DNA of 64,000 bases, from assembly GCF_004310335.1 (NCBI RefSeq), contig NZ_SIRS01000001.1:558001-622000 (forward strand). The letters run 5' to 3'. The notes under the pieces were generated by a model. The model saw only the letters and a list, made by a program, of their open reading frames with translations, searched no databases and had not been told where the DNA came from. Below, piece by piece: positions 1 through 64,000 of the stretch (its first letter is position 1; every line of letters begins with the position of its first letter). The DNA is from Hyunsoonleella pacifica. GTDB lineage: Bacteria > Bacteroidota > Bacteroidia > Flavobacteriales > Flavobacteriaceae. Both the position numbers and the translations under genes were made by a program.

Positions 1-159
1 TTAAAATTATTGACAGCTTCTTCTAAATCTCAATTTAAAATCGGAGTTTTGCAAAGTGATGCACGTTTGAATGATATCATCATAAAAACAAAAATTAAAG
101 AGGTTAATATATTTAGTGATGAAGTAGTTAAATATTTAACAGTATTAAATAAAACTTAA
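1..159 (+). CDS. C-terminal end of an unrecognised protein (partial)
   Basis: An open frame enters from the left edge and encodes 52 residues ending in YLTVLNKT before TAA at 157-159. The start and most of the protein lie outside the window. The tail resembles the small flavobacterial proteins of unknown function (DUF6913-like) that I remember next to dapA, but this is from memory of gene order and too little is visible to assign it. Only 3 bases separate it from dapA, so the two are probably cotranscribed. Confidence 0.5.
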   Translation, partial: LKLLTASSKSQFKIGVLQSDARLNDIIIKTKIKEVNIFSDEVVKYLTVLNKT

Positions 160-162
160 AAA

Positions 163-1041
163 ATGAATAATAAGTTTCTTGGAACTGGGGTTGCGCTGAT
201 TACACCTTTTAAATCAGACTTAAGTATTGATTATGATGCACTTAAGGCTATTGTTGAATTTAATATAGAAAATGGAGTAGAGTACTTGGTAATCTCTGGA
301 ACAACTGCGGAAAGCGTAACTATAACGAAACAAGAAAAAAAGGATATTACGGCTGCAATAATTGAAGTAAACAAAGGGAGAGTACCTTTGGTTTTAGGTA
401 TTGGAGGTAGTAATACTGCGGCAATTGTAGAAGAAATTGAAGGTACGGATTTAAGTGAAATCGATGCTATTCTATCTGTGTCTCCCTATTACACCAAGCC
501 TACTCAAGAAGGCGTTTATCAGCATTTTAAAATGATTTCTGAAGCTAGTCCGGTTGATATTTTGCTTTATAATGTGCCAGGGCGTACGTCTAAAAATGTA
601 GAGCCAAGTACGATCATTCGTTTAGCGAATGATTTTGATAATATTATAGGAGTTAAAGAGGCAGGGAATAGTACTTATCAATATTTACAACTTTTGAAAA
701 ATAAACCAGAAGATTTTTTAGTGATTTCAGGAGATGATGATTTAGCTTTAGGAGTTACTCTTGCAGGAGGCTCAGGTGTTATTTCAGTAATAGGTCAGGC
801 ATTTCCAAAAGAGTTTTCAGAAATGATACGATTAGGGTTAAAAGGAGATGCAAAAGCAGCTTATAAATTCCATTTTCGCTTAATGGATGCTATAGATTAT
901 ATTTTTGAAGAAAATAATCCAGCAGGAATAAAGTCAGTTTTTGAAGCATTAAACTTATGCGAATCACATGTAAGACTACCTTTAGTTCCAGCATCTAAAG
1001 CACTAAAAGAAAAGATTGCAGATTTTGTAAAAGCATTTTAA
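163..1041 (+). CDS. dapA: 4-hydroxy-tetrahydrodipicolinate synthase
   Basis: This enzyme condenses pyruvate with aspartate semialdehyde in the first committed step of lysine and meso-diaminopimelate synthesis, in the cytoplasm. The 292-residue length is normal for this TIM-barrel family. The pyruvate Schiff-base lysine is K165 in GVKEAGN, the catalytic tyrosine is Y136 in YNVPGR, the adjacent tyrosine pair is Y109-Y110 in SPYYTKP, and the threonine pair is in GTTAES (46-51). The ATG at 163 lies 3 bases after the preceding stop. The next gene starts 1 base after the dapA stop, so the two are probably translationally coupled. Identity is secure. Confidence 0.96.
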
Positions 1042-1042
1042 T

Positions 1043-1966
1043 TTGGGTAAAAAAATAAAAGATCCAGGCATTGGTAACACATCGGCCCAATATGTTGGGC
1101 GTTTAATTGATGATAATGGGTTTTTTAATGTAGTACACCTAAATAAATCAAAACGATTTTCTGAAGCTTATAACTATCTTATAAATATATCTTGGGGGGC
1201 ATTTTTTTGCCTCTCATTTGTCTCTTACATTTTTGCAAATACATGTTTTGCTTTTTTGTATTTATTAATTGGAATTGAGGAAATAACGGTAGCTTCAGGG
1301 AGTGTACTTCAGGATTTTTTTAATGCCTTCTTTTTTTCTTCTCAAACCTTTACCACTCTAGGTTACGGAGCAATGTCCCCAACAGGAATGGCAAGTGGTA
1401 TTGTATCCTCGATTGAAGCTTTTATTGGATTGATGTTTTTTGCATTTGCAACAGGCTTGCTCTACGGAAGATTTTCTAAACCAAAGGCGGCTATTAGGTT
1501 TACAAAGCATTTAGTGTTAAATGATTTTAAAGAGCATAAAGCATTGATGTTTAGAATTGAAAATGATAGAAAAAGTACAATGATTCATCCTAAAGTAGCG
1601 GTAACACTTACGCTTTCAAAGAAAAATAAAAAAGGCGAGTATGTAAATGATTTTTACAATTTAGAATTAAAAAGAGATACTATTAACTATTTGCCAACCA
1701 CATGGACTATTGTTCATGAAATTGATAAACAAAGTCCATTATATGGGTTTTTAGAAAATGATATCACTAAACAACAAGGCGAATTAATAGTAATGGTAAG
1801 CTATTACGATGAATCTTTTAATCAAGAAGTACACCAAATGTATTCCTACTTATTAAAAGATATTAAGCTTAATTACAGATTTATAAAAACCTATCATTAT
1901 AATGAAAACGGAAAGATGGTCCTAGATCACAAGCTTTTTGATGTCATTGAATCTACCAAAAGTTAA
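1043..1966 (+). CDS. Inward-rectifier-type potassium channel (KirBac-like)
   Basis: A predicted inner-membrane K+ channel. The N-terminus carries a hydrophobic helix at about 50-78. It is followed by a pore helix and the selectivity filter TTLGYG (104-109), then a second transmembrane helix at about 117-143. Residues from about 150 to the end form a soluble beta-rich domain typical of the cytoplasmic IRK domain. The length of 307 residues fits prokaryotic Kir channels. The best start is a TTG at 1043 that gives the family's usual MxKKIKDPG N-terminus; no ATG is available nearby. It begins 1 base after dapA, so it probably depends on dapA transcription. A link to lysine synthesis is not apparent. 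Confidence 0.83.
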   Translation: MGKKIKDPGIGNTSAQYVGRLIDDNGFFNVVHLNKSKRFSEAYNYLINISWGAFFCLSFVSYIFANTCFAFLYLLIGIEEITVASGSVLQDFFNAFFFSSQTFTTLGYGAMSPTGMASGIVSSIEAFIGLMFFAFATGLLYGRFSKPKAAIRFTKHLVLNDFKEHKALMFRIENDRKSTMIHPKVAVTLTLSKKNKKGEYVNDFYNLELKRDTINYLPTTWTIVHEIDKQSPLYGFLENDITKQQGELIVMVSYYDESFNQEVHQMYSYLLKDIKLNYRFIKTYHYNENGKMVLDHKLFDVIESTKS

Positions 1967-2049
1967 ATATAACTTAAACCTTGTGCTTGCAGTATTTGAA
2001 GATTTATTTTAGCCGTGAAATAATATTTTTAAATTACGTTTAATAAATG

Positions 2050-2057
2050 TAATTTTG
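2050..2057 (+). promoter_or_regulatory. Candidate -7 element for bamD operon
   Basis: TAATTTTG matches the Bacteroidetes -7 consensus TAnnTTTG and lies 17 bases before the bamD start codon. No clear TTG -33 element is seen at the usual distance. The call rests on the motif only. Confidence 0.5.
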
Positions 2058-2074
2058 CATTCTGTTTAAAATCT

Positions 2075-2905
2075 ATGAGAACCACTCTTTTTAGCATATC
2101 ATTAATAGCCTGTATTTTAAGTTCATGTAGCGAATATCAAAAGGTTTTAAAATCTGAAGATGTTGCTTTAAAATTTAAAATGGGCGATTCTCTTTTTCAG
2201 CAAGGTAAATATGAGAAAGCTAATAGAATATTTGCTCAAATAGTACCAAAATACAAAGGAAAACCTCAAGCTCAAAAATTAATGTACTTGTACTCGAGAT
2301 CTTTTTTTGAGATGAAGGATTATTATGTTTCAGGGTACCAGTTTGAACGTTTCGTTGCAAGTTACCCAAAAAGCGAGAAGAAGGAAGAAGCAGCATTTTT
2401 AAGTGCAAAAAGTTATTACATGTTATCTCCTAGATATTCTAAAGATCAAAAAGAAACTAGAGATGCCATTGAGAAATTACAAGAGTTTATTAATGTATAT
2501 CCAAGTTCTCAACATGTTTCTGAAGCAAATAAGCTTATAAAAGAATTAGATTATAAATTAGAAAAAAAGGCGTTTGAAATTGCTAAGCAATACGATCATA
2601 TTTCTGATTATAAAGCGTCTATAAAATCATTTGATAATTTTATATTTGAATTTCCAGGATCAGTCTTAAGAGAGGATGCTTTATTTTATAGACTAGATGC
2701 AGCATATAAACTAGCTGTTAATAGTGTAGAATTAAAGCGAACAGCAGAAGGGGTTGTCAGGTTGAAAAAAAATAGATTAGAACAAGCAAAAGAATATTTT
2801 AATGTCTTTAAGAAAGCTTACGCAAGCTCAAAACATATTGCAGAAGCAGAAGAAATGGCAACAATAATAAATAAACAATTAGAAGTATACAGCGCTAAAA
2901 GTTAA
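2075..2905 (+). CDS. bamD: Outer membrane assembly lipoprotein BamD
   Basis: BamD is the TPR lipoprotein of the BAM complex, which inserts beta-barrel proteins into the outer membrane from the periplasmic side. The protein (276 residues) starts with a lipoprotein signal whose lipobox LSSC places the acylated cysteine at C18. The rest is helical repeats with TPR character, for example the segment starting GDSLFQQGKYEKA. It heads a packed cluster with the omega subunit (6 bases downstream), coaBC and a DUF4835 protein, an arrangement I associate with flavobacteria. The ATG at 2075 gives a complete signal peptide. Confidence 0.9.
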   Translation: MRTTLFSISLIACILSSCSEYQKVLKSEDVALKFKMGDSLFQQGKYEKANRIFAQIVPKYKGKPQAQKLMYLYSRSFFEMKDYYVSGYQFERFVASYPKSEKKEEAAFLSAKSYYMLSPRYSKDQKETRDAIEKLQEFINVYPSSQHVSEANKLIKELDYKLEKKAFEIAKQYDHISDYKASIKSFDNFIFEFPGSVLREDALFYRLDAAYKLAVNSVELKRTAEGVVRLKKNRLEQAKEYFNVFKKAYASSKHIAEAEEMATIINKQLEVYSAKS

Positions 2906-2911
2906 TATATA

Positions 2912-3241
2912 ATGATGGATTTAAAGAAAACTACTGCTCCAGTAAACACAGTAACTTACGACAGAAATCAAGTAGATGAGCCAACAGAAAACATTTACGA
3001 AGCTATTTCTATCATATCGAGAAGAGCAGAGCAAATTAACACAGAGATTAAAAAAGAATTAATTGATAAGTTGGAAGAATTTGCCACTTACAATGATAGT
3101 TTAGAAGAGATCTTTGAAAATAAGGAACAAATTGAGGTGTCAAAATTTTATGAAAAATTGCCAAAGCCTCACGCATTAGCTGTTCAAGAATGGCTTACAG
3201 ATAAAATTTATTTTAGACATACTGAGGAAGACGCTCAGTAA
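2912..3241 (+). CDS. rpoZ: DNA-directed RNA polymerase omega subunit (Rpb6-like)
   Basis: A small acidic protein (109 residues) with the conserved NIYEAISIISRRAEQIN segment at about 28-44. That segment is typical of the Bacteroidetes omega/Rpb6 family, which helps assemble and stabilise RNA polymerase around the beta' subunit. Two consecutive ATG codons (2912 and 2915) are possible starts and the sequence does not decide between them. It lies 6 bases after bamD and 9 bases before coaBC. The short family gives limited evidence, but the conserved motif and context agree. Confidence 0.82.
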   Translation: MMDLKKTTAPVNTVTYDRNQVDEPTENIYEAISIISRRAEQINTEIKKELIDKLEEFATYNDSLEEIFENKEQIEVSKFYEKLPKPHALAVQEWLTDKIYFRHTEEDAQ

Positions 3242-3250
3242 TCACTATTT

Positions 3251-4462
3251 ATGAGTATACTAAGCGGCAAAAACATTCTGTTAGGCATTACTGCAGGTAT
3301 TGCCGCTTATAAAACTGCTTCACTAGTACGATTGTTTATAAAATCAGGCGCACAAGTTAAAGTTGTAATGACACCCGCTTCTAAAGATTTTATAACGCCG
3401 CTAACACTTTCCACACTTTCTAAGAATCCAGTGCATTCGTCTTTTACAAACGAAGAAGATGATAATGCCGTATGGAATAATCATGTAGATTTAGGGTTAT
3501 GGGCTGATATATTTGTTATTGCACCAGCTACAGCAAATACCTTGTCTAAAATGGCAAATGGTACATCTGATAATCTATTATTAGCTACATATTTATCAGC
3601 TAAATGTCCTGTGTATTTTGCACCGGCTATGGACTTAGATATGTACAAGCATCAGACCACCAAAGATTCTTTTAAAAAATTAAATTCTTTTGGAAATATC
3701 ATGATTCCTGCAACCAGTGGAGAATTAGCAAGTGGTTTAGTTGGAGAAGGTAGAATGGCAGAACCGGAGGATATCATCAGTTTTATAGAAAACGATATTC
3801 TTGATAAACTTCCGCTTAAAGGAAAAAGAGTATTGATTACTGCAGGACCAACTTATGAAGCAATAGATCCTGTACGTTTTATAGGTAACCATTCTAGCGG
3901 GAAAATGGGATTTTCCATAGCAAAAGCTGCAGCTAATCTTGGAGCTGAGGTTTTTTTAATAACAGGTCCTACACATCAGAATGTATCCCATAGTCTAATT
4001 CATGTTTTATCTGTAACTAGTGCAGAAGAGATGTATCAAGAGGTACATAAATATTTCGAGAATATTGATGTAGCTATACTCTCTGCAGCTGTAGCAGACT
4101 TTAAACCTAAAGACGTAGCTACTCAAAAGATTAAGAAAAAATCGGATACTTTAACTTTAGAGCTAGAACGCACTAAAGATATTTTAGCCTCTTTGGGAGA
4201 GATAAAAAAACATCAATTTTTAGTAGGCTTCGCATTAGAAACCAATAATGAGTTAGAAAATGCAAAACAGAAACTAAAAAAGAAAAATTTAAATTTAATT
4301 GTTTTAAATTCGTTACAAGATAAAGGTGCAGGTTTTAAAGGAGACACAAATAAAGTTACATTTATAGATAATAAAAATAATGTAACAGAGTTTCAATTAA
4401 AATCTAAAGCAGAAGTAGCAGTAGATTTGTTAAACGAAATTTTAAAACACATACATGCGTAG
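3251..4462 (+). CDS. coaBC: Bifunctional phosphopantothenoylcysteine decarboxylase / phosphopantothenate-cysteine ligase
   Basis: CoaBC makes 4'-phosphopantetheine in coenzyme A synthesis: the CoaB half ligates cysteine to phosphopantothenate and the CoaC half, an FMN flavoprotein, decarboxylates the product. Residues 1-180 are the flavoprotein domain, with the active-site His at H78 in WNNHVDLG and the PAMDLDMY loop at 125-132. Residues 190-403 are the CoaB Rossmann domain, with GNHSSGKMG at 212-220 and SAAVADFKPK. The loop equivalent to the E. coli ACGDIGPGRM segment reads ASGLVGEGRM, so the cysteine expected there appears as serine. The stop overlaps the next gene by 8 bases. Confidence 0.94.
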   Translation: MSILSGKNILLGITAGIAAYKTASLVRLFIKSGAQVKVVMTPASKDFITPLTLSTLSKNPVHSSFTNEEDDNAVWNNHVDLGLWADIFVIAPATANTLSKMANGTSDNLLLATYLSAKCPVYFAPAMDLDMYKHQTTKDSFKKLNSFGNIMIPATSGELASGLVGEGRMAEPEDIISFIENDILDKLPLKGKRVLITAGPTYEAIDPVRFIGNHSSGKMGFSIAKAAANLGAEVFLITGPTHQNVSHSLIHVLSVTSAEEMYQEVHKYFENIDVAILSAAVADFKPKDVATQKIKKKSDTLTLELERTKDILASLGEIKKHQFLVGFALETNNELENAKQKLKKKNLNLIVLNSLQDKGAGFKGDTNKVTFIDNKNNVTEFQLKSKAEVAVDLLNEILKHIHA

Positions 4463-5345
4463 TTTTTTAATCATTATATTATTAAGTTTTAGTACGATAA
4501 GTAGTTTTTCTCAAGAACTTAATTGTACAGTTGTTGTTAATGCACAACAAACAGGTAACGAGAATTTACAAATCTTTAAAAATTTAGAAAAGCAATTAAC
4601 AGAGTTTATCAATAATACCAAGTGGACAGATAGAACTTATGCTTCTCAAGAGTTGATTAATTGTAGTATGAATATTGTTGTATCTCAATATAGTGGAGAA
4701 ACGTTTCAGGCTACGTTACAAGTGCAATCTTCTAGACCTATTTATGGATCATCCTATAGCTCTCCAATTTATAATTTTAATGATAAAGACTTTACATTTA
4801 GATATTTAGAATTTCAAAATTTAATTTATAACCCAACACAGTATACTTCAAATTTAATCTCAGTATTAGCATTTCACGTGTATATGATTTTAGCTTTAGA
4901 TGCTGATTCTTATGAGCAAAATGGGGGACAGGATTATTATAAACAAGCACAGACCATTTTAAATTATTCACAACAAGAAAATTTTAGAGGCTGGAAGTTG
5001 GAAGATGGATTGCAGAGTAGATTTATACTTATTGATAATGCGTTGTCTACAACATTTAAAGAGTTTAGAAATGTAATTTACGATTATCATAGATTAGGGT
5101 TGGATGAGATGAGTAATGACACCAAAAAAGGTAAAGAACAAATAGCGTCCAGTTTAGCGAATTTTAAAGCGATGAATAGCAGACGTCCTAATTCTTTTTT
5201 GTTACGAACTTTTTTTGATGCTAAAGCTGATGAAATTGAACAAGTTTTTACAGATGGTCCTCAGGTAAACATTGCTAGCCTTAAGGACGTTTTACAAAAA
5301 GTGGCACCAATGCATTCCAGTAAATGGAGGAATATTAAATTTTAG
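4455..5345 (+). CDS. Secreted DUF4835-family protein
   Basis: A 296-residue protein with an N-terminal Sec signal peptide (about residues 1-19, ending in SSFSQ). The mature part contains no catalytic motif that I recognise. It resembles the DUF4835 family, which in flavobacteria sits between coaBC and recN. The gene overlaps the end of coaBC by 8 bases and lies in the same probable operon as bamD. A periplasmic role is inferred from the signal; its molecular function is unknown. Confidence 0.8.
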   Translation: MRSFLIIILLSFSTISSFSQELNCTVVVNAQQTGNENLQIFKNLEKQLTEFINNTKWTDRTYASQELINCSMNIVVSQYSGETFQATLQVQSSRPIYGSSYSSPIYNFNDKDFTFRYLEFQNLIYNPTQYTSNLISVLAFHVYMILALDADSYEQNGGQDYYKQAQTILNYSQQENFRGWKLEDGLQSRFILIDNALSTTFKEFRNVIYDYHRLGLDEMSNDTKKGKEQIASSLANFKAMNSRRPNSFLLRTFFDAKADEIEQVFTDGPQVNIASLKDVLQKVAPMHSSKWRNIKF

Positions 5346-5389
5346 TAACTCTTCTGAAAGCTAAAATTTATTAGAAATCTCAAATTAGC

Positions 5390-5397
5390 TATTTTTA
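5390..5397 (+). promoter_or_regulatory. Candidate -7 element for recN, leaderless spacing
   Basis: TATTTTTA is a one-mismatch version of TAnnTTTG and ends exactly 4 bases before the recN ATG. The same spacing occurs at two other genes (8038 and 10669). If it is used, the transcript would begin at or near the start codon. Confidence 0.35.
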
Positions 5398-5401
5398 CAA
5401 T

Positions 5402-7054
5402 ATGCTTACATCGTTAACAATTAAAAACTATGCATTAATTGACCACCTTCAGGTTAATTTTAATGATGGGTTTACCATAATTACAGGGGAAACTGGTGCA
5501 GGGAAATCTATTTTATTAGGAGGTTTATCGCTTATCCTAGGAAAACGTGCAGATTTAAGCAGTTTAAAAGATAAAGATTCGAAGTGTATTATTGAAGCGG
5601 TATTCAATATTTCAAATTATAATTTAAAGTCCTTATTTAAAGTTGAAGACTTAGATTATGATTCGCAAACTATCATAAGACGAGAAATTTTGCCATCAGG
5701 AAAGTCAAGAGCTTTTGTAAATGATTCTCCAGTGAATTTAAGCAGTTTACAGCTATTGGGAACACGTTTAATAGATATCCATAGTCAGCATCAAACTTTA
5801 CAATTAACGCAAAACGATTTCCAATTTCAAGTTATAGATGCATTAGCTAAAAACCAGAAAGAGCTTGATGTTTATACTAGCGAGTTAGCTGAATACAAAC
5901 AGTTAAATTCAGATTTGGAAAAGCTTAAAAACCTTAAAGCAGATGCTATTAAAGAACATGATTATAACTCGTTTTTACTGAAAGAATTAATTGAAGCGAG
6001 TTTAATTGATGGAGAATTAGAAACTTTAGAAGAAGAATACGAAACCTTAAATAATATTGAAGACGTTAAAGCACATTTATCTGAAGCATATCACTTGTTA
6101 AATGACGAACAAATTGGTGTGGTTTCTATCATGGCTAGCTTAAAAAATACGCTTCAAAAACTATCTAATCTATCTTCTAAATACGAAGAGTTATACGAGA
6201 GGGTAAATAGTAGTTTAATTGAAATAGACGATATTTTTTCCGAAGTTGATGCGCAACAAGGTGCTGTAGATGTCAATCCAGAGCGTTTAGAAATAGTTAA
6301 TACTAAACTTCAAACGTTAAATGGGTTATTGCAAAAACATCAGGTATCATCTGTTTCTGAGCTTATTGAAATAAGAAACTCATTAAAGGAAAAAGTAGAT
6401 ATTACTGAAAATTTGGATGAGACTATTAAAAACAAAACCATTGATGTTGAGAAGTCAGTCGAAAAACTTGATACAATTGCAGCTGCTATTCATTCTAAAA
6501 GGGAAAAGGCTATTCCTAGTCTAATTCAACAGCTACAAGGTACACTTTCAGACTTAGGAATGTCAAACGCACAATTTAGTATAGATGTCTCGTTATCTGA
6601 TAGTTATCATGTTAATGGAAAAAATACGTTATCATTTTTGTTCTCTGCAAACAAGGGAGGAAGTTTCAATGATTTAAAAAAGGCAGCGTCTGGAGGGGAA
6701 TTATCTCGAATTATGCTGACAATTAAACTTATATTGTCAAACTATACCCAGTTACCAACCATCATGTTTGATGAGATTGATACAGGTGTATCTGGAGAAA
6801 TTTCAAATAAAATGGCAGATATCATGTTACAGATGAGTAAAAATATGCAAGTGTTTTCTATTACGCACTTACCACAGATTGCTGCTAAAGGACATTCTCA
6901 CTTCAAAGTATATAAAGAAGATGTTTCAAATATTACAGAAACAAAACTTGTTAAATTGAATCATGACGACCGTATTGTAGAAATTGCTCAAATGTTAGGA
7001 GGTACGGATTTATCATCTTCAGCAATTGCCCATGCTAAAGAGTTACTTAATTAA
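5402..7054 (+). CDS. recN: DNA repair ATPase RecN
   Basis: RecN is an SMC-like ATPase that acts at DNA double-strand breaks. The protein has 550 residues, the family's usual length. Walker A GETGAGKS lies at 29-36, a long coiled-coil occupies roughly 155-360, and the C-terminal half carries the ABC signature ASGGELSR followed by Walker B IMFDEIDTGVSG and the H-loop SITHLPQIA. It stands alone between the DUF4835 gene (56 bases upstream) and fabI (79 bases downstream), and its own promoter is likely. Confidence 0.96.
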   Translation: MLTSLTIKNYALIDHLQVNFNDGFTIITGETGAGKSILLGGLSLILGKRADLSSLKDKDSKCIIEAVFNISNYNLKSLFKVEDLDYDSQTIIRREILPSGKSRAFVNDSPVNLSSLQLLGTRLIDIHSQHQTLQLTQNDFQFQVIDALAKNQKELDVYTSELAEYKQLNSDLEKLKNLKADAIKEHDYNSFLLKELIEASLIDGELETLEEEYETLNNIEDVKAHLSEAYHLLNDEQIGVVSIMASLKNTLQKLSNLSSKYEELYERVNSSLIEIDDIFSEVDAQQGAVDVNPERLEIVNTKLQTLNGLLQKHQVSSVSELIEIRNSLKEKVDITENLDETIKNKTIDVEKSVEKLDTIAAAIHSKREKAIPSLIQQLQGTLSDLGMSNAQFSIDVSLSDSYHVNGKNTLSFLFSANKGGSFNDLKKAASGGELSRIMLTIKLILSNYTQLPTIMFDEIDTGVSGEISNKMADIMLQMSKNMQVFSITHLPQIAAKGHSHFKVYKEDVSNITETKLVKLNHDDRIVEIAQMLGGTDLSSSAIAHAKELLN

Positions 7055-7085
7055 AAAACATTCTAGATTTAAGTTGAAAGTTTAG

Positions 7086-7093
7086 TACTTTTG
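7086..7093 (+). promoter_or_regulatory. Candidate -7 element for fabI
   Basis: TACTTTTG is a perfect TAnnTTTG match 40 bases before the fabI ATG, in the 79-base gap after recN. It implies a leader of roughly 35 bases. No TTG is found at the usual upstream distance. Confidence 0.5.
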
Positions 7094-7133
7094 GCATTCT
7101 AAATTTTATAAGAAACGATAACTGAAGAATACT

Positions 7134-7952
7134 ATGGCTTATAATTTATTAAAAGGAAAAAGAGGAATCATTTTTGGAGCATTAGATGCCAATTCAATTG
7201 CTTGGAAAACAGCTGAAAGAGTACATGAAGAAGGCGGGCAATTTGTGTTGACCAATGCGCCTGTTGCAATGCGAATGGGGCAAATTAATGAGTTAGCTGA
7301 AAAAACAGGTTCTCAAATTATACCTGCAGATGCAACTTCTGAAGAAGATTTACAAAATTTGGTGGACAAGTCGATGGAGATTTTAGGCGGGAAGATAGAT
7401 TTTGTATTGCACTCTATAGGAATGTCTATTAATGTTAGAAAAGGTAAACACTATACAGACCAAAATTACAGTTGGACACAAAAAGGAACAGATGTTTCTG
7501 CTATGTCTTTTCACAAAGTAATGCAAACACTATATAAAGCAGATGCTATGAATGAATGGGGAAGTATAGTTGCGCTTACTTATATGGCAGCACAACGTGT
7601 ATTTCCTGACTATAATGATATGGCTGATAATAAAGCGTATTTAGAAAGTATAGCGCGTAGTTTTGGGTACTTCTTTGGAAGAGATAAAAAAGTACGTGTA
7701 AATACAATTTCTCAATCACCAACGCCTACAACAGCAGGAAGTGGTGTTAAGGGGTTTGATGGATTTATTTCTTATGCCGAAAAAATGTCACCACTAGGTA
7801 ACGCAACAGCGTTAGATTGTGCAAATTATACAGTTACACTATTTAGTGATTTAACTAAGCGCGTAACATTACAGAATTTATATAATGATGGCGGATTTAG
7901 CAATATGGGAGTAAGTGATGCAGTAATGAGTGCATTTACAGGAGAAGAATAG
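7134..7952 (+). CDS. fabI: Enoyl-[acyl-carrier-protein] reductase (NADH)
   Basis: FabI carries out the last reduction of each fatty-acid elongation cycle. The 272-residue protein is a short-chain dehydrogenase fold with a modified nucleotide loop near the N-terminus (GALDANSIAW, 15-24). The FabI-type catalytic residues are Y150, Y160 and K167 (Y-x6-K), in ALTYMAAQRVFPDY and NDMADNK. It is a single-gene unit followed by a strong terminator. The ATG at 7134 gives a normal N-terminus. Confidence 0.96.
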   Translation: MAYNLLKGKRGIIFGALDANSIAWKTAERVHEEGGQFVLTNAPVAMRMGQINELAEKTGSQIIPADATSEEDLQNLVDKSMEILGGKIDFVLHSIGMSINVRKGKHYTDQNYSWTQKGTDVSAMSFHKVMQTLYKADAMNEWGSIVALTYMAAQRVFPDYNDMADNKAYLESIARSFGYFFGRDKKVRVNTISQSPTPTTAGSGVKGFDGFISYAEKMSPLGNATALDCANYTVTLFSDLTKRVTLQNLYNDGGFSNMGVSDAVMSAFTGEE

Positions 7953-7975
7953 ACAGACTTAATCATATAAATTTT

Positions 7976-8012
7976 AGACCTGATAGGTTTTTATAACCTA
8001 TCAGGTCTTTTC
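7976..8012 (+). terminator. Intrinsic terminator after fabI
   Basis: A perfect 14-base-pair stem (7976-7989 with 7995-8008), whose left arm is AGACCTGATAGGTT, encloses the 5-base loop TTTAT and is followed by TTTTCT. It ends fabI transcription just before the glycosyltransferase promoter. Confidence 0.9.
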
Positions 8013-8025
8013 TATTAGGAATAGT

Positions 8026-8033
8026 TACTTTTG
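8026..8033 (+). promoter_or_regulatory. Candidate -7 element for GT2 operon, leaderless spacing
   Basis: TACTTTTG is a perfect TAnnTTTG match that ends 4 bases before the ATG at 8038 and follows the fabI terminator. Transcription would start at about the start codon, predicting a leaderless or nearly leaderless mRNA. Confidence 0.5.
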
Positions 8034-8037
8034 TGTT

Positions 8038-9045
8038 ATGCAATTGCAATATTCATTTATAATTCCAGTGTATAATCGTCCAGAGGAAGTAGACGAGCTC
8101 TTACATAGTTTTAAGAGCATGACAACCAATTTAAAATACGAAATTGTAATTGTTGAAGATGGTTCTACCGAAACTTCAGAGCAGATTATAGAAACCTATA
8201 AAAACGATTTAAATATATCCTATTTTTTTAAAGAGAATACAGGCCCAGGGGATTCTAGAAATTATGGGATGCAATATGCAAAAGGCAACTATTTTATAAT
8301 TTTAGATAGCGATGTTATTTTGCCAGAGAATTATTTAGATGAAGTAGATAAGAGTTTAAAAGGAAATTATGTGGATTGTTTTGGAGGCCCAGATGCAGCT
8401 CATGACTCGTTTAGTGATTTACAGAAAGCTATAAATTTTTCGATGACTTCTTTTATAACAACGGGAGGTATTAGAGGTAATAAAAATGCAGTGGATAAAT
8501 TTCAGCCTAGGAGTTTTAATATGGGACTTTCGCGAAAAGCATTTCAAGCATCGAAAGGCTTTGGGCAAATTCATCCTGGAGAAGATCCAGATTTATCTAT
8601 TCGTTTATGGGATTTAGGATTTAAAACAAAACTAATCCCGGAAGCTATTGTATACCATAAACGACGAATTTCTTGGAGTAAATTTAAACAACAAGTTCGT
8701 AAATTTGGTTTAGTTCGGCCTATTTTAAATAAATGGCACCCACAGACAAAAAAGCTTACTTATTGGTTTCCTACAGTTTTTATCTTAGGTTTTGATGTCT
8801 CTATAATATTTGCAGTTTTTGGCTTGTGGTGGTTACTAGGCTTGTATATAATGTATTTTGCAATCGCTTTTATTGTTGCTATTAGCACAACAAAAAGTTT
8901 AAAGGTGTCAATAATGGCATTATGGGCAATTTGTATTCAGTTTTTAGGATATGGACTAGGTTTTTTAGAATCTACTATAGCGATTCATATTTTAAATAAA
9001 GACCCAGAAACGCACTACCCAAAATTATTTTTTAAGTTGAAATGA
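8038..9045 (+). CDS. Membrane-anchored family 2 glycosyltransferase
   Basis: A GT2 enzyme that should transfer a sugar from a nucleotide donor at the cytoplasmic face of the inner membrane. The GT-A fold starts at residue 5 (SFIIPVYNRPEE), with VEDGS at 39-43 and the metal-binding DSD at 90-92. A conserved GEDPDLS segment lies in the acceptor half. Two or three hydrophobic helices occupy about 241-300. The gene overlaps the next by 4 bases, forming a three-gene operon with the YbbR protein and coaE. Donor and acceptor cannot be read from the sequence. Confidence 0.85.
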   Translation: MQLQYSFIIPVYNRPEEVDELLHSFKSMTTNLKYEIVIVEDGSTETSEQIIETYKNDLNISYFFKENTGPGDSRNYGMQYAKGNYFIILDSDVILPENYLDEVDKSLKGNYVDCFGGPDAAHDSFSDLQKAINFSMTSFITTGGIRGNKNAVDKFQPRSFNMGLSRKAFQASKGFGQIHPGEDPDLSIRLWDLGFKTKLIPEAIVYHKRRISWSKFKQQVRKFGLVRPILNKWHPQTKKLTYWFPTVFILGFDVSIIFAVFGLWWLLGLYIMYFAIAFIVAISTTKSLKVSIMALWAICIQFLGYGLGFLESTIAIHILNKDPETHYPKLFFKLK

Positions 9046-10007
9046 TAAAAAAACTAAAATCAGAATTACTAGCTTCCATTAAGAATAAAAGACTTAATGT
9101 ATTCTTATTATTTCTGTTTTCTGCCTTTATTATTCTAATTTTTACTAAGCTCTCAAAAGAATATACGAATATAGTAAGTATCAATATCAAGAAAATAAAC
9201 GTACCAGACAATGAAGTTATATTAAAAGATTCTACTCAAAAATTGTCAGTAACACTAAAAACGCATGGTTTTAAATGGTTAAAATATTATATAAATACTC
9301 CAGATATTAGTATTGATTTTTCAAATGAAGTCTATAAGAAGCAAAATACTTACATCTACACAAAATCTGTATCTTATTTAAATGAAAAAAAACCATTCCA
9401 GGATAATGTTAAGTTATTAAGTATTAATCCAGATACATTAGTATTTAAATTTGATACAAACCAAGTAAAGAAAGTACCAGTTAAAATAGAAACTGATATT
9501 TCTTTTTTGCCAGGGTTTGATATTTTGAAATATTACACAACAAATCCAGATTCAGTAACCATTATTGGCCCACTTGAGATCGTTAGAGATATAAATCACA
9601 TAAAGGCTGAAAAAGTGACGCTTAAAGACGTAAAGGAAGATATTTTACAAACTGTAAAACTAGAATTACCAAGCCAATCTAAAGACTTGAAATTTTCGGT
9701 TGAAACTGTTGATTTTATTGCTGAGGTTGAAAAATTTACCGAAGGTACACTAACAATACCTGTAAAGATAATTAATAAACCACAGGATATTTCAATTAAG
9801 TATTTTCCAAAAGAAGTAAAAGTATCTTATTATACGAGTTTAGATAACTTTAATAATGTAAAACAGAATGATTTTAAAGTAAGTTGTGATTTTAAAAAAG
9901 TAACTGAAAATCAGTTTGTTCTTATCCCAGAATTGGTTAAAACTCCAGATAATGTTAAGCATGTAAAGCTTAATCAAAAGCAAATAGAATTTATAATTTT
10001 AAAATGA
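9042..10007 (+). CDS. YbbR/CdaR-like membrane protein
   Basis: A 321-residue protein with one N-terminal transmembrane helix (about 19-38) followed by an extracytoplasmic beta-rich region that looks like repeated YbbR domains. In Firmicutes, YbbR (CdaR) proteins partner the diadenylate cyclase CdaA. In flavobacteria the gene commonly sits just before coaE, as here. It overlaps both neighbours by 4 bases, so translation of the three genes is probably coupled. A role in cyclic-di-AMP signalling is an inference from the family, and no cyclase is present in the window. Confidence 0.72.
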   Translation: MIKKLKSELLASIKNKRLNVFLLFLFSAFIILIFTKLSKEYTNIVSINIKKINVPDNEVILKDSTQKLSVTLKTHGFKWLKYYINTPDISIDFSNEVYKKQNTYIYTKSVSYLNEKKPFQDNVKLLSINPDTLVFKFDTNQVKKVPVKIETDISFLPGFDILKYYTTNPDSVTIIGPLEIVRDINHIKAEKVTLKDVKEDILQTVKLELPSQSKDLKFSVETVDFIAEVEKFTEGTLTIPVKIINKPQDISIKYFPKEVKVSYYTSLDNFNNVKQNDFKVSCDFKKVTENQFVLIPELVKTPDNVKHVKLNQKQIEFIILK

Positions 10008-10591
10008 TAATAGTTGGTTTAACTGGGGGTATAGGTAGTGGCAAGACTACTGTAGCAAAAGAGTTTGAGGCTTTAGGTATTCCTGTTTATATTGCAGATA
10101 TTGAGGCTAAAAAGCTGATGAATCGCTCTAAAGTGATTAAACGAAAATTGATTGCTCTTTTGGGAGAAAACGCCTATTTAGAAGGAAAGCTTAACAGGTC
10201 TTACATAGCTGGTGTTATTTTTAATGATAAAACTTACTTAGAAAAAATGAATGCTATTGTACATCCTAAAGTAGCACGACATTTTGAAAAATGGGTTGTA
10301 AAGCAAAATACATCTTATGTAATTAAAGAAGTAGCAATTCTATTTGAAAATGGAGGGGATGCACAATGTGATTATGTAATAACAGTTACTGCTCCTAAGG
10401 CAATCAGAATACAGCGTCTTTTAAAACGAGATAATACTTCAAAAGAGAAAGTAGAAGCTATTATGAAAAACCAATGGAGTGATAGTGAAAAGATAAAATA
10501 TTCTGATTTTGTAATTGTTAATGAGAACTTGGAAGAAACAAGACTTCAAGCTTATAAAATCCACCATAAAATCCTTCAAAAAATACAATAG
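10004..10591 (+). CDS. coaE: Dephospho-CoA kinase
   Basis: CoaE phosphorylates dephospho-CoA in the last step of coenzyme A synthesis. The protein is 195 residues, as expected. It has the P-loop GLTGGIGSGKTT (5-16), then a LGIPVYIADIEAK segment in which the conserved acidic residue follows the P-loop helix, and a lid region with RLLKRDN. Its ATG overlaps the YbbR stop by 4 bases. coaBC lies 6 kb upstream in a separate operon. Confidence 0.94.
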   Translation: MIIVGLTGGIGSGKTTVAKEFEALGIPVYIADIEAKKLMNRSKVIKRKLIALLGENAYLEGKLNRSYIAGVIFNDKTYLEKMNAIVHPKVARHFEKWVVKQNTSYVIKEVAILFENGGDAQCDYVITVTAPKAIRIQRLLKRDNTSKEKVEAIMKNQWSDSEKIKYSDFVIVNENLEETRLQAYKIHHKILQKIQ

Positions 10592-10601
10592 CTCTCAAGT
10601 T

Positions 10602-10664
10602 TTAACATTTTTGTTAATGTAAGGTTAAATGATAAGTTGACTAAATGTTAAAATGTTAATTTTG
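10602..10664 (+). promoter_or_regulatory. Promoter of the two-component operon with TGTTAA boxes
   Basis: TTG at 10637-10639, a 17-base spacer and TAATTTTG at 10657-10664 form a good Bacteroidetes promoter ending 4 bases before the ATG. The same stretch holds TTAACA (10602-10607), TGTTAA (10612-10617) and a direct repeat TGTTAA at 10646-10651 and 10654-10659. The last box overlaps the -7 element. Autoregulation by the downstream response regulator is an inference. Confidence 0.6.
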
Positions 10665-10668
10665 GGTA

Positions 10669-12240
10669 ATGAGCAAAAAAGTATTTGTCCTATCAGTTAT
10701 ATTAATGAGTGTATCACTTATAGGAATTATTTTTGTTCAGGCATATTTTATAAATGATGCGTACAATAACCAAAAAGAACGATTTTCGTCAGGTGTAAAA
10801 AAGGCACTTAGTTTTGTTTCAAATACAATTGAACAGAATGAATTTGATAAGTTCTTTGAAGGTCTTCAAAGTTTAGATGTTGAGAAAATAAAGGATACAA
10901 CAGCTATATCTGAGCTTTTTATTTACAGAAGAAATAACAGTACTAAAGAAACATTAATTTATAAAAGTGACGTTTTAGAAGAGGATTATAAATTATCTGC
11001 ATCGCTCTTTGACATTGGTTTAGATAGTATTGATATCAAGAATATAATTGGTAGTTCAGAACTCCAAGTCATTAATGGGAGTGATAAGGCTGATAGAGAT
11101 ATAGGTGGAGCTCCAATTTTGAAAATGATAAATAGCGGACGTTTAGACGATGCTACTCGTAATTATTTTTATAAAAATTTAAGAGCACATACAAAAAGAA
11201 TCCCAGTACATAAGAGAGTTTCTAAAGAAGAAATTTTTAGATTGTTAGCATTAAAATTAGATGAAAATAATATTAATACTGATTTTGAATTCGCAGTTTA
11301 TAGTAGAGATTTAACCACAAAACTTTATAGTGACGGATTTGAAAAAACGGAAGCATCAACGTATAGTGTGCCTATTTTTTATGATGAAAATAATCAAACT
11401 AATTATAAGCTTTTAGTAAATTTCCCAAGAGACAATAAATTTATATTCTCTTCAATACTAGGCATGGTTTTATTGTCTATTGTATTTACATCCATCATAA
11501 TAGTAGCATACTCTAGTGCATTGTTTCAATTGATAAAGCAACGTAAAATTTCGCAAATTAAAACGGATTTTATTAATAATATGACGCATGAGTTTAAAAC
11601 ACCTATTGCAACGATCAATTTAGCATTAGATGCCATAAAAAATCCTAAAATCATTGATCATAAAGATAAAGTGATACGTTATCTTAATATGATAAGGGAA
11701 GAAAACAAGCGCATGCATGCCCAAGTTGAAAACGTGTTGAGAATATCTAAACTAGAGAAGAACGAACTAAATATTAGTAAGGATAGAGTTGATCTGCACG
11801 ACCTAATTGAAGATGCCGTTACCCATGTAGAGTTAATTGTAGAAGATAGACAAGGATATATAGAAACCCATCTTAAAGCAGACCAAACATCAGTGTTGGC
11901 GAATGATACACATTTTACAAATGTAATAGTGAATATGTTAGACAATGCTATTAAATATTCACCAGATGTTCCCAAAATCGATGTTTTTACGGAAAACGTG
12001 GGTACTAATATATTATTAAAAATTCAAGATAAAGGTAGTGGTATGAGTAAAGCTGCTGCCAAACGTGTTTTCGAAAAATTTTATAGGGAACACACAGGTA
12101 ACATACATAACGTTAAAGGACATGGTCTAGGTTTAGCATACGTAAAGCGTATTGTAGAAGATCATCAAGGCTTTGTGTCAGTAGAAAGTGAAAAAGGTAA
12201 AGGAAGTACATTTACAATAAAACTTCCGCTAATATCATAG
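10669..12240 (+). CDS. Two-component sensor histidine kinase (RprX-like)
   Basis: An inner-membrane sensor kinase of 523 residues. Transmembrane helices lie at about 5-27 and 259-288 and enclose a periplasmic sensor domain of about 230 residues. The phosphoacceptor is H307 in NNMTHEFKTP. The ATPase domain shows the N box (NMLDNAIKYSPD), G1 (DKGSGM) and G2 (GHGLGLAY). It is followed after 4 bases by an OmpR-type regulator. The pair resembles RprX/RprY of Bacteroides in layout, but that name is a comparison rather than proof. The signal sensed is unknown. Confidence 0.9.
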   Translation: MSKKVFVLSVILMSVSLIGIIFVQAYFINDAYNNQKERFSSGVKKALSFVSNTIEQNEFDKFFEGLQSLDVEKIKDTTAISELFIYRRNNSTKETLIYKSDVLEEDYKLSASLFDIGLDSIDIKNIIGSSELQVINGSDKADRDIGGAPILKMINSGRLDDATRNYFYKNLRAHTKRIPVHKRVSKEEIFRLLALKLDENNINTDFEFAVYSRDLTTKLYSDGFEKTEASTYSVPIFYDENNQTNYKLLVNFPRDNKFIFSSILGMVLLSIVFTSIIIVAYSSALFQLIKQRKISQIKTDFINNMTHEFKTPIATINLALDAIKNPKIIDHKDKVIRYLNMIREENKRMHAQVENVLRISKLEKNELNISKDRVDLHDLIEDAVTHVELIVEDRQGYIETHLKADQTSVLANDTHFTNVIVNMLDNAIKYSPDVPKIDVFTENVGTNILLKIQDKGSGMSKAAAKRVFEKFYREHTGNIHNVKGHGLGLAYVKRIVEDHQGFVSVESEKGKGSTFTIKLPLIS

Positions 12241-12244
12241 AATT

Positions 12245-12949
12245 ATGGAAGAACAAAACAAGAAAATTTTATTAGTAGAGGATGATCCAAATTTTGGAAC
12301 CGTTCTTAGGGATTATTTAATGATGAATGACTATGACGTAGTTCATGCTAAAAACGGTATGGAGGGTTTTGAAAAGTTTAAAAAAGACGATTACGATTTA
12401 TGTATTTTAGATGTAATGATGCCTTATAAAGATGGGTTTACACTTGCTAAAGAAATACGTGAAAAGAATACGGATGTTCCTATAGTGTTTTTAACAGCTA
12501 AGGCCATGAAGGAAGACGTATTAAAAGGCTATAAAGTAGGAGCAGACGATTATTTAAATAAACCTTTTGATAGTGAGGTGTTACTCATGAAGATAAAGGC
12601 TATTATGCAGCGTAAAGCCACTGAGACAATAGCTGATAGTAAGCAATTTGAATTTGAGATAGGCCGTTTTCATTTAAATTCTAAGTTGCGATTTTTACGT
12701 TTTGATGGGGGAGAACCTGTAAAACTTTCTCCTAAAGAAAATGAGTTATTGCGTTTATTAGCGCTTCATGAAAATGATTTGATGCCGCGAGAATTAGCAC
12801 TAACAAAAATCTGGAGAGACGATAACTACTTTACCTCTAGAAGTATGGATGTTTATATTGCCAAGCTACGTAAATACTTAAAGTTAGATGAAAAGGTTGA
12901 AATTTTAAATATACACGGAGAAGGCTTTAGGTTAGTAATCAACAGTTAA
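12245..12949 (+). CDS. OmpR-family response regulator (RprY-like)
   Basis: A 234-residue DNA-binding regulator. The receiver domain carries the acidic pair in LLVEDD (9-14), the phosphoacceptor D56 in LDVMMP and the conserved lysine in NKPFD. The C-terminal half is a winged helix (KLSPKENELLRLL through the MDVYIAKLRKYL recognition region). It is cotranscribed with the kinase at 10669 and is its obvious partner. Tandem boxes over the operon promoter are candidate binding sites. A bidirectional terminator follows. Confidence 0.92.
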   Translation: MEEQNKKILLVEDDPNFGTVLRDYLMMNDYDVVHAKNGMEGFEKFKKDDYDLCILDVMMPYKDGFTLAKEIREKNTDVPIVFLTAKAMKEDVLKGYKVGADDYLNKPFDSEVLLMKIKAIMQRKATETIADSKQFEFEIGRFHLNSKLRFLRFDGGEPVKLSPKENELLRLLALHENDLMPRELALTKIWRDDNYFTSRSMDVYIAKLRKYLKLDEKVEILNIHGEGFRLVINS

Positions 12950-12970
12950 ATCACATTTCGCTTATAAACA

Positions 12971-12997
12971 AAAAATCCAGCGGAAGCTGGATTTTTT
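12971..12997. terminator. Bidirectional terminator between response regulator and esterase
   Basis: An 11-base-pair stem (12971-12981 with 12986-12996) closes the loop GGAA, with A-tract and T-tract flanks on either side. It lies between two convergent genes and can serve both. Confidence 0.9.
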
Positions 12998-12999
12998 AT

Positions 13000-13659
13000 T
13001 TAAATGCGTTTAGCCAACCATGTTTTAAATTCATAAAAATTTTGAGGCGCAACACCATGACCCACAGGAAACTCAGAATAGGTGTTCTTTACATTTAAAG
13101 CATCTAAAAAAGGTTGGGTTTGTCTTGCCCAGTCAGGAGGTATAACTTGATCTACACTACCGTGAGAACAATAAAAATCTAAATTTGAATACTCTTTATC
13201 ATTTAAGTTTTCTGGTAGAATATCTTTATTTATATAACCGCTAAGAGCTATAATGTTTTTTATTTTTTCAGGGTAAGTTAAAGCCAATGCATAGCTTAAA
13301 ATACTACCTTGGCTAAACCCTAAAAGCGTTATATTATTTTTATTGATACTATTATATTCATTTTTTAATTCATCAATAAATTTTGAAATTAAGTCAATAG
13401 ATTGTTTTGCTTGTACGTTATCATTCCATTTACCTTTCTCAGCATCAAAATTAATAGCATACCATGCATTACCAAATGGTTGCATTGGGTAAGGCGCTTT
13501 TGCAGAAACTATTAAAAGTTCCTCAGGTAACTCACTAGCAAAAGAAAATAAATCGTTTTCATCACTACCATATCCATGTAGCATGATAAGCAATGGTGTA
13601 TTTTCGGTTAATGAAGAAGGTCTTAGAACGTAATCTAGAGATAATGAAGTATGAAGCAT
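13000..13659 (-). CDS. Phospholipase/carboxylesterase-type alpha/beta hydrolase
   Basis: A cytoplasmic serine esterase of 219 residues. The oxyanion segment MLHGYGSDEND lies at 26-36, the nucleophile S117 is in GFSQGS, and the acid and base are D170 (HGSVDQVIP) and H201 (PVGHG). This is the pattern of the carboxylesterase/thioesterase family related to YpfH. No signal peptide is visible. It is the last gene of a minus-strand run, 3 bases after the DUF4870 gene. The natural substrate is not deducible. Confidence 0.87.
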   Translation of the reverse strand: MLHTSLSLDYVLRPSSLTENTPLLIMLHGYGSDENDLFSFASELPEELLIVSAKAPYPMQPFGNAWYAINFDAEKGKWNDNVQAKQSIDLISKFIDELKNEYNSINKNNITLLGFSQGSILSYALALTYPEKIKNIIALSGYINKDILPENLNDKEYSNLDFYCSHGSVDQVIPPDWARQTQPFLDALNVKNTYSEFPVGHGVAPQNFYEFKTWLAKRI

Positions 13660-13662
13660 GGA

Positions 13663-13992
13663 TTAACCTACATTTGAAAAAATTCTTTGAAAAAAATCGC
13701 CAACTAATGGTACAGTTTGTGCCTTACCGCTAACAGCATTAATTAAAGCATATATTACAAGAATAGCAAAGCATAAATAAAAAGAAGATGTTACCATCCA
13801 GCTGTCAAAAGAACTGGCGATAAGAGCAAATAAATGAAACATAATCCACAGACCTAAAGACTGCCTAACATTAAAGCTAATAAAAGGGTTTTTCTTATCA
13901 TTATTCATAAAATATGCAATAATTATACCTATAATTCCTAAATAACTAACTACCGAAAGTCCTTTTCCTTCTTGAATATCTTGTTCAGTCAT
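13663..13992 (-). CDS. DUF4870-type small membrane protein
   Basis: A 109-residue protein with about three hydrophobic helices (roughly 14-28, 45-62 and 68-90) and an NVRQSLGLWI segment between the first two. This pattern matches the DUF4870/Tic20-like small membrane proteins. Function is unknown. It sits 1 base from the dihydroorotase-like gene and 3 bases from the esterase, so it is part of that minus-strand operon. Confidence 0.75.
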   Translation of the reverse strand: MTEQDIQEGKGLSVVSYLGIIGIIIAYFMNNDKKNPFISFNVRQSLGLWIMFHLFALIASSFDSWMVTSSFYLCFAILVIYALINAVSGKAQTVPLVGDFFQRIFSNVG

Positions 13993-13993
13993 T

Positions 13994-15247
13994 TTATTTT
14001 AAAGCTAATACATTGTTAGAAATACTACCATAAACACTTCCTTTTAAAGCTTCTCCCTTAAAAATTGAGTTGTGCGATTTAGACAGGATGTATTGCTCTG
14101 AAAATGTATATTTTGTATTTGGATTAAATAATGTGGCGTTTATTTTATTGCCAATTTGTATTGGAGTAGTATCTATACCAAATCTTTGTTTTCCTCTTGT
14201 AAGGATTTCTACAGTCTTTTTTAGTGTAAATTTTTGTAGTAATGCTCCAAATGCACTTTCCAATCCAATAGTCCCATAATCTGCATGGTCAAACTCAATT
14301 TTTTTCAATTCAATATCTAATGGATTATGATCACTGGTTACCATATCTATTGTACCATCTTTAAGCCCATTTATTAAAGCATCAATATCATTTTGAGTTC
14401 TTAGTGGAGGCTTAACTTTAAAATTGGTGTTAAATTCCTTTAGGCTTTCATCAGTGAAATACAAATTGTGGATTGCTACACTACAGCTAATATCCAATCC
14501 TTTTGCTTTAGCTTCTTTTATTAAAGTTACACTTTTCGCTGTAGAAATTGTAGGGATGTGTAATTTACCATCAGTATATTCTAGTAAAAATAAATCTCGT
14601 GCTATTTGAAGTTCTTCGGCAAGAGCAGGATTTCCTTTTAAACCTAGCGAGGTACTTGTGATATTTTCATTCATAACTCCCAACCCAGAAATTTTATCTT
14701 CTTGCGGAAAAGAGCACACTAAACCATCAAAATTACAAGCGTATTGCAATGCTATTTTTAGAAGATTAGGATTAGAAATAGGAGTTTTGTAATCATAAAA
14801 CGCAACCGCACCAGCATTCATCATATCATATAATTCAGCTAAATCTTTTCCTGCACCGTTTTTGGTTAGAGCTCCTATGGGTAAGACATTAACTGCACCA
14901 TTTGCACTTTTAGATTTTACAAAAGAGATATCAGCACTACTATCTGCTATTGGGTTGGTATTTGGATTTAAAGCTACAGTTGTAAATCCAGATAAAGCTG
15001 CAGTTTTAATACCATTAGCTATGGTTTCTCGTTCTTCAAAACCTGGTTCCCCAAAAGATACACTGCTATCAAACCATCCTTGAGAAATATGAAGGTTTTC
15101 TAAAGCTATTTCTTGATATTTTTTAGGGTTTTTAAGATTATTACCTATTTTGGAAATCAATCCGTCTTCAATTAAAATATCTTGAATTGTGTTATGGAAA
15201 TCACTTTTAGTATCAAGTATTGTGGCGGATTTTATGAGTATGTTCAT
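13994..15247 (-). CDS. Dihydroorotase-like protein lacking metal ligands (probable pseudo-enzyme)
   Basis: The 417-residue amidohydrolase fold aligns along its length with class I dihydroorotase, including ETIANGIKTAALSGFTTVA and TSDHNP. The metal-binding HxH of the usual DxHxHxREPG motif reads DSSVSFGEPG (60-69), so both histidines are serine and the substrate arginine is glycine. The downstream PHH-type ligand segment reads SVAIHNLYFTDE. By analogy, such inactive homologues can be structural partners of aspartate transcarbamoylase. I would not annotate it as active PyrC. It overlaps the vWA gene upstream by 4 bases. Confidence 0.82.
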   Translation of the reverse strand: MNILIKSATILDTKSDFHNTIQDILIEDGLISKIGNNLKNPKKYQEIALENLHISQGWFDSSVSFGEPGFEERETIANGIKTAALSGFTTVALNPNTNPIADSSADISFVKSKSANGAVNVLPIGALTKNGAGKDLAELYDMMNAGAVAFYDYKTPISNPNLLKIALQYACNFDGLVCSFPQEDKISGLGVMNENITSTSLGLKGNPALAEELQIARDLFLLEYTDGKLHIPTISTAKSVTLIKEAKAKGLDISCSVAIHNLYFTDESLKEFNTNFKVKPPLRTQNDIDALINGLKDGTIDMVTSDHNPLDIELKKIEFDHADYGTIGLESAFGALLQKFTLKKTVEILTRGKQRFGIDTTPIQIGNKINATLFNPNTKYTFSEQYILSKSHNSIFKGEALKGSVYGSISNNVLALK

Positions 15248-17169
15248 TTAAAATATTTTAAGATGAGCATTTCCGTTAGCAACAGAATCAGTGCAAAAAT
15301 AACAAACCATTTCCACAAGGCGTTAACTTTAGTATCACTTTTTAAAGTATAAAACAATTCACTTATAGAATCACTGGTTTTTAGATGCTCTAAATTATCA
15401 ATGTCTTGATATACTAATTTACTTTCGTTTCGGTTAAAGTTGTAACTAATATTTTTAATAGAAACTTTACCATTCACTATAGAATATATGCCTTCATTAT
15501 TTGGTAGCTCATCAGTATGTATTAGTGTTTTGTTATTAAAATTTTGTTGTCTTGGGATGATTCTAATATCATTATGTTGCAACGCTAATACTTCATCCTG
15601 TTGTAAATTTACTTTAACCTCAAAACTATTTTGCTTTCCTATGTTATAGTATAGCTTAGGGATATTAAAGCTACGTTTAGCAATATTATATAATGTTGGT
15701 ACGATTAGAGGAGAGCTTTTAAAATTTGAATTACTAGAATTTAGTGAAGCTGAAAAAAGATACGTATTGTTATTAGCTATTAAAAATGGTTTTCCATCTT
15801 CGAATGATAGGATTGAAGCAAAGTTATTTGAGTTAAAACTATAAAATGAATTGATTTTTGGATATTGGAAATTTGAAATTCGTTTTTCAAAAACACCATC
15901 ATTATAAAGTGGGTGGCTGTAATTTATTGTTGTTATACGTTTTTCTGAATTTATTTCTTCTTTAAGAGTTAAACTGTAGTTTGAAAGTAAATTGTTATAA
16001 GAGCTGGTAATTGCTCTTTTTGCTGGGATAATTAGAATGGCACCACCATTACCGGTAAAAGCTTTTAAAACAGCGCTTAAAGCATTAGGAATGGTTTCTA
16101 ATTCATTTATAACAATAAGATTTTGATTGTTAATGCGATTATAATCTAAACTATTTAGACTATAACTTATAAATTGAAATTCATCTTCAGTATAAACTCG
16201 TTTTAAAAAATCTGGGTTTGTATTACTAATAGCTAAAACATTAATCTTTTCTGTAGCATTTAAATTAAAAAACAAACTATTATCAAACTTTAGATGCGAG
16301 TCGTTAATTTTAAGTTCTCCATTAATAACTTCATTCACAGGTAATTCAAAAGTAACTTTAGCTTCATTATCTATTTGTGTTGATGTTTTAGCTATTAAAT
16401 CATTGTTATTAAAAAGGGATACAGGTAGATTTTCTATAGGACTACCGTTGTTTTTTAGTAGTACTGTTAGCTCTAATTTAGTAGGGTTAGATTTTGAAAG
16501 ATAAGCAGAGTCAATAGCTACATTTTGAGTATTAATAGGCTGTAATTTCACAGCATGTAAATTAACTAAGGAATCTTTTTCAGGATTGAAGGCTTCATCT
16601 TGACTTTGAAAGTCTGAAATAAAAATTAAATTTTTTACAGTTTTTAAATCTTTGCTAAACAGGTTTTTGCTTTTCAATAGCGCAGTTTTATAAGAAGTGT
16701 TGTTAGGTGCATAACCCAATTGTAATAAACTATTTTTTATACTACCTAAAGTTGTATTTTTAAAAGTTTCAGAATTAGTTAAAATTGAAACGGGTTCATT
16801 TTCAGGAATACTAGTTAGTAGGTCTTGAATAGCACGTTTTAATAATACCCCATTATTGCCTTTAGCTTGCATACTAAAGGAATTGTCTAAATAAATTACA
16901 GTTTCAGAACTTTTATTTAGTGTTTTGTTTTTAGAATAATAAGGTTGTGCAAATGCTAATATCATTGCAGTAAATAACAACAATCTTGTAAGAAGTGTTA
17001 ACCATTTTTTTAACTGTGAACTTTTACGGGTTTGCATTACTACATTTTTTAAGAATGCAACATTAGTAAAAGGTACTTTTTTAAATTTTCTAAGTTGAAA
17101 TAAATGGACTATTATTGGAATTACCAGTAAAAATAAAGCGTAAAGAAGTTCAGGATATTTAAACTGCAT
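15244..17169 (-). CDS. BatA/vWA-domain membrane protein
   Basis: A 641-residue inner-membrane protein. An N-terminal BatA (aerotolerance regulator type) region has helices at about 5-25 and 60-76. A von Willebrand factor A domain follows, with the MIDAS motif D95-x-S97-x-S99 in YLDNSFSMQ. The long extracytoplasmic part ends in a C-terminal helix near residues 617-637 (LWKWFVIFALILLLTEMLIL). No partner MoxR ATPase is nearby, so a role in a Bat complex is only suggested. It is cotranscribed with the dihydroorotase-like gene (4-base overlap). Confidence 0.8.
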   Translation of the reverse strand: MQFKYPELLYALFLLVIPIIVHLFQLRKFKKVPFTNVAFLKNVVMQTRKSSQLKKWLTLLTRLLLFTAMILAFAQPYYSKNKTLNKSSETVIYLDNSFSMQAKGNNGVLLKRAIQDLLTSIPENEPVSILTNSETFKNTTLGSIKNSLLQLGYAPNNTSYKTALLKSKNLFSKDLKTVKNLIFISDFQSQDEAFNPEKDSLVNLHAVKLQPINTQNVAIDSAYLSKSNPTKLELTVLLKNNGSPIENLPVSLFNNNDLIAKTSTQIDNEAKVTFELPVNEVINGELKINDSHLKFDNSLFFNLNATEKINVLAISNTNPDFLKRVYTEDEFQFISYSLNSLDYNRINNQNLIVINELETIPNALSAVLKAFTGNGGAILIIPAKRAITSSYNNLLSNYSLTLKEEINSEKRITTINYSHPLYNDGVFEKRISNFQYPKINSFYSFNSNNFASILSFEDGKPFLIANNNTYLFSASLNSSNSNFKSSPLIVPTLYNIAKRSFNIPKLYYNIGKQNSFEVKVNLQQDEVLALQHNDIRIIPRQQNFNNKTLIHTDELPNNEGIYSIVNGKVSIKNISYNFNRNESKLVYQDIDNLEHLKTSDSISELFYTLKSDTKVNALWKWFVIFALILLLTEMLILKYFK

Positions 17170-17221
17170 CTAAATTTTTAGTTTATCAAACCTACGTAAT
17201 TTTTTTTATTAAGTATAGCAG

Positions 17222-18229
17222 TTAACAAAAGAAAATATAGTCTTTAAACGCTTGTAAATTTAAATTATTTAAATAAGCTCTTATTTCTTTTTGTGCCTCT
17301 TTGTTAGCCACAGTTATCAAACTTTGTGGGTTTTTAATATTAGCTAGAGCATTAAAACTAAGCATTTGCTTGCCATAGATTTCTTTTCCAATTTTATTGG
17401 GGTTATCACAAATCCATTTAAAAGCAATGCCTTTTTGTATAAATATACTTGCCATTAATTTACCTTTAGTTCCTGCACCCCAAATTACCAAAGTTTTTTC
17501 TGGATTATAATCAATATCTAAAAAGTGCTCTACTTTTAGTGTTGTAAAGTGGTTTTGAGCGTAATGTATATGTGTTCTAGAAGTTCTAGTGCTGTAGTCG
17601 CGCCATTTATGTATAACGTCATTACAAGGTATACATTTATAGTGATGTTTATAAAACCGGAATGTTAAATCATAATCTTCAGGATAAACATTTGGGTTGA
17701 AAGCATTACAAGCTTCTAAATCGTATCTATGAGCCATCCAACATGGAGAAGGAATGACACATTCTTTGTAAATTTCACTATAGTTATTACCTGATTTTGT
17801 GAGGTTGTTTAGCCAAATTTCATAATCTTTATAGCCAGGACCAACACCATTTGCATTAAAATATTTCACTAACCCCACAGCAATATGACTTTTACCATGG
17901 TTAATAAGGTTCTTGGCTAAAACCTCTAACTTATTTGGTAGCATAATATCATCACTGTCCATTCTAGTTACAAATGTGCCAGAACTATATTTAAATCCCA
18001 TTTGTAAAGCATCAATAATACCATTACCATTATTTTTTAAAAGCTGGATACGAGAATCGTTTTTAGCAAACTTTTCAACTAAATCATAACTATTGTCTGT
18101 AGAATGATCATCTATAATTAATAGTTCCCAATTGGTATAAGTTTGTTCTAGAATAGAGTTTAGACATTCGCTTAAAAAACGTTCAGTATTCTTAAACGGA
18201 GTTAAAATGCTTACCAAGGGCTGCTTCAT
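17222..18229 (-). CDS. Family 2 glycosyltransferase with a C-terminal Rossmann-like domain
   Basis: The first 230 residues are a GT2 catalytic domain: VSILTPFKNTERF at 6-18, LLIIDDHSTDNS at 37-48 and the metal motif DSDD at 91-94. Residues from about 245 form a second domain beginning LVIWGAGTKGK (247-257), a glycine-rich nucleotide-binding turn. That suggests a NAD-, nucleotide- or sugar-binding unit fused to the transferase. No membrane helix is seen. It lies 52 bases upstream of the BatA-like gene and is divergent from the M61 peptidase. Donor and acceptor are unknown. Confidence 0.85.
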   Translation of the reverse strand: MKQPLVSILTPFKNTERFLSECLNSILEQTYTNWELLIIDDHSTDNSYDLVEKFAKNDSRIQLLKNNGNGIIDALQMGFKYSSGTFVTRMDSDDIMLPNKLEVLAKNLINHGKSHIAVGLVKYFNANGVGPGYKDYEIWLNNLTKSGNNYSEIYKECVIPSPCWMAHRYDLEACNAFNPNVYPEDYDLTFRFYKHHYKCIPCNDVIHKWRDYSTRTSRTHIHYAQNHFTTLKVEHFLDIDYNPEKTLVIWGAGTKGKLMASIFIQKGIAFKWICDNPNKIGKEIYGKQMLSFNALANIKNPQSLITVANKEAQKEIRAYLNNLNLQAFKDYIFFC

Positions 18230-18286
18230 AAGGCGAATATAGTATCTTTTAACAAAACCTTAGGAAAACATGGTTACACTTAATAT

Positions 18287-18294
18287 TATTTTTG
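18287..18294 (+). promoter_or_regulatory. Candidate -7 element for the M61 peptidase
   Basis: TATTTTTG matches TAnnTTTG 30 bases before the ATG at 18325, in the 95-base gap between divergent genes. Confidence 0.45.
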
Positions 18295-18324
18295 AATTCA
18301 CTTTTTTAATTAAAAAAATAACAA

Positions 18325-20220
18325 ATGAATATTAGAATTTTAGTAGCAACAGTTTGCTTAAGTTTTGTGCTTTTTAGCTGTGGCTCAGGAAAGAATAAAG
18401 TAAACGATTTAGCTATTAATTTGCCAATTGATTCACACATCGATTTATCAAAAGTTACAGAAGATAAAGCCCCTGTAATTATTAACCCAGGACGTTTTAC
18501 TGTTGAAACTGTAACCTACAGATTACCAAGAGTAATCCAAGGGACATACTCAGTAAGTGATTTTGGAAAATATGTAGATGATTTTAAGGCCATTGATTAT
18601 GATGGCAATGAAATGATAGTTAATAAAATTGATAAGAATTCTTGGACGATTGAAAACGCAAAATCTCTAGATAAGATTAGATATTATGTAAACGATACTT
18701 ATGATATTGAAACGAAAGGAGGAATAGGAGGCGAGCAACCCTTTTCGCCATCAGGGACTAATATAGAACCAGAGAATTATGTACTGAATTTACATGGCTT
18801 TATAGGGTATTTTGATGAACTTAAAAATAACCAATATAAGCTAGATGTTGTTGCTCCTGCTAATTTTGTGCGTACTTCTGCATTACAAAACATAGCATCA
18901 AAAGCGAGTGAAGATGGAAAGTATACCACAACAAGCTATTTAGCACCTAGATATTTTGATATTACGGACAACCCGATGATGTATGGTAATTTGGATGTTG
19001 AGGAATTTCAAGTAGGGGATATAAAAATAGTGTTAAGTGTATATTCTCCAAATAAAGTACATAGCGTTGCATCATTGAAGGAGACTATTTTTAAAATGAT
19101 GAAAGCTCAAAAAGCTTATTTGGGAGATATCAATGCTACACCTAGATATGATATTTATTTGTACTTATCAGAAGGAAAGGAAGATTCTCCTAAAGGATTT
19201 GGAGCCTTAGAGCATCATACATCTACCGTAGTAGTATTGCCAGAATCTATGGATGAAGCAGCTTTAGCAGAAAGTATGATAGATGTAGTGTCCCATGAGT
19301 TTTTTCATATCGTTACACCTTTGAGTGTTCATTCTGAAGATGTACACTATTTTGATTATAATAACCCAACATTTTCAAAACATTTATGGATGTATGAAGG
19401 TGTAACTGAATATTTTGCTACGTTATTTCAAATAGATCAGGATATTGTAGAAAAGGAAGATTTCTATAATAAAATTATGGGTAAAATTGAAGCCTCTAAA
19501 AGATATAATGATGCTATGAGTTTTACAATAATGAGTGAAAATGTATTGAAAGATTCTTATAAAGACCAATACATCAACGTATACCAAAAAGGAGCATTGA
19601 TTGGTATGTGTATTGATATTTTGATGAGAGAGGCGAGTAATGGTAATAGAGGTATTTTATCTTTAATGAAAGAACTATCAAATAAATATGGGAAAAACAA
19701 ACCCTTTGAAGATGACAAGTTAATTGCAGAAATAATTGAAATGACTTATCCATCTGTTGGAGAGTTTTTAAATACGCATGTAGTTGGAGATTTGCCGATT
19801 AATTATGATGCGTTTTTTGAAAAAGTAGGTTTGGAAATAGGAGAAGCAAAAATAAAGGCAAATTATATTATGATGAATAATGCGCCTATAGTTAGTGGAG
19901 ATGGACAAAAAGGAACTATTTTCTTTACAGAAGCAGCATTACAGAATAGTTTTTGGGCAAAGCAAGGCGTACAGGCTAATGATGTAATTAAAACTATAAA
20001 TGGTACAGAATTAACTTTGATGAATGCTAATCAAGTACTTCAAGAAGTATTTATGTGGAAACCAGGGAAAGACATCGAAGTAAAATTAGACAGAAACGGA
20101 GAAGAGATTGTGATTAAAACCACAACAACTCAAGGCTATACCACAGGAAAAGGTTTAGTTGAAACAAAAGATGCGTCTGAAGCTCAAACAGCACTTAGAA
20201 AGGCTTGGATGAAAGGTTAG
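18325..20220 (+). CDS. M61-family metallopeptidase with PDZ domain, lipoprotein
   Basis: A cell-envelope zinc aminopeptidase of the M61 (glycyl aminopeptidase) family, 631 residues. The lipobox LFSC gives acylated C19. The zinc site is H324-E325-x-x-H328 in SHEFFHIV with the downstream ligand E358 in MYEGVTEYFA. A PDZ-like domain lies near the C-terminus (about 540-600, around QGVQANDVIKTING). The gene is monocistronic and ends at a bidirectional terminator. The substrate is unknown; the family prefers N-terminal Gly or Ala. Confidence 0.92.
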   Translation: MNIRILVATVCLSFVLFSCGSGKNKVNDLAINLPIDSHIDLSKVTEDKAPVIINPGRFTVETVTYRLPRVIQGTYSVSDFGKYVDDFKAIDYDGNEMIVNKIDKNSWTIENAKSLDKIRYYVNDTYDIETKGGIGGEQPFSPSGTNIEPENYVLNLHGFIGYFDELKNNQYKLDVVAPANFVRTSALQNIASKASEDGKYTTTSYLAPRYFDITDNPMMYGNLDVEEFQVGDIKIVLSVYSPNKVHSVASLKETIFKMMKAQKAYLGDINATPRYDIYLYLSEGKEDSPKGFGALEHHTSTVVVLPESMDEAALAESMIDVVSHEFFHIVTPLSVHSEDVHYFDYNNPTFSKHLWMYEGVTEYFATLFQIDQDIVEKEDFYNKIMGKIEASKRYNDAMSFTIMSENVLKDSYKDQYINVYQKGALIGMCIDILMREASNGNRGILSLMKELSNKYGKNKPFEDDKLIAEIIEMTYPSVGEFLNTHVVGDLPINYDAFFEKVGLEIGEAKIKANYIMMNNAPIVSGDGQKGTIFFTEAALQNSFWAKQGVQANDVIKTINGTELTLMNANQVLQEVFMWKPGKDIEVKLDRNGEEIVIKTTTTQGYTTGKGLVETKDASEAQTALRKAWMKG

Positions 20221-20231
20221 ACCTATATATT

Positions 20232-20278
20232 AAAAAAAAAGTGAAAGCGATTATTTTATTTAAAGTAATCGCTTTTTT
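20232..20278. terminator. Bidirectional terminator between M61 peptidase and trmD
   Basis: AAAGCGATTA (20244-20253) pairs with TAATCGCTTT (20266-20275) around a 12-base loop. A run of A on the left and T on the right allow use by both convergent genes. Confidence 0.88.
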
Positions 20279-20290
20279 ATTTCTAATTTT

Positions 20291-20968
20291 TTATTCCTCT
20301 AATAAATCTGGACGACGTTCTTTTGTGCGCTTGTAGGCTTGTTCTTCACGCCATTCTTCAATTTTGGGTAAGTTACCACTAAATAATAGCTCTGGTACTT
20401 TCCATCCATTATATTCTCTGGGTTTTGTGTAAATTGGAGGTGCCAATAAATTATCTTGAAAAGAATCAGTAAGCGCAGAGGTTTCATTACCTAAGACTCC
20501 AGGAATTAACCGTATTACAGCATCACATAATACTGCGGCAGCTAGTTCTCCTCCAGAAAGTACAAAATCGCCTATAGAAATTTCACGAGTGATTAAATGT
20601 TCTCTAACGCGTTGGTCTACTCCTTTATAATGCCCACATAGAATAATAATATTCTGTTTAATACTAATTTGATTAGCTATACCTTGATTAAGAGTTTCTC
20701 CATCTGGAGTCATATAAATCACTTCGTCATAATCACGTTGCGACTTTAAATTACTTATGCATTTATGTATAGGTTCTACCATCATTACCATACCTGCACC
20801 GCCTCCAAATTGTGTATCATCAATCGATTTATAGTTATCAGTAGTGTAATCACGTAGATTATGAAAATGAATTTCAACCAAATTAGCAGTTATGGCTCGT
20901 TTTAAAATTGAGGCTTCAAAGGGGCTTTTAAGTAGCTCTGGTAAAACGGTAATAATATCTATGCGCAT
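20291..20968 (-). CDS. trmD: tRNA (guanine37-N1)-methyltransferase
   Basis: TrmD methylates G37 next to the anticodon of tRNAs reading CNN codons and so maintains the reading frame. The 225-residue protein has the SPOUT trefoil-knot signature: [12 protein letters not shown] followed by [14 protein letters not shown], plus the early FGGGAGMVM loop. The start ATG at 20966-20968 gives the normal [12 protein letters not shown]-terminus. It is transcribed alone; in many bacteria trmD sits with rplS, which is not adjacent here. Confidence 0.96.
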
Positions 20969-20984
20969 AATAAAAATGTTGCCA

Positions 20985-20992
20985 CAAATATA
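20985..20992 (-). promoter_or_regulatory. Candidate -7 element for trmD
   Basis: On the minus strand this reads TATATTTG, a TAnnTTTG match 16 bases before the trmD start codon. No convincing -33 element was found. Confidence 0.45.
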
Positions 20993-21086
20993 AATGAATT
21001 GTTTCTTATGAAAACTTACAAACTAAATCTGTTAAATAAAAAAATATCTTGGATTAGTATTTTTTGAGAAGTAAGAATAAACCGTT

Positions 21087-22496
21087 TTAACGATTTAGTA
21101 AACCTAAAAGTTCGCCTTCAAAACCATTAGCGAACATATTAGAATGCCCATTTATAATTTTACTTTGCTCACTCACTAAAATTACTTTTGTTAGTGGATA
21201 TACTGCTAATTTTTGTGTTGAAGCTTCAGGTGTTTCAAAAATATACTCATGCGTAAGCACGTCCTTTTTGTTCTTTAAAGTTGATAGCCAACGCTCTTTG
21301 CTATAGTTATCAATATTTACTGAAATAAAATCTACTTCTGGATACTTCTTAGTTAATTCTTTAACTCGTTTGTGACTATCTTCAAAATGTTTTTTGTGTA
21401 GATGAGACCAAAAATACACCACAGTAGGTCTATTTATAATGGTATTCATACTAAGTACATTGTTTTTTAAATTTCTCACATGAATATCAGGAAACATTTC
21501 TCCCGGCTTTAGCTTATTAACAGATTCGTTGTAAGCCACAATCAAATCATTATGTTTTTTATCTGTACTTTTTGAAAGGAAAGATTCAATCACTATATCA
21601 TTATCTTCTGCTTTTTTATTCTTAGAAAGAAAAGTAATTGTATAATGATAAAGCAATTCATTTTTAATGTCTTCGTTTTTCACCAAACTATCTACAGCTG
21701 ACATTTTATCTAGATTATAGTAACAATTGGTCCATATCTGATAAGGAGATTTAGCGTGTTTAACATGAATACCTAAAGCTATATTGTTAAAGCTACGCCT
21801 TAGGAATGATGTATAATTAAAATAATCTTTAAAAAAATCATCGTTGTAGTTTACGTTTTTACGATAATCATAAAAATTAGGGGGTAGAGTTTCTATTATT
21901 TTTTTCTTGTTTCTTTCGTAATGCACTAATGGATAAGCTTCTTTACTAGAATAATAATCGTAATCTATATTTGCTTGTGCAATTTTATTGAAGAGTTTAG
22001 AGGTGTTGTGCTTTTCTTGAAACTGCTTTAGCTTTTTATTTTTTATGGCTCTAATAGAATCTATTTCATTTTCAAAAGCTTCGGGCATTAGTTGGCACAA
22101 TTTAAAAACATGTTTTTCTTCTTTTTCACTCTGAAGAAAATCATTAATTAAATAATTATTCTTTTTCGCTCCTTTTCCAGTATATACTAAGGATTCATCA
22201 AAGTCAAAAGTATTTAAGCGAAACATTAGACTGTCTCCGGGTTCCAGAAGTACCATTTGAATTTCGCCTCCATGGCGAAATGTGTAAAATCCAGGTGTTA
22301 AACCCTCTATTTTATAAGTAAAACGGTTATTGCCATCAAGTTTTACCGTATCTAAAACCTTTTTAGAATTGTATAAAACTATATAGTCTGTGTTTTTATT
22401 AATGATTTCACCACCAATAATAGCATAACTACAAGAGTCTGTACCACAACTAATTAAAGCAAAAGCAATACATACTATGTACAAGTATATTTTCAT
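21087..22496 (-). CDS. TlpA-like thioredoxin-fold lipoprotein without CxxC
   Basis: A 469-residue envelope lipoprotein (lipobox LISC, C17). Residues about 25-110 resemble the DUF4369 beta domain found in Bacteroidetes TlpA-like proteins, with VLLEPGDSLMFRL. A helical middle follows, and the C-terminal 135 residues have the AhpC/TSA-thioredoxin fold starting at GEMFPDI. The redox site that normally reads FWATWCGPC is FWSHLHKKH (362-370), so both cysteines are replaced by histidines (H367 and H370). Thiol-disulfide activity is therefore unlikely. It stands alone between trmD and the divergent ABC-F gene. Confidence 0.82.
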   Translation of the reverse strand: MKIYLYIVCIAFALISCGTDSCSYAIIGGEIINKNTDYIVLYNSKKVLDTVKLDGNNRFTYKIEGLTPGFYTFRHGGEIQMVLLEPGDSLMFRLNTFDFDESLVYTGKGAKKNNYLINDFLQSEKEEKHVFKLCQLMPEAFENEIDSIRAIKNKKLKQFQEKHNTSKLFNKIAQANIDYDYYSSKEAYPLVHYERNKKKIIETLPPNFYDYRKNVNYNDDFFKDYFNYTSFLRRSFNNIALGIHVKHAKSPYQIWTNCYYNLDKMSAVDSLVKNEDIKNELLYHYTITFLSKNKKAEDNDIVIESFLSKSTDKKHNDLIVAYNESVNKLKPGEMFPDIHVRNLKNNVLSMNTIINRPTVVYFWSHLHKKHFEDSHKRVKELTKKYPEVDFISVNIDNYSKERWLSTLKNKKDVLTHEYIFETPEASTQKLAVYPLTKVILVSEQSKIINGHSNMFANGFEGELLGLLNR

Positions 22497-22538
22497 AAAT
22501 CCCTCTTCAAAAAAAGTAGATATAGTAACCTACTTATA

Positions 22539-22546
22539 CAAAAATA
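22539..22546 (-). promoter_or_regulatory. Candidate -7 element for the thioredoxin-like gene
   Basis: Reads TATTTTTG on the minus strand, 42 bases upstream of the start codon at 22496. Confidence 0.4.
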
Positions 22547-22567
22547 TGTTTTGCCCCTAAAACAGTC

Positions 22568-22661
22568 TGTTAATGCGTTGTTAAATGTTTTAATACCCTT
22601 AAATAAGTGTTAAAAATTAAATTTATAAAGCTTTAACTAATACTAATATTTTCTATTTTTG
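22568..22661 (+). promoter_or_regulatory. Promoter region of ABC-F gene with three TGTTAA boxes
   Basis: TATTTTTG at 22654-22661 matches the -7 consensus 21 bases before the ATG. Upstream lie TGTTAA boxes at 22568-22573, 22579-22584 (11 bases apart, one helical turn) and 22608-22613. The same box is clustered before the two-component operon at 10669. Confidence 0.45.
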
Positions 22662-22682
22662 CAAAAATTTTAAAACAAGGTT

Positions 22683-24308
22683 ATGTTATCAGTTTCAAAC
22701 CTCTCAGTACAATTCGGTAAACGTGTTTTATTCGATGAAGTTAACACATCTTTTACTAACGGTAATTGTTATGGTATAATAGGCGCCAATGGTTCAGGAA
22801 AGTCTACTTTTCTTAGAATTCTTTCAGGAAAGCAAGAGGCAACTTCTGGTAATGTAAGTTTAGAGTCAGGTAAACGTATGTCTGTTTTAGAGCAAAATCA
22901 TAATTTGTATGATACACATAATGTTCTAGAAACTGTTTTAATTGGAAATAAACCTTTATTTAAAATTAAAACTGAAATTGATGCACTTTACGCAGATTAC
23001 TCTGATGAGAACGCAGAAAAGATTGGAGAATTGCAGGTGCAATTTGAAGAAATGAATGGCTGGAATGCAGAAAGTGATGCTGCCGCATTACTATCTAATT
23101 TAGGTATTAAAGAAGATTTTCATTATAGTTTGATGGCAGATTTAGACGGAAAACAAAAAGTACGTGTGCTTTTGGCACAAGCACTTTTTGGAAATCCTGA
23201 TGTACTTATCATGGATGAGCCTACCAATGATTTGGATTATGAAACTATCTCTTGGTTGGAAACCTTTTTAGCAAATTATGAAAACTGTGTAATTGTAGTT
23301 TCTCACGACAGACACTTTTTAGATGCAGTTTGTACACATATTTCTGATATTGACTTTGGAAAGATTACACACTTTTCAGGTAATTATACCTTTTGGTACG
23401 AATCTTCGCAATTAGCTGCTAAACAGCGTGCTCAACAAAACAAAAAGGCGGAGGAAAAGAAAAAAGAACTTGAAGAATTTATACGTCGCTTTTCTGCAAA
23501 TGTTGCCAAAAGTAAACAAGCAACTAGTAGAAAAAAGATGATTGATAAATTGAATATTTCAGATATAAAACCTTCTAGTAGACGTTATCCTGCCATTATT
23601 TTTGAAAGAGAACGTGAGGCTGGAGATCAAATTTTAAATATTGAAGGTTTGTCTGCTTCTTTAGAAGGAGAGACCTTATTTAAAAATATAGATTTAAACT
23701 TGGCTAAAGGCGATAAGGTAGTAGTATTCTCAAAAGATTCCAGAGCAACTACAGCATTCTATCAAATTATTAATGGTAAAGAAAATGCTGAAGTAGGTAA
23801 GTATGCTTGGGGCGTTACTACTACACAATCTTATTTACCATTAGATAATAGTGAATATTTCCAGAGTGATGTGTCTCTTGTAGATTGGTTACGCCAATGG
23901 GCAAAAACTGAAGAGGAGCGAGAGGAAGTTTATATTCGTGGTTTTTTAGGAAAAATGATTTTCAGTGGAGAAGAGGCACTAAAAAAATGTAATGTGTTGT
24001 CTGGGGGAGAAAAAGTACGTTGTATGCTAAGTAGAATGATGATGATAAGAGCCAATGTTTTAATGCTTGACGAACCTACTAATCACTTAGATTTAGAAAG
24101 TATCACAGCATTTAATAATTCTTTAAAGAACTTTAAGGGTACAGTGTTATTCACTACTCATGATCATGAATTTGCGCAAACTGTAGCAAATCGTGTTATA
24201 GAACTTACTCCAAATGGAATTATCGACCGCTATACTACATTTGATGAATATATGCAGGATGCAAAAATTAAAGAATTGCGTGATAAAATGTACGCTGTAA
24301 CGGCTTAA
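22683..24308 (+). CDS. ABC-F family ATPase with one degenerate site (YbiT-like)
   Basis: A soluble twin-ATPase protein of 541 residues without membrane helices, of the ABC-F class that acts on ribosomes. NBD1 has Walker A GANGSGKS (34-41) but its signature reads DLDGKQK (153-159). NBD2 has the canonical signature LSGGE (439-443) but its Walker A is replaced by FSKDSRATT (349-357). Because site 1 combines NBD1 Walker A with the NBD2 signature, one composite site looks intact and the other degenerate. The inter-domain linker is basic (about 240-300). It converges on the DUF2007 gene with a 4-base overlap. Confidence 0.9.
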   Translation: MLSVSNLSVQFGKRVLFDEVNTSFTNGNCYGIIGANGSGKSTFLRILSGKQEATSGNVSLESGKRMSVLEQNHNLYDTHNVLETVLIGNKPLFKIKTEIDALYADYSDENAEKIGELQVQFEEMNGWNAESDAAALLSNLGIKEDFHYSLMADLDGKQKVRVLLAQALFGNPDVLIMDEPTNDLDYETISWLETFLANYENCVIVVSHDRHFLDAVCTHISDIDFGKITHFSGNYTFWYESSQLAAKQRAQQNKKAEEKKKELEEFIRRFSANVAKSKQATSRKKMIDKLNISDIKPSSRRYPAIIFEREREAGDQILNIEGLSASLEGETLFKNIDLNLAKGDKVVVFSKDSRATTAFYQIINGKENAEVGKYAWGVTTTQSYLPLDNSEYFQSDVSLVDWLRQWAKTEEEREEVYIRGFLGKMIFSGEEALKKCNVLSGGEKVRCMLSRMMMIRANVLMLDEPTNHLDLESITAFNNSLKNFKGTVLFTTHDHEFAQTVANRVIELTPNGIIDRYTTFDEYMQDAKIKELRDKMYAVTA

Positions 24309-24541
24309 TTAGATTCTTGTTCTAATTGTGATGTTAAGCGTTTAATTATTGGAGTTACTCGCTTTATTTCATCTTTATGAACATGTATTTCTTGAATATC
24401 TATAGCACTACCAAAACCAGCTAATCTTCCAGATTCAGCTTCATCTTTAATTATGGCACAAATATTTTCAGCTTCTAATAATTGAAATATGCGTTGCACT
24501 TCAATAAAGCTACCCGAAAAAATCTTAATATAATTAGACAT
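24305..24541 (-). CDS. DUF2007-family small protein
   Basis: A 78-residue protein resembling DUF2007, a family labelled putative signal transducers on weak grounds. The typical pattern is visible: an N-terminal beta strand, then a helix with EVQRIFQLLEAENICAIIKD, then a short C-terminal strand (EIHVHKDEIKR). Function is unknown. It converges on the ABC-F gene and overlaps its last 4 bases. Confidence 0.78.
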   Translation of the reverse strand: MSNYIKIFSGSFIEVQRIFQLLEAENICAIIKDEAESGRLAGFGSAIDIQEIHVHKDEIKRVTPIIKRLTSQLEQESN

Positions 24542-24601
24542 AGCTTATAATTTTTATCAATACCTCAATAAATATACTAAAAAAATATAAATTCTGCAAA
24601 T

Positions 24602-25465
24602 TTAAAAGAATCCAATAACTCCAATTTGATTATTTGATAAGTTCAAATTCCAAGATATTTTCTTTGATTTTTTAATGGTGCTGTAATTAGAGTTGAAAAG
24701 AAACTTATCAATACTGTTTACAATAATTACACTTAAAGCAGTAGAAAACGCAATATCTGTTAGCCAATGCGCACCATCTACTAGTCTAGAAATTGGAGGA
24801 ATAGCACCTATACTATATATACCAATTTTAGCCCAAGTATTATCAAATTGTTTAGCTATTGCATGAGCCATTGTTATTGATAATATTGTATGACCTGAAG
24901 GAAATGAGTGATGAGAAGGTTTAGATGAAAATGGTTCAAAATCAAGACTATCAAAGCCAGAGTTTGGTCTAGCCCTACCGACTCCATTTTTAAGTATTGT
25001 TTGAATAAAACCAGTTGTTATCGATGATGATATTATTAAAACACTAGTTTTTCTTATTTTCTCGTTTTTTGTAAATAACCCAAAACCATATAATCCAGCA
25101 TTGGCCATAAAGTAGTTTTGCGGACTACCAAAATACCAACCAAAATCTCGTACAGGTTTAGGAAATCCCTTTTCATTTTTATTAAAAAAACGATTAGTTT
25201 CATTATCTAATGTTGATAATGCAGCTGTACCAATAAGTATAGCACCTAGTTTTTCAAAATCTTTTCTTTTCCAGTGTATTGGTCTAGTAAAACTATGAGA
25301 TACACTCTTTATAGTGTATTTAAAATCATGCTTTAAAAGTTGACCAATTTTAACCTGTTCCTTCTTAGAAGAATTATAAATTGTATCTTGTGAATACCCA
25401 AATTGACAACAAAAAAGAGGAATAAATAATAAAACTTGTATGTAATAGTATTTATATATGTACAT
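24602..25465 (-). CDS. PAP2-superfamily membrane phosphatase
   Basis: A 287-residue protein with an N-terminal signal or helix and the three PAP2 motifs in order: KNGVGRARP (KxxxxxxRP), FPSGHT (PSGH) and SRLVDGAHWLTD (SRxxxxxHxxxD). Such enzymes dephosphorylate phosphatidic acid, undecaprenyl diphosphate or lipid A-type substrates at the outer face of the inner membrane. Which substrate applies here cannot be told. It begins 1 base after the pheT stop and is probably cotranscribed with pheT. Confidence 0.88.
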   Translation of the reverse strand: MYIYKYYYIQVLLFIPLFCCQFGYSQDTIYNSSKKEQVKIGQLLKHDFKYTIKSVSHSFTRPIHWKRKDFEKLGAILIGTAALSTLDNETNRFFNKNEKGFPKPVRDFGWYFGSPQNYFMANAGLYGFGLFTKNEKIRKTSVLIISSSITTGFIQTILKNGVGRARPNSGFDSLDFEPFSSKPSHHSFPSGHTILSITMAHAIAKQFDNTWAKIGIYSIGAIPPISRLVDGAHWLTDIAFSTALSVIIVNSIDKFLFNSNYSTIKKSKKISWNLNLSNNQIGVIGFF

Positions 25466-25466
25466 T

Positions 25467-27896
25467 CTATCTTAACTCTGCACCAAGTTGTTTCTCAAAA
25501 TTGGATTGAAGTTTATTCATTATTTTGTCAATTTGCTTATCGTTAAGCGTTTTGTTCTCGTCTTGAAGTGTGAAGCTTACAGCATAACTCTTTTTTCCTT
25601 TTGGAAGATTTTTACCTTGATATACATCAAATAGATTTATACCCTTTAGTAATTGCTTTTCGGTTTGTTTTGCAATTTTGTGAATGGATTCAAATGATAC
25701 ATTATGATCTAGTAAAAGGGCAAAATCCCTACGTACTTCAGGATACTTTGGTATTGCTTTAAATGTAATTTTATTTCGTTGAACGATATCTAGTATCGCA
25801 TCCCAGTTAAAATCAGCACAAACTACTTCTTGAGAAATATCAAAATGTTTTAAAATTGTTTTGTTAATTAATCCAAAATCTATAAGTTTAATTTTCCCTA
25901 AACTTAGAGTAACACCTTCACTAAATAAATCATTCTTAATAGCAAGTTCATTGTATCTAGTAATACCTAAACGAGAAAATATAGCAGTTACAACGCCCTT
26001 CAAAAAGAAAAAATCACTTTTTAGTTTAGAGTTAGAGTTCCAATTTTCTAAATTTTGATTACCCGTAGCAAATACCGTCAGATGTTTATATTCCTCCTTT
26101 TCTTCAGAAAAATTATGATATGTCTTACCAAATTCAAATAGCTTTAAATCTTGACGTTTTCTATTAATATTATACGATATAGCTTCAAGCCCTGAAAATA
26201 TTAAAGATTGTCTTAAAACCGATAAGTCACTACTTAAAGGATTAAGCATTTCTATATTATGTTCAGTTTTTAGTTGTTCACTTAAACTAGTATAATCAGG
26301 AGAAGTTAATGAGTTTGATAGAATCTCAAAAAAACCTTGCCCAGCTAATTGATCCCCTATCACATTCTGAATTTTAAAATCTTCAAAACGAGACATGCTA
26401 GATATAGAGGCATTCAGCTTATCTGAAATATTGATATTATTATAACCGTAAACTCTCAGTATTTCTTCAATAACATCTGCTTCACGCTGAACATCATTTC
26501 TAAACGCTGGCACAGTTAAACCCAAACCAGTTTCAGTAACGTTGTTAACTTTAATGTCTAGTGATGTTAATATACTTTTAATGGTTTCTTTGGGAATTTC
26601 CTCTCCAATAATTTTTTTAGCATTTTCAAAGCTCATTCGTACTTGAAAATCTTCAATCTTTTTTGGATAAATATCTATAATATCACTGGTAATATCACCA
26701 CCAGCTAATTCTTGAATTAATAACGCAGCACGTTTTAAAGCATATTCTGTAATATTTGGGTCAATCCCTCGTTCAAAGCGAAATGATGCATCAGTATTTA
26801 AACCATGTCGTTTTGCAGTTTTTCTAATACTTACAGGATTAAAATATGCGCTTTCTAAGAAAATACTTTTTGTTTTTTTGTCTACCCCAGAATCAATACC
26901 TCCAAATACACCAGCTATACACATTGGTTTTTCTGCATCACAAATCATTAAATCTTCTTCGTGTAATTCTCGTTCTACACCATCTAGAGTTGTAAATTTA
27001 GTGCCTTGTTTTAAGGTCTTAACCTCAACTTTATCGCCTTCAATTTTACCAGCATCAAAGGCATGTAGCGGTTGTCCTAATTCATGCAACACATAATTTG
27101 TAACATCTACAACATTGTTTATTGGGCATAATCCAATGGCTTTAAGTTTATGTTGTAACCACAGAGGAGATTCAGCAACTTTAATCCCAGAAATAGTAAC
27201 ACCACAATAACGTGGTGCTAATGTTTTATTAATAACATCAACATCCATTTTTAATGTTCTATTTTCAACACTAAAGGCACTTACTGATGGCGTTATCAGT
27301 TCAACTTTTATTTCTTTTTGAAGTAACCCTGCTTTAAGATCGCGTGCAGTACCATAATGACTCATTGCATCAGCTCTGTTTGGGGTTAATCCAATTTCAA
27401 AAACAGTATCATTTTCTATTTCAAAAATATCAGCAGCAGGTGTGCCTACCTTGTAAGTTTCATCAAGAACCATAATGCCTTCATGCGATTTGCCTAAACC
27501 AAGTTCATCTTCAGCACATATCATACCGTGGCTTTCTTCTCCTCTAATCTTTCCCTTCTTAATTTTCCAAGCTTCGCCTTCTTCTGTATATAAAGTTGTA
27601 CCAATAGTAGCAACAGGTACTTTTTGTCCAGCAGCAACATTGGGAGCTCCACATACTATTTGTAAAGGTGTATCATTTCCTAAATCTACTGTTGTTATCT
27701 TAAGCTTATCAGCATTTGGGTGTTTCTCACAAGTTAAAACTTTACCAACAATAACACCTTCCAAACCACCTTTTACGGATTGGTACTTTTCTAAACCTTC
27801 TACTTCTAAACCTAAATCGGTTAATAACTCACTGGTTTGTTCTGGTGTCCATTCAATATTAATAAATTGTTTCAACCAGTTATAAGAAATCTTCAT
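25467..27896 (-). CDS. pheT: Phenylalanine-tRNA ligase beta subunit
   Basis: The beta subunit of the heterotetrameric PheRS, 809 residues, the usual length. The order is: N-terminal MKISYNWLKQF; a tRNA-binding EMAP-type domain at about 40-150 (GKVLTCEKHPNADKLK); B3/B4 editing domain; B5; a catalytic-like core with GLTPNRADAMSH nearby; and a C-terminal ferredoxin-fold anticodon domain (FPEVRRDFALLLD-like, here YPEVRRDFALLLD). pheS is not in the window. The start ATG lies downstream of a very good promoter. Confidence 0.97.
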   Translation of the reverse strand: MKISYNWLKQFINIEWTPEQTSELLTDLGLEVEGLEKYQSVKGGLEGVIVGKVLTCEKHPNADKLKITTVDLGNDTPLQIVCGAPNVAAGQKVPVATIGTTLYTEEGEAWKIKKGKIRGEESHGMICAEDELGLGKSHEGIMVLDETYKVGTPAADIFEIENDTVFEIGLTPNRADAMSHYGTARDLKAGLLQKEIKVELITPSVSAFSVENRTLKMDVDVINKTLAPRYCGVTISGIKVAESPLWLQHKLKAIGLCPINNVVDVTNYVLHELGQPLHAFDAGKIEGDKVEVKTLKQGTKFTTLDGVERELHEEDLMICDAEKPMCIAGVFGGIDSGVDKKTKSIFLESAYFNPVSIRKTAKRHGLNTDASFRFERGIDPNITEYALKRAALLIQELAGGDITSDIIDIYPKKIEDFQVRMSFENAKKIIGEEIPKETIKSILTSLDIKVNNVTETGLGLTVPAFRNDVQREADVIEEILRVYGYNNINISDKLNASISSMSRFEDFKIQNVIGDQLAGQGFFEILSNSLTSPDYTSLSEQLKTEHNIEMLNPLSSDLSVLRQSLIFSGLEAISYNINRKRQDLKLFEFGKTYHNFSEEKEEYKHLTVFATGNQNLENWNSNSKLKSDFFFLKGVVTAIFSRLGITRYNELAIKNDLFSEGVTLSLGKIKLIDFGLINKTILKHFDISQEVVCADFNWDAILDIVQRNKITFKAIPKYPEVRRDFALLLDHNVSFESIHKIAKQTEKQLLKGINLFDVYQGKNLPKGKKSYAVSFTLQDENKTLNDKQIDKIMNKLQSNFEKQLGAELR

Positions 27897-27920
27897 AAAT
27901 CGTTATCCTATTAGAGGACG

Positions 27921-27950
27921 CAAAGATAATTCTTTGGAGCTAGTATTCAA
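27921..27950 (-). promoter_or_regulatory. pheT promoter
   Basis: On the minus strand, TTG (27950-27948), a 19-base spacer and TATCTTTG (27928-27921) form an almost ideal Bacteroidetes promoter 25 bases before pheT. Confidence 0.75.
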
Positions 27951-28244
27951 ATAAAGCCTCTCATTTTGTAGATTGAAATTAAATCTTTAATGCTTGTTAA
28001 GTATTTTGTTGAAAGTTTCATTTAAAAGGTATGATTGCACAATGAAATACAAACTTTTATGCTTAGTATGTTTTTGCTTTTACATGTATTGAAGGTGGCA
28101 ATTAAAAAATGTTAAAACTGTTAATTAACATAAATAGCAGTTTATTTAACATAGTACTAACATTCTCATAATAAAATAGCCAGTAAATTAGTAATAACTA
28201 AGGCGACAAAAGTCTATCATCAATCAAACCAAACATCAGTAATG

Positions 28245-28276
28245 AAGCTCAATCTAAGACTAAGGTTGAGTTTTTT
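28245..28276 (+). terminator. Orphan intrinsic terminator-like hairpin
   Basis: CTCAATCT (28248-28255) pairs with AGGTTGAG (28263-28270), with one T-G wobble, and is followed by TTTTTTG. No gene upstream on this strand needs it, so it may end a short RNA or be part of the 24-codon frame at 28242. Confidence 0.55.
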
Positions 28277-28388
28277 GTTTTATTTTACTGTTTTCTACCA
28301 CAACTCAGATAGTTAACTCTTTTTAATTTCTTTTAAAATCTGATATATTTTTGATTATTAGATAGATTAATAATCTATGATTGTTTAG

Positions 28389-28418
28389 TTGTAAACTTTA
28401 TTTAAAATATTAAATTTG
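28389..28418 (+). promoter_or_regulatory. uxaB promoter
   Basis: TTG (28389-28391), a 19-base spacer and TAAATTTG (28411-28418) match the Bacteroidetes promoter consensus. It lies 55 bases before the uxaB ATG and is immediately followed by a perfect palindromic operator. Confidence 0.75.
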
Positions 28419-28432
28419 TGTAATCGATTACA
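28419..28432 (+). promoter_or_regulatory. Probable LacI-type operator
   Basis: TGTAATCGATTACA is a perfect 14-base palindrome with the central CG typical of LacI-family operators. It directly abuts the -7 element, so it covers the expected transcription start, a position suited to repression. The candidate binder is the LacI regulator at 31566-32582. Confidence 0.72.
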
Positions 28433-28473
28433 TTTTTAATTATAGGTAAGGCAAGTCTAAATTAGCATACAAA

Positions 28474-29916
28474 ATGAGATTAAATAGGAAAAACCAAGGG
28501 TTAGAAAATAAAAATCCAATAAAAATAGTTCAATTTGGAGAAGGTAATTTTTTGAGAGCCTTTGTAGACTACGCAATCTACGAGCTAAATAAAAAAGCAA
28601 ATTTTAATGCAGGTATAGCAGTCATACAGCCCATTGATAAAGGGGTAATAGATATGCTAAACGATCAAGATGGTTTATATACATTATTTACAAAAGGTGT
28701 TAAAAAAGGTAAAATAATTGAAGAGCAAAAACTGATTGATACTATTGTTACTAGTGTTAATCCTTATGAAGACTTTAATAAGTATATAAGTTTTGCTAGG
28801 GAAGAGTCTTTAGAATTCGTAATTTCTAACACTACGGAAGCAGGAATAGTTTATGTTTCTAGAGATACCCAAGATATGAAACCCCCGAGTTCTTTTCCGG
28901 CAAAATTAACCTGTTTTCTTTACGAAAGGTACAATTGGTTTAATGGAGATAAAGATAAAGGCTTAACAATAATTCCATGTGAGCTTATTAATTACAATTC
29001 AGACACATTAAAAGATATCATCTTAAAATATATTTCCGATTGGAATTTAGAAAATGATTTTAAAAATTGGGTTTTGGAACACAATTCATTTCATAATACT
29101 TTGGTGGATAGAATTGTTCCTGGCTATCCTAGAGATGATATTGAAGCCTATAATGCCCAACTAAACTATTCAGATAAACTAATTGTTTCTGCAGAAACTT
29201 TTCTGTTATGGGTTATAGAAGGAGGGGAAAAACTTAAAAAACAGTTGCCATTCGATAAAACCGATTTAGATGTTAAAATAGTTGAAGATATGCAACCTTA
29301 CAGAACAAGAAAGGTTCGCATATTAAATGGCGCTCATACATCTATGGTGCCCTTTTCTTTACTTTATGGAAATGAAACAGTAAAAGAATCTGTTGACAAT
29401 GAATTTACAGGGAAATTTATTCAAGACCTAGTTTTTAATGAGGTTATCGATACTTTAAATATGGAAAAAAGTGAATTGAATAGTTTTGCCAATGAGGTTT
29501 TTGATCGGTTTAAAAATCCATTTATAGTCCACAAACTAGCAAGTATTGCTCTAAATTCTATCTCAAAGTTTAAGGTAAGAGTTTTACCCAGTCTAATAGA
29601 ATATATTAAGATACATGACAAATTGCCAACTAATTTAACGTTTGCTTTTGCTTGCCTATTAAGGTTCTATAAGGGTACATGGAATGGTAAAGCTTTACCA
29701 GTAAATGATGATGAAAGAGTTATGGATAATTTTGTTAGAATATGGAGTAATAGTGATATTGAAAATGTAGTAAAACAAATTTTAAGTATAAAATCATATT
29801 GGGGACAAGACTTAACACAAGTAACAGGTTTAATACCTACAATGGTTTTGGTTTTGAAAGAAATTGAATTACATGGCATTGAAAAAGGGTATGAAAATTA
29901 TGCTCGAGTTTATTAG
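28474..29916 (+). CDS. uxaB: Tagaturonate reductase (altronate oxidoreductase)
   Basis: UxaB reduces D-tagaturonate to D-altronate with NADH in hexuronate breakdown. The 480-residue protein belongs to the polyol/mannitol dehydrogenase family: dinucleotide loop FGEGNFLR at 21-28, and catalytic K280, N285 and H288 in KVRILNGAHTS. Assignment as UxaB rather than fructuronate reductase UxuB rests on the N-terminus typical of Bacteroidetes UxaB and on the adjacent altronate dehydratase gene 30 bases downstream. The ATG at 28474 follows a strong promoter and operator. Confidence 0.88.
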   Translation: MRLNRKNQGLENKNPIKIVQFGEGNFLRAFVDYAIYELNKKANFNAGIAVIQPIDKGVIDMLNDQDGLYTLFTKGVKKGKIIEEQKLIDTIVTSVNPYEDFNKYISFAREESLEFVISNTTEAGIVYVSRDTQDMKPPSSFPAKLTCFLYERYNWFNGDKDKGLTIIPCELINYNSDTLKDIILKYISDWNLENDFKNWVLEHNSFHNTLVDRIVPGYPRDDIEAYNAQLNYSDKLIVSAETFLLWVIEGGEKLKKQLPFDKTDLDVKIVEDMQPYRTRKVRILNGAHTSMVPFSLLYGNETVKESVDNEFTGKFIQDLVFNEVIDTLNMEKSELNSFANEVFDRFKNPFIVHKLASIALNSISKFKVRVLPSLIEYIKIHDKLPTNLTFAFACLLRFYKGTWNGKALPVNDDERVMDNFVRIWSNSDIENVVKQILSIKSYWGQDLTQVTGLIPTMVLVLKEIELHGIEKGYENYARVY

Positions 29917-29946
29917 TTTTTTTAGATAACAATTACGAAACAACAA

Positions 29947-31554
29947 ATGCAAAATAAACTTATAAAAGTAAATGCATCAGACAACGTTGCTGTAGCATTA
30001 ATTGATTTAAATGCAGGAGCTTTAGTGTCTTTTGAAGGAGAGGATATAAAAATAGTTTCTAATGTAAAATCTAAACACAAAATAGCATTAGCAAACTTTA
30101 AACCTAATGATAAGATAATTATGTATGGTGTTCTTGTAGGTTTAGCAAATACTACAATTAAAAAAGGAGATGTTTTAACTGTTGATAATGTAACACATCA
30201 AAGTGAAAAAGTTTTTGGTAAAACAGCATCTTTTAATTGGGAATCCCCAAATGTAGAGAAGTGGAAGAATAAAACGTTTCTGGGATATCATAGAGATGAT
30301 GGGCAAGTGGGTACAGAAAATGTTTGGCTATTTTTTCCTTTAGTTTTTTGTGAAAACAGGAATATTGAAATCCTTAAGGATATTTTTGAAAGAGAATTAA
30401 TTAAGCAAAAACCGAATCCACACCAAATCTTACTTCGCTCTTTGGTAAGTGGAGAAGACGAAGTTGAAAAGATAGATAAACAAACCGATGTTTTTGAAAA
30501 TATTGATGTTAAATTTATTACACATGCTTCTGGATGTGGTGGTATTAGACAAGATGCAGAGAGTTTAGCAAAATTGTTAGCTGGTTATGTAAATAACCCA
30601 AACGTTGCTGGAGCTACAGTGCTAAGTTTGGGGTGTCAAAATCTACAAATAAATATTTTTGAAGACGCATTAAATAAGATCAATCCAGTTAATAAAAAAC
30701 CTGTTTTAATCTATGAACAGCAGCAAATGGGTACTGTAGATAATATGCTATCTACTATAATTAAAGATACTTTTGCAGCTATTAAAGAAGCAAATAAGAT
30801 AGAAAGAAAACCAGCACCATTATCAAAATTACAAATTGGTTTAGAATGTGGAGGATCTGATGGTTTTTCTGGAATATCTGCAAATCCAACACTTGGAGCA
30901 GTTTCTGATTTAATTGTAGCATTGGGGGGAACAGCTGTTTTAGCAGAGTTTCCTGAATTGTGTGGCGTAGAACAAGAACTTGTGAATAGGTGTGTAGATG
31001 ATAAAGATGGAGAAAAGTTTTTAAAGTTGATGAAGGCTTATGAAAAATCTGTAGTAGATGCAGGTTCAGGGTTTGATATGAATCCCTCTCCAGGCAACAT
31101 AAAAGATGGTTTAATTACTGACGCTATGAAATCTGCTGGTGCAGCCAAAAAAGGAGGAACTTCTCCAGTAGAAAGTGTTTTAGATTACGGAGAATATATT
31201 ACCAAAACAGGACTAAACTTATTGTGTACTCCCGGTAATGATGTAGAAAGTACAACAGGTTTAGTGGGCTCAGGAGCCAACTTAATTTTATTTACAACAG
31301 GTTTAGGAACTCCAACAGGAAACCCTATTGCACCTGTAATTAAAGTATCTTCAAATACAGAACTTAAAGCAAAAATGCCAGATATTATAGATATTGAAAC
31401 AGGCGCTATAATTAGAGGAGAAAAAACAATAGATGAAATGGCAGATGAAATGCTCAATTTTATTATTGAAGTTGCTAGTGGTAGAATACAAACGAAAGCG
31501 AAACTATTAAATCAAGATGATTTTATTCCTTGGAAAAGAGGTGTGTCACTATAG
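29947..31554 (+). CDS. uxaA: Altronate dehydratase
   Basis: UxaA dehydrates D-altronate to 2-keto-3-deoxygluconate and is a cytoplasmic iron-dependent enzyme. The 535-residue protein has an N-terminal SAF-like domain (about 1-95) and the large catalytic domain with HASGCGGIRQDAE, LGCQNLQ and LECGGSDGFSGISANP, all features of the UxaA/GarD family. It follows uxaB by 30 bases and the two form an operon. KDG kinase, KDPG aldolase and uronate isomerase are not in the window, so the pathway must be completed elsewhere. Confidence 0.92.
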   Translation: MQNKLIKVNASDNVAVALIDLNAGALVSFEGEDIKIVSNVKSKHKIALANFKPNDKIIMYGVLVGLANTTIKKGDVLTVDNVTHQSEKVFGKTASFNWESPNVEKWKNKTFLGYHRDDGQVGTENVWLFFPLVFCENRNIEILKDIFERELIKQKPNPHQILLRSLVSGEDEVEKIDKQTDVFENIDVKFITHASGCGGIRQDAESLAKLLAGYVNNPNVAGATVLSLGCQNLQINIFEDALNKINPVNKKPVLIYEQQQMGTVDNMLSTIIKDTFAAIKEANKIERKPAPLSKLQIGLECGGSDGFSGISANPTLGAVSDLIVALGGTAVLAEFPELCGVEQELVNRCVDDKDGEKFLKLMKAYEKSVVDAGSGFDMNPSPGNIKDGLITDAMKSAGAAKKGGTSPVESVLDYGEYITKTGLNLLCTPGNDVESTTGLVGSGANLILFTTGLGTPTGNPIAPVIKVSSNTELKAKMPDIIDIETGAIIRGEKTIDEMADEMLNFIIEVASGRIQTKAKLLNQDDFIPWKRGVSL

Positions 31555-31565
31555 CTTTTATGTAG

Positions 31566-32582
31566 TTATTTTTTAGAAGATGATGCTCTTATTATTAATT
31601 TAGGTTCTAATACTATGTGTTTTTCTTCTTTTAAAATTGAGTTGTTATTTATTTGTTTTATGAAAACCCCAGCAGTTTCTTTGCCAATTTCTATTGGAGA
31701 TTGATCAACTGAACTTATTGATAGTTCCATAAATTTAGTAAAAGGCTCATTACTAAAACCTACAATACCTATATCTTTAGGTATATTTATATCTTGTTTT
31801 TTCAACTCTTTAATAGCTCCGAGAGCAGCAAAATCACTTGATGAAAAAATCGCATCTGGACGTTTGTCTAATTTCAATAACATTTTAATGGCATTTTTAC
31901 CATCTTCACGATTACTTTTCGTTTTTATAATATAATCCTCATTTATTTTGAGTCCAGAATCTAATAAAGCTTGTTTGTAGCCCAAATATCTTTGTTTAAA
32001 AATCTCAACAGAATAATCGCCTCTAAAATGAGCAATTCTTTTATAGCCTTGATCGATGAGGTGTTTTGTAGATTTATATCCAGCATCAAAATCATTTATA
32101 GTAACAGAACTTACACCTTCAAAACTTTTTTTCCGATCAAAAAAAATGAGTGGGATTCCTTTTTTTATAATCTTTTCAAAGTTTTGTTTTTCTGAGTTTG
32201 GTGTTGTAGAAATTAAAATACCATCAACTTGTGCATTGATAAGTGTATCAATACATTCTTTTTCAATAATAGGATCTTCATGGGTTTGACAAATTATTAC
32301 ATGATATCCAAGAGGGCGAATAGCTTCTTCAATGCCTCTAATAATGGAACCAAAGAAATTATTATCAATTCGAGGAACAATAACACCTACATTAAAGCTT
32401 TTACCACTCTTTAAAGCTTTTGCTACCCTATTTTGCTCATAATTCATTTCTTGAGCGGTTTTTTGAACTAACTCCTTTGTTTTCTTACTGATCCTATGAT
32501 TATTGTTTAAAGCTCTTGAAATAGTAGCAGCTGTAAGGTTAAGCTGTTTTGCTATATCGTATATAGTAGTTTTTTTTGACAT
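31566..32582 (-). CDS. LacI-family transcriptional regulator
   Basis: A 338-residue repressor-type protein. The N-terminal helix-turn-helix (TTIYDIAKQLNLTAATISRAL, about 4-24) is followed by the hinge helix (RVAKALKSGKS) and a periplasmic-binding-protein-like effector domain from about residue 60. It sits convergent to uxaA and upstream, on the same strand, of nothing else. A perfect palindrome at the uxaB promoter and a weaker copy over its own start codon suggest that it controls the uronate genes and itself. The effector could be a uronate, KDG or inositol; the sequence does not say. Confidence 0.92.
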   Translation of the reverse strand: MSKKTTIYDIAKQLNLTAATISRALNNNHRISKKTKELVQKTAQEMNYEQNRVAKALKSGKSFNVGVIVPRIDNNFFGSIIRGIEEAIRPLGYHVIICQTHEDPIIEKECIDTLINAQVDGILISTTPNSEKQNFEKIIKKGIPLIFFDRKKSFEGVSSVTINDFDAGYKSTKHLIDQGYKRIAHFRGDYSVEIFKQRYLGYKQALLDSGLKINEDYIIKTKSNREDGKNAIKMLLKLDKRPDAIFSSSDFAALGAIKELKKQDINIPKDIGIVGFSNEPFTKFMELSISSVDQSPIEIGKETAGVFIKQINNNSILKEEKHIVLEPKLIIRASSSKK

Positions 32583-32590
32583 CGATTATA
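32577..32590 (-). promoter_or_regulatory. Possible autoregulatory operator over the LacI gene start
   Basis: Reading the plus strand, TGACATCGATTATA matches the uxaB palindrome at 11 of 14 positions, including the central ATCGATTA. It overlaps the start codon of the regulator gene (32580-32582). Confidence 0.45.
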
Positions 32591-32631
32591 AATGTGATTC
32601 AAGAGAGAAGAGCAAATTAAAAATTTAATAT

Positions 32632-32639
32632 CAAAAATA
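32632..32639 (-). promoter_or_regulatory. Candidate -7 element for the LacI gene
   Basis: Reads TATTTTTG on the minus strand, 49 bases upstream of the start codon. Confidence 0.4.
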
Positions 32640-32757
32640 GCTATAAACTTAGCACTTCTTGTAAATACCTTTTCATTTCTAGAGAGATAGAATTATAAAT
32701 ACAATAATTACCAAAAGAGGTATAATATAAGAAGCTGAAAAATTACGATTAGAGTTT

Positions 32758-34332
32758 TTACGATAACAATACGTATATCAATATTGTTAAAAAGACAAGT
32801 ATAAAACCGTATGGCTTCACTTTAGACCATGATTTTTCCTCAATATCTTTTTCTTTGTAATAATGCATGTTTTCTTTTGAAGGGTAAACTTTTGAAACTA
32901 AAAACATAATAATGAAGTTTAGAAGAAATTCTATACCCCAAAGATGTACAAAATGAATATCTAAATTCAATATAAATGTTGTTAGAATATAAAATGTAAA
33001 TCCAAAGAATAAACCGGCTTTAGCACCTTTTGTATTAATTTGCTTAAAAAAGATGCCCGCTATAATGATCGAAGAAATTGGTATAAAAAAGATACCATTA
33101 AGTTCCTGTAATAATTGATATAACCCTTCTGGAGCATAAGCAACCATTGGTGCAACTGCAATGGCTATAATAGCTAAAACTACTGATGAAATTTTACCAT
33201 ATCTAACCAGCTTTTCATCCGAAGCATTTTTATCAATAATTTTTTTGTAAATATCTAAACAAAATATGGTACTCGCAGAATTTAAAACACTATTAAAAGT
33301 ACTTAAAACAGCTCCTAGAATAACAGCAGCAAAAAATCCAAAAAGGTAGGTAGGTAGCACCTTTTTTACAAGCATAGGATATATTAAATCTGGTGTTTCG
33401 TAATATTGATCCTGAAAATAATAATACGCAATTAATCCAGGCAATACAATTATAGCTGGTACAAAGAGTTTGAGAATGCCTGTATAAATCAATCCTTTTT
33501 GAGCTTCAACTAAGTTTTTAGCTCCAAAAGCCCGTTGTATAATGGCTTGGTTCATTCCCCAAAAATAGAGTTGATTAATCATTAAACCCGTAAATAATAC
33601 AGAAAAGGGGAGTACGGAGTCTGGTTTTCCGATGATATCAAACTTATCTGGGGCAAAATTATATACGGTACTTAAACCGCTAAACATATCGCCATTACCT
33701 ATTTGATATAAAGCAATAATGGGTATTAGCAAACCTCCTAGCATCAATCCAATTCCATTTAATGAGTCTGAATACGCCACTGCTTTTAGACCACCAAAAA
33801 TGGCATATAAGGAACCAATAACTCCAATAATTAATACGGTATAGATTAAAGATTGTCCTTTTGAAATGTTGAACATTTCAGAAAAATCAAAAACACTTTC
33901 AATATTTATAGCGCCAGAGTATAATACGATAGGCAGTAGGGTAATAACAAACGAAGACATTAAAAGAAAAGCAACAACAGATCTTATAACGCCATCAAAA
34001 CGCCTTTCTAAAAATTCCGGGATTGTGGTCAACCCCATTTTGATGAATTTAGGAATAAAATAAATAGCAGCTATAACTAGTGCAATAGCTGAAGTTACCT
34101 CCCAAGCAATAATAATTATTCCATTTTTATAAGAGCTCCCGTTCATTCCTATCAAATGTTCTGTGGAGATATTCGTTAGAATCATAGAACCTGCAATAAT
34201 AGGACCTGTTAAACTCTTTCCAGCTAAAAAATAACCTTTAGAAGTGGTAAATTTATCTTTTCTGAGTTTGTATGTTGTATAAAATATTACAAATAATGTA
34301 AACCCAAAAAAGCCTAGGTAAGTATAAAACAT
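32758..34332 (-). CDS. Sodium:solute symporter, probable inositol/sugar transporter
   Basis: An inner-membrane transporter of 524 residues with about 13-14 hydrophobic helices, belonging to the SSS/SGLT family. The family pattern is seen in GYFLAGKSLTGPIIAGSM and ISTEHLIGMNG near the N-terminus and YAIFGGLKAVAYSDSLNG in the middle. Family members carry sugars, inositol or other small solutes with Na+. It lies 33 bases downstream of the myo-inositol oxygenase gene on the same strand, so uptake of myo-inositol is the simplest inference; uronate or mannose remain possible. Confidence 0.85.
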   Translation of the reverse strand: MFYTYLGFFGFTLFVIFYTTYKLRKDKFTTSKGYFLAGKSLTGPIIAGSMILTNISTEHLIGMNGSSYKNGIIIIAWEVTSAIALVIAAIYFIPKFIKMGLTTIPEFLERRFDGVIRSVVAFLLMSSFVITLLPIVLYSGAINIESVFDFSEMFNISKGQSLIYTVLIIGVIGSLYAIFGGLKAVAYSDSLNGIGLMLGGLLIPIIALYQIGNGDMFSGLSTVYNFAPDKFDIIGKPDSVLPFSVLFTGLMINQLYFWGMNQAIIQRAFGAKNLVEAQKGLIYTGILKLFVPAIIVLPGLIAYYYFQDQYYETPDLIYPMLVKKVLPTYLFGFFAAVILGAVLSTFNSVLNSASTIFCLDIYKKIIDKNASDEKLVRYGKISSVVLAIIAIAVAPMVAYAPEGLYQLLQELNGIFFIPISSIIIAGIFFKQINTKGAKAGLFFGFTFYILTTFILNLDIHFVHLWGIEFLLNFIIMFLVSKVYPSKENMHYYKEKDIEEKSWSKVKPYGFILVFLTILIYVLLS

Positions 34333-34365
34333 TTCAATAAAGGTTAGTTAGTTGACTGTTGGTTG

Positions 34366-35235
34366 TTAAAATTTTAATACATCAGGTAAATATTTTTTAA
34401 CAAGTTCTTCATAATAAGGTTTAAGCGTTTTAACATCAGGTTTTACTGGTGCTTTTGTATATAGATCATAAGGGTTGAATTTTTTAACCCATTCAAACAT
34501 TTCTACATCTTTATTATTCATTAAATGACGGTATTCATTTTCACGGTGTTGCGCATAAAATGAATGGTATCTAATTATATATAAGGCAGGTTCGGGCAAA
34601 TAATCTTTTAATATTTGATATAAATATTCATCATGTCCCCAGCTCATCTTAACCTTGTCTAAACCACAATTAGGGGAATAAATACCATATTTAGTGTTAA
34701 ATTTAGGATTGGTTGAGTCTGGATTTTTATCAAAAAAATCAGCATGTACTATTTTATCAGAGAATTTACATCCAACAGGAAATGTATCGCCAACAACAGC
34801 CCACTGAGGTTCATCAAATAAGCAAAGTACTTTACCAACATCATGTAAAAACCCCGTTAAAACAAACCAGTCGGGATGACCATCAGCCCTAATAGCTTCA
34901 GAGGTTTGTAGTAAATGCTGTAATTGATCCAGATCAATATCAGGATCGCTGTCATCCACTAATGTGTTTAAAAAGTCTACAGCTTCCCAAATAGACATTT
35001 CTTTTCTGTTGAATTGTAAAAAATCGTTCTCTTTTTTAGAGACAAAATCATAAGTTTGAAATGTATGATTAAGCCTATAGAACTCTTTTACAGTTTCAGC
35101 TCTTTCAGAATCTTCATAATCTCTAAAGCCTTCTTTTTCTTTACTAGTAGTATTTGGTTCTGGGTACCTTTTAATTAAATCTTCTTCCCAGTGTTCTATG
35201 TTTTCAAGAGGTTGATTTATTGATGTTTTTTTCAT
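34366..35235 (-). CDS. Myo-inositol oxygenase
   Basis: MIOX uses a mixed-valent diiron site to cleave myo-inositol to D-glucuronate with O2. The protein has 289 residues, close to the eukaryotic enzyme. All six expected iron ligands are visible: H107 (QHLLQTSEA), H131 and D132 (GFLHDVGKVL), H201 (MSWGHDEYL), H224 (IIRYHSFYAQH) and D257 (FNPYDLYTK). The conserved VVGDTFPVGC segment is also present. No signal peptide is seen, so it acts in the cytoplasm, consistent with the symporter 33 bases downstream delivering inositol. It is divergent from susC. Confidence 0.94.
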   Translation of the reverse strand: MKKTSINQPLENIEHWEEDLIKRYPEPNTTSKEKEGFRDYEDSERAETVKEFYRLNHTFQTYDFVSKKENDFLQFNRKEMSIWEAVDFLNTLVDDSDPDIDLDQLQHLLQTSEAIRADGHPDWFVLTGFLHDVGKVLCLFDEPQWAVVGDTFPVGCKFSDKIVHADFFDKNPDSTNPKFNTKYGIYSPNCGLDKVKMSWGHDEYLYQILKDYLPEPALYIIRYHSFYAQHRENEYRHLMNNKDVEMFEWVKKFNPYDLYTKAPVKPDVKTLKPYYEELVKKYLPDVLKF

Positions 35236-35276
35236 GCTACTAACATATTTAATTTTTATTCGCTAATTTCTCATTC

Positions 35277-35290
35277 TTAAATCGATTAGT
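35277..35290 (-). promoter_or_regulatory. Possible second LacI operator upstream of MIOX
   Basis: TTAAATCGATTAGT matches the uxaB palindrome at 10 of 14 positions and keeps the AATCGATT core. It lies 42 bases upstream of the MIOX start codon. Weak evidence alone; supported by context. Confidence 0.4.
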
Positions 35291-35533
35291 TTAATAACTA
35301 TCAACACATTAGTAAATGAGAAATGATGTAAAACCAGTTCATAACAAATTTAATCACAGAGGTATTTGGTGTGATGGACTAATAGTTTATTTATATGGAT
35401 TATTTAATCAGCAGCAATCTTATTATTTATTTGTTTAGCATGTTTTTTTTTAAATAGAAGCTCAAGTTTAAACCTAATTTAATGTCAGGCAAAGCTTAAT
35501 ATTTTAGTCTATTTTAAATGATATTTCCATGTT

Positions 35534-35595
35534 TTTGATGTAAAACTCCATATCAAACTTTGGGTCTTAACTTAATTTTAACGAATATAATTTTG
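35534..35595 (+). promoter_or_regulatory. susC promoter with upstream inverted repeat
   Basis: TAATTTTG at 35588-35595 matches the -7 consensus, 20 bases before susC. TTTG at 35559-35562 is a possible -33 element with a 25-base spacer, longer than usual. The inverted repeat TTTGAT-N12-ATCAAA (35534-35557) just upstream is a candidate activator site, for example for the hybrid two-component regulator. Confidence 0.5.
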
Positions 35596-35615
35596 ACTAA
35601 TCTAAATTTATTAAA

Positions 35616-38600
35616 ATGAAAAAACTAAAACTATTATTGATTGCCTTTTTTATAGGTGCTTTATCAGTTTTTGCACAGGATAATATATCTGGTGTTGTTA
35701 CTGATGAACAAAGTGTACCAATACCTGGGGTTAATGTACTTATTAAAGGTACTTCAACTGGTACATCAACAGATTTTGATGGTAATTATGAAATACAAGC
35801 TAGTAATGGAGATGTTATTGTATTCTCGTATTTAGGTTACCAGACACAAGAAATAAGTTATTCTGGTCAAGCTAAGCTAGATGTAAAATTATCAGAAGAT
35901 ACTGCAAAGTTAGAAGAAGTTGTTGTGATAGGTTATGGAAGTGTAAAGCGGACAGATTTAACAGGATCAGTGGCTTCAATAGGGAGTGGTGATGTGGTGG
36001 AACAGAGAAAAACAGATATTGGTCAAGCTTTACAGGGGCGTTTAGCGGGTGTAGATGTTAGAACTTTAAATAATAAGCCCGGAGCTCCGCTTTCGATTAC
36101 TGTAAGAGGTAATGGTGCTCTTAGAAACAACAATCAAGGTAATGACGGTGTGAGTGATGATCCTACAAGTGATTTAGGATCTCCTTTATATGTAGTAGAT
36201 GGGATTTTTGTAGATAATATTAACGCACTCAACCCTGCAGATATTCAACAAATTGATATTCTTAAGGATGCATCATCTACTGCTATATATGGAGCAAGAG
36301 GTGCTAATGGTGTTGTTATAATAACTACAAAAAGTGGTATTGAAGGAAGAACACGCTTTAATTATGATGCTACTTTTGGTATACGTAGTGTAGTAAACTC
36401 TCCAAATTTTTATAATGGGGATGAATATGTAGCATTTGTTAATGATGTTGTTAGAGCGAGAGAGTTTGGTAATTTGTTAAATGCTGGACCAGCGTCTGCC
36501 GCAGATTACAATAACATAGTTCCGGATACAACAGTAGAGTTTATAGGTGCTGAAGAGCAGGCTAATGCATTAAATGGTAATTATACCGATTGGATTGGTC
36601 TATTTCAAGAAACAGGAATTCAAACCAGTCATACCTTATCTGCATCTGGAGGACAAGATGGATTACTTTATAACGCATCTGTAGGCTATTTAAAAGATGA
36701 AGGTGTTGTAGGTATTGAAGCTTTTGAAAGATATAACCTTTCGGGGTCACTATCTAAAAAAGTAAATGACCAATTAACATTTGGTGTAAAAACGTATATC
36801 GCTTTTTCTGAAAGAGAAGAAGGTAGCCGGGAATTATTTAGAAGTTCTTTCCGTTTGCCTTCTACAGTAGATCCTTTTGAAGACGATGGCACTTTAGATT
36901 TAATACCAGATGAACAAGATCAGCGTTTCATAAATCCAATTTATGAGAAAAATGGGGCATGGAGAGTTAATACTAAAAGATTTGACATCATAGCGAATGC
37001 ATTTTTAGAATATAAGCCATTAAAATGGTTAAACTTAAAAACACAATTCTCACCAAGTTTAGTTTATAATAGATTTGGGGAACACAGAGCTTTGTTAACA
37101 AAAGCAGCTAGAAATGATCCAGGTAGAACTAGAGCTATTTATCAATCAGCATCCATAGTTACATATACTTGGGATAACATTGCCAACATGAATTTTGATA
37201 TTGATGATAATAACAATTTAGCAGCCACGTTGATTTCTTCTTTATATCATAAAGAATTTGAAAGAGGAAATATACAAACACGTAATTTGGCGGATGAGTT
37301 TTTGTTCTTTAATACGGGACAAGGTACAGATGTACGTGAATTCAACAGTGGTTTTATTAAGGATAATATAGCGTCTTTTGCAGCTAGGTTAAACTATTCT
37401 CATAAAGACAAGTATTTATTTACACTTACTGGTCGTTATGATGGTGCTTCTCGTTTAGCAGTAGGTAATAAATGGGATTTTTTCCCTTCAGCGGCGTTTG
37501 CATGGAAAGTATCTCAAGAAGAGTTTATGCAAAATCTGTCTTGGCTTAATAATATGAAAGTACGTTTAACCTATGGACAAACAGGAAATATTGATACAAT
37601 AGGGGCATATCAGTCTTTTTCATCTTTAAGTGGAGGTACCTATTTATTTGGAGACGATTTAGTGACTACACAGGTCATTGCAGGTTTGCCTAATAGTGAA
37701 TTAACATGGGCGGTAACTACAGAAACTAACATCGGTATAGATTTAGGACTATTTAATAATAGAGTAAACTTAACCGTAGATTATTATAATAAAGATACAG
37801 ATGGGAGCTTGTTTCCTAGAAGCTTGTTAGCTGTTTCTGGTTTTGGTTCTGCAATAGGGAACTTTGGAGAGGTAAGAAACAGAGGTGTTGAGGTCGTATT
37901 GAATACAACTAACATACAAACTGAGGATTTTAGATGGCGTACAAGTCTTAACTTTTCAAAAAACGAAGCTGAAATCTTAAAGATCGAAGGCGATGTTGAA
38001 GAAGTACCATTTGGACGTCACGGTGTAACAAAAGTTGGAGAAGATCCAGCAGCTATTTTTTCTTTTGAAAATGATGGTATATGGCAGTTAGATGAATATG
38101 CTGAAGCAGCTACATTTGGAGCGAGACCTGGGCAATATAAATTTGTGGATCAAAATAATGATGGTGTAATCAATAATGATGACAAAGTTGTTATTGGAAG
38201 TCCTACACCAGATTGGTTTGGTGGCATGACAAATATCTTCACTTACAAGAATTTTGAAGCGAGAGTTCAAATTAATACGCGTCAGGGATCTTTAGGGCAC
38301 TCGGAGTTTTATCAAAATTTTGCACCTTATCAAAATGACCAAGCTAAGTTTAATAAAATTAATTTAGACTATTGGACACCTAATAATCCTGATGCATCAA
38401 GACCAGCCTTGGCTTATGCTCACCCAGGAGAGTACTATTATGAAGAATTTGATTTTGTTAAGATTGGAAATATCGGTTTTACATATACACTACCATCTAA
38501 CGTGTTAGATAAGTTAAACCTTAGTGGTATGAGATTATCTTTAGATATTCAAAATCCATTTGTTTTCACAGATTACGAAGGACCAGATCCAGAGACTGGT

Positions 38601-38669
38601 TTGCAAAACTCCTATAGTTCTGCATATATGACCAAAACAGTATTGTTTGGATTAAACGTATCATTATAA
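35616..38669 (+). CDS. SusC-family TonB-dependent outer-membrane transporter
   Basis: An outer-membrane barrel of 1017 residues that imports oligosaccharides or related ligands using TonB energy. A signal peptide (about 1-20) is followed by a carboxypeptidase-D regulatory-like domain (ISGVVTDEQSVPIPGVNVLI, from 24), the TonB-box-like VVVIGYG (about 107-113), the plug domain with YVVDGIFVDNINALNP, and a C-terminal barrel ending LFGLNVSL. It pairs with the SusD gene 18 bases downstream. The ligand cannot be read from the sequence, but neighbours point to mannose-, uronate- or inositol-containing glycans. Confidence 0.95.
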   Translation: MKKLKLLLIAFFIGALSVFAQDNISGVVTDEQSVPIPGVNVLIKGTSTGTSTDFDGNYEIQASNGDVIVFSYLGYQTQEISYSGQAKLDVKLSEDTAKLEEVVVIGYGSVKRTDLTGSVASIGSGDVVEQRKTDIGQALQGRLAGVDVRTLNNKPGAPLSITVRGNGALRNNNQGNDGVSDDPTSDLGSPLYVVDGIFVDNINALNPADIQQIDILKDASSTAIYGARGANGVVIITTKSGIEGRTRFNYDATFGIRSVVNSPNFYNGDEYVAFVNDVVRAREFGNLLNAGPASAADYNNIVPDTTVEFIGAEEQANALNGNYTDWIGLFQETGIQTSHTLSASGGQDGLLYNASVGYLKDEGVVGIEAFERYNLSGSLSKKVNDQLTFGVKTYIAFSEREEGSRELFRSSFRLPSTVDPFEDDGTLDLIPDEQDQRFINPIYEKNGAWRVNTKRFDIIANAFLEYKPLKWLNLKTQFSPSLVYNRFGEHRALLTKAARNDPGRTRAIYQSASIVTYTWDNIANMNFDIDDNNNLAATLISSLYHKEFERGNIQTRNLADEFLFFNTGQGTDVREFNSGFIKDNIASFAARLNYSHKDKYLFTLTGRYDGASRLAVGNKWDFFPSAAFAWKVSQEEFMQNLSWLNNMKVRLTYGQTGNIDTIGAYQSFSSLSGGTYLFGDDLVTTQVIAGLPNSELTWAVTTETNIGIDLGLFNNRVNLTVDYYNKDTDGSLFPRSLLAVSGFGSAIGNFGEVRNRGVEVVLNTTNIQTEDFRWRTSLNFSKNEAEILKIEGDVEEVPFGRHGVTKVGEDPAAIFSFENDGIWQLDEYAEAATFGARPGQYKFVDQNNDGVINNDDKVVIGSPTPDWFGGMTNIFTYKNFEARVQINTRQGSLGHSEFYQNFAPYQNDQAKFNKINLDYWTPNNPDASRPALAYAHPGEYYYEEFDFVKIGNIGFTYTLPSNVLDKLNLSGMRLSLDIQNPFVFTDYEGPDPETGLQNSYSSAYMTKTVLFGLNVSL

Positions 38670-38687
38670 TTATAAATTGTTAAGAAA

Positions 38688-40346
38688 ATGAAATCAATTT
38701 TTAAAATACAAAACATAGTTTTATTACTAGGCTTAATTTTTACAGCCTGTGAAAGCTATATAGAAGAGGAGTTTTATGGTGGTTTAGTTGCCGAAAACTC
38801 CATAAATGAAAACAATGCAGATCAATTAGTAGCTGGAATGTATGGTAATTTACGTGCAGTTTACAAGAGTTATGGAATTATGTTCCCAGGCACTGATGTG
38901 TTTACTTCGCAAGATGATGTAAGGAGTAACCTTGCAATAAATGATTATTTTGGTCTCACAGCCAGTGAAGGTAATTCGGCGTTTTTTTGGGGTGCTAATT
39001 ATGGTTTAACATCAGATGCTAACACGGTTATAAATCGCTATGAGAATCAAATTTCTTGGAGCGACGCTAATTTAGCCGTTCGTGACAATGGAATCGCTCA
39101 AGCAAAAGCTTTAAGAGCACTTGGTTTCTACAATTTGGTTAGACATTTTGGAGGTATAGTTTTGGAATTGAACGAAACTAATTCCATTCGTACAGATTAT
39201 GTGAGATCTTCTGAAGAAGAAGCCTTTACCCAAATTATTAAAGATTTGGAAGAAGCTATCCCTAATTTAGGAGATGCGCCGCAAACAGGTAGAGTGTCAA
39301 AAAGTGCAGCACGACATTTATTAGCTGATGTATATTTAACAAGGGCTTATAAATCATTCGGTAGTGCTTCAGATTTTACAACTGCGGCTAGCTTGGCAGA
39401 GGAAGCCATTGGGTCTTATGATATAAGAAGTCAAACCTATGCGCAAGTATTCGATTACGGTAATCAAGTAAATCCTGAGGTTCTATTTGCAGTTCAATAT
39501 GGGCCTGGGGGTAATTTTGATGACAGGAATAATAATAAGCATGGAATTTTTATGAATCCTGTCGATAATTATGTTGGTATAGGAAGAGCTAATCCTTATG
39601 GAGCTAATAACACTGGTTTAATGCCAACGCCTCGTTTCTTTGAATTATTGGCAAACAATGATTCAAGAGATGAAGTAACATTGCATAGAGTGTTATTTGC
39701 AGATGAAGAGGGTACATTCACATCTCCAGAGGGAACTGATAATGTTGTTGTAGGAGATACAGTTGTGTATTACCCTAAAGAACCTATTGACGCTGCAGAA
39801 TTGGCCGATAAGTTAAATAGATATTGGGTGTACCAACCAGATCAATATTTATTTGGGCTTCCAGATAATGTACCAGGAGTTATTTATCAATATTCTTCAA
39901 ACGTTTTGAGAACAAATTTTCCAATATTTAAAAAGTTTGATGATATAGGTATTGATGCAGAAAATGGTGGGTCTAGAGATACTTTTTTATTCAGAATTGC
40001 AGAAACGCATTTAATTGCAGCTGAAGCTCATCTGGGTGCAGGTAATACTTCATCTGCATTAAGTCATTTGAATAGAGTAAGAGAACGTGCTACAGGTGTA
40101 GCAAATCATTATACTTCAATTGATATAGATACAATTCTTGATGAAAGGGCTATTGAACTTGCAGGAGAGGAAGATCGTTGGGCAATATTAAAGCGTACAG
40201 GAAGGTTGGAAGCTCGTATTGGTATGTATAACCCACATATTATAGATCACGGTGCATTTAGTGCAGGAACTCATTTATTAAGACCAATTCCAGATAATGA
40301 GGTTGCTCTATCTGAAGGATCTTTAAGTCAAAATCCTAACTATTAA
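38688..40346 (+). CDS. SusD-family glycan-binding lipoprotein
   Basis: The surface lid and binding partner of the SusC transporter, 552 residues. The lipobox FTAC gives C21, followed by acidic residues (ESYIEEEF) that could act as a surface-export signal in this phylum. TPR-like helices occur in the first half (NGIAQAKALRALGFYNLVRHFGG region), and the C-terminus ends in the family's usual LLRPIPDNE ... SQNPNY. A hairpin follows at 40412-40442. Confidence 0.94.
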   Translation: MKSIFKIQNIVLLLGLIFTACESYIEEEFYGGLVAENSINENNADQLVAGMYGNLRAVYKSYGIMFPGTDVFTSQDDVRSNLAINDYFGLTASEGNSAFFWGANYGLTSDANTVINRYENQISWSDANLAVRDNGIAQAKALRALGFYNLVRHFGGIVLELNETNSIRTDYVRSSEEEAFTQIIKDLEEAIPNLGDAPQTGRVSKSAARHLLADVYLTRAYKSFGSASDFTTAASLAEEAIGSYDIRSQTYAQVFDYGNQVNPEVLFAVQYGPGGNFDDRNNNKHGIFMNPVDNYVGIGRANPYGANNTGLMPTPRFFELLANNDSRDEVTLHRVLFADEEGTFTSPEGTDNVVVGDTVVYYPKEPIDAAELADKLNRYWVYQPDQYLFGLPDNVPGVIYQYSSNVLRTNFPIFKKFDDIGIDAENGGSRDTFLFRIAETHLIAAEAHLGAGNTSSALSHLNRVRERATGVANHYTSIDIDTILDERAIELAGEEDRWAILKRTGRLEARIGMYNPHIIDHGAFSAGTHLLRPIPDNEVALSEGSLSQNPNY

Positions 40347-40411
40347 GAGTGAAATTCATACAAAAATTTGATTTTTGAGTAGTAATTAGTTTGAGTTAGT
40401 TTAGTTTTTAT

Positions 40412-40442
40412 AAGGGCAGATGAATGTTTTTTGTCTGCCTTT
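40412..40442 (+). terminator. Hairpin between susD and the enzyme operon
   Basis: GGCAGA (40415-40420) pairs with TCTGCC (40434-40439), extended by a G-T pair and two A-T pairs, followed by TTT. The loop is 13 bases with an internal T run. It may partly terminate transcription after susD. Confidence 0.6.
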
Positions 40443-40461
40443 ATAATTTGAAGGCAGTTTT

Positions 40462-42537
40462 ATGATTAAACCTCATTTCGCAATTATATTATTCTTAACA
40501 TTTTTAGGATGTAAAAGACATGCTGATGTTGCTGTAGTCGAATCAAAACAAAACGTAGACTACATAAACCCTTTCATCTGTACCGCAGATGACCACGGAC
40601 AAACAGATGTATCGGCTTCGGTACCATTTGGTATGGTAAAACCAGGGCCTGATACCAATCCTATAGCACATTCTGGGTACGACTATATGGCCAAAGAAAT
40701 TATCGGGTTTTCAAATACGAGATTTTCTGGTGTAGGCTGTAGAGGTGTAGGCGGTAATTTACGAGTACTGCCTTTTGTGATTTCAGAACAAGATTCCATC
40801 TCAAAAAAATTACGCTTCAAAAAAGAAAGTGAAACGGCTTTGGCTGGATACTACAAAGTTGATTTAAATAACGGTGTTACTACAGAATTGACAGGTACAA
40901 GACAGGTTGCATTTCATAAATATACATTCCCCGAGTCTGAAAACTCAGGAATATCTATTGATTTGGCCAGCTCATTTGTGGGACACGTTTCAGAAGAACA
41001 TCAAATTAGCAAAGGCATTATTAGTGGAAAGGTAACAAGTATAAATGTTTGTAAAAAGGGTAAGTATACGTTCTATTATGCATTGGCTTTAAATAAGGGA
41101 GACATAGGGATTTCTAATGATTCATCAACGGTATCCTTTCAGTTTAAAACCAAGAAAGATGAAGAGGTCGTATTAAGAGTCGCTTTATCTAGTGTAAGTA
41201 AGGCTAATGCTAGTTATAATTTAATCCAGAGTTTGAATTTTGATTTCGAAACGGTTAAAAATGCTTCAAAAAAACAGTGGAACGACTTACTGGATGTTGT
41301 AGATGTAGAAACCAAAAACGATTCGCTTAAAACCATGTTTTACACCCACCTATACCATGCCACACAGTCTCCATTTATGATAAATGATGATAACGGCGAG
41401 GTAAGAGGAAGTGACAATAAACTGTATAATAGCAAAACACCAACTTATCACGGATGGTCTATTTGGGACACATTTAGAACAAAGTTGCCTCTGTTTTCTT
41501 TGGTTTATCCGGAGAGATATCAAGACATGTTATTATCCTTAAAACGATTATACAAGCAAGGCAAACCAGATTGGGCAACAGAAACAGAACCGTTTTTAAC
41601 CATAAGGACTGAGCATAGCATGGTCATGTTGCTCGATGCTTATAGAAAAGGAATTCTACCATTTGATTTAAATGAAATTTATGACGAATTAAAGGAAGAA
41701 GCAAAACACCTGCCTTTTAAATCGCCAGACAATGTTTTGGAATCCAGTTACGATTTATGGGCGCTCTCTGAAATTTCTGAAATATTAGGAAAAGACGTAG
41801 ATGCAGAATTTTACAGAGCACGCGCTTTTGAATATAAAACAACGTGGGAGAATAAATTTATGAACATGGATGAAAACTCAGATGTCATGCATGGCGATGG
41901 GTTGTACGAAGGCACCCTGTGGCAATACCGATGGTTTGTGCCTTTTGATATGCAAGGCATTCAAACCATGATGGGAGGCAAAGACGAATTTGAAAATCAA
42001 TTAGATTATTTCTTTGATAATGAACTGTTTAATATTGGTAATCAACCAGATATTCAAGTGCCTTATTTGTATAACTACACCAATTCGCCGTGGAAAACAC
42101 AACAATTAGTAGACAAGTTACTCAACAAGGTCACTAATAACTGGTACGGTACCCACGAAAAGTTTGAAACACCAATTGTAAAAAAAATATTTACGGCAAC
42201 ACCAAATGGGTATATCAAAGAAATGGATGATGATGCAGGCACTATGTCCTCATGGTACGTTTGGTCCACAATGGGGCTTTACCCTCTGTTTCCGGGAAGT
42301 ACGCAGTTAGCATTAACAGTACCACAATTTGATAAGATAACCATAAAGACAAAAGGCAAACCATTGGAAATTATAATCAATGGCAGAACACCAAATACAA
42401 TTTACATTCAAAAAGTTACATGGAATGGCGCAGAAATTAATTCAAGTATTATAGACTTTAATTTAATTTCTAAAGGAGGCGTTTTACAATTTGAATTAAC
42501 AGACATGCCCAATACACTTTGGGGAAAACAAAATTAG
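40462..42537 (+). CDS. GH92 alpha-mannosidase, lipoprotein
   Basis: GH92 enzymes are calcium-dependent exo-alpha-mannosidases (1,2-, 1,3-, 1,4- or 1,6-linked). The 691-residue protein has a lipobox FLGC (C17) and family segments INPFICTADDHGQTDVSASV near the start, ATETEPFLTIRTEHS in the middle, GNQPDIQVPYLYNY and the catalytic-base loop MDDDAGTMSSWYVWS (D589-D591). An insertion of about 20 residues precedes that loop. It is the first gene of a tight eight-gene run. Linkage specificity cannot be told. Confidence 0.93.
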   Translation: MIKPHFAIILFLTFLGCKRHADVAVVESKQNVDYINPFICTADDHGQTDVSASVPFGMVKPGPDTNPIAHSGYDYMAKEIIGFSNTRFSGVGCRGVGGNLRVLPFVISEQDSISKKLRFKKESETALAGYYKVDLNNGVTTELTGTRQVAFHKYTFPESENSGISIDLASSFVGHVSEEHQISKGIISGKVTSINVCKKGKYTFYYALALNKGDIGISNDSSTVSFQFKTKKDEEVVLRVALSSVSKANASYNLIQSLNFDFETVKNASKKQWNDLLDVVDVETKNDSLKTMFYTHLYHATQSPFMINDDNGEVRGSDNKLYNSKTPTYHGWSIWDTFRTKLPLFSLVYPERYQDMLLSLKRLYKQGKPDWATETEPFLTIRTEHSMVMLLDAYRKGILPFDLNEIYDELKEEAKHLPFKSPDNVLESSYDLWALSEISEILGKDVDAEFYRARAFEYKTTWENKFMNMDENSDVMHGDGLYEGTLWQYRWFVPFDMQGIQTMMGGKDEFENQLDYFFDNELFNIGNQPDIQVPYLYNYTNSPWKTQQLVDKLLNKVTNNWYGTHEKFETPIVKKIFTATPNGYIKEMDDDAGTMSSWYVWSTMGLYPLFPGSTQLALTVPQFDKITIKTKGKPLEIIINGRTPNTIYIQKVTWNGAEINSSIIDFNLISKGGVLQFELTDMPNTLWGKQN

Positions 42538-42540
42538 AAA

Positions 42541-44169
42541 ATGACATACAAGACAAAATTTAATAGTTCTGTTTTATACGTGTTGTTACTGACCTTAATT
42601 TTTTGGTCGTGTAACGAAACACCAAAAACAGCTGTAAATGTCTCTCAAATTGAAATAAATAAGAATTATATAAAAAAGACCAACGATACAGAATATCTGG
42701 TTACAGATTATGGTATAGTTGGTAATAGCACAACCCTAAACACCATAGCATTACAACAATTAATAGATAAGGTACATAAGGAAAATGGGGGTACCTTGGT
42801 ATTTCCTAAAGGGCAATATCTTTCAGGAGGTTTGGTAATGAAATCTAACGTAAGTCTTTATTTAAAAGAAGATGCTGTATTGTTGGGAAGTACAAATCCC
42901 TATCATTATTCAGATGTGCCAATGCCAGAACGTCCTGAATCTCCCAAGCGCGATGACTATTCCAACATGGCATTTTTGGTGGCTTATAAGGCCAACAATT
43001 TTAAGATATATGGTCAAGGAAAAATAGACGGTCAAGGAAGAGCATTGGCTTTAAATATTGACAGCTTACACCATTCTGGAGAACGCAAAGACCCAAAATA
43101 TAACTACAGGCGCATGCGCCCCAATGAAACAGCAAGACCTAAGTTGTTCAGATTTTCGATGTGTAAAAATGTAGATATTTTAGACCTACATCTTCAAAAT
43201 GGAGCTTGCTGGGGATTGTCTTTCGAATTATGTGAAAAATTGAAACTAGATAATTTAAAAATTATCAATAGAGCTTATTGGAATAACGACGGTATGGATA
43301 TTACCGATTGCAAAAATGTACAAATCACAAATTGTGATGTAAATTCAGCAGATGACGGTATCTGCCTAAAATCATACTTCCCAGCCTATTACAACGATAG
43401 CATTTACATAGCAAATTGTAAAATAAGAAGTAGCGCTAGCGCCTTAAAATTTGGAACAGCTTCTTACGGTGGATTTAAAAACGTAACCATTGATAGTATA
43501 GAAGTATACGATACGTTCCGCTCAGCCATAGCTATTGAAAGTGTAGATGGCGGTGTTATTGAAAACATCAATGTATCAAATATCATAGCGAAAAATACAG
43601 GCAATGCCATTTTTATAAGATTAGGGCATAGGGGCGGAGATGCACCTGGAGCAGTAAAAAATATTCATATTAAAGATATCAAAGTGGAGGTGCCCTTTGG
43701 AAGACCCGACATAGATTACGATTTACGAGGACCTGAAGTAGACTTCTTCCATAACCCTTTTCCATCTTCCATTGTTGGTATTCCTGGGCACAACATTGAA
43801 AATGTAACCATCGAAAATGTAGAAATTACATATCCAGGAAGAGCATCAAAAGGGATGGCTTATGTGCCATTAAGCAGATTGGAACAAGTGCCCGAGAAAA
43901 TAAAAGATTATCCAGAATTTTCAATGTTTGGCGAGTTGCCAGCATGGGGTTTTTATGTAAAACATGCAAACAACATTACATATAAAAACGTAAATTTAAT
44001 GTTAGAACATCACGATTTTAGACCAGCTTTTGTGTTCCATGGTGTTGATGGTGTACATTTAGAAAGCGTCACAGTTCCAGAAACTACCCACAAACAATTC
44101 GTTTTTGAGGGAAAAGAAAATTTCACACATAGTGATGCCATAAAAGAAAATATTCTAGTAATTAAGTAA
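42541..44169 (+). CDS. GH28-family glycoside hydrolase, lipoprotein
   Basis: A right-handed beta-helix hydrolase of 542 residues with lipobox FWSC (C24). The GH28 acid residues are present: NND at 248-250 and DD at 271-272 in SADDGICLK. The family's GHG motif is replaced by a GTASYGG segment and the RxK motif by RSAIAIES (R327), as in a Bacteroidetes subgroup. Polygalacturonase activity is therefore not assured; another alpha-galacturonide or related substrate is possible. It lies 3 bases after the first GH92 and 4 bases before the second. The uxaB/uxaA pair could handle released galacturonate. Confidence 0.86.
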   Translation: MTYKTKFNSSVLYVLLLTLIFWSCNETPKTAVNVSQIEINKNYIKKTNDTEYLVTDYGIVGNSTTLNTIALQQLIDKVHKENGGTLVFPKGQYLSGGLVMKSNVSLYLKEDAVLLGSTNPYHYSDVPMPERPESPKRDDYSNMAFLVAYKANNFKIYGQGKIDGQGRALALNIDSLHHSGERKDPKYNYRRMRPNETARPKLFRFSMCKNVDILDLHLQNGACWGLSFELCEKLKLDNLKIINRAYWNNDGMDITDCKNVQITNCDVNSADDGICLKSYFPAYYNDSIYIANCKIRSSASALKFGTASYGGFKNVTIDSIEVYDTFRSAIAIESVDGGVIENINVSNIIAKNTGNAIFIRLGHRGGDAPGAVKNIHIKDIKVEVPFGRPDIDYDLRGPEVDFFHNPFPSSIVGIPGHNIENVTIENVEITYPGRASKGMAYVPLSRLEQVPEKIKDYPEFSMFGELPAWGFYVKHANNITYKNVNLMLEHHDFRPAFVFHGVDGVHLESVTVPETTHKQFVFEGKENFTHSDAIKENILVIK

Positions 44170-44173
44170 CTGC

Positions 44174-46471
44174 ATGAGAAAATATTTCATAGTAACAATA
44201 ACCGTTTTAAGTATACTGTTTTCATGTAAAAATGAAGATAAAACAAATGTTGATACAACCAATAAAGCAATAGATTACGCGAGTTTGGTATATCCGCATT
44301 TAGATACAGAGAATTCCAGATGGTTTTTCTTTTCATCAGCATGTCGCCCGTTTGGCATGGTAAACCTAAGTCCAGATAACGAAATAGACGGTGCTTGGGG
44401 TAGTGGTTATCGTTATAAAACCGATACCATTAAGGGTTTTAGCCATATACATGGTTGGCAAATATCGGGTGTGTCGGTTATGCCGGTAATGCTTTCTGAC
44501 GAGAATACTAATGGTGTTTTCGAAGATTTTTATTCAAAATTTAGTCATGATGATGAGACGGTAACACCGGGTTATCATAGCTTGAAACTACAACGTTATG
44601 GTATTAAAACAGAGCTTACCAGCACCACAAGAGTGGGTTTTCATAAATATACCTTTCCAGAAAACACCAAAAATGCCGTTCTATTTAATTTGAATACCAT
44701 ACTTGGACCATCAGATAATGCCCAAGGCGAATTACGCCAAATTAATGATACGGAATTTGAGGGTTCAGTAGTGGCAACACCAACCCACAGAAGACCTCAA
44801 GAATTTAAGGTATTCTTTAGGGTAAGTCTCGATGCTCCAGTGACCGAATTACAAAAAGATGAAGCAACGGGAAATTACCTCATGCATTTTTCTGATTTGG
44901 AAAAACCATTACTAATGAAAGTGGCCATTTCGTATACTTCAGAAGAAAATGCACATTTGAATCTTAAAACAGAGTTACCTCACTGGGATTTTGAAACGGT
45001 TGTTCAAGATTCCAAAGACCATTGGAATTCGTTATTAAGTAGAGTAAAGGTTGAAGGTAATACCGAAAAACAACAAAGACGTTTTTATACAGATTTATGG
45101 CATGCGCTTCAGGGCAGACGTATTATTAGTGATGTCAATGGTGCGTATCCTGATAATACTGGAGGTAAATTTAAGATTGGGCAATTGCCATTGGATGCTT
45201 CAGGAAAACCAAAATTTAATCATTACAATTCTGATGCGCTTTGGGGAGCGCAATGGACACTAAATACACTCTGGGGACTAGCTTACCCAGATATTTATGA
45301 AGAGTTTGCCATGTCTTTTCTTCAATATTATAAAGATGGAGGCTTGGTTCCTAGAGGGCCATCAGGTGGAAATTACACCTACGTTATGACAGGCGCCCCA
45401 GCCACACCGTTTTTTGTCAGCGCGATTCAAAAAGGTATTTTAAAGGAAAATCTAGAAGATATTTATGATGCTTTGAAGAAAAATCATGTAGAAGGTGGTA
45501 TCATGGAAAAAGCGGGTTATGAGCATAAAACCAATATTGGTGGCGGACTGGATTTCTATATGGAAAAAGGCTTTGTGCCACATCCTAATCCTAAAGGGAA
45601 GTTTGGCGGACATCAAGATGGTGCAGGTTTAACTTTAGAGTATGCCTATCAAGATTGGGTATTGGCACAATTAGCATTGAAGCTGAATAAAACGGAAGAT
45701 TATGAGTACTTTACAAAACGTTCAAAAAATTATGCTACACTTTTAAATGATGAGGGCTGGATGCAAGCCAAAAATGTGGATGGTAAAGTGCAGGCAGACT
45801 ATAGTCCGTATACCTACGAAGAAGGATTTATAGAATCCAATGGCGCGCAATCTACTTGGTTTGTACCTCATGATTACGATGGACTTGCTGAACTTATGGG
45901 AGGCAAGGACAAAGCTGTTGAAAAATTAAATACACAATTTAAACAAGCGGAACAATTAAACTTTACTTCGGGCACATCGCATGCTTCAGAATTGCACCCA
46001 GAGTATCGTAAAATCCCTATAAATTATGGTAACCAACCATCTATTCAAACAGCCTTTATTTTTAATAAATTAGATAGACCAGATTTAACCCACTATTGGT
46101 CTAGGCAAGTGGCTTCCAAGGTTTTTGGTGGTTTAGCGCCATCCACAGGATATAATGGCGATGAAGACCAAGGCCTTATGGGTAGCTTAGCCGTTTTAAT
46201 AAAAATTGGGCTGTTTCAAGTTAATGGAGGTACCGAGGAAAATCCAGAGTATCAAATAGGAAGTCCTATTTTTGATAAGGTAACCATCCAATTACATCCA
46301 GAGTATTATTCAGGAAAGACTTTGGAGATTCAATCCGTAAACAATAGCAGTTCTAATGTTTTCATAAAAGAGGCCTCTTTTAATAACGAGGATTTGCCTA
46401 AATTTAATGTGTCTCATAAATCCTTTACCAACGGCGGGGTGCTAAAACTTGAAATGACTGGGACAAAGTAG
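44174..46471 (+). CDS. Second, divergent GH92 alpha-mannosidase, lipoprotein
   Basis: A 765-residue lipoprotein (lipobox LFSC, C18) of the GH92 fold, clearly different from its neighbour. Family landmarks are VYPHLDTENSRWFFFSSACR near the start, GAQWTLNTLWGLAYP, YGNQPSIQTAFIFN and the base loop GYNGDEDQGLMGSL in place of DDAGxMSSW. Acidic residues are kept at that loop, so activity is plausible, probably on a different linkage from the first enzyme. It is 4 bases after GH28 in the same operon. Confidence 0.88.
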   Translation: MRKYFIVTITVLSILFSCKNEDKTNVDTTNKAIDYASLVYPHLDTENSRWFFFSSACRPFGMVNLSPDNEIDGAWGSGYRYKTDTIKGFSHIHGWQISGVSVMPVMLSDENTNGVFEDFYSKFSHDDETVTPGYHSLKLQRYGIKTELTSTTRVGFHKYTFPENTKNAVLFNLNTILGPSDNAQGELRQINDTEFEGSVVATPTHRRPQEFKVFFRVSLDAPVTELQKDEATGNYLMHFSDLEKPLLMKVAISYTSEENAHLNLKTELPHWDFETVVQDSKDHWNSLLSRVKVEGNTEKQQRRFYTDLWHALQGRRIISDVNGAYPDNTGGKFKIGQLPLDASGKPKFNHYNSDALWGAQWTLNTLWGLAYPDIYEEFAMSFLQYYKDGGLVPRGPSGGNYTYVMTGAPATPFFVSAIQKGILKENLEDIYDALKKNHVEGGIMEKAGYEHKTNIGGGLDFYMEKGFVPHPNPKGKFGGHQDGAGLTLEYAYQDWVLAQLALKLNKTEDYEYFTKRSKNYATLLNDEGWMQAKNVDGKVQADYSPYTYEEGFIESNGAQSTWFVPHDYDGLAELMGGKDKAVEKLNTQFKQAEQLNFTSGTSHASELHPEYRKIPINYGNQPSIQTAFIFNKLDRPDLTHYWSRQVASKVFGGLAPSTGYNGDEDQGLMGSLAVLIKIGLFQVNGGTEENPEYQIGSPIFDKVTIQLHPEYYSGKTLEIQSVNNSSSNVFIKEASFNNEDLPKFNVSHKSFTNGGVLKLEMTGTK

Positions 46472-46514
46472 TCTGTCATGCAGATTGAAAAAGGTTTAGG
46501 TAAATATCATTTTT

Positions 46515-47954
46515 ATGACCACACGACGAAAATTTATAAAGCAAACGATTATAGGTACAACGGGAGTTGCGACACTAAGTTGTTCGGCATTTACGATGGC
46601 TTCAAGTACATCATCTGATACATCTAACAGACCGCCATTAGCCGATAGAACCTTTATAAGTCAAGCCGTTGAGAATACCATTAAAACGGTAAAAAAGGGC
46701 ATAAAAAACCCAGAATTGTCGTGGCTTTTTGAAAACTGTTTTCCAAACACTTTAGATACCACGGTAGATTTCGAAGTCATAAATAACAAACCAGACACCT
46801 TTGTTATTACTGGCGATATTGATGCTATGTGGTTGCGTGATTCTACAGCCCAAGTATGGCCGTATTTGCCTTTGGTAAATCAAGATGAAGCATTAAAAAA
46901 GTTATTTAAAGGTTTAATCAATAGGCAAACCAAATGCATTTTGTTAGACCCTTATGCCAACGCATTTTATAAAGACCTGACCAGAGAAACCAAATGGAAG
47001 GACGACCGCCCAACCCCAATACCCGGTGTGCATGAGCGTAAATGGGAAATAGATTCGTTGTGCTACGCCATTCGTTTATCTTATGGATATTATAAAGAAA
47101 CAGGAGACACCTCTGTTTTAAATGCCGATTGGGATAAAGCCATGCGACTCGCGGTAAAGACGCTAAGAACTGAGCAACGTAAAAATGGAGAAACGCCCTA
47201 TTATTTTGAGCGTGTAAGACGAAATAAAAATATCATTACGCCTTTTAGAGGAAAGGGTAGACCTATTAAGCCTGTCGGACTTATATGTTCTGCGTTTAGA
47301 CCTTCAGATGATGGCACGATGTATCCATTTTTAATCCCTTCTAACTTATTTGCTGTAGAGTCTTTAGCCCAGTTAAGCGAGATTTATAATGATATTTTTG
47401 GAGACAAAGCGTTTTCAGAAGCATGTCAATCCTTTTCAAATGAAGTGCTAAATGCGATAAACAAATATGCCATTTCAGAACATTTAAACTATGGTAAAGT
47501 ATATACCTTTGAAGTGGACGGTTTTGGTAACAAAGCATTTATAGACGACCCAAACATTCCATCTTTAATCGCTATGAAGTATTTAATGAGTGAGCAGTAT
47601 TATGATTTAGAGGCGTATAAAAATACAAGAGCTTATCTGTTAAGTGACGACAACCCTTATTATTTTAAAGGAAAGGCGGGAGAAGGACAAGGAGGTCCGC
47701 ATGCAGGTTTAGACACCATTTGGCCTATGGGTATTATTTTAAGGGCCATGACCAGCGATAGCGATTCTGAAATTGTGTGGTGTGTAAAACAACTCATGAA
47801 CACACATGATGGCAAGGGCTTTATGCACGAAACCTTCCATAAGGATGATGCGTCTAAGTTTTCACGTTCTTGGTTTGCTTGGGCCAACACCCTTTTTGGC
47901 GAGTTAATCTTGAAATTATACAACGAAAAGCCAGAACTTCTTAAATCCATTTAA
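46515..47954 (+). CDS. GH125 exo-alpha-1,6-mannosidase, Tat-type lipoprotein
   Basis: GH125 removes alpha-1,6-linked mannose by inversion. The 479-residue protein shows GDIDAMWLRDSTAQVWPY near residue 100, D180 in KWEIDSLCY as a candidate acid and E439 in FMHETFHKDD as a candidate base, with FRPSDDGTMYPFLIPSN between. The N-terminus is MTTRRKFIKQ, a twin-arginine signal, followed by a lipobox LSC (C23), so it is probably exported folded and then acylated. The other lipoproteins in the operon have Sec signals. It lies 43 bases after the second GH92. Confidence 0.93.
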   Translation: MTTRRKFIKQTIIGTTGVATLSCSAFTMASSTSSDTSNRPPLADRTFISQAVENTIKTVKKGIKNPELSWLFENCFPNTLDTTVDFEVINNKPDTFVITGDIDAMWLRDSTAQVWPYLPLVNQDEALKKLFKGLINRQTKCILLDPYANAFYKDLTRETKWKDDRPTPIPGVHERKWEIDSLCYAIRLSYGYYKETGDTSVLNADWDKAMRLAVKTLRTEQRKNGETPYYFERVRRNKNIITPFRGKGRPIKPVGLICSAFRPSDDGTMYPFLIPSNLFAVESLAQLSEIYNDIFGDKAFSEACQSFSNEVLNAINKYAISEHLNYGKVYTFEVDGFGNKAFIDDPNIPSLIAMKYLMSEQYYDLEAYKNTRAYLLSDDNPYYFKGKAGEGQGGPHAGLDTIWPMGIILRAMTSDSDSEIVWCVKQLMNTHDGKGFMHETFHKDDASKFSRSWFAWANTLFGELILKLYNEKPELLKSI

Positions 47955-47956
47955 AT

Positions 47957-49018
47957 ATGAAGCACCTTGTTCTACTTGTTGTGCTTCTAAGTTTTGGATG
48001 TTCAAAAGAGCAACCCATAAAGCTAAATGATATTCAGGTAATTGGGAGCCACAATTCCTATAAAATTGCGATTGAACAACCACTTTTAAATTACATCGCT
48101 TTAAAAGATTCCAGTAAAGCGAAGTCATTGGAATACGAGCATATTTCCTTAGAAGCACAGTTAAATCTTGGCTTACGAAATTTAGAGCTAGATGTGTTTT
48201 ACGACCCCGAAGGCGGTCATTTTTCAAATCCAAAAGGTTTAGATATTGTCAAACAATCGGGAGAAACGCCAATGCCTTATGACGAAGCAGAACAATTGAA
48301 ACAATCAGGCTTTAAACTATTTCATATTCAAGATATCGATTTTAGAAGTCATCATTTGTTATTCAAAGAGGCGTTAAAAGCGATGAAAAAATGGTCGGAT
48401 AACAATCCTGCACACCTACCTATCATAATTTTAATGAATACGAAAGACGAGGTAATACCAGACTTAACCAAACCAATTCCCTTTTCAGCGAAAGCGTATC
48501 AAGAATTAGATGCTGAAATATTTTCAGTATTTACAAAAGAGGATTTAATACAACCAGATGATGTACGAGGAAATCATGGCACTTTAGAAGAAGCCGTTTT
48601 AAAACAAGGTTGGCCAAAACTGGAAGATTGCAAAGGGAAATTTCTGTTTGTTTTAGATGAAAAGGCTCATAAAAATAGTCTGTATATGAATGGGGACAAT
48701 ACGCTGAAAAATCGCGTGTTTTTTGTGAATAGTAAAGAGGGTAACCCAGAATCGGCCTTTAGAATAGTGAACAACCCCATTACCGATTTTGAATATATCA
48801 AGCAATTGGTGGAACAAGGTTACATGGTAAGAACTCGTGCCGATGCTGGAACAAAAGAGGCCCGAACGAACGATTATACCAAATTTGAAAAAGCAAAGGC
48901 TTCGGGAGCGCAAGTGATTTCAACAGATTATTATCAGCCTTCACGATTATTCAAATCTACTTTTGAAGTAAAATTTGAGGATGGTACTTACGAACGCATT
49001 AAAGACATTATAAAATGA
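47957..49018 (+). CDS. Calcium-dependent PI-PLC-like phospholipase C, lipoprotein
   Basis: The 353-residue protein matches the Ca2+-dependent phosphoinositide phospholipase C1 family, which cleaves inositol phospholipids at the phosphodiester. A lipobox SFGC gives C15. Active-site-like segments are IGSHNSY with H32, LELDVFYDPEGGHFSNP and LFHIQDIDFRSHH with H123, matching the family's HIPDIDYRS block. It lies between GH125 (2 bases) and GH115 (4-base overlap), so it is an integral part of the glycan operon. A glycosylinositol phospholipid substrate is my inference; a plain phosphatidylinositol or another phosphodiester is possible. Confidence 0.86.
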   Translation: MKHLVLLVVLLSFGCSKEQPIKLNDIQVIGSHNSYKIAIEQPLLNYIALKDSSKAKSLEYEHISLEAQLNLGLRNLELDVFYDPEGGHFSNPKGLDIVKQSGETPMPYDEAEQLKQSGFKLFHIQDIDFRSHHLLFKEALKAMKKWSDNNPAHLPIIILMNTKDEVIPDLTKPIPFSAKAYQELDAEIFSVFTKEDLIQPDDVRGNHGTLEEAVLKQGWPKLEDCKGKFLFVLDEKAHKNSLYMNGDNTLKNRVFFVNSKEGNPESAFRIVNNPITDFEYIKQLVEQGYMVRTRADAGTKEARTNDYTKFEKAKASGAQVISTDYYQPSRLFKSTFEVKFEDGTYERIKDIIK

Positions 49019-51966
49019 ATAAACGCGATATAAAATTCATATTTCTAATAATTTGTTCTTCTCTTTGGGGGCAAAATAGTATTCAATTTCCAATAGTGCA
49101 AAATGGAGAAGTAGCCTCTATTATCATAGATAAAAGGGATGCCAAAGTCGTCGATATTGCTTCAGATATTTTGGCGAGCGATATCCAAAAAGTTTCAGGA
49201 AAAACGGTTGTGAAACATCAAAAGAAAGCCCCATGTCAAATTATAGCAGGAACATTAGGGAGCAGTAAAGTTATTAATCAACTCATTAAAAAGCACACCA
49301 TTGATGTCTCTCAAATTGAAGGGAAATGGGAAACCTACACGATTCAAGTCATTGAAAATCCTTCTAAAGGCGTAAAAAAAGCATTAGTCATTATTGGATC
49401 AGACCGACGAGGGACGGCTTACGGACTTTTAGAAATTTCCAGAATGATAGGAGTTTCCCCATGGGAATGGTGGGCAGATGTTACTCCAGAAAAGCAAGAA
49501 AGTATTGTGCTAAATATTGAAAACAAAACCTACGGAACGCCATCAGTAAAATACCGAGGTATATTTTTAAATGACGAAGATTGGGGGTTACAACGGTGGT
49601 CGGCACTCAATTACGAGCCAGAAACGGGAGATATTGGCCCAAAAACCTATGCGAAAGTATTTGAACTATTGTTGCGCCTACGAGCTAATACTATTTGGCC
49701 GGCAATGCACAAATGCACTAAGGCATTTTACCACTATCCGCAAAATAAAATAGTAGCCGATAATTACGCGATTGTTATTGGTACATCGCATGCAGAACCT
49801 ATGTTGTGCAACATCAATGCAGAATGGAATCATGATACTATGGGCGATTATCGATATGATACCAATTCAGAATCCATAAAGACCTTGTTCAAAAAACGAG
49901 CTAAAGAAACTGCAAATTTTGAAGGTATTTACACAGTTGGTATGCGTGGGGAACACGATTCGCCCATGATTGTTGGCGAAGACGATACCGATTCGCAAGT
50001 AAAACTTTTAGAACAGGTTATAACCGACCAACGCGAGATTTTAAAAGCAAATTCTAAAAAAGGTGTTACAAAACCACAGGCTTTTGTGCCATATAAAGAG
50101 GTGTTGCATTACTACCAAAGCGGATTGGATTTACCTGAAGATGTAAGTTTGGTTTGGACCGACGATAACTACGGTTATATTCGGCAATTAAGTAATGCCC
50201 AAGAGCAACAACGAAGCGGAGGAGCGGGTGTCTATTATCACACATCTTACTGGGGTAGACCACACGATTATTTATGGTTAAACTCGACGAATCCTGTTTT
50301 AATGTGGGAAGAAATGACCAAAGCATGCGAGTTTGGGTCTCAAAATATTTGGATTTTGAATTGTGGCGATATTAAGCCACATGAATATAATATCGAGCTG
50401 TTTTTGGACATGGCTTGGGATATTAATGGCTTTAAAAATGACGATACTATTAGAGCACATCATATGGATTGGAGTGCCAGAGAATTTGGAAAAAACAATG
50501 CAGATGCCATTACCGATTTGATGTATCAATACAATCAATTGGCGTTTCAAAGACGACCTGAGTTTATGGCCTGGAGTAGTGTGGAGCCTGTTACCAAAGC
50601 GGGAGATACAGAGTTGACACAATACCATTATGGCGATGAGGTTAGTAAGCGTATCAAAGCGCATCAAGATTTACTTACTCGTGTGAAGGCTATTCAAAAA
50701 AATATTCCCAACCATAGGGCAGATGCCTTCTATCAACTCGTTTATTATCCAATCTCGGGCGCTTCAAACCTAAATTTAAAATGGTTGTACAGTTATAAAA
50801 ATGCCTTTGTAGCATCACAAGGGCGAGAGAGTGCCAAGGATTTTGCAACGAAATCTTTAGAGGCCTACAAAACCATTCAAAAGGAAACCGATTATTTTAA
50901 TAACACGCTTCAAAATGGAAAATGGAAGCATATCATGAGCATGTCGCCTAGGCACTTGCCCGTGTTTTCAGAACCAACGGCATCCATCCCATTAACCGAA
51001 AAATCAAATACCTTGGGGATAGCCATCGAGAGCTATCAAATGGAAGTAAATGATGAGATTATAAATTCTTATGCCGATGTTTTTCCGGTGTTTAATACTT
51101 ACACAGAGAATACATATTACATGGATGTATTTTTAAAAGGACAAGGCGAATTGGATTGGGAATTACAACCTAAAGCCGATTGGATTATACTTTCTAAAAC
51201 CTCGGGAAAATTAGATAAAGACCAATTAGAAGAGCGTATTTGGGTTACCATAGACCGGGATAAAGTACCGCAGGGAGAAAATAAAAAGGAAGCGCCGTTA
51301 GGACACGATTACCAGCTAATACCGCCAAGTTACAAAGTGAATTCGGCTATAGATGTAGTAACCAAAAACAAAACTACAACGCTTGGTGTTTCGGTTTTCA
51401 ATCCAAAGTTTAAAGGCTTAGAAACTTATAAAGGTTTTGTTGAAGACAAAGGTTTTGTATCAATAAATGCTGAAAATTTCAATAGAAAAACAGACGGAAA
51501 AGAAGCCAAATGGACAACCTTTTCTGGTTTAGGCTATACAGGAAATGTAAGTGTGGCACTTCCGCGAAGCGCAACTTCTGAAACCACTATTGAAGGCATA
51601 AAGCAAAATAGTCCTATTTTAGAATATGATTTTTATACCTTTAATTTTGGGGAGGTAGATGTGTTTTTACAGGCTGTACCAACACACGCTTTTAATAATG
51701 ATACGGGTGTGCGTTGTGCAGTAGCTATAGATGATGCAGAACCTGTAATAGTTGATTTTCAAACCTTTGGACGAAGTGAAACCTGGAAACAAAATGTGTT
51801 AAAAAATGCATCGGTACAATCCGTTAAGCAAGTAGTAAACACGGCAGGAATGCATAAATTAAAAATTTGGATGGTAGACCCCGGAGTAATGTTAGACCAG
51901 ATTTTAATCGATTTAGGCGGTTGGAAAACCTCGTATGCCTTTCCATTAGAAACTAAACTAAAATAG
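49015..51966 (+). CDS. GH115 alpha-glucuronidase
   Basis: GH115 removes alpha-linked glucuronate or methylglucuronate side groups, classically from xylan. The 983-residue protein has a Sec signal (about 1-19, cut after SLWGQ) and family blocks SPWEWWADV (148-156), GIFLNDEDWG (182-191), RANTIWPAMHKCTKAF and GTSHAEPM (from 256). A C-terminal beta domain of about 250 residues (EAKWTTFSGLGYTGN region) completes the usual layout. It overlaps the PI-PLC gene by 4 bases. No xylanase is in the window, so a non-xylan glucuronide, such as glucuronyl-inositol or glucuronomannan, is likely. Confidence 0.94.
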   Translation: MNKRDIKFIFLIICSSLWGQNSIQFPIVQNGEVASIIIDKRDAKVVDIASDILASDIQKVSGKTVVKHQKKAPCQIIAGTLGSSKVINQLIKKHTIDVSQIEGKWETYTIQVIENPSKGVKKALVIIGSDRRGTAYGLLEISRMIGVSPWEWWADVTPEKQESIVLNIENKTYGTPSVKYRGIFLNDEDWGLQRWSALNYEPETGDIGPKTYAKVFELLLRLRANTIWPAMHKCTKAFYHYPQNKIVADNYAIVIGTSHAEPMLCNINAEWNHDTMGDYRYDTNSESIKTLFKKRAKETANFEGIYTVGMRGEHDSPMIVGEDDTDSQVKLLEQVITDQREILKANSKKGVTKPQAFVPYKEVLHYYQSGLDLPEDVSLVWTDDNYGYIRQLSNAQEQQRSGGAGVYYHTSYWGRPHDYLWLNSTNPVLMWEEMTKACEFGSQNIWILNCGDIKPHEYNIELFLDMAWDINGFKNDDTIRAHHMDWSAREFGKNNADAITDLMYQYNQLAFQRRPEFMAWSSVEPVTKAGDTELTQYHYGDEVSKRIKAHQDLLTRVKAIQKNIPNHRADAFYQLVYYPISGASNLNLKWLYSYKNAFVASQGRESAKDFATKSLEAYKTIQKETDYFNNTLQNGKWKHIMSMSPRHLPVFSEPTASIPLTEKSNTLGIAIESYQMEVNDEIINSYADVFPVFNTYTENTYYMDVFLKGQGELDWELQPKADWIILSKTSGKLDKDQLEERIWVTIDRDKVPQGENKKEAPLGHDYQLIPPSYKVNSAIDVVTKNKTTTLGVSVFNPKFKGLETYKGFVEDKGFVSINAENFNRKTDGKEAKWTTFSGLGYTGNVSVALPRSATSETTIEGIKQNSPILEYDFYTFNFGEVDVFLQAVPTHAFNNDTGVRCAVAIDDAEPVIVDFQTFGRSETWKQNVLKNASVQSVKQVVNTAGMHKLKIWMVDPGVMLDQILIDLGGWKTSYAFPLETKLK

Positions 51967-51973
51967 CAAAATA

Positions 51974-53746
51974 TTGCACAGAAGTATCGTTATATTAATA
52001 CTATTGGTGTGTTTTTCTTGTAAAAAAGAAAGGGATGATAAAAGTTATAAAGTAGCCTTTATGGCCGATGTGCATTTGCAAGATATCTATGGTAGTTTTT
52101 CTGATAGTGATTTAAACCCTGATACCAATACCTATGCACTAGCCAGAACCATGCAGTCTCAGTTGCAATCTACACGGTTATTTAATGAGAACTACTTCGC
52201 TTTTTTGTCGGCTTTGGACGATATAGTATCCAAAAACATTAAATACGTTGTGTTGCCTGGGGATTTTAGTGATGATGGGCAAATGCTGAATATAAAGGGC
52301 TTAAAACGGATTTTAAAAAAGTATTCGGAAGCACATAACATCAAGTTTATTTTAACTACGGGTAATCACGACCCCGTGCGTCCATTTTACCAAGAAGCGG
52401 GCAAGCATGATTTTATAGGCGAAGGCGGAAAACGGCAACCCATATTTAGTTCAGAAGCGATATACAAAGCGAAAGACTCCAACGCGTTAGCACCTATTTA
52501 TACAAAAGATATTGCAAAATTAGGTTACGAAGACATCTTAAATGAATTAAAAGATTTTGGTTTCTATCCTAAGCAAAATGATGTGTATTGGGAGACACCA
52601 TTTACAGATTATAATTACGATAATTATCAATTTGATAAAGCTCTTAAACAAGCCAAATTATCAAATAGAAATTACAAAATACCACCTTTTGGAAGCCAAA
52701 TTCCCGATGTAAGTTATTTGGTAGAACCTACAGAGGGACTGTGGTTTTTGGCTATTGATGCTAATGTTTATGTGCCTAAGGATGCCAATAACTATAGCAG
52801 TGCAAGTATTGGCTATAATAATGTATTATCGCATAAGTCACATCTAATAGCATGGATAAAAAGCGTAACACAACGTGCACAAACGCTGAATAAACAATTA
52901 ATTGTTTTTAGTCATTTTCCAACCGTAGAATTTAACGATGGTGCTTCAGAAAACATACGGAAGTTACTAGGAGAAGACAAAATGCAACTGCATCGTGTGC
53001 CAGAAGAAGCAGTAGCCAAAGCATTTATTGAAGCAGGGGTAAAAGTACATTTTGGAGGACACATGCATATTAATGATACAGGTGTCGCTACTTTTGAATC
53101 AGGTAGTTTGGTAAATGTGCAAATACCATCTTTGGCGGCATATATTCCCGCTTATAAAATTGCAACGGTCTCCGCAGATGAGGTTGAGATTGAGACTGTC
53201 GTTATAGACAATGTGCCCAGATTTAAGGAACTCTTTCCGCTATACCAACAAGAGTACGCCCATTTAAAAAGTAATGATGCCAGTACGTTATGGGATTCAA
53301 CAATTTTAGATGCTAAAAGCTATAAAGATTTTACGCAAAGTCATTTGAAGGGCCTAATTAATAATAGGTTTTTAAAAAACGATTGGGACATTCCATTTAC
53401 CAAGTTTTTACTGAGTTTAACTAAGAGTAGTTTAGCAGAATTTGTTTCAATTGACGAAAACTCTTTAGAAGGATTTGAGGACTGGACAGGTTTTGACATG
53501 TTATTCGATTTGTATCGCTTACGTTCTGCAGATACGTTGGCATTTCAAGATATTGGAGCAAAAAAGATTGAAAACTATAAAAGTATTATAGAAGCCTACT
53601 TGATTCATTTTAAAGGAATTAGTGAGCCATCAGAGATAGAGAGTGACTTCTTGCAATTCTGTATAATCTTCAAAAAGTTTTTAAACGGAGCTCCATCTGA
53701 AAATTTTGTGATAAATTTAAGTACCAATCAAGTAATTTCTAAATAA
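51974..53746 (+). CDS. Calcineurin-like metallophosphoesterase, lipoprotein
   Basis: A secreted dinuclear-metal phosphoesterase of 590 residues. The motifs are D32-x-H34 (MADVHLQD), GD at 96-97 (LPGDFSDDGQ), GNHD at 130-133, SHFPTVEF and FGGHMHIND. The only workable start is TTG at 51974, giving a full lipoprotein signal with lipobox FSC (C16) followed by charged residues KKERDD. It lies 7 bases after GH115. Its place in the operon suggests removal of phosphate from inositol phosphate or a phosphosugar; this is inference, since the family is broad. Confidence 0.85.
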   Translation: MHRSIVILILLVCFSCKKERDDKSYKVAFMADVHLQDIYGSFSDSDLNPDTNTYALARTMQSQLQSTRLFNENYFAFLSALDDIVSKNIKYVVLPGDFSDDGQMLNIKGLKRILKKYSEAHNIKFILTTGNHDPVRPFYQEAGKHDFIGEGGKRQPIFSSEAIYKAKDSNALAPIYTKDIAKLGYEDILNELKDFGFYPKQNDVYWETPFTDYNYDNYQFDKALKQAKLSNRNYKIPPFGSQIPDVSYLVEPTEGLWFLAIDANVYVPKDANNYSSASIGYNNVLSHKSHLIAWIKSVTQRAQTLNKQLIVFSHFPTVEFNDGASENIRKLLGEDKMQLHRVPEEAVAKAFIEAGVKVHFGGHMHINDTGVATFESGSLVNVQIPSLAAYIPAYKIATVSADEVEIETVVIDNVPRFKELFPLYQQEYAHLKSNDASTLWDSTILDAKSYKDFTQSHLKGLINNRFLKNDWDIPFTKFLLSLTKSSLAEFVSIDENSLEGFEDWTGFDMLFDLYRLRSADTLAFQDIGAKKIENYKSIIEAYLIHFKGISEPSEIESDFLQFCIIFKKFLNGAPSENFVINLSTNQVISK

Positions 53747-53757
53747 ATCCAATTGCC

Positions 53758-56700
53758 TTGAAAAAGTTCAATTTCTTATGTTTTACCATGTATTTGTTTT
53801 GCTGTTACGCACAAGCACAAGAACTGGTTTTTGAACATTACAATGAAATTAATGGATTGTCGCATAACTCGGTTAGGGATATAGTACAAGATAGTAACGG
53901 GTTTTTATGGATTGGTACTTTTGGAGGTGTAAATAGATTTGATGGTTACGATTTTAAGGCCTACCAAAGTAAGGTAAATACACCTAATTACTTACATAGC
54001 GATGATATTTTAGAAATTGTAATTGATAAACATGATAACCTATGGATAGCAACAGATTTTGGGCTAACAAAGTATAATATATCCACTCACACTTTTAAAA
54101 CCTATCATGCCAATAAGAATGAAAAAAATAAAATAATAGGAGATAAAATTAGGTCTGTTTTTATTGATAATTCAGATAGATTATGGGTAGGTACCATGCA
54201 AAATGGAATTTGTTTTTATGATGAAAAAGACGATAAATTTCATGAAGTAGATATTGAAGGTGTAAAAAATATAAGGTCGATATATCAAACCAGTAACGGG
54301 AAAATATGGTTTACAACATTCAATATGGGAGTTTTTAGTTTTACCATAGATAAAAACAATAAGATAAGTCAGTTACTAAACCATAGATTATTTCCTGCCA
54401 AAGGCGAATTACAAAATGACTCTGATGCTTATTTTATTCTAGAAGACCACCAAAATGATTTGTATATAGGAACCAAAGACGGGCTTTATAAATACAACCA
54501 GCAAGAAGCTAAATTCCGTTTGCTTCACAAAGATGGTTTAGGAGAGTACTTTAGGTGTTATACAGTTGCTCCAGATGGTAAATATTGGTTTGGTACCTCT
54601 AACGGTATCATTGAATGTGAGAGTATCGATGAGATAAAACGTAATACATATAAACGCTATGTTCCAGATATTAGCAATACAAGCTCTCTCGCTAATAACT
54701 ATGTGTTATCACTTTTTTTCGATTATTCAGGAATACTATGGGTGGGTACAGAGAATGGTCTTGATAAGTTAGACCCTTACGAAAATCAATTTAAAACCAT
54801 TAAGGCAAATTTTACTTCAAAAGGTAGTATCCCCATTATAAGTTGCTTTGCTAAAACGTATAATGACAAACTTTTAATAGGAACACATTCCAACGGGATA
54901 TTTTTAAAAGATGAAAATAGTTTCACACAAATATTAAATAAATACACGAAAATAAGTAGTATTTACACCGTGAATAATATCGATTTTTATGTTGGGTTGT
55001 GGAGTGGTAAAGTTGTAGCATTTAATTTAAAAACAAAGCGCGAGAGGCTTTTGAGCGTAGGGTTTACATCTTCTCCAGTATTAACGTTTCATCAAACATC
55101 AAAAGAAAAAATGTTGATAGGTTCTGTGGGGGAAGGATTGGTAGAATATAATTTAAATACAAAAACATATTCTAAGATAAATAGCGAACTACAAGCCTTA
55201 AATGATGTAAATAAAATTGTTCCAGATAAAGGCAATATAGTTTGGTTAGCTACAGAAGAGGGTGTGTTTAAATATAATACCCACACTAAAGAAACTAGGC
55301 ATTATAAACATGAAGTAAATAAAGAAAGTTTATCCAATAACAAAGTAAAAGATATTATTGTTGATGTTAACGGCAATGTTTGGGTAGCTACAAGAAAGGG
55401 ATTAAATTATTATGATGCCAAGAAAGATAACTTTTTACCCAAGGAAGACCCTTCAGAATTAAAAAATAGTTGGATAACCGATATAGCTACCGACATCAAC
55501 GGATGCTTATGGTTAAATATGAACTATAACAAAATTGTAAAATATATCCCTGAGAAAAATGAATATAGGTCGTTTCATATCAATAACGGAGTACGTTCTA
55601 ACCTCATAAACAAAAGAGGGTTTTTGCAATATGATAATACAAGAATTTATATAGGTGGCGATAAGGACATTATTTATTTTTCTCCTGTAGATATTAAAGA
55701 AAACACCAATGCACCAAAACCTTTAATAACAGAATTTAAAATACAAAACGAAGAAGTATTACCAGGTGTTAGAATTGATAATCAAATTGTTTTAAATAAA
55801 GATTTAAATTATGACAATAATGTAGAATTAACCTATGGAAATCGGAATTTTTCAATAGAGTTCTCAATCCCTTCTTACGCCAATGAGCGTTTAAACACGT
55901 ACCAATATAAACTAGAAGGGTTTGATAATAAATGGAATACAACAACCAGTAATTCTAGAGCCATACAGTATACTAACCTATATCCAGGAAAATATACCTT
56001 ACAAGTAAAGGCTTCTAATAATAACGGTTACTGGAGTGACGAATCTAGGTATAACATCACAATACTGCCCCCTTTTTGGCTAACCTATCAATTCTTTATT
56101 ATCGTTTTAATACTTCTAGCAATATTAACCTATTTTTTAAGGAAGCAAATTAAATACCGTATTCGATTAAAACAGGAACTTTTACTTGAAAAAGATAGGA
56201 GAGAACGAGATGAACGCTTAAATAATGAAAAGCTGCGTTTGTTTACCAACATTTCCCATGAGTTACGAACGCCATTAACATTAATATTAGGGCCTGCCAA
56301 ACAGCTGTTAAATCAAGATTACAATGGGCAACGTGCCAAAAATAAAATTAGTTTAATCCATCAAAATGCAAATCGGCTTTTGAGGCTTGTAAACCAGATA
56401 TTAGATTTTAGAAGGGCAGAAACGGGCGAGCTGAGATTAAAAATTTCAGAAGTTGACGTATTGCAGACTACGAAAAGTATCTTTTACTCATTTGTAGAGT
56501 TAGCAGAATCAAAAAACATAAACTTCAACTTTAATACAGAAGATGAAGCCATTGTGTGTTGGGTGGATTTTGACAAATTGAATAAAATCCTGTACAATTT
56601 ATTATCCAATGCTATGAAGTTTACAAACAATTTTGGCAATGTAGATTTATTCATTGGTATAAAAGATAATGAAAAGGATAAGTTAATTATTGAAGTTAGT

Positions 56701-57789
56701 GACGATGGTATAGGGATTCCAATAGAAAGTCAAGAGAAGATTTTTTCAAGATTTTATCAAGCGAGGAATAGTAAAAAGAACACCACAGGAACAGGAATAG
56801 GACTCTCGTTAGTTAAGGCACTTGTAGAAATCCACAAAGGTAATATAAGCGTAGAAAGCGAGCCCAACCAAGGGAGTGTTTTTACGGTAGAGTTACCTGT
56901 TAATAAAGACGCCTATACATTAGATGAAATCCTAGAGCTGGATAATGAAGATACCCAAAAACAACTTGAAAATATTACAAGTGAAGAACCTAAGGCACTG
57001 CTGAGGGTTAAAGACACCAAGGTTATTTTTGATGCCGATATAAAACACGAAGTTTTGGTCATTGAAGATAATCCAGAATTAAGGCAATACATTGTAGATT
57101 ATTTATCTGATTATTACAAAGTTTATGAAGCCGAAAATGGCAAAGAAGGTTTAGAAATCTGTAAAAAAGTGAAACCAGCCCTGTGTGTGGTGGATGTTAT
57201 GATGCCTGTAATGAATGGATTTAAATTTGTTGAAGCCGTTAAGAATGATGAAAACCTGAGCCATACTGCACTAATTTTGCTTACTGCATTAGCTGAAAAT
57301 GAGAATAGGATTAAAGGCTATAAAATTGGTGTAGATGGGTATTTGGTAAAACCATTTGACCCCGCCTTACTAAAATCTCGAATAGAAAACGTAATTAAAA
57401 TACGTTTTGAGTTAAAACAACAATTTTCAGGAGAGGCAGAAAGTGATGTGATGACCTTAGCTCATTCGCAGATAGATATTGATTTGATATCTAAAATAAA
57501 AGAGATTATCGAAACCAATATGAATTCGTCTCAATTAACACCAAGTTTCGTCTCCACCGAAATGGCCATGAGTACTTCAAAATTATATAGAAAAATTAAA
57601 CAGCTTACTAATTTGTCGCCCAATGAGTTTATAAGAACCATCCGTTTAAAAAAATCTGCCGAGCTCTTAAAAACCAAACGCTATAATGTATCAGAAGTAT
57701 CAGATTTAGTTGGCTTTAATGACCCCCTATATTTTAGCCGTGTCTTTAAAAAACAATTTGGGTATTCTCCAAGTGAATTACTTAAATAG
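53758..57789 (+). CDS. Hybrid two-component system regulator (HTCS)
   Basis: A single-protein sensor and activator of 1343 residues. The order is: signal peptide (about 1-20), a periplasmic beta-propeller of Reg_prop repeats (about 25-660), a Y_Y_Y domain (about 690-765), a transmembrane helix (about 771-795), histidine kinase with H834 in ISHELRTP, ATPase domain, receiver with D1146 in VVDVMMP, and a C-terminal AraC-type DNA-binding domain. The TTG at 53758 completes the signal peptide; the ATG at 53788 would truncate it. It is 11 bases after the phosphoesterase and closes the operon, so it probably activates its own locus when an oligosaccharide binds. Confidence 0.95.
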   Translation: MKKFNFLCFTMYLFCCYAQAQELVFEHYNEINGLSHNSVRDIVQDSNGFLWIGTFGGVNRFDGYDFKAYQSKVNTPNYLHSDDILEIVIDKHDNLWIATDFGLTKYNISTHTFKTYHANKNEKNKIIGDKIRSVFIDNSDRLWVGTMQNGICFYDEKDDKFHEVDIEGVKNIRSIYQTSNGKIWFTTFNMGVFSFTIDKNNKISQLLNHRLFPAKGELQNDSDAYFILEDHQNDLYIGTKDGLYKYNQQEAKFRLLHKDGLGEYFRCYTVAPDGKYWFGTSNGIIECESIDEIKRNTYKRYVPDISNTSSLANNYVLSLFFDYSGILWVGTENGLDKLDPYENQFKTIKANFTSKGSIPIISCFAKTYNDKLLIGTHSNGIFLKDENSFTQILNKYTKISSIYTVNNIDFYVGLWSGKVVAFNLKTKRERLLSVGFTSSPVLTFHQTSKEKMLIGSVGEGLVEYNLNTKTYSKINSELQALNDVNKIVPDKGNIVWLATEEGVFKYNTHTKETRHYKHEVNKESLSNNKVKDIIVDVNGNVWVATRKGLNYYDAKKDNFLPKEDPSELKNSWITDIATDINGCLWLNMNYNKIVKYIPEKNEYRSFHINNGVRSNLINKRGFLQYDNTRIYIGGDKDIIYFSPVDIKENTNAPKPLITEFKIQNEEVLPGVRIDNQIVLNKDLNYDNNVELTYGNRNFSIEFSIPSYANERLNTYQYKLEGFDNKWNTTTSNSRAIQYTNLYPGKYTLQVKASNNNGYWSDESRYNITILPPFWLTYQFFIIVLILLAILTYFLRKQIKYRIRLKQELLLEKDRRERDERLNNEKLRLFTNISHELRTPLTLILGPAKQLLNQDYNGQRAKNKISLIHQNANRLLRLVNQILDFRRAETGELRLKISEVDVLQTTKSIFYSFVELAESKNINFNFNTEDEAIVCWVDFDKLNKILYNLLSNAMKFTNNFGNVDLFIGIKDNEKDKLIIEVSDDGIGIPIESQEKIFSRFYQARNSKKNTTGTGIGLSLVKALVEIHKGNISVESEPNQGSVFTVELPVNKDAYTLDEILELDNEDTQKQLENITSEEPKALLRVKDTKVIFDADIKHEVLVIEDNPELRQYIVDYLSDYYKVYEAENGKEGLEICKKVKPALCVVDVMMPVMNGFKFVEAVKNDENLSHTALILLTALAENENRIKGYKIGVDGYLVKPFDPALLKSRIENVIKIRFELKQQFSGEAESDVMTLAHSQIDIDLISKIKEIIETNMNSSQLTPSFVSTEMAMSTSKLYRKIKQLTNLSPNEFIRTIRLKKSAELLKTKRYNVSEVSDLVGFNDPLYFSRVFKKQFGYSPSELLK

Positions 57790-57889
57790 TAAACTAGGCT
57801 TTAAGTATTTAAGATATCAATAGGCTATAAAGTTATCGATACCTATAGCTCTCCTTTAATTGAAATTTCCATGAATTTGAACAATATGT

Positions 57890-57907
57890 CTGTATAAATT
57901 AATACAG
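57890..57907 (+). promoter_or_regulatory. Inverted repeat upstream of the MFS transporter
   Basis: CTGTAT (57890-57895) and ATACAG (57902-57907) flank a 6-base AT spacer 50 bases before the transporter start. CATATTTG at 57915-57922 is a one-mismatch -7 element just downstream. A regulator site is plausible but the binder is unknown. Confidence 0.4.
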
Positions 57908-57956
57908 CTTAATACATATTTGGGATTCATTAAACATTCAATTATTAAAATTCATT

Positions 57957-59261
57957 ATGGCGCATAGAGAAAAGACACCAGTTGTTCCCAAAAAAATGGT
58001 CATACCATTTATACTAGTAACCTCTTTATTTGCCTTATGGGGATTTGCCAATGCGGTAACCGACCCCATGGTTCAGGCCTTTAAAAAGGTATTGGAGCTA
58101 TCAAATTCTCAAGCTGCTTGGGTACAAATGGCATTTTATGGAGGCTATTTTTGTATGGCGCTACCTGCGGCGATGTTTATGAGAAAATACTCTTATAAGA
58201 CAGGAATATTAATTGGATTAGGACTATATGCCGTTGGAGCTTTGTTGTTTTATCCCGCCGCCACAACAGAACTATTTTGGTTTTTCTGTTTGGGACTTTA
58301 TATTTTAACTTTCGGATTAGCATTTTTAGAAACAGCGGCAAACCCTTATGCTTTGGCAATGGGGCCAAAAGAAACGGCGACCCAACGATTAAATTTAGCG
58401 CAAGCATTTAATCCGGTAGGACTCATATTGGGATTATTTGTGGCTCAACAGTTTGTACTTAAAAATCTACAATCTGATGACATTGAAAATTTTAGTGCTT
58501 TGGATGAAGCATCTAAAATTCTTATTAAAACTTCAGATTTACTGGTCATTAGGAATCCATATGTTATTCTTGGTCTGGTACTGGTTGGTGTTTTTGTGTT
58601 GTTTTTAGTGAGTAAAATGCCCCAAGCTAGAGAAGAAGGGGAGATGCCAAGTATGGGTAATACATTTTCAGTATTAATCAAAAATAAGAAATATATTTTG
58701 GGTGTACTAGCGCAGATACTGTATGTGGGAGCACAAATTATGTGTTGGACTTATATTTACCAGTATGCAGAGGGCATAGGTATGGATAGCGTAACCGCTG
58801 GATATTATCAAATGGCGGCTTTTATTTTATTCACATTTGGTAGAGCTATAGGAACTTATATGTTAAGATTTATTGGTTCAGGTAAGTTACTCATGATTTT
58901 TGCCATACTAGCCATGTGTTTTGTACTGGGTACCATTTTTATTAAAGGAGTTGTTGGTTTGTATGCATTAGTTGGCGTATCCTTTTGCATGTCTTTAATG
59001 TTCCCAACTATTTATGGTATTGCACTTAAAGATTTAACCGAGGAACAATCTAAAGTAGGTTCAGCAGGTTTGGTAATGGCTATAGTGGGAGGAGCTTTAA
59101 TGCCAAAGTTACAAGGTATGATTATAGATTTAGGAGGCAGTGGGGTTGCTGATACTCAAATATTAGGCGTATCAGAAGTATCTTTTTCTTTCGTTTTGCC
59201 ATTATTATGCTTTCTGTATATTACTTGGTATGGGCATCTGGTTAGTAAGTTTAATGTGTAA
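57957..59261 (+). CDS. FucP-like sugar MFS transporter
   Basis: An inner-membrane transporter of 434 residues with about 12 helices, resembling the L-fucose/H+ symporter group of the major facilitator superfamily. A family landmark is FALWGFANAVTDPMVQAFK (about 20-38), with a second conserved FLETAANPYALAMGP segment. Bacteroidetes members transport various monosaccharides, and mannose or a uronate would fit this locus. The gene begins 167 bases after the HTCS and is followed after 23 bases by the GxGYxYP gene. Confidence 0.88.
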   Translation: MAHREKTPVVPKKMVIPFILVTSLFALWGFANAVTDPMVQAFKKVLELSNSQAAWVQMAFYGGYFCMALPAAMFMRKYSYKTGILIGLGLYAVGALLFYPAATTELFWFFCLGLYILTFGLAFLETAANPYALAMGPKETATQRLNLAQAFNPVGLILGLFVAQQFVLKNLQSDDIENFSALDEASKILIKTSDLLVIRNPYVILGLVLVGVFVLFLVSKMPQAREEGEMPSMGNTFSVLIKNKKYILGVLAQILYVGAQIMCWTYIYQYAEGIGMDSVTAGYYQMAAFILFTFGRAIGTYMLRFIGSGKLLMIFAILAMCFVLGTIFIKGVVGLYALVGVSFCMSLMFPTIYGIALKDLTEEQSKVGSAGLVMAIVGGALMPKLQGMIIDLGGSGVADTQILGVSEVSFSFVLPLLCFLYITWYGHLVSKFNV

Positions 59262-59276
59262 CATGTTTCAAACATG
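59262..59276 (+). repeat. Short inverted repeat between MFS and GxGYxYP genes
   Basis: CATGTTT and AAACATG pair perfectly around a single C immediately after the transporter stop, followed by ATTTTTG. It could be a weak transcription pause or mRNA hairpin in an otherwise continuous operon. Confidence 0.4.
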
Positions 59277-59284
59277 ATTTTTGT

Positions 59285-61201
59285 ATGATTTGTAATTTGA
59301 TAAGTTTTTTTCTCAATAGAAATAATATAAATACACTACTAGTTGTAGTAATGTGTGTTACGTGTTTTCAGGCTTGTGATAAGAATAATAAGAAACAGAA
59401 AGAGCAAATTAATCATTATATAAATGGTCTGGACACTTTTAAAGATGAAGGGCAGTATTGGCATTTGGAGATGAAAATAAAGCCAAAATATTACTGGTCT
59501 TGCACTGAAGTTGTACCAAAGCCAAATAAAAATGAGTTAGGACATAAAGAACAAACTAAAGGTTTACAGTATCATTTACTTTGTCAATCTATTGCCGGAT
59601 TGACCAACAGAGCAGTAGAACAAGGAAAAAGCGATGTTGCTATTTGGTTACACGACCATGGAGGAAAAGAATCGTATCGTTTAATACAAAAAACGTTAGA
59701 TGATATGGAGATTGAAGAACAGGGTAAACAAACAGGTGTTGAACTGGCTACTAAATCGTATCAAGATGATAATGGAGTAAAAGTTAATATAAAAGATTTG
59801 TTTAATGGTTATGTATTAACAGACGTAGAAAATAATCCTGAAAGTAACACGGTGGCTACTGTAGCCTCTCATGTATATAACTCTATAATTGTGGACGTTA
59901 GAGATAAAGAATTCTTTAAAAAATCAGGATATAAAATGATGTATGATGCCTCTAAAAAAAGTACTCTAGATGCATGGAAAGAGTTTAAAGATAAATGTAG
60001 CAATAAAGCCCTAGTAATAATGCCAGTAGGAACTGGAGAATTAAGAGAGCTTGCTATAAAAAATAATTTGTTTACTATCAATTTGAATAAGGAATACAAT
60101 AATTCGAAATCTGGACAAAATGTAGCATTATTTGAAGAGATTTTAAAATGGTTGAAACCGGGAGCTCCTATTTATGGCTGGGAACAAGGTGTTTCAGAAG
60201 ATTTATTTGTGAATAAGGTATCTGAATACGCTCACATTATGATGCCGGCTGATTGGTTTTACAATACAAGTTTAACATCATTAAATTATGAAAAACGACA
60301 AAATGGTAAGGTAAAAGTTTTAAACCCAAAAACCATCAATTTTCAAGAAGAGGGAAAGAAATATATCTCTTATTACTTATCTGATGGCGATAATGTGCAA
60401 TGGATGATGAATGGATTTTATTCAGTTGACTACTATAAGCATCCTGAGGTAAAAGCAACAAAAATGGGTTTTGGTTTACCTATAGATAACTTGTCTATGA
60501 TGGCCCCAGAAATGTTGCAGCTACTTTTAGAAAAACAAGTTCCAGAAACTACTATTATTCAAACTTTTGGAGGAGGTTATAATTATGCTGATTTATATGG
60601 GCAAAAAACAGATAGAACTAAAAGCCTTAATAGAATAGCTGATAATATAGCTGTTTATATGAAACAACATAACGTAAAAATTTTAGCTTTAATGGCAAAG
60701 GATGTGCATTCTGAAGCGGCTAGAGAAGCATATCAAACCTATGTTAATGCGAATGATAAATTGGAAGGTATTTTAGCAGTCCAATATGCGCCTTATGCTG
60801 GAGGAGCAGGAGATATTATGTGGGTTACCAACTCAAAAGGATATGATATTCCTGTAGTCAGTGTTAAGTATGCAATTTGGAATTTTGGAAATATAAATAC
60901 AGAGCGTGAAGGAAACCCTACGTTTGTAGCTCAAAAATTGAACTTAGAAAATTTAGAAAACCCATTTAGTTTAATTTCTGTCCACGCTTGGAGCAGATTT
61001 ACTGATATAGGAGATTTTGTTAATACAATAGAAGAGAACAAACTAGGTAATGTTATTGGTGCTGGTGCTGCAAAACTAAGTTCAGATAAATTAAGTGAAG
61101 CGTTTAAAGTGGTAAGTGTAGAAGAGTTAATTTGGAGGATAAGAATGCATTATAAACCAGAACAAACTGTTAAACGAATAAAACAAATGGAAATTTTATG
61201 A
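59285..61201 (+). CDS. GxGYxYP-family putative glycan-active lipoprotein
   Basis: A 638-residue protein matching the GxGYxYP family, which is often found near glycoside hydrolases and has no activity that I know of. The N-terminal region contains LLCQSIAGLTNRA (about 97-109). The C-terminal region has YLSDGDNVQWMM (D367, D369) and GGGYNYA at 429-435, a variant of the family's naming motif with alanine for proline. A lipobox FQAC gives C31. It lies 23 bases after the transporter and overlaps the GH38 gene by 4 bases (ATGA). The acidic DGDN motif could be catalytic or metal-binding, but this is speculative. Confidence 0.8.
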   Translation: MICNLISFFLNRNNINTLLVVVMCVTCFQACDKNNKKQKEQINHYINGLDTFKDEGQYWHLEMKIKPKYYWSCTEVVPKPNKNELGHKEQTKGLQYHLLCQSIAGLTNRAVEQGKSDVAIWLHDHGGKESYRLIQKTLDDMEIEEQGKQTGVELATKSYQDDNGVKVNIKDLFNGYVLTDVENNPESNTVATVASHVYNSIIVDVRDKEFFKKSGYKMMYDASKKSTLDAWKEFKDKCSNKALVIMPVGTGELRELAIKNNLFTINLNKEYNNSKSGQNVALFEEILKWLKPGAPIYGWEQGVSEDLFVNKVSEYAHIMMPADWFYNTSLTSLNYEKRQNGKVKVLNPKTINFQEEGKKYISYYLSDGDNVQWMMNGFYSVDYYKHPEVKATKMGFGLPIDNLSMMAPEMLQLLLEKQVPETTIIQTFGGGYNYADLYGQKTDRTKSLNRIADNIAVYMKQHNVKILALMAKDVHSEAAREAYQTYVNANDKLEGILAVQYAPYAGGAGDIMWVTNSKGYDIPVVSVKYAIWNFGNINTEREGNPTFVAQKLNLENLENPFSLISVHAWSRFTDIGDFVNTIEENKLGNVIGAGAAKLSSDKLSEAFKVVSVEELIWRIRMHYKPEQTVKRIKQMEIL

Positions 61202-64000
61202 GAAAAATACTATTGCTATTCATGTTCAGTAGTTTGACCATTTATGGACAGAGGAATCAAAAACCCAATGAAGTTTTTCTAGCAGGATATGCAGAAAAAA
61301 TATCTGGCAATGAAATTGAACATAGAGCAAAAGAAGTAGCAGGGTTAAACCGAACAATAGTTTCTAGAGCCAACGTTGGCAATCAGAGAATAGAATGGAA
61401 AACAGTACCAGTAGATATTAAAAAGCACGATGGAGAAATAACCTTTGTACATTATGCAGGATATGATGCCAAAGGGCCAGGAACTATATTTAATTTTTAT
61501 GTAAACGATGTAAAGCAAGGAGAAATAGTATTGCCAGGAACAAAAACAAGTCGTTGGTCTATACCCTTAAAAAACAAAGGAACCCTTAGTTTTGAAAAGC
61601 ATTATTTAGACAATAACAATGGTTGTTTTGGCTTTTTATATTATACAGTACCTGCCAAGAGCCTTAAAAAAGGAACGTCCTTAAAGTTAGCTGTAGATGC
61701 TGTTAACAAAAAGAAACAAACCTATTTTAAGATATTTAAAAAGAACCTTACAGAAGCTATAAACATTACGGCATTACCAGCTTTAATTAACAAAAACGGA
61801 AAAAACTTTCAAACGCTAATTGCAGAAATTGTTTTTATAAAAAAACCAGCAAATGGACAGTTAAGTATTGATGGTAAACTAGAAAGAACGATTAATTTAA
61901 AACCAGGCATACAAACTATTAAAATAATTTATCCTGAAGTTAAAAAAGAAAAAACAGTAACGCTAAGTTTAGATTTAGGAGATGAGAAAATTACAGAAAG
62001 AATTAAATTAAAACCGCTAAAAAAGTGGGAGGTTAATTTTGTACAACATTCGCATACTGATATAGGATACACAAGGTCTCAAACAGAGATTTTAGCAGAA
62101 CACCCTAGATATATTGATTATGCTTTAGATTATTGTGATGCTACAGACAATTTCCCAGAAACCTCAAGATTTAAATGGACTTGCGAAGCCTCATGGGCAG
62201 TAGATGAGTTTTTAAACAGTAGGTCCCAAGAACAAATTGAACGATTAAAAAAGCGAGTTGAAGAAGGAAGAATAGAAATAACAGGAATGTATTTCAATTT
62301 TAATGAGCTACCAGATGAGCCATCATTAGCAGCATCATTGGCGCCAATTAAAAACATTGCAGATAAAGGTATAAAAGTTACATCTGCAATGCAAAACGAT
62401 GTAAACGGTATTGCATGGTGTATGAATGATTACTTTAACACCTTAGATGTTAAATATTTAACCATGGGAACTCATGGGCATAAGGCTTTAATTTCTTTTG
62501 ATACCCCTTTAGCTTTTTGGTGGGTGTCTCCATCAGGAAAAAAGATGTTAACCTATAGAGCAGAGCATTACATGACAGGGAATACTTTTGGAGTACATCA
62601 ATCCGATTTTGAGAGTTTTGAAAAACACCTCCTGGAGTATCTAATTAAACTAGAAGAACGTGGGTACCCTTACAGTAAAACAGCGATACAACATTCAGGT
62701 TTTATGACCGATAATTCTCCACCATCAATGAAAGCAAGCCATTTAATTAAACAATGGAACGAGAAATACAAGTGGCCAAAAATTAGAACGGCTGTGGCTA
62801 GTGATTTTTTTGAAGATTTTGAAAAGGAGTACGGCAAAGACCTTATAGAAGTTAAAGCACATTGGCCAGATTGGTGGACAGATGGTGTTGCCTCTGGAGC
62901 TAGAGACGTAGCCGCAACTAGAAATGCCCATGTAAATCTAATTGCAGGCCAAGGTGGTTTATCAATGGCAAAACTAATGGGGTCTAGTATGCCTAAAGGC
63001 ATAGACGCCCGAATATTTGAAGCCAACAAAGCCCTTCTGTTTTATGGAGAACATACATTTGGCGCTCAAGAGAGTATTTCGCAACCGTATAGTAAAGCCA
63101 CTATGGAACAACGTGAAATAAAGGAATCCTATGCTTGGGAGGCCTCAAGAAGGTCTAGCATGATAGTTGAGGAAGCTAAAGGCTTGTTAAATGAGTACAT
63201 GGGGAAATCTAAGGACGCATCTATAGCAGTTTTTAATACATTAAATTGGGAGCGAGAAGGTCTAATAGAAATGTTTATAGATCACCAACAAGTACCTCAT
63301 GGAAAAAAAATACGATTAGTAGATGATAATGGGGTTGTATATCCTGCTCAAATACTAAAACCTTGGCATGGAGGTACGTATTGGACAGCTTGGGTAAAAA
63401 ACATTCCGCCTTTTGGATATAAAAAATTCAATATAGAAGTTTATGAAGACCACCACGCTCACTCGCATGCAAATGGAGAAAGGCATAGTCACAATGCTAA
63501 TTTCGATTATAAAGAAAAAACGCATTATATTCAGTTAGATAACCCTTGGTATTCTATTAAAATAGATAAGAAAAAAGGAACAATAGCCCAGATTTATGAT
63601 AAAGATTTATCTAAAAATATTCTAGATAAAACATCACAATACAACTTAGGAGAATTCATTTTAGAAAAACTTGGAGGAAGAGAGCAATTACAAATTACAA
63701 AAACTGTAAATGGCGCACGATATGGACATTTAAAAGACTATACAAGACAGCCTTTAGATAGTGTTTGGCTTTCTGAAATTAAAGAAGGCGAAATATGGAA
63801 TACAATTAAGTTTAGAGGAAAAACAGAAACAGCTTATGATGATTTAGAAGCATTTTCATTTGAAATTAAGCTCTTTAATACAGCAAAAAGAATAGACTTT
63901 GCGTTTGAACTAAAGAAAAAACCTATAGTAGACCCAGAGAGTTTTTATATTTCGTTTCCATTTAAGTTAGACGAAGGTAAAATACACTTTGAAATTTCGG
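61198..64000 (+). CDS. GH38 alpha-mannosidase, 3' end outside window (partial)
   Basis: An open frame from the ATG at 61198 stays open to the right edge, giving at least 934 residues. A Sec signal (about 1-17, LFMFSSLTIYGQ) is followed by about 265 residues of beta-rich sequence not typical of the family. The GH38 catalytic domain then starts with zinc ligands H286 and D288 in HSHTDIGYT (residues 284-292) and has the nucleophile D401 in QNDVNG, then TGNTFG and AHWPDWWTDG. Six histidines lie in residues 752-765. GH38 is a retaining alpha-mannosidase acting on N-glycans or mannans. Its start overlaps the previous stop. Confidence 0.92.
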   Translation, partial: MRKILLLFMFSSLTIYGQRNQKPNEVFLAGYAEKISGNEIEHRAKEVAGLNRTIVSRANVGNQRIEWKTVPVDIKKHDGEITFVHYAGYDAKGPGTIFNFYVNDVKQGEIVLPGTKTSRWSIPLKNKGTLSFEKHYLDNNNGCFGFLYYTVPAKSLKKGTSLKLAVDAVNKKKQTYFKIFKKNLTEAINITALPALINKNGKNFQTLIAEIVFIKKPANGQLSIDGKLERTINLKPGIQTIKIIYPEVKKEKTVTLSLDLGDEKITERIKLKPLKKWEVNFVQHSHTDIGYTRSQTEILAEHPRYIDYALDYCDATDNFPETSRFKWTCEASWAVDEFLNSRSQEQIERLKKRVEEGRIEITGMYFNFNELPDEPSLAASLAPIKNIADKGIKVTSAMQNDVNGIAWCMNDYFNTLDVKYLTMGTHGHKALISFDTPLAFWWVSPSGKKMLTYRAEHYMTGNTFGVHQSDFESFEKHLLEYLIKLEERGYPYSKTAIQHSGFMTDNSPPSMKASHLIKQWNEKYKWPKIRTAVASDFFEDFEKEYGKDLIEVKAHWPDWWTDGVASGARDVAATRNAHVNLIAGQGGLSMAKLMGSSMPKGIDARIFEANKALLFYGEHTFGAQESISQPYSKATMEQREIKESYAWEASRRSSMIVEEAKGLLNEYMGKSKDASIAVFNTLNWEREGLIEMFIDHQQVPHGKKIRLVDDNGVVYPAQILKPWHGGTYWTAWVKNIPPFGYKKFNIEVYEDHHAHSHANGERHSHNANFDYKEKTHYIQLDNPWYSIKIDKKKGTIAQIYDKDLSKNILDKTSQYNLGEFILEKLGGREQLQITKTVNGARYGHLKDYTRQPLDSVWLSEIKEGEIWNTIKFRGKTETAYDDLEAFSFEIKLFNTAKRIDFAFELKKKPIVDPESFYISFPFKLDEGKIHFEIS

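Follow-up and report, generated by a model that had tools for sequence, protein, structure and literature searches.

A candidate Hyunsoonleella pacifica locus for the utilization of glucuronylated glycosylinositol phospholipids

Introduction

Which substrate is served by a gene cluster in which mannosidases and an α-glucuronidase stand beside a PI-PLC and a myo-inositol oxygenase (MIOX)? Such a cluster lies in the window analyzed here, a 64,000-nucleotide stretch of the H. pacifica genome (contig NZ_SIRS01000001.1). A preliminary description of this DNA had read it as a locus for degrading inositol-linked glycans. Gene identities were assigned by Pfam and NCBIfam profiles (bit scores as given), and every enzyme named in that description was confirmed. 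We consider that the locus is probably a utilization system for glucuronylated glycosylinositol phospholipids of the plant or algal GIPC type, here with mannose-rich caps.

Results and Discussion

Organization of the locus

Ten genes, from susC to a hybrid regulator, form a same-strand run (35616–57789, + strand). The run comprises a SusC-type TonB-dependent outer-membrane importer (35616–38669; TIGR04056, 790 bits), a SusD-type surface glycan-binding lipoprotein (38688–40346; PF07980), GH92 α-mannosidase a (40462–42537; PF07971), a GH28 protein of the polygalacturonase family (42541–44169; PF00295), whose solved relatives are mainly pectin enzymes, GH92 α-mannosidase b (44174–46471; PF07971), a GH125 protein of the α-1,6-mannosidase family (46515–47954; PF06824, 518 bits), a calcium-dependent PI-PLC with a lipoprotein-like N-terminus (47957–49018; PF16670 (PI-PLC-C1), 418 bits), a GH115 α-glucuronidase (49015–51966; PF15979/PF17829, 436 bits), a metallophosphoesterase (MPE; 51974–53746; PF00149) and a hybrid two-component regulator (HTCS) with an AraC output domain (53758–57789; Reg_prop, Y_Y_Y, HisKA, HATPase, receiver and HTH_18). 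The successive intergenic gaps are 18, 115, 3, 4, 43, 2, −4, 7 and 11 bases, the reading frames of PI-PLC and GH115 overlapping by 4 bases. Adjacent susC and susD, CAZymes and a regulator thus occur in one cluster, as in a PUL. GH92 b, present in 15 of 17 aligned loci, is the best-conserved glycosidase of the locus family.

On the opposite strand (32758–35235) lie MIOX (34366–35235; PF05153, 366 bits) and an SSS sodium:solute symporter (32758–34332; PF00474; NF007790, 680 bits), a proposed inositol or uronate importer found in all 17 aligned loci. MIOX matches PF05153 over its full length and mouse MIOX (2huo) with an E value of 1.4e-85, and it keeps the residues at the diiron-ligand positions. 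Further out are a LacI-family regulator, perhaps of uronate genes (31566–32582, − strand; PF00356/PF00532), which is seldom conserved (2/17 aligned loci), an altronate/galactarate-type dehydratase (29947–31554, + strand; PF20629, 322 bits) and a tagaturonate reductase of the galacturonate branch of uronate catabolism (28474–29916, + strand; NF002969, 656 bits), the last two each in 6/17. Downstream of the regulator, on the + strand, follow a FucP-type sugar permease (57957–59261; TIGR00885, 510 bits; 9/17), a GxGYxYP putative glycoside hydrolase (59285–61201; PF14323) and a GH38 α-mannosidase (from 61198; PF01074), the latter two in just 2/17 aligned loci each. The family assignment of GH38 in the preliminary description stands, but the gene is not complete within the window: the gene for the 1147-aa protein (L003:199–3642) runs past the end at 64000. 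It is followed, outside the window, by genes for a LacI protein, another GH38, an RraA-like protein and a sugar porter.

PI-PLC and metallophosphoesterase

PI-PLC residues H32, N33, E77, D79 and H123 were invariant across 29 sequences; by analogy with PLC-delta, the H-N, E-x-D and H positions would be catalytic or calcium-binding. The AlphaFold model (pLDDT 92) found its best fold matches in the PI-PLCs 5fyp and 3h4w. By family score, modeled fold and conserved positions, the window protein is therefore a predicted Ca2+-dependent PI-PLC (PF16670). Bacterial PI-PLCs classically require a free inositol 2-OH, a group that some GIPC linkages would block; this counts against a GIPC substrate. The model of the MPE (pLDDT 91) matched the folds of Lmo2642 and of acid sphingomyelinase/SMPDL3, and the protein may be an inositol-phosphate phosphatase or phosphodiesterase, or a second lipase.

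A shared box upstream of MIOX and susC

Between the two divergent gene groups, the direct repeat TCCAT-N16-TCCAT, a putative regulator box, occurs twice as an exact match: at 35374–35399 (− strand), facing MIOX, and at 35526–35551 (+ strand), facing susC and 90 bases upstream of its start. The exact repeat preceded 29 of 34 MIOX genes and 14 of 16 susC genes, and it was also upstream of MIOX in all three genomes in which MIOX lies on a separate contig. Among the controls, it was absent upstream of all 61 susC genes from other loci and all 327 inner genes. In the cited passages on Bacteroides thetaiotaomicron, HTCS boxes are direct repeats with a 21-bp period, consisting of 16-bp sites and a 5-bp spacer (PMC3878776). 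The putative box has the same period and, as would be expected of an HTCS regulon, stands upstream of operons. Because the same box precedes both genes, its sequence ties MIOX to the same putative regulon as susC.

The box also bears on whether the locus is an elaborated form of PUSI, a low-phosphate-induced cluster of Flavobacterium johnsoniae (Fjoh_4168–4173), serving to scavenge phosphate. Like the window locus, PUSI has a SusCD-type pair and adjoining PF16670 PI-PLC and PF00149 phosphodiesterase genes; as far as the cited passages describe it, however, it has no CAZy enzymes and is induced by phosphate depletion (PMC8115612). This published layout, PI-PLC and MPE beside SusC with no glycosidases, recurs in other Bacteroidota, e.g., Algoriphagus. 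PUSI-like loci in our survey lacked GH92, GH115, GH29 and GH89, as well as the box before susC, whereas the window locus includes MIOX, is equipped with an HTCS and encodes, between that regulator and susC, five CAZymes (two GH92, GH28, GH125 and GH115). Considering that oxidation of inositol carbon is unnecessary for obtaining phosphate, we regard phosphate scavenging as very unlikely.

Distribution in related genomes

Among 397 sampled genomes of the family, scored for full-length proteins, PI-PLC was found in 28 and MIOX in 62. The search for their co-occurrence that the preliminary description had suggested gave 24 genomes with both, against 4.4 expected (Fisher p 7e-18, with genomes treated as unrelated), and in 17 of these the two genes lay within 25 kb. 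The H. pacifica genome itself has a single PI-PLC and a single full-length MIOX, both at the window locus. We named 49 loci of this type, of which 48 contain MPE, 48 HTCS, 47 GH92 and 38 GH115; with distant GH115 relatives counted by hand, the last figure rises to 44, leaving five without. MIOX was present in 46 of the 47 genomes behind these loci and, in 43 of the 46, on the same contig no more than 30 kb from the locus.

The preliminary description had held that its reading would fall if orthologous loci were devoid of MIOX and PI-PLC. Both are present there, although some relatives lack PI-PLC: three genomes with a boxed MIOX have no full-length PI-PLC (G688, G548 and G592), three others carry PI-PLC elsewhere in the genome (G021, G025 and G206), and G540 has a whole locus without PI-PLC, with one mismatch in its box. 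PI-PLC is not indispensable to this locus type. Many of the named hosts belong to marine genera, which counts against a GIPC substrate insofar as GlcA-IPC synthesis is described as plant-specific; some species names (Hyunsoonleella ulvae and Maribacter ulvicola, for example) hint at seaweed.

GH115, cap enzymes and the probable substrate

The best solved relative of the window GH115 was BtGH115A (5by3), with which, as with xylan GH115s, it shares the catalytic and C-terminal domains. In contrast to these, 22 GH115s from loci of this type formed a clade of their own (support 100/100), apart from 19 other GH115s of related genomes. Of the two marks of a glucuronoxylan locus, a GH115 and a xylanase, the first is present; a genome-wide search for one xylanase family, GH10, gave no hit.

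The substrate could also be a glycoprotein glycan or a common acidic polysaccharide, for instance glucuronomannan, algal mannan or arabinogalactan protein; PI-PLC and MIOX would then be passengers, or would deal with by-products, among them the lipid anchor of arabinogalactan protein. BtGH115A acts on arabinogalactan, and the GH28 and galacturonate genes also fit this reading. Like the window locus, the α-mannan regulons HTCS_Man-1 to -3 of B. thetaiotaomicron combine a SusCD pair and mannosidases with an HTCS whose box has a 21-bp period, and HTCS_Man-1 also lists a glucuronidase; the cited passages do not mention PI-PLC or MIOX for them (PMC3878776). Mannosidases and a glucuronidase alone are thus no proof of an inositol lipid. 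The window GH125 resembles 3p2c, BT3781 of the B. thetaiotaomicron α-mannan system (2p0v; E 9.8e-160) and the exo-α-1,6-mannosidase 5m7i. A GH76 or GH99 endo-mannanase is typical of yeast-mannan loci; although the exo-α-mannosidases GH92 and GH125 and an HTCS are present, the Pfam scan of window-locus genes assigned neither endo-mannanase family and, GH28 aside, no backbone-cutting hydrolase family. MIOX and the box, moreover, are two of the most constant features of these loci, in contrast to the varying cap enzymes, and we consider an ordinary acidic polysaccharide or a glycoprotein glycan improbable.

The cap enzymes are mannosidases in some loci and fucosidases, or GH89 plus an acetyltransferase, in others, and the accessories overall include GH29, GH3, GH2, GH43, GH51, rhamnosidase-like enzymes and GH89. 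In the cited passages, plant GIPC carries glucuronic acid on inositol, then mannose or glucosamine (or its N-acetylated form), and beyond these arabinose, galactose, mannose and fucose (PMC9113257, PMC12201980, PMC11288761). The variation of accessory enzymes, as read from their sequences, fits this head-group chemistry; the sugar suggested by GH28 and the galacturonate enzymes is absent from the GIPC sugars in those descriptions. Because GH10, the xylanase family searched for, is absent, the GH115s form their own clade and the accessories track GIPC head groups, a glucuronylated inositol-phospholipid glycan is favored over plain mannan, xylan or pectin. The inositol-glycan reading of the preliminary description thereby gains support from the PI-PLC/MIOX linkage in relatives, the MIOX box and the GH115 clade.

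The main rival, though an unlikely one, is a GPI-type glycan from algal, fungal or plant protein anchors (Man-Man-Man-GlcN-inositol-phosphate-lipid). Mannosidases would trim the mannoses, an acetyltransferase and GH89 would take glucosamine off inositol, PI-PLC would cut the anchor and MIOX would burn the inositol. PI-PLC acts on GPI, GH125 belongs to an α-1,6-mannosidase family and GH92 enzymes act on α-mannose. GH89 is accompanied by an HGSNAT/NagX-like acetyltransferase in 8/8 loci, a pair that could free glucosamine from inositol. However, GPI is not known to contain glucuronate, yet GH115 or a distant relative is present in nearly all loci; GPI would not call for fucosidases, an arabinofuranosidase or rhamnosidase-like enzymes; and the GH89 loci (8) and GH125 loci (9) never overlap among the 49. 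The acetyltransferase–GH89 pair recalls the lysosomal heparan pathway, in which HGSNAT is followed by NAGLU/GH89; the bacterial pair differs in that its neighbors within a utilization locus are GH115 and PI-PLC, and no sulfatase was found among the proteins scanned.

Actinobacterial phosphatidylinositol mannosides (PIM) or fungal mannosyl-inositol-phosphoceramides, for which mannosidases, PI-PLC and MIOX would suffice, are scarcely plausible substrates. PIM is not known to carry glucuronate that GH115 could remove, and the host names hint at seaweed instead. PIM explains neither GH115 nor the GH89 of relatives, and so is the least likely option of the preliminary description. GlcA-IPC synthesis is described as plant-specific in the source passages, which also counts against the fungal lipids.

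Relation to known systems

No earlier description of such a cluster was found in the literature searched, in agreement with the preliminary description, which knew of no PUL with this combination. The Botrytis cinerea GIPC phospholipase C (BCIN07g04350) likewise frees inositol-phosphate glycans from plant GIPC; it differs in being a single fungal enzyme, with no catabolism of the released glycan described in the cited passages (PMC11496612). It is probably not a PF16670 protein, because it is annotated as a sphingomyelinase. Acid sphingomyelinase is, as noted, among the fold matches of the locus MPE.

More broadly, the loci may represent a widespread bacterial system for eating GIPC-type lipids, with a fixed core that converts GlcA-inositol wholly to glucuronate and interchangeable cap modules for mannose, fucose, glucosamine and galactose/arabinose, a generalization that we hold to be evenly poised. 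GIPCs are called the predominant sphingolipids of the earth's biomass in the cited passage (PMC12201980). If the generalization is true, dedicated consumers exist for a large pool of carbon and phosphorus in membranes, the gene set and the sequence box give anyone a means to find and test them, and the cap enzymes of a genome would predict unsolved algal GIPC head groups, e.g., mannose-rich or fucosylated ones. The locus would also provide enzymes to try in the dissection of GIPC head groups, whose chemical analysis is difficult.

Proposed pathway

Phospholipase C, α-glucuronidase, inositol oxidation and cap glycosidases are combined at the window locus in one putative regulon, although some relatives lack PI-PLC. 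Alongside the observed gene identities, conservation, linkage and shared box, we infer the substrate, the order and place of the steps and a regulator that binds the box, as follows. SusD and SusC would bind and import the head-group glycan, and surface or periplasmic GH92 and GH125 (with GH38) would trim α-mannose, GH28 perhaps removing a galacturonic residue. PI-PLC would cleave the phosphodiester, so that the head group comes off the lipid; the MPE would remove or open the phosphate, and GH115 would split α-glucuronate off inositol. The SSS symporter might then take up inositol (or uronate), and MIOX would convert inositol to glucuronate, so that both halves of the GlcA-inositol core would yield one metabolite. 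The hybrid regulator may sense the released glycan and switch on susC and MIOX via the TCCAT-N16-TCCAT boxes.

Glucuronate would then be processed by UxaC, mannonate oxidoreductase and UxuA. The preliminary description had seen a full route to central metabolism at the locus; its MIOX is confirmed, but the local uronate enzymes belong to the galacturonate and not the glucuronate branch. UxaC (C32:161033–162412) and the best UxuA (165360–166520) lie away from the locus in the same genome. In one relative (G640), UxuA, mannonate oxidoreductase and UxaC are located on either side of MIOX and the SSS symporter.

Layout of the locus in H. pacifica

In the 4.13-Mb genome of Hyunsoonleella pacifica, the window (C1:558001-622000) carries all of the enzymes that the preliminary description had named, each of which was recovered by profile search. 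The genes from susC to that of the hybrid two-component regulator (HTCS) form a tight ten-gene run, in which the PI-PLC and GH115 genes overlap by 4 bases. The myo-inositol oxygenase (MIOX) and SSS symporter genes are transcribed away from susC, across a gap of 380 bases. The host genome has one PI-PLC gene and one full-length MIOX gene, which are separated by ~13 kb. A loose pattern detected lipoprotein-like N-termini in SusD, GH92a, GH92b, GH125 and PI-PLC. The corresponding locus of Hyunsoonleella ulvae (Flavobacteriaceae, locus region L131) showed 92-99% identity to that of the window in the eleven genes compared. Two further sampled genomes of the genus, G519 and G699, contained neither PI-PLC nor MIOX, thereby indicating that the locus is accessory. 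Conservation is poor for the downstream GH38, GxGYxYP and RraA genes, which may be part of another locus. Past the window end, consecutive genes (L003:10503-16595) encode an SDR, a beta-propeller lactonase, a solute-binding protein, an enoyl-CoA hydratase, a CoA-transferase III and an UxuA/TIM-barrel protein, followed by more GH92 genes in the downstream regions L003 and L004.

Linkage of PI-PLC and MIOX in Flavobacteriaceae

The genome search for co-occurrence of PI-PLC and MIOX that had been proposed earlier revealed a clear linkage. Among 397 sampled genomes of the family, full-length MIOX was found in 62 and full-length PI-PLC in 28; by hand count both were present in 24, versus 4.4 if they were independent (Fisher p 7e-18, kinship ignored), and in 17 of these 24 they were at most 25 kb apart. 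On the basis of these linkage statistics, we rejected PI-PLC or MIOX as a passenger, although full-length MIOX was missing from 4 of the 28 PI-PLC genomes and full-length PI-PLC from 38 of the 62 MIOX genomes. PI-PLC is not a constant member, as MIOX loci lacking it were found in genomes G540, G688, G548, G592, G021, G025 and G206. G540 carries a locus of the window type without PI-PLC on contig C6 (L123, L210), and its PI-PLC gene lies on C4 (L122), at a place resembling the phosphate utilisation cluster (PUSI) of Flavobacterium johnsoniae.

A set of 17 loci was assembled by dropping G399, whose MIOX has two internal stops, and adding G202 from a phylum-wide sample. In this set, which was selected for both genes, SSS and SusC were present in 17 loci, HTCS and metallophosphoesterase (MPE) in 16, GH92b in 15 and GH115 in 12. 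The 17 locus PI-PLCs grouped in the PI-PLC tree, with 2 label changes versus 14.4 in shuffles.

Glycan-type and PUSI-like loci

A PI-PLC alignment scan gave 514 relatives, the best 80 of which were taken as named loci and divided by gene content within ~10 kb into 49 glycan-type and 31 other loci. The sorting used glycosidases, so that their distribution between the two groups is in part a consequence of it; MIOX played no part. The glycan-type hosts were Hyunsoonleella, Seonamhaeicola, Algibacter, Maribacter, Cellulophaga, Flavobacterium and other Flavobacteriaceae, together with Ancylomarina and a Prolixibacteraceae MAG. Full-length MIOX was present in 46 of the 47 genomes behind these 49 loci, the MAG having none; it was located inside the fetched locus in 22, within 30 kb, on a contig of matching length, in 21, and on another contig in 3 (L146, L151, L153).

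The 31 other loci (L178-L187, L189-L209) contained SusC in 26 cases and MPE in 20; GH2 genes occurred in one (L183), and GH92, GH115, GH29 and GH89 in none, an absence that partly reflects the sorting. Their PI-PLC/MPE/SusC layout is that of PUSI, published for F. johnsoniae as induced by low phosphate (PMC8115612). PUSI-like loci were also observed outside Flavobacterium, in Algoriphagus, Zobellia and others.

The preliminary description knew of no PUL with the present combination, and no paper describing such a locus was found among the literature matches listed, in a search confined to open-access articles; searching for MIOX with PUL returned no paper at all. The parts are of known kinds (PUL, PUS, HTCS regulon), and the combination and the putative substrate class are new to us.

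A TCCAT direct repeat upstream of MIOX and susC

When seven MIOX-susC gaps were aligned, the alignment was weak overall, and a repeated TCCAT was picked out by eye. The resulting box, TCCAT-N16-TCCAT, was tested on the same loci it came from and then on further ones. The window contains two exact sites, both in the MIOX-susC gap and one facing each way; with one mismatch allowed there were 8 sites versus 4.2 expected, so that exact sites alone stand out. The 17 loci (696 kb) contained 34 exact sites, namely 13 before susC, 13 before MIOX, 5 before other locus genes and 3 inside genes; five runs of first-order random sequence gave 0-5. In 31 other loci (1.07 Mb), 7 exact sites were detected, none of them before susC. 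A pooled count over 300-base upstream regions of both sets, with identical sequences merged and close relatives kept, found an exact box facing the gene at 29 of 34 MIOX and 14 of 16 glycan-type susC genes (absent from 5 and 2, respectively), versus none of the 61 susC genes belonging to other loci and none of the 327 inner genes. When the spacing was varied between 8 and 24, matches other than those at 16 were confined to spacings of 22 (2 MIOX) and 24 (1 inner gene). Where the gap was shared, the box of the opposite gene was also present (9 susC and 2 MIOX regions).

In a later set of 19 MIOX genes, taken from the named genomes and lying outside the fetched loci, 12 had an exact box, 3 had one with one mismatch (two of them >400 bases away) and 4 had none; all 3 MIOX genes on another contig carried an exact box. 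No box preceded the second MIOX of G798 or the MIOX genes away from such loci in G629, G703, G677, G524, G732, G707, G531 and G522, nor any of the second-class MIOX genes read in 5 genomes, which lie elsewhere and share about 44-46% identity with the MIOX of the window. G506 has a box before susC and none before MIOX, and G717 has one before neither. The boxless MIOX genes of G531 (L220), G707 (L219) and G677 (L215) adjoin genes for GH89, an HGSNAT-like acetyltransferase and SusCD, without PI-PLC; GH2 is present in the first two loci, and Pfam detected GH95 in that of G531. We describe these as a second kind of inositol-glycan locus.

HTCS motifs in the literature are direct repeats, for example two 16-bp units separated by 5 bp or two 12-bp units separated by 9 bp, each arrangement giving a 21-bp period; one motif is 14 plus 6 (PMC3878776). 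The shared box points to one regulon for MIOX and susC, and we infer that the HTCS of the locus may bind it. In three genomes, a gene divergent from susC and preceded by its own box encodes a 462-aa protein containing 3-keto-disaccharide hydrolase domains (L092:679-2067, L101:11372-12760, L119:16390-17778), so that the regulon may include a branch that cleaves glycosides oxidatively.

Predicted activity of the lipid- and inositol-processing enzymes

MIOX, PI-PLC and MPE of the locus look active. MIOX aligned with mouse MIOX (2huo) over residues 29-288 (E 1.4e-85) and keeps what we take to be the six iron-ligand positions. The PI-PLC model (pLDDT 92) best matched the calcium-dependent bacterial PI-PLCs 5fyp/5fyr and 3h4w, followed by mammalian PLC-delta, and H32, N33, E77, D79 and H123, considered in their presumed roles, were unchanged across 29 relatives. 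MPE gave no sequence match to solved structures; a fold search with its model (pLDDT 91) matched Lmo2642 and then SMPDL3A and acid sphingomyelinase, with low TM scores. Its residues D32, H34, D97, N131, H132, H314, H363 and H365, taken as a putative metal site, were unchanged across 31 relatives. This fold is common to many phosphoesterases and therefore does not fix the substrate. Considering its match to acid sphingomyelinase and the sphingomyelinase annotation of a fungal GIPC phospholipase C (PMC11496612), MPE might act as another lipid-cleaving enzyme, perhaps even the principal one. MPE is kept in the loci without PI-PLC of G540, G688, G021, G025 and G206.

Probable substrate of the locus

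PI-PLC together with MIOX suggests an inositol phosphate substrate, and GH115 (38 of 49 glycan-type loci), or a distant relative of it beside SusD (44 of 49 together), points to alpha-glucuronate. In a tree of 22 locus GH115s (from the 17 loci the 12 with a length of 850 aa or more, and 10 from named loci) and 19 others from related genomes, the former made up one 100/100 clade apart from the latter, among which the tree warns of long branches. GPI glycans as the substrate would explain much of the locus, but not GH115. We rejected a plain mannan or xylan locus as the leading interpretation on two grounds: MIOX and the box stay constant across loci whose mannosidases vary, and no GH10 was found in the window genome. 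Against this rejection, an alpha-mannan regulon with a glucuronidase has been published (PMC3878776).

We favor glucuronylated glycosylinositol phospholipids of the GIPC type. MIOX oxidises inositol to glucuronate, which is also what GH115 releases, so that one pathway would serve both halves of GlcA-inositol. In G640, UxuA and a mannonate oxidoreductase adjoin MIOX, and UxaC adjoins SSS. The enzymes for the glycan caps, GH92/GH125 in the window and GH29 with GH3, GH43, GH51, GH2 and alpha-galactosidase in relatives, would match the head-group sugars of plant GIPCs, in which inositol bears GlcA, followed by Man or GlcN(Ac) and then by Ara, Gal, Man and Fuc (PMC9113257, PMC12201980, PMC11288761). 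GH89 and an HGSNAT/NagX-like acetyltransferase occur in the same 8 of 49 loci; lysosomes clear GlcN-GlcA by an acetyltransferase and then GH89. The 102 GIPCs reported from barley grain all appear with HexN or HexNAc (cf. PMC12201980).

Several observations fit this reading poorly, among them the lack of PI-PLC in several related loci. A galacturonate residue, suggested by GH28 and the tagaturonate/altronate enzymes, has no clear place on a GIPC. Many of the host genera are marine, yet GlcA-IPC synthesis is called plant-specific in the literature, so that the reading requires an algal lipid whose core is similar.

Further proteins of the glycan-type loci

The distant GH115 relative, of ~685 aa and encoded right after SusD in fucosidase-type loci (L092:7251-9302; also G588, G609, G713, G584 and, among named loci, for example L145, L147 and L160), scored 68.6 bits with 22-24% identity to the window GH115, and may represent either a new subfamily of glucuronidases or a protein with a binding role. 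In L092:14534-16372 (Pfam-scanned), PI-PLC is fused to an N-terminal alpha/beta-hydrolase esterase of the BD-FAE type; L096:13868-15721 and L108:13871-15721 have the same length. In L142, the gene immediately before PI-PLC encodes an esterase that also carries a SASA acetylesterase domain. The head groups may be O-acylated. In Flavobacterium loci, a 597-598-aa protein without a Pfam family is encoded near PI-PLC (L053:16339-18135, L140:6556-8349), often accompanied by a DUF4861 protein.
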